Virus record (IMG/VR): IMGVR_UViG_3300043540_000012
Span: 1 to 31,572 of that record
Reading direction: 5' to 3' (one strand)
DNA: 31,572 nt
DNA from: a virus
In this document: positions 1-31,572 of the stretch, one piece after another
Layout of the letters: every line of letters starts with the position of its first letter
How positions within the stretch are numbered: position 1 is the first letter of the stretch
Position numbers and translations under genes: made by a program
Notes under the pieces: model-generated
Database searches by the model: none
What the model was told of the DNA's origin: nothing
The model's input: the letters and a program-made list of their open reading frames with translations, nothing else

Positions 1-626
1 TTGCTAACTTGACTGTGTCTACAACATTATCAGTTGGAACCACATCGACATTTAGTGGAGCAGCTACATTCTCACAAGGATTTTCTTCTACTGTTGCACA
101 AGGAACAGCACCATTTACTGTATCATCGAGTACAGTTGTTCCAAACCTTAATGCATCTTTATTGCTTGGAGGAACTTGGGCTAGTCCAGGCGCAATCGGT
201 TCAACAACACCATCTACCGGTAATTTCACAAGCCTTACTGTGAATGGAGTAGCAGTTGCAACAACGGCATCTTTAACATCATATGCAACTATCGCATTAA
301 CTGTACCAAGAACATCAACTACAGGTTCTGCTGTTATTCCGGCAGGTACGACAGCGCAACGAGATGCTTCACCTGCAAATGGTTACTTTAGATTTAATAC
401 AGATTATCAAACAGGTGAAATTTTCAATGCAGCTGCTGGTTCGTGGGTTGGACTAGGTGGTGCATCCGGTGCAGGTGGTGATGCAATATTCTATCTGAAT
501 GGTCAAACGGTGAATAATAGTTATACAATACCTTCAGGACAAAATGCAATGAGTGCTGGTCCTGTGACTGTTGCAACTGGTGTAACGGTTACGGTTTCAT
601 CTGGTTCTGTTTGGACTATCGTATAA
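1..626 (+). CDS. Tail fibre protein, C-terminal part (5' end outside window)
   Basis: The reading frame is open from the first complete codon of the window, so this is the C-terminal end of a longer gene. The visible 207 or so residues are rich in Ser, Thr, Gly and Ala and have the low-complexity beta pattern of phage fibre shafts (TLSVGTTSTFSGAATFSQGF). A motif common near fibre ends follows: GTTAQRDASPANGYFRFNTD, then TGEIFNAAAGSWVGLGG. The last 45 residues form a beta-rich tip. The likely role is host-surface attachment at the tail. It is followed by other fibre-like genes, which fits a tail appendage cluster. The fibre type (long, short or whisker) cannot be told from the fragment. Confidence 0.75.
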   Translation, partial: ANLTVSTTLSVGTTSTFSGAATFSQGFSSTVAQGTAPFTVSSSTVVPNLNASLLLGGTWASPGAIGSTTPSTGNFTSLTVNGVAVATTASLTSYATIALTVPRTSTTGSAVIPAGTTAQRDASPANGYFRFNTDYQTGEIFNAAAGSWVGLGGASGAGGDAIFYLNGQTVNNSYTIPSGQNAMSAGPVTVATGVTVTVSSGSVWTIV

Positions 627-690
627 GGAATAAATGTGACCTTTCCATTCTAATTAGTAAATACCATAGGAAATAACACAGGAATAACAC

Positions 691-1239
691 ATGAGCGGAT
701 TACTTAAAACACAACTACAACTAGGCGATAGTGCAACTGCATCAAACAACTTTGTATTAGATTCCAGTGCAGCTAATGGAACTATGAAATTATCTCGTGG
801 CAACTTCGGGGCCACTACTCAAGATATTGTTACGATTGATTCAACAGGTATAGTTAGCATTCTTAATAAGTTAGTAGTCCCCAACGCTACGGCCGCAAAT
901 CAAGCAGTGAATTTGGGGCAGTTACTTACTCCAATTGGCGGGTGCTCCACAGTTGGGGGTAATAACACTACCGTTACAGCAACCGTTAGCTTTACTGCCC
1001 CTGGGCCAGGAATGTTAATTGCAATTGGAAGTAAAAATATATCTTCCCAAGAAAGCTCGGGGCACGTAAGTGCTTTATATATAAACGGAGTGCAGCAAAT
1101 GGCTGATAGCACATTATTGCCCACAACTCATATGGGATTTGCCCTTACATCTGGTGGCGCGGTTAATGCGCAATACACGGCGGCAGCATCAGTTTCATTT
1201 TCTTGCAACGTAGCTCTTTACTGGATACCTACCGTATGA
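691..1239 (+). CDS. Fibre-like structural protein
   Basis: 182 residues. The N-terminus (MSGLLKTQLQLGDSATASNN) and the following stretch NFVLDSSAANGTMKLSRGN resemble the attachment end of phage fibre proteins. The middle has the coiled, repetitive sequence typical of shafts (VPNATAANQAVNLGQLL). The C-terminal 90 residues are a predicted beta-rich domain with two cysteines far apart. No enzymatic motif is visible. It ends in an ATGA overlap with the DUF4376-type gene, so the two are probably translationally coupled and work together, as with fibre and chaperone pairs. Function is inferred from composition and position. Confidence 0.65.
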   Translation: MSGLLKTQLQLGDSATASNNFVLDSSAANGTMKLSRGNFGATTQDIVTIDSTGIVSILNKLVVPNATAANQAVNLGQLLTPIGGCSTVGGNNTTVTATVSFTAPGPGMLIAIGSKNISSQESSGHVSALYINGVQQMADSTLLPTTHMGFALTSGGAVNAQYTAAASVSFSCNVALYWIPTV

Positions 1240-1766
1240 TTACTAAATATATTACTTTTGATTCAAATGGCAATCCGACTGGCGTAGGCAATGCGCTTGA
1301 TGGAACGCTTATTCCCAATGCAATTGCTTGCACAGATGCGCAGGCAGAAAATTGGCAAGGTTACACAAATGTTGAAGGCGTATTAACGGAAAATACTTCT
1401 GTGGTTTTAGGTCTTGCTCAAGCTGCTCAAATCGCCACGCTCACTGCCGCCTACCGGCAAGCCATTCAGCAGCCGGTGAGCTACACCAGCAAGGGCGGCG
1501 TGACCAAGACGTATCAGGCCGACCAGGGCAGCATCGCAAACCTGCAAGCTATGTTACTTGCTTTTGGTGATACGCAGACCGTTCCGTCTGGCTTCTACTG
1601 GGTGTCGGCAGACAACACGCAAGTGCCGTTTGTCTACGCAGACATGCAGGGATTGGCGCAGGTTATTGGCACGCAAGGTGCAACGGCCTTCCAGCACTTG
1701 CAGACGCAGAAGACAGCTGTAAATGCTGCAACCACAGTTGCCGCCGTGCAGTCAATAGTATGGTAA
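1236..1766 (+). CDS. DUF4376-type tail fibre assembly-like protein
   Basis: 176 residues from the ATG at 1236, which overlaps the upstream stop by four bases. The N-terminal half (ITFDSNGNPTGVGNALDGTL) looks like the start of phage fibre-associated proteins. The C-terminal half has the pattern of DUF4376: an alanine-rich helix ending in AYRQAIQQPVSY, then GGVTKTYQADQGS and a helical tail ending SIVW. DUF4376 is found at the ends of tail fibre or fibre-assembly proteins of many proteobacterial phages. From about 1440 the base composition jumps to about 58% G+C, while the rest of the window is clearly AT-rich. The C-terminal half may therefore be a recent import. Role as chaperone or fibre part is not resolved. 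Confidence 0.6.
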   Translation: MITKYITFDSNGNPTGVGNALDGTLIPNAIACTDAQAENWQGYTNVEGVLTENTSVVLGLAQAAQIATLTAAYRQAIQQPVSYTSKGGVTKTYQADQGSIANLQAMLLAFGDTQTVPSGFYWVSADNTQVPFVYADMQGLAQVIGTQGATAFQHLQTQKTAVNAATTVAAVQSIVW

Positions 1767-1894
1767 AGTATCTGCTGAGAGTTGAATGTTATTCAGCTAT
1801 TGTAGTAGGCGACTACTCACTCTGTAGCGGATGTTTATCTGAGAAAACGCTTGATTGTTTGGACGAATCCTTAAAACATTGGTATCCAGATTGA
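1760..1894 (+). CDS. Small hypothetical protein, 44 aa
   Basis: A short open frame, MVKYLLRVECYSAIVVGDYS followed by CSGC and a C-terminal ESLKHWYPD, starts within the last codons of the DUF4376-type gene (7-base overlap). It has four cysteines, including a CSGC pair. There is no clear ribosome binding site beyond that expected from coupling to the upstream gene. No family is recognised. It fills most of the otherwise empty stretch before the next fibre gene; the remaining 64 bases to 1958 are A/T-rich with no clear promoter match. It may be a real small gene or the end of imported DNA. Confidence 0.35.
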   Translation: MVKYLLRVECYSAIVVGDYSLCSGCLSEKTLDCLDESLKHWYPD

Positions 1895-1958
1895 TGTTGA
1901 TTTCCATTAGGACGTTAATATACCAATATATATAACATATTATTTTCAAGGTTTATAA

Positions 1959-2618
1959 ATGACAATTTCTTTTAGATCAGGTTCAGCAAATGACGGTATC
2001 CTAAGTAATGGTACTGAAGTTTTAACTGCCACAAATTTAAATGTTTCTGTTAACACTGCATTGTCCACAAGCGGAAACATAACAGCAAATGGTGTACTTG
2101 TGCCGACTGGTGCAACTATAATAAACAACACCAATGCTGCGAGTGATATAGCATTAGCAGTTGGTCAGGTAGCATATGTTGATGCAACATCTTCGACCTC
2201 AGTTCCTCTCCACATAGCAACTTCTGACAATCAAATATATCAAGTATGGATTCAGGCAACGAGTGAGACAGGTGGATCTGCCATACTTGTTTGGTATCCA
2301 AATAACATTAATTATGGCAGCGTATTTACTCGGCGAATGATATATGGAGCCGGCTCAGCCACATCCGTTGCGAGTGCAAATTTACCCAACTATCCAGGAA
2401 TTGGTGGAGGATCATTGTTTGCCGCAACACTCACGGTTAGAACAAACGTTGTTCATAAAGTAATTGAGGGCACGTCAGCCGAAAGTTCAACATCTACTTC
2501 CTATCACGGTTATTGCTATGTTTATTGGCAGGACACTACGACTCAATGGACAAGTCTTGGAACAGCATCCTTTCTTGCTGCATGGTCTGGTAGAATTATT
2601 ATTAAGAGGGTACTGTAA
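1959..2618 (+). CDS. Beta-rich tail appendage protein
   Basis: 219 residues. It starts MTISFRSGSANDGILSNGTE, an N-terminus similar in style to fibre attachment regions. A shaft-like segment (NVSVNTALSTSGNITANG) follows, then a beta-rich C-terminal domain with many Tyr, Trp and Ser residues ending SGRIIIKRVL. No signal peptide, membrane segment or catalytic motif is seen. It lies between the DUF4376-type gene and a fibre-associated helper-like gene, so it is probably another receptor-binding or fibre protein. The assignment rests on composition and neighbours. Confidence 0.55.
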   Translation: MTISFRSGSANDGILSNGTEVLTATNLNVSVNTALSTSGNITANGVLVPTGATIINNTNAASDIALAVGQVAYVDATSSTSVPLHIATSDNQIYQVWIQATSETGGSAILVWYPNNINYGSVFTRRMIYGAGSATSVASANLPNYPGIGGGSLFAATLTVRTNVVHKVIEGTSAESSTSTSYHGYCYVYWQDTTTQWTSLGTASFLAAWSGRIIIKRVL

Positions 2619-2620
2619 TT

Positions 2621-2968
2621 ATGATTTATGCAATTATACACTCATATGTAGATCATGAAGGCAAATCTTGTGAAACACTTGCAACCAGTCTATTGGAACA
2701 TGATGGATGGTTATCATTTGATGTTCCCAATGAAAAATGGTTGAAGATTGTAGATGACAAGATCGTTGTCAAGTCAGAAGCAGAATATAACGAGCATTTA
2801 GATGAAGCGGATAAAAAATCTAAACTCGAAGAAATTTTGAGGAATAGACAAGCAGAATATCCACCAATGACAGATTATCTAGATGCAGTGGTAAAAGGGG
2901 ACAAAAAAGCAATTCAGGAATACATTAACAAGTGCAAAGCTGTTAAAGCTAAATACCCAAAAGAATAA
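2621..2968 (+). CDS. Tail-region protein with C-terminal 'EYPPMxDYLDAVVKGD' motif
   Basis: 115 residues, starting two bases after the preceding stop. The C-terminal third has a pattern common in small phage tail-region proteins: RNRQAEYPPMTDYLDAVVKG, then a helix ending KCKAVKAKYPKE. The N-terminal half contains NEKWLKIVDDKIVVKSEAEY, which could be a small beta domain. Such proteins commonly follow fibre genes and may be assembly helpers or minor tail components (XkdW-like). The motif is seen in the sequence; the function is inferred. Confidence 0.55.
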   Translation: MIYAIIHSYVDHEGKSCETLATSLLEHDGWLSFDVPNEKWLKIVDDKIVVKSEAEYNEHLDEADKKSKLEEILRNRQAEYPPMTDYLDAVVKGDKKAIQEYINKCKAVKAKYPKE

Positions 2969-2988
2969 AAACGTAGAAAGAGAATTGC

Positions 2989-3432
2989 ATGGAACAAAGT
3001 ATTGAGAAAATTATTCTGAGTGCTATAGATTCTTTAAGAGAAGATGTTAGCGTTCTAAAAGAAAAGGTTGCAATATTGTCAAGTGGGATACAGCATAATG
3101 AAACCGATTACAAGAAAATTGAATCAACTATCAAATCACTTGATGATATAATAACACGATTAAAATTTGATGTTGATGAATTACAACATGATCTCACATT
3201 ACATAAGAATGAAGGCAAGGCTATGATTGAGCAGGTTAAGAAGGATTCATTTCCAAACTCCGATCCTGTAAGTCATAAAACATTCCATGAAATTGAAATG
3301 GAAAAACGAAAGGGTGCAGCCACTATAAAGAAAGAAGTTATAGCACATATTCTCAAAGGTGTTTTTTGGGCAATGGTAGTTGGAATCTTTTGGGCAGTGG
3401 TGTATTCTGTTAAAGATTGGATGAATAAATGA
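2989..3432 (+). CDS. Coiled-coil protein with C-terminal membrane anchor
   Basis: 147 residues. Residues 1-85 have a heptad-like pattern suggesting a coiled coil (SLREDVSVLKEKVAILSSGI and IKSLDDIITRLKFDVDELQH). A charged segment follows, then one hydrophobic stretch near residues 119-138 (ILKGVFWAMVVGIFWAVVYS). The tail is VKDWMNK. A coiled coil ending in a single C-terminal membrane segment recalls XhlA-type lysis accessory proteins and some holin partners. Its ATGA overlap with the next membrane protein supports joint function. A holin-system role is only a suggestion. Confidence 0.5.
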   Translation: MEQSIEKIILSAIDSLREDVSVLKEKVAILSSGIQHNETDYKKIESTIKSLDDIITRLKFDVDELQHDLTLHKNEGKAMIEQVKKDSFPNSDPVSHKTFHEIEMEKRKGAATIKKEVIAHILKGVFWAMVVGIFWAVVYSVKDWMNK

Positions 3433-3938
3433 ATATCGCAAACACAACCGGTCGTACTAGAAAAGCTATTTTGTATTTTATTGAATTGTCAGTAGTGGCA
3501 ATTTCAATTGTATGTATCGCAGCTGCAATCAGAACATTTGGCAATCCAGAACCACCTCTCATATTAAGAGAACCTGCTATAGTAACATCATATCCTGTTG
3601 CTGGCACAGGATTCAATCAAGCACATGAAGTTCATATTGTACGTGATATAACATATAATAGTAACACTCCTGTTCTTCTTACTACAGAGTTGATTAATAA
3701 AGACGAGGGATATACCATTGACCTACAAGATACAAAAATAACAGCAGAACGTTTTGGTACATTCAAAACTCATAAACTGTACTTTGTTAGTCATCTTGTT
3801 GATGGTAATTGGTGTATTAAGTCAACTATATACTGGACTCCAACTCTTTCTCTGCGTGAACGTAGTATGACAACCAAGGAATCTTGCTATGTTGTTAATG
3901 ACGATAATCAACCTTCAATAAATAAAAACATAAAATAA
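3429..3938 (+). CDS. Single-pass membrane protein with likely periplasmic domain
   Basis: 169 residues. A short basic N-terminus (NTTGRTRKA) precedes a hydrophobic segment at about residues 13-33 (ILYFIELSVVAISIVCIAAA). About 130 polar residues follow, with two cysteines in the C-terminal half. This topology, N-in with one membrane span and a large outer domain, matches the T4 holin gpT in outline, but I see no sequence similarity I could vouch for. It overlaps the upstream coiled-coil membrane gene by four bases (ATGA), so the two probably act together at the inner membrane. It could instead be a superinfection or envelope protein. Confidence 0.45.
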   Translation: MNIANTTGRTRKAILYFIELSVVAISIVCIAAAIRTFGNPEPPLILREPAIVTSYPVAGTGFNQAHEVHIVRDITYNSNTPVLLTTELINKDEGYTIDLQDTKITAERFGTFKTHKLYFVSHLVDGNWCIKSTIYWTPTLSLRERSMTTKESCYVVNDDNQPSINKNIK

Positions 3939-3964
3939 AACATACCAAATAAGGACACTCTTTA

Positions 3965-4516
3965 ATGTCAAGCACAAAAATCAGAAAAGTTAAAGCCCCT
4001 GTATTAGATGCTACACTTACATGGTCAGCAAACACACTGACCGTTGTAACAACCACGGCACACAATCTTGTCACAGGTGATTTAGTTGATATAGAAGTTC
4101 AAAATTCACCACAGGAACTTATTCAGGTTCCTGTAACTGTTACAAACTCAACAACATTCACTGTATCTGCTTCACCATATTGGACAGATGTATCAGTTCC
4201 GACAGCTACTCTTAACGGTAAGGTGACAATTAGTTTCTTCCGTACTGGTCAAACAGGACGATTTGCCTTCACTGCGCCTCGTTCAAGCGGAATTGCTGCC
4301 GTTGTTCAATCATTTGTGATAGGTACAGGTGGCGCATCTTATACATTGGATGGCTCGTTGGATGGTGTTCACTGGACAAACATCGCAACAATTACTCATA
4401 CAACAACAACAGGTGACACACAATCAGCACAAGTTTCACCTGCATGGGCATACTTGTCCATTAACATTACATCAATTGGTGCTGCTACTTCTCTGACGGT
4501 TCTGTACTCTGCTTGA
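3965..4516 (+). CDS. Beta-rich structural protein with 'HNLVTGD' module
   Basis: 183 residues. After a short basic start (MSSTKIRKVKAPVLD) comes a beta module with the landmarks LTWSANTLTVVTTTAHNLVT, GDLVDIEV and NSTTFTVSA. The same pattern occurs in the protein at 21122-22249 and as an insertion in the tail sheath. The C-terminal 90 residues form a second beta domain (GRFAFTAPRSSGIAAVV, YTLDGSLDGVHWTNI). No enzymatic motif is seen. It is probably a virion surface or tail protein. A strong hairpin terminator lies about 100 bases downstream, so this gene may end a transcription unit. Confidence 0.55.
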   Translation: MSSTKIRKVKAPVLDATLTWSANTLTVVTTTAHNLVTGDLVDIEVQNSPQELIQVPVTVTNSTTFTVSASPYWTDVSVPTATLNGKVTISFFRTGQTGRFAFTAPRSSGIAAVVQSFVIGTGGASYTLDGSLDGVHWTNIATITHTTTTGDTQSAQVSPAWAYLSINITSIGAATSLTVLYSA

Positions 4517-4525
4517 ATGTCATGA

Positions 4526-4633
4526 ATGACAACCAAATATAATGATGGAGTCGGCACCAACAATACAGCAATAAATGCCGACGGTAACATCGTTGATAGT
4601 GACAAAATTAATCAACAACGCCACTTAGTATAG
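4526..4633 (+). CDS. Possible 35-aa small protein (doubtful)
   Basis: A short open frame (MTTKYNDGVGTNNTAINADG, ending INQQRHLV) starts nine bases after the preceding stop. Its stop codon lies inside the terminator hairpin. There is no clear ribosome binding site. The composition is like a fragment of a fibre protein, so it may be a decayed remnant. It is listed only because it is open and in a coding-like composition; I would not be surprised if it is not translated. Confidence 0.2.
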   Translation: MTTKYNDGVGTNNTAINADGNIVDSDKINQQRHLV

Positions 4634-4645
4634 GTGGCGTTTTTA
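4617..4645 (+). terminator. Rho-independent terminator
   Basis: An 8-bp stem, AACGCCAC pairing with GTGGCGTT, encloses a 9-base loop and runs into TTTT with A/T-rich sequence after it. It lies between the beta-rich protein ending at 4516 and the gene at 4724. A second, weaker hairpin (ATTGGTA, loop GTTA, TACCAAT) follows at 4654-4671. The arrangement suggests that the fibre/membrane cluster ends here. Confidence 0.75.
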
Positions 4646-4723
4646 ATTTGGAAATTGGTAGTTATACCAATGTTCACCAATAAACAACAAGTTACAACTT
4701 TGTAAAATACAGGAGATATGATA

Positions 4724-5068
4724 ATGACTGTCAGCCCTAATATAGCAGCATTTGCAGGTTATATTTCTAATGGCAGTTCAGGTATAGCAGGCACTATCCT
4801 GACTGTGGTTTCGGTAACTAGTGGCACAATTGTTCCTGGTATGTTGATTGCAGGAACTGGTATCACAGCAGATACTTACATCGTATCAAATGGTACAGGG
4901 ACAGGGAACATTGGTACATATAATGTTAATGTATCTCAAGTAGCAGGCACTTCAACTTCACCCATCTCAATCACTTCTAATGGTGTCTTAACAAGCACCA
5001 AGAACATTGCAAGGGCTAGACCGAGAATGACCTATGCAACAGCTCGCTCTAAGAGTGGTGTGTCTTAA
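4724..5068 (+). CDS. Structural protein with 'GTGTGxxGTYxV' repeat module
   Basis: 114 residues from the ATG at 4724, chosen over the ATG at 4718 because AGGAG at 4711-4715 then has normal spacing. The sequence contains a well-known phage structural module: VTSGTIVPGMLIAGTGI, then NGTGTGNIGTYNVNVSQVAG. This module recurs in tail and decoration proteins of many phages. The last 25 residues (NIARARPRMTYATARSKSG) are basic and could contact another virion protein. It follows a terminator, so it may need its own promoter, which I could not identify. Confidence 0.55.
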   Translation: MTVSPNIAAFAGYISNGSSGIAGTILTVVSVTSGTIVPGMLIAGTGITADTYIVSNGTGTGNIGTYNVNVSQVAGTSTSPISITSNGVLTSTKNIARARPRMTYATARSKSGVS

Positions 5069-5116
5069 ATAGTCAACTACTGCATGACTAAAGATCGTGC
5101 AGATTTACGCTCGGTT

Positions 5117-5124
5117 AATAAATA
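5117..5124 (+). promoter_or_regulatory. Candidate T4-type late promoter (AATAAATA)
   Basis: AATAAATA lies 20 bases before the start codon at 5145. T4 late promoters have a single TATAAATA-type box read with gp55/gp33/gp45. Near-identical boxes lie ahead of the genes at 15892, 20442, 24654, 29032 and 30235. In AT-rich DNA a chance match is possible. The placement just upstream of the neck gene group is the main support. Confidence 0.4.
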
Positions 5125-5144
5125 CTTGGAAAAGGTAAATACAA

Positions 5145-5447
5145 ATGTCAATTTTTATATTCAGCCCAAAAGATCCGCAAGAAACTGTACTATATACATT
5201 TGATTTTAGAAATCTTATGCAAGGATCAGAAACTTTGCAAAGTTCAGTATGGTCGATTGCAGTTGTGTCTGGGACTGATCTTAATCCAAATGCAATGTTA
5301 ACTACGCCTATTCTGACACAAACAACATCTGCCATGCTAATAACCGGTGGAATTTCTGCTGTTACGTATCAAATTACTGTCACTGCAAATACATCGAATG
5401 GTCAGGTACTTAAAATGACAGGTCAATTAGAGGTTCTAACTCAATGA
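5145..5447 (+). CDS. Small beta-rich virion protein upstream of gp13
   Basis: 100 residues, with an AAAAGG ribosome site. The start FIFSPKDPQETVLYTFDFRN, then SETLQSSVWSIAVVSGTDLN and VTYQITVTANTSNGQ, has the pattern of small immunoglobulin-like phage proteins encoded beside head-tail joining genes. It overlaps gp13 by four bases (ATGA), so coupled translation is likely. It may be a minor head-tail joining or decoration protein. I recognise the style of the family but cannot give a firm name. Confidence 0.5.
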   Translation: MSIFIFSPKDPQETVLYTFDFRNLMQGSETLQSSVWSIAVVSGTDLNPNAMLTTPILTQTTSAMLITGGISAVTYQITVTANTSNGQVLKMTGQLEVLTQ

Positions 5448-6391
5448 TTACTTCAAGACAACAATTAGCGGATTATGCACTTCGTCAGTTAGGTGCACCA
5501 GTTATTAACATTGAAGTTGATGACTCACAAGTACAGGATTGCATAGAGTTGGCAATTCAGTATTATCACGAATATCATTTTGATGGCATTGAAAGAGACT
5601 ATTATTCATATATTATTCAAGGAACACAAATTACTGTTGCAGATGGTTCGATATTTTCCAAAGGAGATACCATTCAATCGACAGATGGTTCAACAACGGC
5701 ACTAATTGCCAGCGTGAATGGAAATGTATTGACAACCAACAAACAAATGGGATTGGTTAAGTTCTCTGTTGGTCAAACTGTTGGCAATAATGCTCGTCCT
5801 GGTCTAACTACAACAATTACAGACATCGTTCTGGGTGATCCTGACAATGGATATATCCCCTGTGGTGATCCAATAGTTGGTGTTAAAAAGATTCTTAATA
5901 TCACAAGTATTCTTGGCTCATCTGACTATATGTTTAACGTACAATATCAAATTATGCTTTCTGAAGTTCAGAATTTGGTTAGCCAAGGCACAGCATATTT
6001 CTACGGTGTACAACAATACCTGGGGCATTTGGACTTCATTATGAAGAAGGAAAAGGACTTCAGGTTCAATCGTCGTATGAATCGTTTGTATTTGGATGTT
6101 GCCTGGACTAGCGATGTAAAAGTTGGTGATGTTGTAGTTGCAGAAGTATACAAATATCTAGATGATTCTGTGTTTGCTGAAGTGTTAGATGACATTTGGT
6201 TGAAGCGTTATACTACATCTCTAATTAAAAAGATGTGGGGAAACAATCTACGCAAATATCAAGGAATGCAACTACCTGGTGGTGTTACATTCAATGGTCA
6301 GCAAATTTATGATGAGGCAATTCAGGAAATACAAGCATTGGAAAATGAAGCCATTTATAGTACATCTCCACTCGAATTTGCTGTAGGGTAA
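5444..6391 (+). CDS. 13: Neck protein gp13 with inserted beta module
   Basis: 315 residues. The N-terminus matches gp13 of T4-like cyanophages: RQQLADYALRQLGAPVINIE, DDSQVQDCIELAIQYYHEYH and FDGIERDYYSYII. gp13 joins gp14 to close the filled head and form the neck. The core resumes at DNGYIPCGDPIVGVKKILNI and continues with YNVQYQIM-type and LDFIMKKEKDFRFNRRMNRL segments, ending in helical sequence (EAIQEIQALENEAIY). Between residues about 58 and 130 lies an extra stretch (TQITVADGSIFSKGDTIQST, VNGNVLTTNKQMGLVKFSVG) that looks like a small beta module inserted in the core. The order gp13-gp14-gp15 supports the call. Confidence 0.85.
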   Translation: MITSRQQLADYALRQLGAPVINIEVDDSQVQDCIELAIQYYHEYHFDGIERDYYSYIIQGTQITVADGSIFSKGDTIQSTDGSTTALIASVNGNVLTTNKQMGLVKFSVGQTVGNNARPGLTTTITDIVLGDPDNGYIPCGDPIVGVKKILNITSILGSSDYMFNVQYQIMLSEVQNLVSQGTAYFYGVQQYLGHLDFIMKKEKDFRFNRRMNRLYLDVAWTSDVKVGDVVVAEVYKYLDDSVFAEVLDDIWLKRYTTSLIKKMWGNNLRKYQGMQLPGGVTFNGQQIYDEAIQEIQALENEAIYSTSPLEFAVG

Positions 6392-6393
6392 AA

Positions 6394-7839
6394 ATGAAAA
6401 CATTTAAAGCATTTAGACAACAACTGATAGAGCATGTTGATGACGATAAGTATGTTTCATTCTCTGGGGACATTCTTATCTTGGGTTATGGAAGTGTGGG
6501 CCAGGCAATTCTGCCTCTCGTATTGCGTCATATAGATGTCAATCCTAAACGCATAACCGTTCTTGAAAAAGATAATCATAAAGAAATATTCGATTCACGA
6601 CATAAAGATTCTGGAATAACTTATGTACAAAAAGAAGTCACACAACAGAATTATGCAGATGTACTATCAAAGTACGTATCAAGTGGTGGTCTAATTATCA
6701 ATGTTAGCCTGAACATTGATGCAAAATCTATTCTTGAGTGGTGTTTTAAGAATGATGTACATCAGATAGACACATCATTGGAGAGATGGCCGCATCAACA
6801 AGATGAAACTATACCAGATTTAGCAGAACGTACCTTGTACTATACTCATCAAAAAATCAGAGAAATGGCTGCAAAGTACAATGGTGCTGCAACATGTGTA
6901 GTGACTCATGGTGCAAACCCAGGCTATGTAACTCATTTGACGAAACGTGCATTGTTACATCTCGCAAAATATCGTGGCGAGAAAATTAAAACTCCAACAA
7001 CAAGAGATGAATGGGCGAAACTCATGCAATATCTTGGTGTCAAGGTCGTTCATATTGCAGAACGTGATACTCAAGCTGTAGATAAACCAAAAGACCTAAA
7101 TGAATTTTGCAATACATGGAGCTGCGAAGGATTTTGGGCAGAAGGTCGAGCACCAGCAGAAATGGGTTGGGGTACGCATGAAGATGATGAGCCTGAGAAT
7201 GGTCAAACCCAAGGTAATGCTGCATATCTACAACAACCGGGTGTTACGGTATTGATGAAGTCTTGGGTACCTAAAGGTGGTCAATATAATGGTTTCTGCA
7301 TTCAGCATTCGGAAGCCATTACAATTAGCGAATATTTCACAACCAAAGATGGTAAATTCAGACCATCTGTCTACTATGTATATCAACCCACAGATTCAGC
7401 AATTGCATCAGTACATGAAATGCGTGGTCGTGAACTTGACCTGCAAGAAAAACAAAGAATTCTAAAAGATGAAATTGTTAAAGGTATTGATGAACTGGGT
7501 GTGCTCTTAATTGGTGACACATTTGTATGGTGGCATGGTTCGCAGATGAGCATTGATGAGGCACGAGCATTGATACCCGGTGAAAATGCAACCAGCGTAC
7601 AAGTTGCAGGATCATTGCTTGGTGCAATTGTTTGGTTAATAAAGAATCCAAATGAAGGCTATGTAGAACCAGAAGCAATACCATTTGAAGAGGTGTTGGC
7701 AATCGGTGATAAGTATTGGGAACCATTAGCTAGTGTAGGTTCTAACTGGACACCAAATCAAGATAAGAATAGTCTATTTTATCGTCCATATGATGCTAAA
7801 AATCCATGCAGTTTTTCTAACTTCCGTGTGTGGACATAA
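6394..7839 (+). CDS. Homospermidine synthase homologue with capsid-targeting-like leader
   Basis: 481 residues, close to bacterial homospermidine synthases, which make homospermidine from putrescine with NAD+. Visible marks are a Rossmann dinucleotide loop LILGYGSVGQAILPLVLRH (GYGSVG at 31-36), INVSLNIDAKSILEWC, IDTSLERW (about 125-132) and the signature THGANPGYVTHLTKRALLHL (about 171-190), all in family order. The first 25 residues are extra to the enzyme: MKTFKAFRQQLIE resembles the capsid-targeting leaders of T4 internal proteins, with a possible protease site after LIE. The gene sits between gp13 and gp14 and overlaps gp14 by one base. It may change polyamine pools, for example to neutralise DNA charge. 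Activity and packaging are inferred. Confidence 0.8.
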   Translation: MKTFKAFRQQLIEHVDDDKYVSFSGDILILGYGSVGQAILPLVLRHIDVNPKRITVLEKDNHKEIFDSRHKDSGITYVQKEVTQQNYADVLSKYVSSGGLIINVSLNIDAKSILEWCFKNDVHQIDTSLERWPHQQDETIPDLAERTLYYTHQKIREMAAKYNGAATCVVTHGANPGYVTHLTKRALLHLAKYRGEKIKTPTTRDEWAKLMQYLGVKVVHIAERDTQAVDKPKDLNEFCNTWSCEGFWAEGRAPAEMGWGTHEDDEPENGQTQGNAAYLQQPGVTVLMKSWVPKGGQYNGFCIQHSEAITISEYFTTKDGKFRPSVYYVYQPTDSAIASVHEMRGRELDLQEKQRILKDEIVKGIDELGVLLIGDTFVWWHGSQMSIDEARALIPGENATSVQVAGSLLGAIVWLIKNPNEGYVEPEAIPFEEVLAIGDKYWEPLASVGSNWTPNQDKNSLFYRPYDAKNPCSFSNFRVWT

Positions 7840-8582
7840 TGACTGCCATCATAAACAAATATTTTGACAGAAGCCCTGGCAATGAACAGAGCCTAGTTAA
7901 CGCTTTAATCAAAGAGAGCATTCAAGTTCAAGGTAGACAATATTGGTATCTTCCACGCAACTCACAAGTTCGTGACATAATTTTAGGTGAAGATGTTTTG
8001 AGTAGTTTCTCGTTGGCAATCCCATTAGAAATGTATATGGTTGATGCACAGGGATTTCAAGGTCAGCGTGAAATGTTTACCAAGTTTGGTTTGCAGATTA
8101 ACAATTCATATCGACTAGTTGTATCAGTTGATCGTTGGGTCAATGAAGTGCAATCTCAATTTGATGGTTCAATCACTAATGGAGAAGCTTCTTTCACAAA
8201 ATCAAACTACCTTCGTCCTGGTGAAGGAGATTTGATATACGATCCGCTTACACGCTTTTTAATGGTTATCAAGTTTGTTGACAATGACCAAGAATTTTAC
8301 ACGTTGGGCAAAAACTATGTGTATTACTTGTCATGCGAAGCATTCATGTATCAGAATGAGATGATTAACACTCAAGTACCTGAAATTGACTCATTTAATG
8401 AATTAAGTAAAGATATATTGATCTTCCAATTATTGACAGAAGCATTGGAGCCAATTGTTCAGGAAAATGGTGACTTCATTCTTCAAGAACTTGAACAACA
8501 ACCAACAAGAGATATTGAAGTTGACTACAGTACGCCATCTTCTTCAATAAATACAACAATTAAGAATCCATTTAGTTTATAA
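7839..8582 (+). CDS. 14: Neck protein gp14
   Basis: 247 residues from the ATG at 7839, which overlaps the previous stop (TAATG). A GTG three codons earlier is possible but less likely, since homologues start near this ATG. The N-terminus, NEQSLVNALIKESIQVQGRQ then YWYLPRNSQVRDIILGED, fits gp14 (typically SLI-ES-IQ-YG..YYLPR). gp14 forms the neck ring with gp13 and the tail attachment point with gp15. The C-terminal part is acidic and helical (LIFQLLTEALEPIVQENGDF, LQELEQQPTRDIEVDYS). It overlaps gp15 by one base. Confidence 0.85.
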   Translation: MTAIINKYFDRSPGNEQSLVNALIKESIQVQGRQYWYLPRNSQVRDIILGEDVLSSFSLAIPLEMYMVDAQGFQGQREMFTKFGLQINNSYRLVVSVDRWVNEVQSQFDGSITNGEASFTKSNYLRPGEGDLIYDPLTRFLMVIKFVDNDQEFYTLGKNYVYYLSCEAFMYQNEMINTQVPEIDSFNELSKDILIFQLLTEALEPIVQENGDFILQELEQQPTRDIEVDYSTPSSSINTTIKNPFSL

Positions 8583-9331
8583 TGAGTTTATTTAAAAGAA
8601 ATTATTATTACCATCAAACAACCAAGAGTTTTATCACAGCATTTGGTTCTATCTTCGATGGTATATCAATTGAGAAGCACAATAGTGACGGCACAACTGC
8701 ACAGGATTATGTCGTTCCGATTGATTATTCACCAAAGAATAAATGGTTGCTCATGCTAAATGAGAGGCCGGATTACACAACAAATCAGGTTCAAATTACC
8801 TTACCTCGTATGTCATTTGAAATTATCCAAATGACACCTGCATTACAAAGAAAACATGGATTCAACGGAACATTTAGCATTGGTGCATTGAATGCTGGTG
8901 GGAGAACTAAAGTATATAACCCTGTACCATATGATCTCACAGTTAATTTGTATGCACTCACAAAAGATAACAACGATATGTTCCAAATCATCGAACAAAT
9001 CGTTCCTTATTTCCAACCATCTTTGACAATAAATTTGAACATATTGCCTGAGATGAATATATACAAAGACATTCCTTTAACTTTGATGGGTGTTGATACA
9101 CAAGATTCATTTACAGGCTCTCCTGATGAACAACGCACAATTATGAGTACGTTTACATTCATCGCACAACTAGAATACTTCGGACCAATTAATAGTCAAG
9201 GTAGCATCATTAAAGATGTCAAAGTTAATATCACTGGAGATCAACAAGAAAAATTGGATGTTGCAGTTAATCCATCAACAGCAAATCCAACAGATGCATA
9301 TACTGTAACTACACAATGGACAAGGAGTTAG
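8582..9331 (+). CDS. 15: Tail sheath stabiliser/completion protein gp15
   Basis: 249 residues. The start MSLFKRNYYYHQTTKSFITA and the next segments FGSIFDGISIEK, VVPIDYSPKNKWLLML and QITLPRMSFEII follow the order of T4 gp15 (YFY...F..LMGDLF.NI.I, VPI.Y..K..F..KL, .ETILPRI). gp15 is the hexameric cap on the tail end that stabilises sheath and tube and binds the neck. A C-terminal extension of about 30 residues is rich in Ser, Thr and Asn. An AAGGAG site at its 3' end serves the next gene. Confidence 0.85.
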   Translation: MSLFKRNYYYHQTTKSFITAFGSIFDGISIEKHNSDGTTAQDYVVPIDYSPKNKWLLMLNERPDYTTNQVQITLPRMSFEIIQMTPALQRKHGFNGTFSIGALNAGGRTKVYNPVPYDLTVNLYALTKDNNDMFQIIEQIVPYFQPSLTINLNILPEMNIYKDIPLTLMGVDTQDSFTGSPDEQRTIMSTFTFIAQLEYFGPINSQGSIIKDVKVNITGDQQEKLDVAVNPSTANPTDAYTVTTQWTRS

Positions 9332-9334
9332 TAA

Positions 9335-10366
9335 GTGAGTAAAGTTCTTTTTATTCTAAAACGTCGTGAAGATTTTAATACAGTAATACATAACCACATA
9401 GGTCTTAGCACAGGTTTATACAACTCAGCAAAGTTTGTAAACGATATGTTACCAAACTCGGAATTAGTTGTGGTTGTTGATAACAACGATATTGACAGAG
9501 AGGTGACACGTGTAAAACCAACTCATGTAATAATTGAAGCATTGTGGGTTGTTCCACAGAAATTCAATGAACTTCAGAAACATCATCCAGATGTAAAATG
9601 GATTGTCCGATTGCATAGTGAAATGCCATTTATGGCCGGTGAAGGAATTGCAATGGATTGGATAGCAGAGTATGCACGCTATCATAATGTGCTAATTGCT
9701 TGCAATGCACCGAGAATGATGAAAGAAGTTAAAGTGTATCTTGATGCAATGGGAATAGATGCCAATAGAAAGGTACTATATTTACCAAACTTCTACCCAC
9801 AGGAATACAAGACAAAACCATTCAACAAGAACAAAGAGCATATTGATATTTGTTGTTTTGGAGCAGTTAGACCATTGAAGAATCACTTGGTACAAGCAAT
9901 TGCAGCACTCGACTTTGCAAAGAAAAATGGCAAGAAATTACGTTTTCATGTGAATGCGGGTCGAATTGAGATGAAAGGTGAACCGCTAGTCAGCAATCTT
10001 AAATCCATGTTTGCTCAATTGTATAATCAAGGACATGAACTCATTAATCATACATGGGTGCCACGTGAGCAGTTTCTGGAATTATGTGCAGAAATGGATA
10101 TTGGTTTGCAGGTAAGTTTCTCTGAAACATTTAATATAGTTGGTGCAGATTTGATAAGTCAAGGCGTGCCAATTGTGGGTAGTAAAGAAATACCATGGAT
10201 GAATTATCTATGGTATGCAGAACCAACATCTGGTGAAGATATATGTATGAAGTTGCAAAGCGTATATTCGATGCCGGACGAAAATGTCAGAAGTAATCAA
10301 GAGTATCTGGCAAATTATACAAACGAAACCAAGAAAATCTGGTTGGATTATTTTAAGGAGAATTAA
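9335..10366 (+). CDS. Glycosyltransferase-like protein (GT-B fold)
   Basis: 343 residues, GTG start with AAGGAG seven bases upstream. The layout fits a GT-B glycosyltransferase. The N-terminal half has alternating strands (KVLFILKRRED, HVIIEALWVVP, VKWIVRLHSEMPFM). After a linker the second half begins IDICCFGAVRPLKNHLVQAI, a typical C-domain opening, and ends in FSETFNIVGADLISQGVPIV, a nucleotide-sugar binding-like stretch with Glu. A gene of this type is often found between gp15 and gp16 in T4-like cyanophages. Its acceptor is unknown; virion protein or host surface sugars are possible. Confidence 0.7.
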   Translation: MSKVLFILKRREDFNTVIHNHIGLSTGLYNSAKFVNDMLPNSELVVVVDNNDIDREVTRVKPTHVIIEALWVVPQKFNELQKHHPDVKWIVRLHSEMPFMAGEGIAMDWIAEYARYHNVLIACNAPRMMKEVKVYLDAMGIDANRKVLYLPNFYPQEYKTKPFNKNKEHIDICCFGAVRPLKNHLVQAIAALDFAKKNGKKLRFHVNAGRIEMKGEPLVSNLKSMFAQLYNQGHELINHTWVPREQFLELCAEMDIGLQVSFSETFNIVGADLISQGVPIVGSKEIPWMNYLWYAEPTSGEDICMKLQSVYSMPDENVRSNQEYLANYTNETKKIWLDYFKEN

Positions 10367-10567
10367 ATGGAAAGATATAGATTAACGCATCAAATTTGGG
10401 ACGATGGTCGATTGAAGATGAACTTCTACTTTTTTGAAAGCTTTGAGGCAGTAAGACAATTCATCTATACATTAACAGAAGGCATTGTAAAAGTTTATAA
10501 CTCTGCAGAGGAGTTAGTGCACGAACATCATGTGAAATCATCACCTTCTGTTGAAACATACGCATAA
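10367..10567 (+). CDS. Small hypothetical protein, 66 aa
   Basis: It directly follows the glycosyltransferase stop, with AAGGAG at 10355-10360. The protein starts MERYRLTHQIWDDGRLKMNF and contains FYFFESFEAVRQFIYTL and VKVYNSAEELVHE, predicting a small alpha/beta fold. There are no cysteines, membrane segments or known motifs. Its tight linkage to the glycosyltransferase suggests co-expression; function unknown. Confidence 0.6.
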   Translation: MERYRLTHQIWDDGRLKMNFYFFESFEAVRQFIYTLTEGIVKVYNSAEELVHEHHVKSSPSVETYA

Positions 10568-10594
10568 ATCATAATACCCATGCGCAATTAACAG

Positions 10595-11068
10595 ATGACA
10601 GATAAATTTAATGATATTTTTGAAATTGATAGAGAATCAGTGCCAGTTATTGAGGTAACTGGCACTGATGGTAAATCTACTGTTATCCCGCCTGAAGCGC
10701 CCGGAGTTGAAGAAGATATTGACTTTCAATTTGTTCGCGCAAATCATTATCAATTAGCTGCACAAGCACAAGAAGCAATGATGATTGCAATGCGAGTTGC
10801 AAGAGAAAGTGAACAGCCTCGTGCAATTGAAACTTTATCAACACTTCTGAAAACTGCATCTGAAGTGAATAGACAATTGCTATTATTGAGTAAAGATAAA
10901 GCAGAAACAAAAACAGCGAAAACAAATAAAAACCAACAACAAACTAACATAGGTACACAGAATGTAGTTGTGGCGAGCAGTTCAGAGTTAAATAAGTTGC
11001 TAAGAGGTGATACTCAAAATAACAACACTCACACAAATCTTTACTCAGAATCAAATCCGAAACAATGA
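10595..11068 (+). CDS. 16: Small terminase subunit gp16
   Basis: 157 residues. The central part (DFQFVRANHYQLAAQAQEAM, AIETLSTLLKTASEVNRQLL) forms the long helical segments of gp16-type small terminases, which assemble a ring, recognise or hold viral DNA and stimulate the gp17 ATPase. The C-terminal 50 residues are Asn, Gln and Lys-rich and probably flexible. It overlaps the large terminase gene by four bases (ATGA). No good ribosome site is seen ahead of the start. A perfect inverted repeat lies inside its 5' region and is listed separately. Confidence 0.75.
   Translation: MTDKFNDIFEIDRESVPVIEVTGTDGKSTVIPPEAPGVEEDIDFQFVRANHYQLAAQAQEAMMIAMRVARESEQPRAIETLSTLLKTASEVNRQLLLLSKDKAETKTAKTNKNQQQTNIGTQNVVVASSSELNKLLRGDTQNNNTHTNLYSESNPKQ
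10636..10669. repeat. 14-bp perfect inverted repeat in the gp16 gene
   Basis: ATCAGTGCCAGTTA is followed by a 6-base spacer and then its exact reverse complement TAACTGGCACTGAT. It lies about 40 bases into the small terminase gene. There is no T-run after it, so it is not a normal terminator. In some phages DNA sites bound by the small terminase lie in or near its own gene; that role here is inference. It could also act as an mRNA hairpin. Confidence 0.8.
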
Positions 11069-11532
11069 ACGTTAATATCCCTGACGATGTAATACAATAT
11101 CTTTCACAATTCACATTCCGTGGCAATTCAAAGTTGCGTCCAGAAGGAACTCGTATTGAATACACAGAAGAAATGATTGATGAACTTAAGAAGTGTATGA
11201 ATGATCCAATATACTTCATTAAGAATTACATTTATGTTGTTCATCCAGATCGTGGAGTTGTTAAGTTTGACTTGTTTCCATATCAGGAACGCATGATTAA
11301 TGCTTATCACAATAATAGGCAAGTCATCTTTTTGACAGCTAGGCAACAAGGGAAATGTTTGTCAATAAATACTAATGTAAGGATTAGACAGAAATCATCT
11401 GGTCAAATTTTTGAAATTACATTAGGAGATTTTTATGCGTGGCAAAAAACGTTTGAAGGAATTGACTTGTCAGTGTTGCAAGAAGAGCTTCATAGGCTCA
11501 ACAGCAAAGAAGAAACAAAAGTAATTAATTGA
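11065..11532 (+). CDS. 17: Large terminase gp17, N-terminal piece fused to split-intein N fragment
   Basis: 155 residues. Residues 1-97 are the start of a T4 gp17-type packaging ATPase: DPIYFIKNYIYVVHPDRGVV, FDLFPYQERMINAYHNNRQV (adenine-binding Q region), then FLTARQQGK, the first part of Walker A. At Cys98 the sequence changes to CLSINTNVRIRQKSSGQIFE, a typical intein block A, and the gene stops after 58 intein residues. The missing T of the GKT motif is the first extein residue of the gene at 12903. Protein splicing in trans would give a terminase of about 554 residues. This is a functional split rather than a simple pseudogene, because both intein halves are intact at their junction residues. 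Confidence 0.85.
   Translation: MNVNIPDDVIQYLSQFTFRGNSKLRPEGTRIEYTEEMIDELKKCMNDPIYFIKNYIYVVHPDRGVVKFDLFPYQERMINAYHNNRQVIFLTARQQGKCLSINTNVRIRQKSSGQIFEITLGDFYAWQKTFEGIDLSVLQEELHRLNSKEETKVIN
11356..11529 (+). other. Split intein, N-terminal fragment (58 aa)
   Basis: It begins with the nucleophile Cys98 directly after ARQQGK and contains the block A pattern (CLSINTNVRIRQ...GQIFEITLGDFY). It lacks block B, which is on the C fragment. The break thus lies close to the N-terminus, as in the atypically split terminase inteins such as AceL-TerL. No endonuclease domain is present. Confidence 0.8.
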
Positions 11533-11543
11533 ATGGGGTAATA

Positions 11544-12725
11544 ATGTTAAAATTCGCACAATTCTTATATGAATCTACAGAAGATGATGGAGAAATGCAT
11601 CCATATTTACAATTCTTGACTTCACCACATGGCATTCCAGATGACCCTTCATTACATGAATCTACCATAATCCCTATACATCAAATGCAACCTGCAGGCA
11701 AGAATCCATTGCGTGCAGCTAAACAAGCATTCGACCACATTGGAAATGGAAATAATCCTCACACAGGTCAACCAATGCCATCTTATGGTTCTAAAGAATA
11801 CAAGAAGATGGTTGCTGATGCACATGCTAGATTGAGAGAAAAGCATGGTGTTGATCCAAAGAATTTGTTAGCTGGTAATAAAAAACTGCGAGATTCTACT
11901 GGAGAACATATCCTTGATAAGAATGGGAAGCAAGTTTTCTCACAAGGTTTAAGTCTTTCTCCAGCAGACGACAGACATGGAATTAACACTTGCCCTAAGG
12001 CATCTGCTGAATGTAAGAATGTATGTTTGGCTCATACAGCAGGTGCTATGGCACGAGCAAAAGCAATACAAGATGCGAAGAAGCGCAAAACAGACGCATT
12101 GTTCAAATCTCCTGAAGATATGGCAATTGCTCTACATCACCACATAAACAAGGAAGAACGAGCAGCTGATAAGGACGGCACTTACTCTTATTCTGTTCGT
12201 ATGAATACAACATCCGATATTCCTCAAACAGTGTATCATGGTTTGCGTAAAGCCCATCCTGATACACAATTCTACGATTATACAAAAGAACACAAACAAG
12301 TATTGCATAATCTACAGCATAAAGACGAGCCCGGTCATAAAAATTTGCACTTGACATTTAGTTCAACTGGTGTTCACCATGAAGAATCGAATTGGAATCA
12401 TTGCCGTGAAGTGTTGAAAGCTGGTGGCAATGTTGCTATGGTATCACGTAGCAAGAATGCCATTAAAGGTAAATCACAGAATTCCGCAAACGAATTGCCA
12501 CACACAGTCCACGATACCGATACAGGTGAAAAATGGCCTACCTTGGATGGTGATGGACGCTCGCATGATTTGGATGGACATGGTGATGCACGTTTCTTGG
12601 ATAAACCAGGACATGTTGTAATGTTGCATTTGAAGGGAGTGAATCCAAAGCAGGCAGGAAATTTTGCAGTCCCTCATGGACCTGATAGAATAGCACATGT
12701 TTCTGGTAAGAAGACTAAAGATTAA
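11544..12725 (+). CDS. Gp88-like protein lodged between the terminase halves
   Basis: 393 residues from the ATG at 11544, with GGGGT upstream. The centre has a cysteine cluster C150-P-K-A-S-A-E-C157-K-N-V-C161 followed by LAHTAGAMARAKAIQDAKKR, the pattern of the phage 'gene product 88' family as I know it (CPxAS..C...C.A..G). Later parts include VHHEESNWNHCREVLKAGGN and DRIAHVSGKKTKD. The family's biochemical role is unknown to me; the cysteines may bind metal. The first 11 residues, MLKFAQFLYES, resemble the leaders on other accessory proteins here, with LYE as a possible protease site. It occupies the place where fractured intein genes often hold a homing endonuclease, but I see no HNH, GIY-YIG or LAGLIDADG motif. 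Confidence 0.55.
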   Translation: MLKFAQFLYESTEDDGEMHPYLQFLTSPHGIPDDPSLHESTIIPIHQMQPAGKNPLRAAKQAFDHIGNGNNPHTGQPMPSYGSKEYKKMVADAHARLREKHGVDPKNLLAGNKKLRDSTGEHILDKNGKQVFSQGLSLSPADDRHGINTCPKASAECKNVCLAHTAGAMARAKAIQDAKKRKTDALFKSPEDMAIALHHHINKEERAADKDGTYSYSVRMNTTSDIPQTVYHGLRKAHPDTQFYDYTKEHKQVLHNLQHKDEPGHKNLHLTFSSTGVHHEESNWNHCREVLKAGGNVAMVSRSKNAIKGKSQNSANELPHTVHDTDTGEKWPTLDGDGRSHDLDGHGDARFLDKPGHVVMLHLKGVNPKQAGNFAVPHGPDRIAHVSGKKTKD

Positions 12726-12743
12726 AAGGACAATGGAACATTT

Positions 12744-12854
12744 ATGAGCAGCCAAATTCAAGATGCACCAATCACCACTACGGTGATGTTTATTGCACTG
12801 TGCATTATTGCAGGAAAAGCAATTCAACGTGAACAACACGATAGAAAGAATTGA
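12744..12854 (+). CDS. Small membrane protein, 36 aa
   Basis: A short open frame, MSSQIQDAPITTTVMFIALC then IIAGKAIQREQHDRKN. About residues 11-27 form one hydrophobic segment with a basic tail, suggesting a membrane peptide. AAAGGA lies about 13 bases upstream. It lies between the Gp88-like gene and the intein C fragment. No family is recognised; function unknown. Confidence 0.45.
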   Translation: MSSQIQDAPITTTVMFIALCIIAGKAIQREQHDRKN

Positions 12855-12902
12855 AAATTTACCTCAATGCTGTTTTGCAATACATCATTTGTTTGATAGC
12901 TA

Positions 12903-13265
12903 ATGCATACAATTTCTGACTCAGTAGAACGCAAATTTGTTGATTCTATAAAAGTCTCTGATTTTGAAATTGAATCAGAAAATGGATGGGTTGATATAAC
13001 TCATATTAATGTTACGACAGAATATGATGTGTATCAACTCATCACTACAAATAGTGTAATTGAATGCGCAGATAATCATATTGTTTTTGATAAAAATCAC
13101 AATGAGATATTCATCAAAGACTTGAAAATTGGTGATAAAATTATAGGTCAATATGGAGATGAATATGTGATATCTGTTATCAAAACCGACAGAAAAGAGC
13201 ATATGATTGACATCACAGTCAAAGGAAATCATACATTTTATGCTCATGGTTTACTACATCACAAT
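12903..13265 (+). other. Split intein, C-terminal fragment (121 aa)
   Basis: It carries block B (IECADNHIVFDKN), the segment IKDLKIGDKIIGQ, block F (MIDITVKGNHTFYAHG) and block G ending LLHHN, with the penultimate His and final Asn needed for splicing. The +1 extein residue is Thr. There is no endonuclease insert. Confidence 0.85.
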
Positions 13266-14639
13266 ACATCTGTATCAGCTGCATACCTTATTTGGGTTAT
13301 GCTATTCAATGATAGCAAGACAATTGCAATTCTGGCAAATAAGCAAGCAACAGCGGATGAAATTCTTTCTCGAATGCGTTTGGCATATGAAGAACTGCCT
13401 CGTTGGATGCAACAAGGAGTTAAGAACTGGAATAAACGCTCTATAGAACTTGAAAATGGATCAAAGGCATTTTCTTCTGCATCAAGTTCATCCTCAATTC
13501 GAGGTAGGTCAATTAGTTATCTCTACCTTGATGAATTTGCATTTGTGCCAAATACACAAGCAGAAGAGTTCTTTACAGCAGTATATCCAACTATTACAGC
13601 AGGTAAAGATACCAAAATCTTCATGACTTCAACTCCAAATGGATATAACCATTTCCATAAGTTTTGGGTTGAAGCAGAAAAAACACAACAAGGAGAAAAA
13701 GGTGGAAACGGCTTTATCCCTTTGCGTGTACATTGGTATGAAACTCCTGGTCGAGATCAAAAATGGTATGACGAACAAAAATCAATCCTAGGTGAATTAA
13801 AAACTGCACAAGAAATTGATGCCGAATTTCTAGGTTCAGGTAAGACCCTTCTAACAGGTGCGACACTTGCAAAATTGACATTTGATACACCGTTGAAAAC
13901 ATTTAATGGTCAAGAAAAAGGATTGTTGATTTATGCATATCCGGAGCAAGATCATAAATATACTATGACAGTTGATGTAAGTCGTGGACGTCACTTGGAT
14001 TATTCAGCTTTCACTGTGTTTGATATTACTACATATCCGCACAGGATAGTTGCAACATATCGAAATAATGAAATTCCACCATTGCTATATGCATCTATCG
14101 TCCACAAAATAGCAAGAAACTATAATGAAGCATATGTACTTATTGAGATCAATGATGTGGGAGCACAAATTGCTGACACATTGTGGACAGACTTAGAATA
14201 TGAAGCAATGTTTTGGACTAAATCGGGTGACTTATTGGGTAGAACAGGTGCAGATCCATACCCTGGTATCAGAACAACCAAGAAAACTAAACGAATTGGT
14301 TGTGCAAACTTAAAAGACATGATTGACAACAATCAGCTGATAATTAATGACTATCAGATGATTCAAGAATTGAGCACATTTATTCAGAAAGATAGTGGCT
14401 CATATGAAGCTGATGAGGGGTTTCATGACGATACTGTAACTACTCTATGGTTACATGCATGGATGGCATCCCAGCCCTGGTTTAAAGATTTAACAGATTC
14501 GGATTTACGTTTAAGATTGCATGAAGATCACATTAAATCTATGGAGGATGAATTGTGTATGCCTGTTATCTTAGATGGAAATGAAAATTATCAAGACATA
14601 GACGAGCATGGCATAAGACATGTGCCATCATTATTTTGA
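12903..14639 (+). CDS. 17: Large terminase gp17, split-intein C fragment fused to ATPase/nuclease
   Basis: 578 residues. Residues 1-121 are the intein C fragment, ending LLHHN; the terminase resumes at Thr122 (TSVSAAYLIWVMLF), which completes Walker A. Walker B is ISYLYLDEFAFVP (Asp210-Glu211), followed by the coupling motif FMTSTPNG. The nuclease domain shows MTVDVSRGRHLDYSAFTVFD, VLIEINDVGAQIADTLW and FHDDTVTTLWLHAWM, placing the acidic metal-binding residues in T4 gp17 order. The joined protein would package DNA through the portal. ATG 12903 is the first start after an in-frame stop. No Shine-Dalgarno sequence is visible, so output of this half may be limited. Confidence 0.9.
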   Translation: MHTISDSVERKFVDSIKVSDFEIESENGWVDITHINVTTEYDVYQLITTNSVIECADNHIVFDKNHNEIFIKDLKIGDKIIGQYGDEYVISVIKTDRKEHMIDITVKGNHTFYAHGLLHHNTSVSAAYLIWVMLFNDSKTIAILANKQATADEILSRMRLAYEELPRWMQQGVKNWNKRSIELENGSKAFSSASSSSSIRGRSISYLYLDEFAFVPNTQAEEFFTAVYPTITAGKDTKIFMTSTPNGYNHFHKFWVEAEKTQQGEKGGNGFIPLRVHWYETPGRDQKWYDEQKSILGELKTAQEIDAEFLGSGKTLLTGATLAKLTFDTPLKTFNGQEKGLLIYAYPEQDHKYTMTVDVSRGRHLDYSAFTVFDITTYPHRIVATYRNNEIPPLLYASIVHKIARNYNEAYVLIEINDVGAQIADTLWTDLEYEAMFWTKSGDLLGRTGADPYPGIRTTKKTKRIGCANLKDMIDNNQLIINDYQMIQELSTFIQKDSGSYEADEGFHDDTVTTLWLHAWMASQPWFKDLTDSDLRLRLHEDHIKSMEDELCMPVILDGNENYQDIDEHGIRHVPSLF

Positions 14640-14649
14640 AGGATTCAAA

Positions 14650-14889
14650 ATGCCATCTTCATCACTAAAACAACATCGCTTGATGCAGGCAGTTGCAAAC
14701 AATCCTAAATTTGCAAAGAAAGTGGGAATAAAGCAAAGTGTAGGTAAAGAATTTGAAGCTGCCGATAAAGCAGAAGGCAAGTTCCAAAAGAAAGTTTCTG
14801 AAACTGTAGTAACTCATGAGCAAGAACCAAAATCTGATTCGGTGCGAACTTTCAAGGATTGGTTTTATGAAAATAAAGACGCTTATTAG
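14650..14889 (+). CDS. Small conserved phage protein (MPSSSxxQxRLM type)
   Basis: 79 residues from the ATG at 14650, preferred because GAAGGA lies just upstream; an earlier ATG at 14620 would overlap gp17. The sequence MPSSSLKQHRLMQAVANNPK then FAKKVGIKQSVGKEFEAADK is a pattern I recognise from small phage proteins of unknown function. The C-terminus, VRTFKDWFYENKDAY, resembles the leader-like 'FK' motif seen at protein starts elsewhere here. The next gene begins inside its last codons (23-base overlap). Confidence 0.6.
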   Translation: MPSSSLKQHRLMQAVANNPKFAKKVGIKQSVGKEFEAADKAEGKFQKKVSETVVTHEQEPKSDSVRTFKDWFYENKDAY

Positions 14890-15874
14890 TAATGATACAC
14901 GCGGTAAAATTCATGAATTGCTTACTGCTGCACATCTAAATCGTCTTATTCACGGAGAATTGGCGCATGCAGATCATTTTCGAGATGAGAAAGGGCGTTC
15001 TCCGCATGAAGCACATGATGCACTAGTTAAAGATATTTCCGAATCTGACTATCAAACTGCACATTCTCATGCAGTTCAGGCGGCAGAATCAATTTATAAT
15101 CATATTAATGATCACCATCCTGAATTATTGAATCCAGTTTATCATATTAAAGTGTCATGGACTTCATTAAAATCTGACCATGAAAAATTGACAAGTAAGA
15201 AAGATGAAGCTCATGCAGGTGGGGCTGATATTATGCTTTCATCTCATGACAAACATACTGGCATGTTGCATCATGCTGTTGGATATTCATTAAAGATTGC
15301 TGATAATAGAATTACATTGGGACAAACAGGATCAACAACAACAGAAAATTTACTAGGTATGAAACCTGGTACACTCACTAAATATGACGAAAATTACAGG
15401 AAAGAAGTTGAAGATATTTTAAAGAAATATGGTCATAATGCAAAGTTTATGTCAGAAGCAGAAAAACATGCAGCATTTAAAGCTAGTCGAGATAATATAA
15501 CCGAATCGAAAATGGCTGATGAAATTCGCAACTCATCATATAAACATGTTGCAAATAAAGTTAAAAAAATTAAAAAACATTTGGAATCGTTGCCAGAAAC
15601 AGAACAGAAGAATCTTTTAATAAACTTCATTGCACCAAAACATGCGTTTCCGACATATCAAGTTGTAACTAAACCTTCTAAAGGAACAACAACAATTAAA
15701 AATGAAAATGAGCGTGTTTCTTTTGTAATTAAGAAAAGCGGTCCATTGAAATTTGAACAATCATCAGGTATGGGTAATAAGTTATACATTAGAAACCATG
15801 AAGGCAAAACTTTAAATGTATTTGAAATAAGAAGTAAACGACCAGCAGGACATTCAGAAGTAATTGTGAAGTAA
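14867..15874 (+). CDS. Hypothetical protein, possible nuclease-like domain
   Basis: 335 residues from the ATG at 14867. A farther upstream ATG (14816) would overlap the preceding gene more. The N-terminal region (RGKIHELLTAAHLNRLIHGE) is helical and His-rich. The middle has HAGGADIMLSSHDK and, about 20 residues later, HAVGYSLKIADN; an Asp then S-x-K layout faintly recalls the PD-(D/E)xK nuclease core, with Ser in place of the usual acidic residue. The C-terminal 130 residues include a Lys-rich coiled part (VKKIKKHLESLPETEQKN) and a beta-rich end (FEQSSGMGNKLYIRNHEGK). No family is certain. It lies among accessory genes after gp17. Confidence 0.5.
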   Translation: MKIKTLISNDTRGKIHELLTAAHLNRLIHGELAHADHFRDEKGRSPHEAHDALVKDISESDYQTAHSHAVQAAESIYNHINDHHPELLNPVYHIKVSWTSLKSDHEKLTSKKDEAHAGGADIMLSSHDKHTGMLHHAVGYSLKIADNRITLGQTGSTTTENLLGMKPGTLTKYDENYRKEVEDILKKYGHNAKFMSEAEKHAAFKASRDNITESKMADEIRNSSYKHVANKVKKIKKHLESLPETEQKNLLINFIAPKHAFPTYQVVTKPSKGTTTIKNENERVSFVIKKSGPLKFEQSSGMGNKLYIRNHEGKTLNVFEIRSKRPAGHSEVIVK

Positions 15875-15879
15875 AAGGA

Positions 15880-15887
15880 CATAAATA
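15880..15887 (+). promoter_or_regulatory. Candidate T4-type late promoter (CATAAATA)
   Basis: CATAAATA differs from the T4 late box TATAAATA at one base and lies only 4 bases before the ATG at 15892. The spacing to that gene is too short for a leader, so if active it would serve downstream genes. Low confidence. Confidence 0.2.
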
Positions 15888-15891
15888 AAAA

Positions 15892-16266
15892 ATGGCAAAA
15901 TTTATATCCAAACTAGATGTAGAGTTGATTAATCAACAAGATGCGCAGGGGCGTGGAACTTGGAAAATCAAGTCTACTTTGTTGTACCAATCCGACATTA
16001 TAAAAGGTCAGATTTCTGTACCAGTTGATTTTGTTACTGACTTTGCATCTGTTCCGAGAATTCCTATTTTCTTTGACTTGTTTGGTGATATTGCATCTGA
16101 AGCCGCGGTTGTTCATGATTACCTATATAAAACAGGTATATATTCACGAAAAATATCAGATAAAATTTTGAAAGAGGCTGCAATTGCAACCGGATGCCCA
16201 AACTGGCAAGCACTTGGATTGTATATAGGTGTTCGTCTGTTTGGTTGGATTTTTTATAAAGGTTAG
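15892..16266 (+). CDS. DUF1353 family protein
   Basis: 124 residues. The family marks are clear: ISVPVDFVTDFASVPRIPIF (TDFASVPR at 49-56) and EAAVVHDYLYKTG (72-82), followed by a second helix ILKEAAIATGCPNWQALGLY and an aromatic end FGWIFYKG. DUF1353 proteins are frequent in tailed phages; their role is not established, though His and Asp in the conserved motifs suggest a small enzyme. It lies just ahead of the repeat-protein gene. Confidence 0.8.
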   Translation: MAKFISKLDVELINQQDAQGRGTWKIKSTLLYQSDIIKGQISVPVDFVTDFASVPRIPIFFDLFGDIASEAAVVHDYLYKTGIYSRKISDKILKEAAIATGCPNWQALGLYIGVRLFGWIFYKG

Positions 16267-16276
16267 TAGAGATTAA

Positions 16277-17887
16277 ATGATTACAGTTAAACAATTATTA
16301 GAAGTGTTGAATGATAGAGAAAAGGAGCAAGTTTCTCATTGGGAAAAGGCTTCACCTGAAGTTCGTTCTCATACAGATCATTTTTTTGGAAAAGACAATG
16401 ATGACGTTTATACTCCGTTGAAAGATACCGTTGACAAATCGGAAGTTCATAAGAAAATTGAAAGTTATTTGGATAAAGATATCCATCCGGATGATTATAA
16501 AGAAGGTAAAACGACTGACAAATATGGACGTCCAGTTAGAATTGGGCGGCTTTTAACTAAACATGATTCATTAAAACACGAATTTGAAAATGACTCAACA
16601 CGGCAAGGTAAAAACGCAAAAGGACTAACCGTAAGAACTACTCGTTCTCCTGAAGGTGTAGCAGGACAGACGTCGCACAATCAATCTTGGGAAAATCAAA
16701 GCTGTAAAAATTTTAATACAGGATCAAATAGAAAATATTTGAAAGGCGAAGTGAAACATGGAACAGTTGTGTCGTATCTTCATGATGAAAATGGAAAAGA
16801 AATAGCTAGAGCAACACATCAACCTCATATTAATGACCAAGGACATGTTGCATATGCTGTAGACGCTCATTATGGAATAAAGCATGCTGGTTTCAAGAAA
16901 CATTGTGAAGAAGTTAGCAAGCAGCTATCAGGTGAGCATAAAGGTGGTAGTCTGATGTATAAAAAACATCCTGGTGTCTATGATGATTCTGGTGTCAAAG
17001 AAATTTTACATCCAAATGCAACTTCAAAAGACATTTCTAAAGCATTGGACGATAAAGATCCTGTGGTTCGTCTATCAGCAATTAAACACCCAAATGCAAC
17101 CCTAGAACATATCTCTAAAGCATTGGATGATGAAAATAGAGGTGTTCGCTATGCAGCAATTAAACATCCAAATGCAACCCTAGAACATATCTCTAAAGCA
17201 TTGGATGATGAAAATAGAGGTGTTCGCCATGCAGCAATTGAACATCCAAATGCAACTGCTGAAAATATTTCTAAGGCATTGAGAGATGAAGATTATCGGG
17301 TTCGTTTATCAGCAATTGAACATCCAAAAGCAACCCCAGAACATATTTCTAAAGCATTAGACGATAAAGATTTTCGGGTTCGTTTATCAGCAATCCAACA
17401 TCCAAAAGCAACTGCTGCACATATATCTAGAGCATTAGACGATAAAGCCCCTGCTGTTCGCTATGCAGCAATTAAACATCCAAATGCAACAAGTGAAAAT
17501 ATTTCTAAGGCATTGGAAGATAAAGAGCCTGCTGTTCGTCTAGCTGCAATTAGACATCCAAGAGCAACGGGTGAACATATATCTAAAGCATTAGGAGATG
17601 AAGATTTTTGGGTTCGTAAGACAGCAATTGAACATCCAAAAGCAACAGGTGAACATTTATCTAAAGCATTAGGAGATGAAGATAGAAATGTTCGTTATGC
17701 AGCAATTCAACATCCAAGAGCAACGGGTGAACATATATCTAAAGCATTAGGAGATGAAGATTTTTGGGTTCGTAAGACAGCAATTGAACATCCAAATGCA
17801 ACTGCTGAAAATATTTCTAAGGCATTGAGAGATGAAGATACTCATGTTCATTATGCAGCAAAAAATAGATTAAAGGTACGAGATTAA
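16277..17887 (+). CDS. LRV/HEAT-like repeat protein 1 with leader-like N-terminus
   Basis: 536 residues. The first ten residues, MITVKQLLEV, match the leader pattern of other accessory proteins, with LLE as a possible protease site. Residues about 11-244 are an unrecognised polar domain (RPVRIGRLLTKHDSLKHEFE, SWENQSCKNFNTGSNRKYLK). From residue 245 come eleven 26-residue units of the form HPNAT-x-x-x-ISKALDDKD-x-x-VR-x-x-AI-x, the pattern of leucine-rich variant/HEAT-like helical repeats, which form curved binding scaffolds. The positions before and after VR and after HPxAT vary most. It ends AAKNRLKVRD. The binding partner is unknown. A related gene lies at 20442. Confidence 0.7.
   Translation: MITVKQLLEVLNDREKEQVSHWEKASPEVRSHTDHFFGKDNDDVYTPLKDTVDKSEVHKKIESYLDKDIHPDDYKEGKTTDKYGRPVRIGRLLTKHDSLKHEFENDSTRQGKNAKGLTVRTTRSPEGVAGQTSHNQSWENQSCKNFNTGSNRKYLKGEVKHGTVVSYLHDENGKEIARATHQPHINDQGHVAYAVDAHYGIKHAGFKKHCEEVSKQLSGEHKGGSLMYKKHPGVYDDSGVKEILHPNATSKDISKALDDKDPVVRLSAIKHPNATLEHISKALDDENRGVRYAAIKHPNATLEHISKALDDENRGVRHAAIEHPNATAENISKALRDEDYRVRLSAIEHPKATPEHISKALDDKDFRVRLSAIQHPKATAAHISRALDDKAPAVRYAAIKHPNATSENISKALEDKEPAVRLAAIRHPRATGEHISKALGDEDFWVRKTAIEHPKATGEHLSKALGDEDRNVRYAAIQHPRATGEHISKALGDEDFWVRKTAIEHPNATAENISKALRDEDTHVHYAAKNRLKVRD
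17009..17866 (+). repeat. Eleven 78-bp coding tandem repeats
   Basis: Each unit begins CATCCAAA/G (codons His-Pro) and is exactly 78 bases long. The units starting at 17555 and 17711 are identical over about 86 bases, and the neighbouring units at 17087 and 17165 are nearly so. This indicates recent internal duplication or gene conversion. The array stays in frame throughout. Confidence 0.9.
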
Positions 17888-19230
17888 TGTCCATTAAAGT
17901 ATCACAACTACTAGAGGCAATAGAAAAAAGAGGTGTATTGGTATACGGTCGTATGAATCCACCAACCATGGGACACGCTAAGTTGATTGATACTGCATTG
18001 GCGGAGCCTGGCAATAAACGAATCTATGTTTCACATATACAAGATAATAAGAAGAATCCATTAAGTGCAGATGAGAAATTGGAAATTCTGCATAAAATGT
18101 ACCCAAATCACAAACATTTCTTCCGAAAAGCAAGCAAAGAAGAGCCTACAATTTTCCATGCCGCTGCAAAAATGCATAAAGAAGGTATCAAGCATCTTAC
18201 AGTCATTGCAGGTGAAGATCGTGTAAAAGAATTTCAAGACAAACTTAATGCATATAATGGAAAATTTGATAAAGATGGAAATGGTTACCATTTCAAGAGC
18301 ATAACTGTCAAATCAGCAGGTACAAGAGATCCTGATGCAGAAGGTATGACAGGTATATCAGCGACTAAGATGCGTCAAGCTGCACTTAAGGGCGATAAAA
18401 AAACATTTCGTGCAGGTCTCCATCACAACATAACTGATAAAGAATCTGATAATTTGATGACCAAAATAAAAGAGCGCATGGGTATTGTATCTGAAGATGA
18501 TGAACTCCGCAATGATTATATCCTTGGTGATACATTCAAGATTGGTGAATTTGTAACCAACCAAATACACAGTGGTGAAATAATTTTCCGCGGCGCAAAT
18601 TACGTCACAATTGTATCTGAAGGTAAAGATCATAAATTGTGGATTGATGAAATTCAGTATGTAGATGGTGAATCAAAACGAAATCAAATTTACAAAGAAT
18701 CATTTATATTCAAAGGATACAAATCAAAGAATCTTACACGAGAACTTGCAGAGCAATTTCGCAATATTTCAAAATCGACGGATGACCAATATGCATTGTT
18801 GAGTTGTTTAAAAGCATGTGATTATATACTAGGTGTCAATGAACAAATAGTCATTAATAATTTTAGACTCGTTAAAATTCAATTGGAACGAGCTAAACGA
18901 TATGCAAACAAGTTTTCCATAAATATATCTGAACAATTACAATTAGTTGAAGAGAATTGCTTAAAGTTGGCAATACTTGAGGATTATAAGTTCTCAACAA
19001 CTGATAAAATGATGATTGCTCGGGTTATTGCTTCTGTATCTGATGTAACGCCATCCGGGAATGATCCATCAGCAATAATAAATAAAGCAATTGTTAATTT
19101 GCGAAATTCTCAACTAACCCCTCAAGGATGGGAATTAATTGGTAGAATGTTGCGTGTTGCAACAGATGCAGGAATTAAATGGAACAAAGATAATTTTGCA
19201 CTATCTATTCAAAAACAAATGGGATTATAA
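17887..19230 (+). CDS. Nucleotidyltransferase-type protein with C-terminal extension and leader
   Basis: 447 residues. MSIKVSQLLEAIEKR is a leader-like start with LLE. Then GVLVYGRMNPPTMGHAKLID (TMGH at 27-30) and GISATKMRQAA (156-166) give the HxGH-type and ISxTxxR motifs of the nucleotidyltransferase superfamily that includes NMN adenylyltransferases and cytidylyltransferases. The first His of HxGH is replaced by Thr. Residues from about 205 are a separate domain: a beta part (FVTNQIHSGEIIFRGANYV) and helices (LKLAILEDYKFSTTDKMMIA). The substrate cannot be told; NAD metabolism is one possibility. It overlaps both neighbours by one base. Confidence 0.65.
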   Translation: MSIKVSQLLEAIEKRGVLVYGRMNPPTMGHAKLIDTALAEPGNKRIYVSHIQDNKKNPLSADEKLEILHKMYPNHKHFFRKASKEEPTIFHAAAKMHKEGIKHLTVIAGEDRVKEFQDKLNAYNGKFDKDGNGYHFKSITVKSAGTRDPDAEGMTGISATKMRQAALKGDKKTFRAGLHHNITDKESDNLMTKIKERMGIVSEDDELRNDYILGDTFKIGEFVTNQIHSGEIIFRGANYVTIVSEGKDHKLWIDEIQYVDGESKRNQIYKESFIFKGYKSKNLTRELAEQFRNISKSTDDQYALLSCLKACDYILGVNEQIVINNFRLVKIQLERAKRYANKFSINISEQLQLVEENCLKLAILEDYKFSTTDKMMIARVIASVSDVTPSGNDPSAIINKAIVNLRNSQLTPQGWELIGRMLRVATDAGIKWNKDNFALSIQKQMGL

Positions 19231-20405
19231 TGAATACATCAAAACAACAAACAGAATACAACATTAATGAAAAACATGAAGGTTTCGACAAAGTAGCCAA
19301 GGAAACCGGTTCTGCTAAATTGGCAGCATGGATTGGTCAACAAAAATATGGAAAGAAGAAGATGGAAAAAGCTGCACACGCAAATGATGGTGAAGGTCGT
19401 CCATTGAAAGATTCTGAAAAGTTGAAGGAAGATACAATTGACGGAACAACATGGAGTTGGAAAGATGAACTTGAAAGAGTACACAGAGAAATTGATCCAA
19501 AAAAATCTTCACTATCAGCCAGAGCAGAAAAAGCAATTGCATTGAGAAAACCGAAAAAACATACAGGTTATGTAGCAAATACACCACACGTATCAGGTCG
19601 CAAGCATGTTGGTACATATGGTACACGTTATAAAGCAGATGACGAGGAAGAACACAATGTAAGTAAACCGGAAAGGACATTCGATGCTGATGCTCTATCA
19701 TCTGCATTAAATGTGACTACAAATATGAATCCACATATAACTACAACAAAAATCAAAACAGGTATGTCACGTGCGCAACAAAGAAATCTTCATCTACAAA
19801 AATATGCAAGAACAGTAGGTAAAAAACTTTCTGAATTATCTCCAGCTGAAAGACGAGCAGCAATGACAACCTTCCAAGCTGAAAGCATTGTTTATCAAGC
19901 ATCGAAAGACGATATTGAATATCAAATCGTAAAAGAAGGTTTAGTGTATCGCTTTGAGATTTTAGATGAGGATAACAATGTTATTGCAGAAGGGATTGCT
20001 CCAACAGAAAATGGTGCAACTGTTCGTGCGACTCGTTTGATTGAATCAATATGTGATAAAGTTAAGAAGCAAAATAAACAAAAAATAAATGCAATTCAAA
20101 GAGAAAAAAATAATCTAGAATTGTCTGAAAGCAAGTTGTCCGAACTTCATGCCAATATACATGCTCTTTTTGACAAACCAAATATTTACGGTGTCAAAAT
20201 TAATGGTTCTTCAACCCAAACACATTATAACCATAACGGTATCAGAAAGTATATTGTACATAATGTTTCATATCACAAAAAAGATCAACCCTACAAACAA
20301 GGATATACGACATATGTACATCATGAAGTGGGATCAACAAACGTGAAAAGGGGATTACCAAAACGTCTTGGTGGTGATCGAATTGTGTCAACTAAGAATG
20401 AATAA
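19230..20405 (+). CDS. Hypothetical protein, three-part
   Basis: 391 residues. Residues 17-45 (GFDKVAKETGSAKLAAWIGQ then KYGKKKMEKAA) are a motif I have seen in T4-like phage proteins of unknown role. A long Lys/Arg/Thr-rich linker follows. Then comes a possible small beta domain (DDIEYQIVKEGLVYRFEILD, NVIAEGIAPTENGATVRA) and a helical segment. The C-terminal 80 residues are His/Tyr-rich and end RLGGDRIVSTKNE. There are no membrane segments. It lacks the leader seen on its neighbours, although it sits within the same gene group. Function unknown. Confidence 0.5.
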   Translation: MNTSKQQTEYNINEKHEGFDKVAKETGSAKLAAWIGQQKYGKKKMEKAAHANDGEGRPLKDSEKLKEDTIDGTTWSWKDELERVHREIDPKKSSLSARAEKAIALRKPKKHTGYVANTPHVSGRKHVGTYGTRYKADDEEEHNVSKPERTFDADALSSALNVTTNMNPHITTTKIKTGMSRAQQRNLHLQKYARTVGKKLSELSPAERRAAMTTFQAESIVYQASKDDIEYQIVKEGLVYRFEILDEDNNVIAEGIAPTENGATVRATRLIESICDKVKKQNKQKINAIQREKNNLELSESKLSELHANIHALFDKPNIYGVKINGSSTQTHYNHNGIRKYIVHNVSYHKKDQPYKQGYTTYVHHEVGSTNVKRGLPKRLGGDRIVSTKNE

Positions 20406-20411
20406 TAAATA
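20404..20411 (+). promoter_or_regulatory. Candidate T4-type late promoter (AATAAATA)
   Basis: AATAAATA overlaps the stop of the preceding gene and lies 30 bases before the ATG at 20442, with AAAGGA in between. The position suits a late promoter for the second repeat protein and the structural genes that follow. Confidence 0.4.
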
Positions 20412-20441
20412 AACAAACAATAGTACAATAAAGGAAATTTA

Positions 20442-21125
20442 ATGTATACATTTAAACAATTACTAGAAGATTCTCGTTCTGAAAAAGCTTCACAATCTGA
20501 CCATATTTCTAGAGCATTAGATGATAAAGATTTTTATGTTCGTTATGCAGCAATTGAACATCCAAATGCAACTGGTGAAAATATTTCTAAAGCATTAGAC
20601 GATAAAGATTTTCGGATTCGTAAGGCAGCAATTAGACATCCAAAAGCAACTGATGAACATATTTTTAAAGCATTGAGAGATGAAAATCCTGCTGTTCGTG
20701 AAGTTGCAATTAGTCATCCAAATGCAACTGGTGAAAATATTTCTAAGGCATTGGAAGATAAAGAGCCTGCTGTTCGTTATGCAGCAATTGAACATCCAAA
20801 TGCAACTGGTGAAAATATTTCTAAAGCATTAGACGATAAAGATTATCTGGTTCGTTATGCGGCAATCCAACATCCAAAAGCAACTGCTGCACATATATCT
20901 AGAGCACTAGACGATAAAGACCCTGATGTTCGCTGGGCAGCAATTAAACATCCAAATGCAACTGCCGAACATATATCTAGAGCATTAGACGATAAAGACC
21001 CTGATGTTCGCTGGGCAGCAATTAAACATCCAAATGCAACTGCCGAACATATTTTTAAAGCATTGAGAGATGAAGTCCCTGATGTTCGTGAAGCAGCAAA
21101 AAATAGATTAAAGGAGTTAAAATGA
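20442..21125 (+). CDS. LRV/HEAT-like repeat protein 2 with leader-like N-terminus
   Basis: 227 residues. MYTFKQLLEDSRSE is the leader type, with LLE as possible protease site. After one degenerate unit come seven 26-residue units (HPNATGENISKALDDKDFRI style), ending AAKNRLKELK as in repeat protein 1 (AAKNRLKVRD). It lacks the large N-terminal domain of repeat protein 1, so it is essentially leader plus repeats. Two adjacent units are identical in DNA. Long stretches are shared with the gene at 16277, for example 47 identical bases at 17493-17539 and 20731-20777. Binding partner unknown. It overlaps the next gene by four bases (ATGA). Confidence 0.7.
   Translation: MYTFKQLLEDSRSEKASQSDHISRALDDKDFYVRYAAIEHPNATGENISKALDDKDFRIRKAAIRHPKATDEHIFKALRDENPAVREVAISHPNATGENISKALEDKEPAVRYAAIEHPNATGENISKALDDKDYLVRYAAIQHPKATAAHISRALDDKDPDVRWAAIKHPNATAEHISRALDDKDPDVRWAAIKHPNATAEHIFKALRDEVPDVREAAKNRLKELK
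20559..21104 (+). repeat. Seven 78-bp coding tandem repeats, related to those at 17009
   Basis: Same 78-base unit and same phase as the first array. The 57 bases at 20863-20919 match 17391-17447 with one difference. The two arrays are direct repeats about 3.5 kb apart. Confidence 0.9.
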
Positions 21126-22249
21126 GTCAAATAAGTTACACAAAAAAACCAACATGGAATAATGATGGTCTTCGTCCTAACCATGTAAACACAAATATTA
21201 TACCTACACCAATGGGATGGATGGCTCCAATGCCCGGGACTAATGGTAAAGCAATCACTGGAGCAACATGGTCAGCAAACACAGCAACATTTACGGCAAC
21301 TAATCATGGATTGGTTAATGGTCAAGATGTGATGGTATATGGTGTAACTCCATCAACATATAATGGTTATTTTTCAGCTGTAACTGTGGTAGATGCTAAT
21401 ACATTCTCCGTTCCATTATCTGTAATTTCATATTCGCCTCTTTCAACTCCAACACTTCCATCCGGTACGCCATCTGCATCTGGTGGCACTGTAGCAGCAG
21501 CAACACACTATGCAAAAATTGTTGCAGTGGATGGTAATGGTAATACAACATTGGCAGGTGCGGAAAGTGTCGGTGTAACAACAACAGGTTCAACTTCGAG
21601 CATTGCATGGACATGGACTGCGGTTACAGGTGCTATCTCGTATCAAATTTGGGTTGGCACATCAGCCGGTGCTGAAACATCATACTTCACAAGCAGCACA
21701 AACTCATATACTCAAACAACATCCGCAGGTACCGCAGGCACAGTTCCAACATCTAATCCAGGCACATATGTTTCAGGTGGTACTGTAGCTAATCGAGGCG
21801 AGATTATGTACCCAATTGGTGGATTGGATGTAATAAATACAGACATGCTCACAGTTCCAGTATTCTCTTCAGTGGCATTTACTTATTCAGCATTGTCGCA
21901 TATGGTCACAGGTGACGTTGCTACTGTAACAATTACAACATCTGAGCCTGTTGCGGTTAATGTTTCTGGCGGTATTCCTTCTGTTACTTTGAATGTGAAT
22001 ACAACACCTCGTCAGATGATATTCAACCCTGCATTATCTTCTGCAACATCATTGGTGTTCCAATACACAATTGTATCTGGCGATGTTGCTACATCAGGTC
22101 AGGTTACAACTGGAACTACAATTACACTGAATGGTGGCCAGTTAATTGACTTGGCACCAAATTCAGGTAACAACGCAAGTAATCATGCTCAATCGTTCAC
22201 ATCAGGTACATTTGTAGCTCCATCAACAACAACAATTGCAATTAACTAA
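21122..22249 (+). CDS. Beta-rich virion protein with fibronectin-like and 'HGLVNGQ' modules
   Basis: 375 residues. The N-terminus (SYTKKPTWNNDGLRPNHVNT, PTPMGWMAPMPG) is followed by a module ATWSANTATFTATNHGLVNG, then YNGYFSAVTVVDANTFSV, the same pattern as in the gene at 3965 and the tail sheath insert. Next comes a fibronectin-type III-like domain (GTVAAATHYAKIVAVDGNGN, AVTGAISYQIWVGTSAG). The C-terminal 110 residues resemble a bacterial surface Ig-like domain (VTITTSEPVAVNVSGGIPSV). Such proteins often decorate capsids or tails and may stick to sugars. A terminator follows. Confidence 0.6.
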   Translation: MSQISYTKKPTWNNDGLRPNHVNTNIIPTPMGWMAPMPGTNGKAITGATWSANTATFTATNHGLVNGQDVMVYGVTPSTYNGYFSAVTVVDANTFSVPLSVISYSPLSTPTLPSGTPSASGGTVAAATHYAKIVAVDGNGNTTLAGAESVGVTTTGSTSSIAWTWTAVTGAISYQIWVGTSAGAETSYFTSSTNSYTQTTSAGTAGTVPTSNPGTYVSGGTVANRGEIMYPIGGLDVINTDMLTVPVFSSVAFTYSALSHMVTGDVATVTITTSEPVAVNVSGGIPSVTLNVNTTPRQMIFNPALSSATSLVFQYTIVSGDVATSGQVTTGTTITLNGGQLIDLAPNSGNNASNHAQSFTSGTFVAPSTTTIAIN

Positions 22250-22255
22250 TGAGTA

Positions 22256-22278
22256 GGGGAGATTGATTCTCCCCCTTT
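22256..22278 (+). terminator. Rho-independent terminator
   Basis: GGGGAGA and TCTCCCC form a 7-bp GC-rich stem around the loop TTGAT, followed by CTTT and A/T-rich sequence. It lies seven bases after the preceding stop. The U-run is short, so termination may be partial. Confidence 0.6.
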
Positions 22279-22293
22279 AATAAAGGATATAAA

Positions 22294-22725
22294 ATGGCAG
22301 ATAAAAAAATCTCTGAACTAGTATCAGCAACAGTTGTAAATACAACTGACTTCTTCCCATTGGTGCAAGCAGGTACAACACTCAAATTGGATATGAATAC
22401 CTTTTTGACTAATTTGCCAATTGACATTAAAGTTGTTCAACCTGCTGAAACGCCTGTATCTGGGGCAATTTCAACGGCAGTGAGAGCATCATTAATTTCC
22501 AGTGCAACAGGTGCAACAAATTATACATTGGCGGCTGGTAAACATGGATCAAAGAAAATTATTGCATGTAACTCATTGGGTGCATCGGCAACAGCAGTTG
22601 TTACTGTCACTGGCGGTACTGGATTCACGACATTGACATTCAATGCAATTGGTCAAGTGGTTACATTGGAAAACATTTCAGGTAATTGGTATGTAGATGG
22701 TTTCCATGGTGCAACTATTGCTTAA
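22294..22725 (+). CDS. Virion protein with 'KKISEL...TDFFPLVQ' N-terminus
   Basis: 143 residues, with AAAGGA upstream. The start MADKKISELVSATVVNTTDF, then FPLVQAGTTLKLDMNTFL, is an N-terminal module common on phage tail and fibre-like proteins, probably an attachment element. The rest is a beta domain with Ala and Gly-rich loops (TAVVTVTGGTGFTTLTFNAI). The next gene begins with the same type of module, so the two are likely paralogues. Precise role unknown. Confidence 0.55.
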   Translation: MADKKISELVSATVVNTTDFFPLVQAGTTLKLDMNTFLTNLPIDIKVVQPAETPVSGAISTAVRASLISSATGATNYTLAAGKHGSKKIIACNSLGASATAVVTVTGGTGFTTLTFNAIGQVVTLENISGNWYVDGFHGATIA

Positions 22726-22738
22726 TAGGTAATTTGTC

Positions 22739-23410
22739 GTGGCTGAGATAAAAATTTCACAACTACCAGAGGCTGCCTCTAGCACACCAACAGATTACTT
22801 CATGGTGATTCAAAATGGTGTCAATAAGAAAGTTAGCCTCACTACATTGCTAAAAACACTGAACTCTGGTGATAACATTCAGTTAAATCCAGCACAAAAT
22901 CCAATAAACATACAGATTAGCTCTGCTAATGCGCCGTATTTGATTTATGTCAATGGTGCTTCAGATTTTGTGGGTGTCAATACCCAGTATCCATTGGCAA
23001 GATTTCATGTTATTGGAAATATAAAATTGGGATCATTAGCTGATGATGGTGTTGTTCTTCATTCAGAGGAAGATATTTTATACTCGGAAACTTATGACTT
23101 GCCGCAAGGTGTAGGTTGGTTTAAACCTCTAAATGCATCACGTGACGCATCTGTTTTATCAGTGGACACCGGAGTATCTGTTGGTCAATTTGATTTATCT
23201 AATGGACAATCAGGTCAATATAAAACACTTTCATTTGCAACAGGTCCAACAGGAAGTAAGGCAACCATTAGAGTTCTTAGTGGTTTGGGTTTCAATAGAA
23301 TTGATCTAACAAATCCCGGACAAGCAGTAGTTTTGAAATGCGTAAATATCGGTGGATTGCCTAAATGGGTGTGTGTTGGATATTACCTAGCAAACTTATA
23401 CACAGTATAA
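22739..23410 (+). CDS. Virion protein with 'IKISQLPEA' N-terminus
   Basis: 223 residues, GTG start. MAEIKISQLPEAASSTPTDY then FMVIQNGVNKKVSLTTLLKT parallels the start of the preceding protein. The middle has VNGASDFVGVNTQYPLARFH, like the 'G(I/V)NT..P.A.LHV.G' element of fibre proteins. The C-terminal domain (SGLGFNRIDLTNPGQAVVLK) resembles the C-terminal domain of the neighbour (TGFTTLTFNAIGQVVTLENI). It may form a fibre or whisker. The last bases overlap the next gene if that starts at 23365. Confidence 0.55.
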   Translation: MAEIKISQLPEAASSTPTDYFMVIQNGVNKKVSLTTLLKTLNSGDNIQLNPAQNPINIQISSANAPYLIYVNGASDFVGVNTQYPLARFHVIGNIKLGSLADDGVVLHSEEDILYSETYDLPQGVGWFKPLNASRDASVLSVDTGVSVGQFDLSNGQSGQYKTLSFATGPTGSKATIRVLSGLGFNRIDLTNPGQAVVLKCVNIGGLPKWVCVGYYLANLYTV

Positions 23411-23784
23411 CCTTGATTATTGATAACTCGAACTTTGTTCAATATGCAATAAAAGCATATGACAATCCACAATGCAAAACAGTTGAGCAGTTTAATGATG
23501 ATGTGTATAAATTTTCACTCATCAAAAAACTGCTTAAAACTGATAAAAGTGATAGTGAGTTTGTTCAAATGACATTGAATAATATTGTATCACTTTATAA
23601 TGTATTTGGATATGATGAATGCACAAAAATGTTATTCTTTAAGGTTAGACGTGAACATTGGTTCAAATTGAAAACCTACTTATTATTTTTGAATCATATG
23701 CCTGAAAGCATACCAGAATTACAACTAATAAACAGCGATATAAAAATATGTCCAAAGATAGCAAAAGAATTAAGATTGATTTAA
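23365..23784 (+). CDS. Conserved T4-like phage protein (DUF7207-like)
   Basis: 139 residues from the ATG at 23365, with GGTGGA upstream. A TTG at 23413, just after the preceding stop, is a possible alternative and would begin at the conserved part. The core IDNSNFVQYAIKAYDNPQCK, FNDDVYKFSLIKKLL, NNIVSLYNVFGYDECTKMLF and WFKLKTYLLFLNHMPESI is a pattern I know from a conserved family in cyanophages and other T4-like phages, usually near gp17/gp18. It is probably a helical protein involved in late functions. No biochemical role is known to me. Confidence 0.6.
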   Translation: MGVCWILPSKLIHSITLIIDNSNFVQYAIKAYDNPQCKTVEQFNDDVYKFSLIKKLLKTDKSDSEFVQMTLNNIVSLYNVFGYDECTKMLFFKVRREHWFKLKTYLLFLNHMPESIPELQLINSDIKICPKIAKELRLI

Positions 23785-23948
23785 AGGAAGATGCAACTGT
23801 TGCAGCCAATGCAGCATCACTGGATGCACCTATTGGTATGAAAGAACCAAAGCAACAACTTACATCTAAAACTAATGATTATATTAAGAAGAATGAGCGT
23901 GAACAAAAGAAAATGAAACTATCGTTTAAGGATTGGATAAATGTTTAA
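23748..23948 (+). CDS. Small conserved-type protein, 66 aa
   Basis: The gene begins inside the end of the preceding one and ends inside the start of the i-spanin gene. The protein is highly charged (MSKDSKRIKIDLKEDATVAA, IKKNEREQKKMK) and ends LSFKDWINV. This tail resembles TFKDWFYEN at the end of the protein at 14650 and the leader-like 'TFK' starts elsewhere. No membrane segment. Function unknown. Confidence 0.55.
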   Translation: MSKDSKRIKIDLKEDATVAANAASLDAPIGMKEPKQQLTSKTNDYIKKNEREQKKMKLSFKDWINV

Positions 23949-24339
23949 TTTTATGTTTGTTGTGAATTTCATTGGTGATATTTTTAAGAAGCTGGGGATA
24001 ATTGGCACATTATTCATATTGCTAATTGTATTAACTGCAGTTCAACATCATTTAATTGACAACCGAGATGCAACAATTGCAGCTAGAAACATGACTATCA
24101 GCACGCAATTGAAGCTCATTGAAACACAAAATGCGTCTATAAAAGAAGCGAATCGTCAATTCAATATTTTGAAAGATCAGCTCTCAGCCGCAGAATCAAA
24201 GAATAAAATCATATCATTGCAATTTGATACACTTCGCCAAAATCTTAACCAAAAACCTATTGCACAAACATGCAAAGGTGCTATGGAAGAAGTTAGAAAT
24301 GCAGCAAAAGATAATGCAGACAGGTGGAACGCAAAATGA
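23941..24339 (+). CDS. Inner-membrane spanin (Rz-like)
   Basis: 132 residues, AAGGA eight bases upstream. One N-terminal membrane segment (GIIGTLFILLIVLTAVQHHL, about residues 21-40) is followed by a long coiled-coil periplasmic part (STQLKLIETQNASIKEANRQ, FNILKDQLSAAESKNKIISL) and a C-terminal helix with one cysteine. This topology and the overlap with a lipoprotein gene match i-spanins, which join the inner and outer membranes for the last step of lysis of Gram-negative hosts. Its overlap with the gene at 24336 is an ATGA. Confidence 0.75.
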   Translation: MFNFMFVVNFIGDIFKKLGIIGTLFILLIVLTAVQHHLIDNRDATIAARNMTISTQLKLIETQNASIKEANRQFNILKDQLSAAESKNKIISLQFDTLRQNLNQKPIAQTCKGAMEEVRNAAKDNADRWNAK

Positions 24340-24617
24340 AAAAAATATTAATTGTAGCAATTGCTTTACTATTAAGTGCATGTCAAACAACACCCAAAGT
24401 TGTAAAAGTTGAAGTATGGTCACCACCAACTATTAATATGCCAACTAGACCAAAACTTCAAAGTGATGGAAAAGGTACAGACGGAGAAATAGCAAGGAAA
24501 TTAAGTAACGATTTAACCAACATGGAAGAATATACCTTCAAACTCGAAAATCAATTGAGAGCAATTCGTGTGCAATCTGGTGTGAATAAATCCCAGACAC
24601 TTGATAATAATAAATAA
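24336..24617 (+). CDS. Outer-membrane spanin lipoprotein (Rz1-like)
   Basis: 93 residues from the ATG at 24336 (four-base overlap with the i-spanin). A lipoprotein signal, MKKILIVAIALLLSAC, has its lipobox at LLSA-C16. The mature part starts QTTPKVVKVEVWSPPTINMP, with a proline-containing stretch, and ends in a helix (LSNDLTNMEEYTFKLENQLR). It would be anchored in the outer membrane and bind the coiled coil of the i-spanin. The position after Rz supports the call; the length is typical for separate, overlapping o-spanins. Confidence 0.75.
   Translation: MKKILIVAIALLLSACQTTPKVVKVEVWSPPTINMPTRPKLQSDGKGTDGEIARKLSNDLTNMEEYTFKLENQLRAIRVQSGVNKSQTLDNNK
24609..24616 (+). promoter_or_regulatory. Candidate T4-type late promoter (AATAAATA)
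   Basis: AATAAATA lies at the end of the o-spanin gene, 37 bases before the tail sheath start codon. Of all the boxes listed this has one of the most natural spacings to a major late gene. Confidence 0.45.
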
Positions 24618-24653
24618 AAGAAGGTATAGAATTTAAACACTAGGAGAAAAAGA

Positions 24654-26702
24654 ATGTCAGTATTATCACCTGATGTAAATATCAAAGAACAAGATTTCTC
24701 TGGTATAGTACCAACAGTTGCAACAACTCAAGCTGCTATTGCTGGTAAATTTAATCAAGGCCCGTTGAACAGTCCTGTATTAGTTTCCAGCGAAGATGAC
24801 TTGGTTGCAACATTTGGTACACCGGATGATTCAAACTACATGGAATGGCACTGTGCTGCCGAATTTTTGAAGTATTCATCCTCACTATATGTCACACGTG
24901 CAGTACCAGCAGGAATTTTGAATGCAACTCAATCAGGCACAGGTTATCTGATTGACAATGCAGATACATTTTATGCATTGACAAGCGCACAAAAACAAAC
25001 AATCGGTACATTTGCAGCTAAAAACTCTGGCCTATCAGGTAACGATTTAGGAGTTATTATTGTTGATTCACAAGGTTGGTCTGCTTTTGTTCTATGGGCA
25101 GGATCAATATCTGCATCAATGCCAAATGGTGTTACATTTGACAAGTATTTCACAACACAACCTGGTACAACTCAATATGTGTCAGGTTTTGCATCGAACC
25201 CAACTGATGAGAAATATGATGAAGTTCATGTATTGATATTTGATGCTACTGGAAAAATCACAGGTACACCATATACAGTCCTTGAGACATGGCAGGGATT
25301 GTCAAAAGCAGTTGATGCTACTGACTATGCAGGTCAACCTCTATATGCAGTTGACAAGATTAATCAGGCTTCCAAGTATGTTTGGATGTTAACATTCCCA
25401 ACACCCATGGCAACAAAAACTGCAACAGTTTCTACAGCCTCAGTGTTAAATGGTATTGCTACAATTACCACACTTGCTGCACATAACTTTAACGTTGGTG
25501 ATACTATTACGATTGCAAGCGTTGTATCTTCAGGGCCAGGTTCATATAATGGTACATTCACAATCACAACTGTACCAACAACCACAACATTCACAGTAAG
25601 TAATGCATCATTGCCAGGCACCTATACATCCGGCGGCACTGTCACAATGACAATTTCTGCAAATGCTGAAGATGCCAATGCAGGAATTTATGCAACGGAT
25701 ATTGCACCGTCTGGTTACACATTTGCTCCATTTGATTTTCATTCAGTGAATAATGCGTATTCACTAGAGACTCAATTGGCAGGTGCAGTTGCAGGCACAG
25801 CACCACAAGCATCCGACATTATCACTGCATACAGCAAATATGCAAACAAAGACTTAATTGATGTTGGCCATATTATTACAGCGGGTCATCCAATGTCTGT
25901 TATTCAATATTGCGCACAAACATTGGCATATGGCAGAGGTGACTCGATGGCATACTCCAGTGTATATAACACTAACCCAGGCACACCAATCAAAGATACA
26001 GATGTATCACCTGAACAAGAAGCTGTTTCATGCAAATCTTCATGGAATATTGCAGAACAATATGCACAGTACATGGTTGTCGATTCTGGTTATAAATACA
26101 TTTATGACAAATATGTTCGCAAGTATCGTTGGATTCCTTTGAATGGTGACATTGCTGGTATTGCAGCACGTTTAGGATTCATTGCAGAAGAATGGTATAG
26201 TCCTGGTGGTTTCAACCGTGGTGGATTGAAGAATGTTATTAAATTAGCATTCAATCCAAGTCTACCACAACGTGATGTTATTTACCCTAAAGGTATTAAC
26301 CCAGTTGTTAATTTCGCTAATCAAGGACCTGTACTTTATGGTGACCGAACAGGTACAACGAAACCAAGCGCATTTGATCGCTACAATGTTCGTCGTTTGT
26401 TTATCATTCTTGAAAAATCTATTGCAATTGCAGCTAAATACCAGCTGTTCGAGTTCAATGATGTATTTACAAGAGCACAATTCAGAAACATGGTTGAACC
26501 ATTCTTGCGTAATATCCAAGGTAAGCGTGGTATTACCGACTTCTTGGTTCGTTGCGATGAAACAAATAACACTGCTCAAGTAATTGATTCTAACCAATTT
26601 GTTGGTGAAATTTATATTAAACCAGCACGAAGCATCAATACAATTACATTGACATTTGTTGCAACTCGCTCTGATGTACAGTTCAGTACACTCATCGGTT
26701 AA
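24654..26702 (+). CDS. 18: Tail sheath protein gp18 with inserted module
   Basis: 682 residues, AGGAG upstream. The N-terminus VLSPDVNIKEQDFSGIVPTV then ATTQAAIAGKFNQGPLNSPV is typical of contractile sheath subunits, as is the C-terminal domain (YNVRRLFIILEKSIAIAAKY, FRNMVEPFLRNIQGKRGITD, EIYIKPARSINTITLTFVAT). It would form the contracting sheath around gp19. Residues about 255-335 hold an extra beta module (LAAHNFNVGDTITIASVV, SYNGTFTITTVP, TTFTVSNASLPGTYTSGG), similar to modules in the proteins at 3965 and 21122; it probably projects from the sheath surface. The core fold around it is intact. Confidence 0.95.
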   Translation: MSVLSPDVNIKEQDFSGIVPTVATTQAAIAGKFNQGPLNSPVLVSSEDDLVATFGTPDDSNYMEWHCAAEFLKYSSSLYVTRAVPAGILNATQSGTGYLIDNADTFYALTSAQKQTIGTFAAKNSGLSGNDLGVIIVDSQGWSAFVLWAGSISASMPNGVTFDKYFTTQPGTTQYVSGFASNPTDEKYDEVHVLIFDATGKITGTPYTVLETWQGLSKAVDATDYAGQPLYAVDKINQASKYVWMLTFPTPMATKTATVSTASVLNGIATITTLAAHNFNVGDTITIASVVSSGPGSYNGTFTITTVPTTTTFTVSNASLPGTYTSGGTVTMTISANAEDANAGIYATDIAPSGYTFAPFDFHSVNNAYSLETQLAGAVAGTAPQASDIITAYSKYANKDLIDVGHIITAGHPMSVIQYCAQTLAYGRGDSMAYSSVYNTNPGTPIKDTDVSPEQEAVSCKSSWNIAEQYAQYMVVDSGYKYIYDKYVRKYRWIPLNGDIAGIAARLGFIAEEWYSPGGFNRGGLKNVIKLAFNPSLPQRDVIYPKGINPVVNFANQGPVLYGDRTGTTKPSAFDRYNVRRLFIILEKSIAIAAKYQLFEFNDVFTRAQFRNMVEPFLRNIQGKRGITDFLVRCDETNNTAQVIDSNQFVGEIYIKPARSINTITLTFVATRSDVQFSTLIG

Positions 26703-26720
26703 TAAGTAAAGGAGAAAATA

Positions 26721-27248
26721 ATGCAGATTAGTGCATTCAAAGCAGCGTTAACAGGAGGTGGAGCTCGTCCGAACCAATTTAGAGTTCGTTTGATGTTCCC
26801 TGCTGTTATTTCTGGTGGTACAAATGCAATGCGTGCAGGTGAATTCCTTTGTGAAGGAACTCAGTTACCTGGTTCAATAATCGGCACAGCACAAGCAATG
26901 TACAGAGGTCGTCGTGTTCCATTGTATGGTGATCGTCAATTCCAACCATGGACATTTACTGTCATAAATGATGCTGATTTTACAATTCGCAATGCATTTG
27001 AAGCATGGATGCATTATGCAAATAATGTTCGTGATAACACCGGTGTTACTAATCCATTATTGTATAGCGTTGATATGGGTGTCGATCATCTTGACCGCAA
27101 TGATAATGTTATTAAGACATACGAATTCCGTAGTGCATTCCCTGTATACGTTGATCCAATCAATTTGCAGTTTGGGGACAATGATAACCTAGAACGTTTC
27201 AATGTGACAATTGAATATGTGAATTGGGATACACCAGATCTTTCCTAA
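26721..27248 (+). CDS. 19: Tail tube protein gp19
   Basis: 175 residues, AAGGAG upstream. FKAALTGGGARPNQFRVRLM, SIIGTAQAMYRGRRVPLYGD and FQPWTFTVINDADFTIRNAF match the order of T4 gp19-type tube proteins (P.N.F.V, GRR.P..GD, W..T...D). It stacks as hexameric rings inside the sheath. Its position right after gp18 and before the portal is the T4 order. A short A/T-only inverted repeat follows the gene. Confidence 0.93.
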   Translation: MQISAFKAALTGGGARPNQFRVRLMFPAVISGGTNAMRAGEFLCEGTQLPGSIIGTAQAMYRGRRVPLYGDRQFQPWTFTVINDADFTIRNAFEAWMHYANNVRDNTGVTNPLLYSVDMGVDHLDRNDNVIKTYEFRSAFPVYVDPINLQFGDNDNLERFNVTIEYVNWDTPDLS

Positions 27249-27264
27249 TAATTTACAATTATTA
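27246..27264. repeat. 8-bp A/T inverted repeat between gp19 and gp20
   Basis: TAATAATT, spacer TAC, AATTATTA. It is composed only of A and T in the stem, so it would be a weak terminator at best. It lies exactly at the end of gp19. Confidence 0.4.
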
Positions 27265-27277
27265 ACGGTGAATAAAA

Positions 27278-28978
27278 ATGGCATTATTTGATAATTTTAA
27301 TTTATTTGGATTGCAAATCAAGAAAGCATCCGATGAGAATAAAACCAATTCGGGTGCTTTATCTGTTGGTGTAGCTGACGATGGCTCTGCAATTGCTGTA
27401 GCATCTAGTGTATCACTTGGTATTTATCTTGACGTAGACGGACAAATTAAATCAGAAATTCAAGCCATCACAAAGTATCGCGATATGGCATTGTATGTAG
27501 AAGTTGATTCTGCAATTCAAGATATTATAAACGAAGCAATTCCTATGGAAACTGATTCAGATTTAGTTTCATTGGATCTTGACGACTTGGAACAACCAGA
27601 ATCAGTCAAGAAAAAGATTCGAACTGAGTTTGAATCAGTTAAAAAATTGCTTAATTTTGAAGATAAAGCAGCAGACATGTTTCGTCGTTGGTATGTAGAT
27701 GGTAAATTATACTTCCAAATTATTGTTGATAAAGAGAATATTAAAGACGGTATTAAAGATTTAATTCCACTTGATGCTGTTAAGATAAAAAAAATAAAAG
27801 AAATTAAAAAGAAAAGAACTCCTATTACCGGCGCAGAGGTTATTGACCATATAGAAGAATATTTCATCTTTAATGAAAATGGTTTTGTTGCACGTAATAC
27901 ACCAAACCAAGGCACAATTACGAGTCAAGAAGGATCTGTCAATCAAGGTTTGAAGATTTCCCCCGATGCTATAATTTATGTACCATCTGGGTATGTAGAT
28001 CAGAATACAGGAATGGTTCTTTCATATCTTCACAAAGCAATTAGACCTATTAATCAACTTCGTATGTTGGAAGATGCAACTGTGGTGTATTTCATAGCAC
28101 GTGCACCTGAACGTCGTGTATTTTATGTCGATGTTGGTAATTTACCAAAGCTAAAAGCTGAACAATATCTAAAAGATATTATGAACCGTTACCGTAATAA
28201 AATGGTATATGACGCTCGTACAGGTGACGTTCGTGACGATAAAAAATATATGTCTATGCTTGAAGATTTTTGGATGCCTAGACGTGATGGTGGAAAAGGC
28301 ACTGAAGTTACTTCATTGCCAGGAGCACAAAATATCACTGGATACTTAGAATCCTTAGACTGGTTCAAGGAAAAAATGTATGAAGCATTGAATGTTCCTA
28401 AGAGCCGTTTTCAGAGTGGAGAAGGATTCAACCTAGGACGTTCGTCTGAAATTACTCGTGACGAATTAAAGTTTCAGAAGTTTATAGATAGGCTTCGCAA
28501 CAAATTCTCTGATGTATTATTGTTGACATTGAAAACTCAACTTTCGTTGAAAGGTATTGTCAATGAAGATGAGTGGGATATCATTAAAGATGATATTAAA
28601 TTGGTATTCCAAAAAGATAATTACTTTAGTGAATTTAAAGAACAAGACCTATTGACAAGTCGATTGCAACTATTGCAACAAGCTGACGTATATGTTGGCA
28701 AATATTACGACTACAATTGGATTATGAAAAATGTATTGAAGTTTACCGATGAAGAAATAAAAGAAATCATTTCATCAATGGATAAAGAAAAAGACAATCC
28801 TCGTTGTCTTGGTCAAATGATGCAACAAGCTCAACAGTTTGAGCAACAAGAGCAAATGGAACAGGAACAGGAGCAGGAGCAGGCTGCTCAAAATTCTGCC
28901 ATCCAAAATGGAAATAATTATAAACCAGATGATTCACCAGATTATGATGCAACATTATATGGTAAAGGTAAATCGTAA
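27278..28978 (+). CDS. 20: Portal protein gp20
   Basis: 566 residues. The match to T4 gp20 is strong: AITKYRDMALYVEVDSAIQD, FRRWYVDGKLYFQIIVDKEN, YLHKAIRPINQLRMLEDATV, YFIARAPERRVFYVDVGNLP and MSMLEDFWMPRRDGGKGTEV, then LPGAQNITGYLESLDWFKEK. The portal dodecamer sits at one vertex, starts head assembly and is the channel used by the terminase. The C-terminus is a flexible Gln/Glu-rich run (QFEQQEQMEQEQEQEQ) followed by NYKPDDSPDYDATLYGKGKS. Confidence 0.95.
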   Translation: MALFDNFNLFGLQIKKASDENKTNSGALSVGVADDGSAIAVASSVSLGIYLDVDGQIKSEIQAITKYRDMALYVEVDSAIQDIINEAIPMETDSDLVSLDLDDLEQPESVKKKIRTEFESVKKLLNFEDKAADMFRRWYVDGKLYFQIIVDKENIKDGIKDLIPLDAVKIKKIKEIKKKRTPITGAEVIDHIEEYFIFNENGFVARNTPNQGTITSQEGSVNQGLKISPDAIIYVPSGYVDQNTGMVLSYLHKAIRPINQLRMLEDATVVYFIARAPERRVFYVDVGNLPKLKAEQYLKDIMNRYRNKMVYDARTGDVRDDKKYMSMLEDFWMPRRDGGKGTEVTSLPGAQNITGYLESLDWFKEKMYEALNVPKSRFQSGEGFNLGRSSEITRDELKFQKFIDRLRNKFSDVLLLTLKTQLSLKGIVNEDEWDIIKDDIKLVFQKDNYFSEFKEQDLLTSRLQLLQQADVYVGKYYDYNWIMKNVLKFTDEEIKEIISSMDKEKDNPRCLGQMMQQAQQFEQQEQMEQEQEQEQAAQNSAIQNGNNYKPDDSPDYDATLYGKGKS

Positions 28979-29003
28979 TCTCATATTAAAGAACAATAAG
29001 TTA

Positions 29004-29015
29004 AATAAATAAATA
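29004..29015 (+). promoter_or_regulatory. Candidate T4-type late promoter (tandem AATAAATA)
   Basis: Two overlapping AATAAATA boxes start at 29004 and 29008, 17-28 bases before the ATG at 29032, with AAGGAG in between. This is a natural place for a promoter of the prohead protease/scaffold/capsid group. Confidence 0.45.
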
Positions 29016-29031
29016 ATCATAAGGAGTTAAA

Positions 29032-29511
29032 ATGACTATTAATGAACAAATGAAGGAAAATATTGCATCACTGATTAGCCAACTACAAGAAGGCGAATTT
29101 GATCTTGCAACGACCACAGTACATAACCTCTTGATGGATAAAATCGTTCCACATCTTGAAGAATTACAGATTGAAATTGCAACTGCACATTTTAATGGAC
29201 AAGATCATATTTTAGAGAATGAACATTCTGGTAATTATGATGACTTATCGGATGAAGCAAAAGAACTTCATTTATATGCCGATAACGATCAAAATCATCA
29301 CAGAAAAGAACAATATATCATAGCAAATCTACAAAAGAAAATGAATAAAGGTATTTACAATCCTGAACTAGCTCAAAAACTATGGCGTTATCATGCTGAT
29401 GATGTTCGCAAACAGTACAATAAACAATATAAAACAAACTTTAAACCATCACATAGTAAAGAACATGCCGCGTTCTTGGAAAAATATCACAGAGAGAATT
29501 CTCTTAAATGA
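29032..29511 (+). CDS. Putative prohead core-type protein between portal and protease
   Basis: 159 residues, AAGGAG upstream. It is mostly helical and charged: ENIASLISQLQEGEFDLATT, VPHLEELQIEIATAHFNGQD and LAQKLWRYHADDVRKQYNKQ. It lies where T4 has the small head core genes 67 and 68. LQE near residue 19 could be a site for the gp21 protease. I see no direct similarity to gp67 or gp68, so the role is suggested from position only. It overlaps the frame upstream of gp21 by ATGA. Confidence 0.5.
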   Translation: MTINEQMKENIASLISQLQEGEFDLATTTVHNLLMDKIVPHLEELQIEIATAHFNGQDHILENEHSGNYDDLSDEAKELHLYADNDQNHHRKEQYIIANLQKKMNKGIYNPELAQKLWRYHADDVRKQYNKQYKTNFKPSHSKEHAAFLEKYHRENSLK

Positions 29512-29519
29512 GGAATCAG

Positions 29520-30173
29520 ATGAAGCTGATTACAGAAACATATGACAATGTTGAGATGATTGTTGAAAATACCAATTCTGGTAAAGCGCATTATATTAGT
29601 GGAAGATTCATGCAAGGTGGTCGTAAGGGTATTCGTGAAGATATGAATGCCAATGGTCGCATCTATGAAGAGCATGTATTGGATTCGGCTGCATCTCGTT
29701 ATATTAATGAATATATATCCAAAGGTCGAGCATTTGGAGAATTGAATCATCCTCCTCGTCCTACAATTGACCCAGAACGTGTTGTAGTAGTTATTAAAGA
29801 ACTCAACAAAGATGGTTTACATTATAACGGTAAAGCACAAATCGTTGAGCGTTCTCCATTGGGTCAAACAATCATTGGAATCATGGAAGCAGGTGGTGTA
29901 ATTGGTGTATCTACTCGTGCTCTAGGAACTTTAAAAGAAGAAAATGGTATTAAGTATGTACAACCAGATTTGCGTTTTAGTGCTGTAGATGTTGTTTCGG
30001 ATCCGTCTGGTCAAGGATGTTTTGTGAATGGCATTTTAGAATCTGTAAACTATGACCTAGCAGAGGATGGGACAATTATTCAATTAGCAGTTGATTACAC
30101 AAAGAAAAAAATCAACGAAGAAAAAGCAATGAAAGCATTTGCTGAATTGATGTCTAAATTCGGTTCAAGATAA
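29520..30173 (+). CDS. 21: Prohead core protease gp21
   Basis: 217 residues from the ATG at 29520, preferred over 29508 because GAGGA lies just upstream and homologues begin MKLI. GRAFGELNHPPRPTIDPERV (His77) and GVIGVSTRALGTLK (Ser131) are the hallmarks of the herpesvirus/T4-type serine prohead protease; DVVSDPSG follows. In T4 this enzyme cuts scaffold, capsid and internal proteins after [LI]-x-E. MKLITE at its own start is such a site. It is followed by gp22 and gp23. Confidence 0.93.
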   Translation: MKLITETYDNVEMIVENTNSGKAHYISGRFMQGGRKGIREDMNANGRIYEEHVLDSAASRYINEYISKGRAFGELNHPPRPTIDPERVVVVIKELNKDGLHYNGKAQIVERSPLGQTIIGIMEAGGVIGVSTRALGTLKEENGIKYVQPDLRFSAVDVVSDPSGQGCFVNGILESVNYDLAEDGTIIQLAVDYTKKKINEEKAMKAFAELMSKFGSR

Positions 30174-30205
30174 TCTATACTGATGGATATGTGAGATTGC
30201 GATTT

Positions 30206-30213
30206 AATAAATA
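30206..30213 (+). promoter_or_regulatory. Candidate T4-type late promoter (AATAAATA)
   Basis: AATAAATA lies 21 bases before the scaffold start codon, with AAGGAG between. It would drive gp22 and gp23, the most abundant head proteins. Confidence 0.45.
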
Positions 30214-30234
30214 AATGTACTTAAGGAGTTAATA

Positions 30235-31290
30235 ATGGCGAAAGCATTAGAAGAACGAATCAAAGCAATTATGGAGGGTAAAATCCCTCCTGAAACAAAA
30301 TCAAAAAAATCAACATCAAAAGATTTTGATGATAAACGTGATTCAGCAAAAGTTATTGAAGACGCTGAACAAGAATTGTCTATCGCAGGCAGAGACACTT
30401 CAGCAGATGATGATAATACTAAGATTCAAGCTGGCCGCAAAAACAAATTGGAATCAGACAGCAAGACTGTTGCCTTAAAAGTTAAAGCAGATCACCAAGA
30501 TGACAATGGCGACAATGCTAAGATTCAAAAAGGAGAATCGCAAAAAGAAAAAGGTGGAAAGTTGTCGTCTTCACAATATGAGTCGATGACTGCATTGTTT
30601 GATGGCGAAGAATTGACAGAAGAATTCAAGTTAAAAGCTGAAACGATTTTTGAAGCAGCTGTAGCATATGCTGTAGAGCAAAAAGATGCAGAACTTCAAG
30701 AAATGTATCAACAAAAACTTGATGAAGCTGTTGAAGAAGCAAAGGGAGAGCTAGTCGAACAGATTGATGGATATCTCAATTATGTAGTTGAGCAGTGGTT
30801 ACAAGACAATGCTGTTGCCCTTGAGAATGGTATCAAAGTCGAATTGGTCAACTCATTTATGGAAGGTATGAAGTCTGTGTTCCTAGAACACTACATAGAT
30901 CTTCCAGAAGATAAGATTGATGTTGTTGAAGAACAAGCGGAAGAAATCAAAGAATTGAAAGAAGAACTTCAATCTCTTAAAGAAGAAACTGAGATTATTC
31001 TTTCACAAAAGATGGTTATTGAATGTGAAGATGTTTTAGCTAAAGCTGCTAAAGGTCTAACTGCAATTGAAGAAGAAAAATTCCGTTCTTTGGCTGAAAA
31101 TGTTGAGTTTGATACTATTGAACAATTTGCCGAAAAAGTACAAACAATACGTGAATCATACTTTAAAGGCGATAAATCATCTCAAGCAGTAATTAAGCAA
31201 CCAGTAACCGAAGATAAATCATCTTCAACTGTGAATGCTGTAGTGGAAGTCCTAAAAAAGGGCAACCTAAAATTTATTAACCGTCACTAA
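30235..31290 (+). CDS. 22: Prohead scaffold protein gp22
   Basis: 351 residues, AAGGAG upstream. The protein is acidic and largely helical: a Lys/Asp-rich disordered N-terminal half (TSKDFDDKRDSAKVIEDAEQ), then EELTEEFKLKAETIFEAAVA, a pattern typical of the gp22-type scaffold C-domain (EFK.KA.TIFE.AV...V), and coiled-coil runs (EEQAEEIKELKEELQSLKEE). It forms the inner core around which gp23 assembles and is destroyed by gp21 before packaging. Repeated DDNTKIQ/GDNAKIQ elements occur near residues 60-100. Confidence 0.85.
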   Translation: MAKALEERIKAIMEGKIPPETKSKKSTSKDFDDKRDSAKVIEDAEQELSIAGRDTSADDDNTKIQAGRKNKLESDSKTVALKVKADHQDDNGDNAKIQKGESQKEKGGKLSSSQYESMTALFDGEELTEEFKLKAETIFEAAVAYAVEQKDAELQEMYQQKLDEAVEEAKGELVEQIDGYLNYVVEQWLQDNAVALENGIKVELVNSFMEGMKSVFLEHYIDLPEDKIDVVEEQAEEIKELKEELQSLKEETEIILSQKMVIECEDVLAKAAKGLTAIEEEKFRSLAENVEFDTIEQFAEKVQTIRESYFKGDKSSQAVIKQPVTEDKSSSTVNAVVEVLKKGNLKFINRH

Positions 31291-31314
31291 AACGACTAAC
31301 TGAAAGGAAGTAAA

Positions 31315-31572
31315 ATGGCTGAGTTCTTAACAGAATCACAATTAGAAGAAAAATGGGGACCAGTTCTTGATGAATCTACATCAGGAAAGATCACTGATCC
31401 TCACCGCCGTAAGGTAACAGCAGTTGTTATGGAAAACACAGAGCGTGCTCTGTCTGAGCAGCGTTCAATTAATGAAGCTGTGCCAGCATCTAGCACTGCT
31501 AACGTAAGCAATTATGATCCAGTATTAATTGGTCTAATTCGTCGTGCGCTTCCAAAACTTATTGCTTTCGAC
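31315..31572 (+). CDS. 23: Major capsid protein gp23, N-terminal part (runs off the window)
   Basis: 86 codons are visible, with AAGGAAG upstream. MAEFLTESQLEEKWGPVLDE resembles the start of T4 gp23 (..LLNKWKPLLE), and YDPVLIGLIRRALPKLIAFD matches the T4 segment VMGMVRRAIPNLIAFD. In T4 the first 65 residues are removed by gp21. Here SINE-A (Glu54) is a good candidate cut site of the [LI]-x-E type. The G+C content looks higher than in neighbouring genes. Confidence 0.92.
   Translation, partial: MAEFLTESQLEEKWGPVLDESTSGKITDPHRRKVTAVVMENTERALSEQRSINEAVPASSTANVSNYDPVLIGLIRRALPKLIAFD

Follow-up and report, generated by a model that had tools for sequence, protein, structure and literature searches.

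Five proteins encoded in the 31,572-nucleotide stretch of viral DNA analysed here (the window) begin with similar short leaders, which are most probably (a probability of about 0.8) capsid-targeting sequences (CTS) like those of the T4 internal proteins; that this uncultured phage packages, cleaves and injects the proteins is inferred. The leader is real and non-random, and among the explanations considered T4-type capsid targeting agrees best with the tests. This reading, already put forward in the original prediction, is supported by stronger leaders on homologues, by mass spectrometric (MS) detection of the nucleotidyltransferase family and other leader-bearing enzymes in T4-like virions and by enrichment of the leader in two virion proteomes.

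Leaders and head genes in the window

As predicted, the five leaders are all encoded at the positions given in Table 1, each from an ATG. CTS-bearing cargo was defined by an N-terminal leader of ~10-19 residues, hydrophobic at targeting positions 4 and 7. Such a hydrophobic pair is present in all five leaders: F4/F7 in the homospermidine synthase (HSS) homologue and the Gp88-like protein, and F4/L7, V4/L7 and V5/L8 in the others. Mutagenesis of T4 IPIII assigned targeting to residues 4 and 7, and processing by gp21 to residues 8 and 10 (PMC9026906). The Gp88-like leader fits all four functional positions (F4, F7, L8, E10), and in the HSS leader F4 and F7 coincide with the targeting positions, with a possible cut, LIE, shifted by three residues. 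An L/I-x-E site can be read from the sequence in 5/5 leaders, displaced in HSS, and its cleavage is inferred. The leader of repeat protein 1 is one residue short of those of its homologues, and that of repeat protein 2 runs almost straight into the HEAT/LRV repeats. The start of the Gp88-like gene is the least certain among the five, because it is an internal ATG (the first possible start of the open reading frame is TTG 11529) and no Shine-Dalgarno match was found at 11544.

Table 1. Leaders, possible tag copies and head genes in the window
Feature	Sequence	Position	Strand	Context
HSS leader	MKTFKAFRQQLIE	6394..6432	+	CDS 6394-7839, homospermidine synthase homologue
Gp88-like leader	MLKFAQFLYE	11544..11573	+	CDS 11544-12725; PF17338
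Leader-like C-terminus	RTFKDWFYE	14845..14871	+	79-aa ORF 14650-14889
Sixth candidate cargo body, 335 aa	MKIKTLISND (own start)	14867..15874	+	P=0.049 (profile)
Repeat protein 1 leader	MITVKQLLE	16277..16303	+	CDS 16277-17887, HEAT/LRV repeats
Nucleotidyltransferase leader	MSIKVSQLLE	17887..17916	+	CDS 17887-19230, cytidylyltransferase-like
Repeat protein 2 leader	MYTFKQLLE	20442..20468	+	CDS 20442-21125, HEAT/LRV repeats
66-aa ORF	KLSFKDWINV (end)	23748..23948	+	possible C-terminal tag copy
gp21 prohead protease, Peptidase_S77		29508..30173	+	PF03420, 95.9 bits; start 29508 or 29520
gp22-type capsid assembly scaffold		30235..31290	+	PF25623, 204 bits
Major capsid protein start		31315..31572	+	cut off at window end

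Two statements of the original prediction required qualification. The leaders had been placed on unrelated bodies, and there are indeed four kinds of body, but two of the five proteins share HEAT/LRV repeats. They had also been described as ending in L-x-E; the site is present in all five, but the element held in common is the targeting pair, with the cut site optional. L-x-E alone was rejected as the common feature, since F-x-x-F persists in its absence in many HSS homologues; a hydrophobic/aromatic pair three residues apart (F-x-x-F/L) is the better description of the shared element.

The predicted gp21 gene was confirmed as a Peptidase_S77 member. The protein ends in KAFAELMSKFGSR, and other T4-like gp21 proteins have C-terminal F-x-x-F-L tails. 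The scaffold protein contains many L/I-x-E sites, and the major capsid protein has SINE/AVP at residue 54, positioned like the FLTE/AE cut in T4 gp23.

Conservation of the leader and of the cut site

T4-type leaders are present on those homologues of repeat protein 1 whose N-terminus was covered by the fetched DNA, and in many cases on more than one of a series of tandem paralogues. Starts of homologues include MITFKHFLLEYLTD, MLQFKEFLLEYLTD and MISFKNFIKEELND, and full T4-type leaders stand on homologues of the HEAT-repeat protein (MITFKHFLLE, MISFKNFIKE). The nucleotidyltransferase matches phage cytidyltransferase profiles (phrog_3041, E=2e-54; phrog_395, E=7e-53) and no PDB entry. Leaders of its homologues include MIQIKQLFEE, MKKFSEIIEA, MKNFSSFLTEA and MKSFSQFLTET; counting the window, 14/15 N-termini from T4-like phages have a leader ending in E. 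The Pelagibacter phage HTVC008M protein (MKTLKELLRKK) lacks the E, that of S-PM2 forms the rear part of a fusion protein, and a leader is missing from three jumbo-phage homologues even though an S77 protease is present there too, so that absence of S77 was rejected as the cause. A tblastn search of viral contigs with the whole Gp88-like and nucleotidyltransferase proteins returned no relatives.

The HSS homologue (Pfam match Sacchrp_dh) aligns with the cellular HSS structure 2ph5 over residues 18-479 (E=1.3e-102), from which its activity is only inferred. Cellular HSS of solved structure align only from residue 18-20, just past the leader, which they lack. The pair [FY]..[FY] is kept in 18 of 24 distinct HSS N-termini compared with a background of 5%, and an L/I-x-E or FIE site was read by eye in only about a third. 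Most HSS homologues are without L/I-x-E and would consequently remain uncut. In other T4-like phages that have gp21, the homologues bear stronger forms of the leader.

There seem to be further copies of the tag at C-termini and, in one gene, at an internal site. The window ORF with RTFKDWFYE at its C-terminus matches PHROG virion structural proteins, and in relatives (L188-L193) the counterpart, TFETWLIES, is internal to a single 509-aa ORF, where it directly precedes the body encoded in another frame in the window, i.e. the sixth candidate. The own start of the latter is a degenerate leader with N replacing E, and a protein from another genome (G045) with a similar body start has the N-terminus MLSFNDFLVES. 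In the close relative G002, the ORF at the place matching the 66-aa ORF ends LLSFKEWKNVVVSS. C-terminal copies are likewise found in two MS-detected virion proteins, S-SCSM1_93 (ending RTFKEFLEYIE) and S-CREM2 gp12. Over whole genomes the C-terminal motif was in significant excess in no sequence other than the window and S-CREM2, and it is therefore taken as a lead only.

These observations bear on the possibility that cargo is docked on the prohead core by leaders that mostly stay unprocessed, the conserved element being the targeting pair and the E incidental. The HSS counts and the C-terminal copies in virion proteins agree with such a role, as does the T4 IPIII variant carrying Asp at position 10, in which processing is blocked and targeting intact (PMC9026906). 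However, nearly all nucleotidyltransferase and repeat protein 1 leaders retain the E after a leucine-like residue, and docking with little processing remains a tentative alternative.

Leader-bearing proteins in purified cyanophage virions

The nucleotidyltransferase family has been detected by MS in virions of S-SM1 (PMC3037559), S-SCSM1 (PMC9602691), S-SZBM1 (PMC9146016) and S-CREM2 (PMC10665884), the authors of the last proteome cautioning about co-purification. This cyanophage virion NMNAT/cytidylyltransferase (T4-GC190) belongs to the family of the window protein, and leaders were present where the N-termini were read. The cyanophage papers put forward no packaging signal or mechanism, one of them allowing for contamination; the leader on these virion enzymes is pointed out here. 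Four S-CREM2 virion enzymes are filed as regulatory or DNA-metabolic, and every one of them bears the motif: the SAM hydrolase (MKDFDSFLEE), the APH-like kinase (MKRFDAFLTEE) and the cytidylyltransferase (MKNFSSFLTEA) at their starts, and the Cas9-like protein from near residue 18 (LRFASFMAEA, identified by eye and outside the profile-test count).

Scoring with a profile trained elsewhere identified the leader in 11/43 virion proteins without an assigned structural role, compared with 17/391 undetected proteins, in S-CREM2 and S-SCSM1 pooled (P=1.6e-5). With the nucleotidyltransferases removed from both training and test the counts were 7/41 and 16/391 (P=0.003). The enrichment is confined to the upper tail; a rank test on the full S-CREM2 protein set was not significant (P=0.21). 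A leader is missing from many of the virion proteins that have no assigned structure, and high scores were also obtained for some non-virion proteins.

It was also considered whether the leader could be an N-terminal helix with another role, such as docking to replication or host machinery, or a signal for tail/neck assembly. Some leader genes do sit among tail/neck genes, and in the HSS model the leader is a helix of low confidence that lies apart from the confidently modelled fold. Yet none of the assigned structural proteins of S-CREM2 (0/26) or S-SCSM1 (0/34) passed the 99% profile threshold, the motif fits T4 CTS function (PMC9026906) and leader-bearing enzymes occur in virions; such a role is consequently regarded as improbable.

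Departure from chance

The comparison with shuffled N-termini called for in the original prediction was performed on 40 window genes, and the leader motif proved to be above chance. The pattern [FYVI]..[FL]?[LI].E within residues 2-15 occurs in six genes (22739, 30235 and those of four of the five leaders), against 0.78 expected from shuffling each N-terminus (permutation P=1.5e-4). Eight N-termini have plain L-x-E, against 2.05 expected (P=2e-4, shuffling). The narrower [FV].QLLE occurs in 3/40 window N-termini, whereas 387,167 internal positions in surveyed proteomes contain only three examples; this pattern is post hoc, and two of its three proteins share HEAT/LRV repeats. With a profile trained on other phages, the Gp88-like protein (P=0.0035) and repeat protein 2 (P=0.019) scored better than HSS (P=0.094), repeat protein 1 (P=0.12) and the nucleotidyltransferase (P=0.24), and no window gene passed the 99% threshold with the gene caller's starts. 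Taken one by one the window leaders are weak; a single profile was too weak on the window, and the evidence was therefore sought in families, where most of it lies. That a few short hydrophobic N-termini, picked by eye, resemble each other through chance and common ancestry is very hard to credit given the permutation result, the strong leaders on homologues and the two-proteome enrichment, despite the weak individual scores, the repeats common to the repeat proteins and the lack of a leader excess in the close relatives G001 and G002.

Discussion

Under T4-type capsid targeting, each cargo protein would dock on the prohead core in the infected cell by its N-terminal ~10 residues, mainly via two hydrophobic residues three apart (F4/V4 and F7/L7), and the docked cargo would be enclosed ahead of DNA packaging. 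Where L/I-x-E follows, gp21 would cut after the E and free the mature protein, later to be ejected with the DNA. The putative cargo set comprises the homospermidine synthase, the cytidylyltransferase/NMNAT-like enzyme, the Gp88-like protein, both HEAT/LRV-repeat proteins and, probably, the protein encoded at 14867. Since a T4-type label is shared and relatives of labelled proteins are found in purified virions, the phage probably carries an enzyme set in its head for injection with the DNA.

The T4 proteins IPI, IPII, IPIII and Alt (CTS MKTYQEFIAE) similarly combine a short N-terminal leader, hydrophobic at positions 4 and 7 and followed by L/I-x-E, with different bodies, and gp21 and a gp22-type scaffold are encoded in the same genome. 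The window differs in that enzymes and HEAT-repeat proteins make up most of its cargo and that three of its leaders are shorter by one residue (F/V-x-x-L-L-E). In addition, the cut site is absent from many HSS homologues, and C-terminal and internal tags are possible. Phage P1 DarB also has an N-terminal signal, which suffices for a reporter to enter the capsid, but the Dar proteins belong to another phage family, and neither a consensus nor a T4-type motif was reported (PMC9024508). Ejection proteins of phiKZ and SPN3US carry N-terminal propeptides cut by a gp21-like protease after x-x-E, the cut motif being S/A-x-E or A-x-E instead (PMC9026906, PMC10052503).

More broadly, and here the balance is even, one short address code may operate across T4-like phages including marine cyanophages: F/Y/V-x-x-F/W/L, with an optional cut site, placed N- or C-terminally or between domains, would dock cargo, and gp21 via its C-terminal tail, on the prohead core. 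Each lineage would thereby deliver its own host-acting enzymes (NAD/polyamine enzymes, SAM hydrolase, kinases, Cas9-like nuclease). If true, targeting (two residues) would be separated from processing (L/I-x-E) over a natural set of leaders, and the NMNAT-like enzymes, kinases, SAM hydrolase and Cas9-like nuclease in cyanophage virions, unexplained by the authors who reported them, would be accounted for. A cheap sequence rule would then predict head-carried proteins injected ahead of any phage gene expression, marking many hypothetical genes as candidates for early host takeover or counter-defence.

Phage fragment and its head genes

The window constitutes the entire IMG/VR record (31,572 bases) and is a fragment of a T4-like phage. 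Its portal protein is 70-71% identical to those of two other viral contigs, and less than 60% identical to that of every phage in the annotated collection. A gene for the prohead protease gp21, originally predicted at 29520, was indeed found. As the capsid protein carries INE/A at residue 54, as in T4 gp23, the window gp21 would plausibly cut at L/I-x-E.

Starts of leader-bearing, tail and head genes in the window
Feature	Start	Remark
Homospermidine synthase homologue (HSS)	6394	leader
Gp88-like protein	11544	leader
Repeat protein 1	16277	leader
Nucleotidyltransferase	17887	leader
Repeat protein 2	20442	leader
Tail sheath	24654	
Tail tube	26721	
Portal	27278	
gp21 protease	29508 or 29520	Peptidase_S77
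gp22-type scaffold	30235	
Major capsid protein		only its start within the window

Leaders in the window

The five similar leaders proposed for otherwise unrelated proteins are all encoded at the tabulated starts (gene starts outside annotated records were taken from a simple caller). Comparison with shuffled N-termini, a check suggested alongside the original prediction, revealed a clear excess: [FYVI]..[FL]?[LI].E matched 6 of the 40 window genes against 0.78 expected (P=1.5e-4, each N-terminus shuffled), and L-x-E alone was observed 8 times against 2.05 (P=2e-4). Two of the six motif matches, at 22739 and in the scaffold, lie outside the five leaders. HSS is the only one of the five that does not match, its cut site being displaced. 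With a profile trained on 14 leaders from other phages, the five scored weakly (best Gp88-like, P=0.0035). Consequently, the leaders are truly present, but their interpretation is not carried by the window alone.

The leader-bearing Gp88-like ORF sits between the N and C parts of a split gp17 terminase (11065-14639). The N part terminates in an intein-like start directly after ARQQGK, and the C part starts within an intein-like domain ending HHN, followed by TSVSAAYL. From sequence the locus looks like a split-intein fractured gene, with weak Pfam intein matches.

Leaders in homologous families

Cellular HSS enzymes align only from residue 18-20 of the window HSS onward, and on this alignment the leader is therefore an addition to the cellular enzyme body. 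In the AlphaFold model residues 4-13 form a low-confidence helix outside the confident fold (mean pLDDT 41 for residues 1-10); F4 and F7 are kept, with LIE at 11-13. Among 24 distinct viral HSS N-termini, window included, [FY]..[FY] is kept in 18 (background 5%), and a plausible cut site, judged by eye, is present in only about one third.

Homologues of repeat protein 1 whose start lies within the fetched DNA begin MISFKNFIKEELND, MLTFKKFLLEYLTD, MLQFKEFLLEYLTD, MLSFKNFLKEE, MLTFRKLKTIISEE, MITLKKFLTEYLTE, MITFKHFLLEYLTD and MIRFKQFLIEYLTD; the window leader, MITVKQLLEVLND, is the same minus one residue. Several leader-bearing homologues are found in tandem on a single contig, and an S77 protease is also encoded on three contigs with such homologues (G048, G050 and G051). 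In the T4-like contigs L183 and L178, HEAT/LRV-repeat proteins stand in tandem arrays of at least three, with a separate leader on every member, possibly an arms-race cargo locus.

The nucleotidyltransferase of contig G055, 58% identical to that of the window, begins MIQIKQLFEE. Further leaders in this family are MELLSLKDFITE (G045), MKSFLELSEE (G020), MKKFSEIIEA (Melnitz), MKKFSTFISEA (S-ShM2), MKSFTSFFTEA (P-TIM68), MKSFSQFLTET (P-SSM2), MKKFSAFLNEA (Syn19), MKKFSAFLTEA (S-RIM8) and one ending ILEG (S-PRM1). Only HTVC008M lacks the E among those read; S-PM2, whose domain follows another protein in a fusion, was left out of the count. Three nucleotidyltransferases detected by mass spectrometry (MS) carry MKNFSSFLTEA, MKSFLQFLKEA and MRFRQFIIEA, and the cytidylyltransferase (T4-GC190) has been detected in virions of S-SM1 (PMC3037559) and S-SZBM1 (PMC9146016).

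Leaders and virion location

Published proteomes of purified T4-like cyanophages offer a test independent of the window, performed with a profile trained on other phages and a threshold at 99% of the null. S-CREM2 has 52 listed virion proteins (PMC10665884). The threshold was exceeded by 7 of the 26 without an assigned structural role compared with 9 of 167 undetected proteins (Fisher P=0.0018), and by 0 of 26 structural proteins. Likewise, in S-SCSM1, whose annotation marks its virion proteins (PMC9602691), the counts were 4/17, 8/224 and 0/34, respectively (P=0.006). Pooling gave 11/43 versus 17/391 (P=1.6e-5), and 7/41 versus 16/391 (P=0.003) with nucleotidyltransferases removed from both training and test. 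When the full S-CREM2 protein set was compared by a rank test, no significant difference emerged; thus the signal sits in the upper tail. By eye, the motif is present in 4/4 enzymes of the S-CREM2 virion that were classed under regulation or DNA metabolism; in the Cas9-like enzyme it starts at about residue 18. The S-CREM2 authors allowed for co-purification (PMC10665884), and no packaging mechanism was given by the authors of the cyanophage proteomes.

Similar proteins of ~105 residues in S-SCSM1 (L172 44215-44535) and S-SZBM1 (L157, 122311-122628) begin MKTFKQFMSESVNISGDFNGN and MKSFKSFLSESVNISGDFNGN; the former is encoded between two virion proteins and is itself not marked as detected.

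A sixth candidate and possible C-terminal tags

The protein at 14867 (MKIKTLISND) is a probable sixth cargo. Its counterpart in G045 begins MLSFNDFLVES; the two were matched by how their bodies start (KGKMHELLLAKHL versus RGKIHELLTAAHL). In L188-L193, with a body 66% identical, TFETWLIES precedes the body in the same ORF, while the matching window segment, RTFKDWFYE, lies towards the end of a 79-aa ORF in another frame. This could reflect a frame change that split the gene, or conversion of the leader into a C-terminal tag. Relative to the single ORF of L188-L193, the shift in frame from the 79-aa ORF to the 14867 body (14620-15874) could be an assembly error, a real break or frameshifting, which were not distinguished.

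That C-terminal tags are real is favoured by the MS-detected S-SCSM1_93, which ends RTFKEFLEYIE. As a lead, the pattern [FWY]..[FWLY][LIM] occurs within the last 14 residues of 8 of the 11 T4-like gp21 proteins listed (e.g. SAFKSFLQSL, LFNDFLNSL) versus 3.4% of all proteins, the gp21 proteins being homologous and the pattern picked after viewing them; T4 gp21 lacks it in this stretch. In a T4 review, gp21 propeptides had already been proposed as possible capsid-targeting-like sequences (PMC9026906). The MS-detected Cas9-like nuclease S-CREM2 gp12 (L145 7704-10313) carries RFASFMAE near residue 18 and KTFRDFLN at its C-terminus.

Comparison with T4 and proposed mechanism

In T4 IPIII the first 10 residues suffice for packaging; targeting depends mainly on residues 4 and 7 and processing on 8 and 10, where Asp at 10 stops processing and not targeting (PMC9026906). 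MLKFAQFLYE of the window Gp88-like protein fits MKTYQEFIAE at all four positions. In the short window leaders the pair likewise stands three residues apart, F4 or V4 with L7 and, for the nucleotidyltransferase, V5 with L8; the second residue of the pair is also the first of the possible cut site.

T4 gene 61.1 (L170 467-631, T4 18966-19130), a 54-aa hypothetical protein adjoining adfA (61.2), begins MKTFKEFIKED and outscores both IPII and IPIII, with the top value for a leader in T4. Its product is a candidate for an undescribed internal protein.

A literature search covering few subscription papers yielded no account of cyanophage enzymes with this leader, and of the 15 papers found to use the term capsid targeting sequence, none concerned cyanophages, judged by title. 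In the most likely mechanism, which is inferred, the leader would dock the cargo onto the prohead core, the cargo would be enclosed, gp21 would cut where a site is present, and the cargo would be ejected together with the DNA. The original prediction of capsid-targeted cargo is inferred for this phage and well supported for the family.
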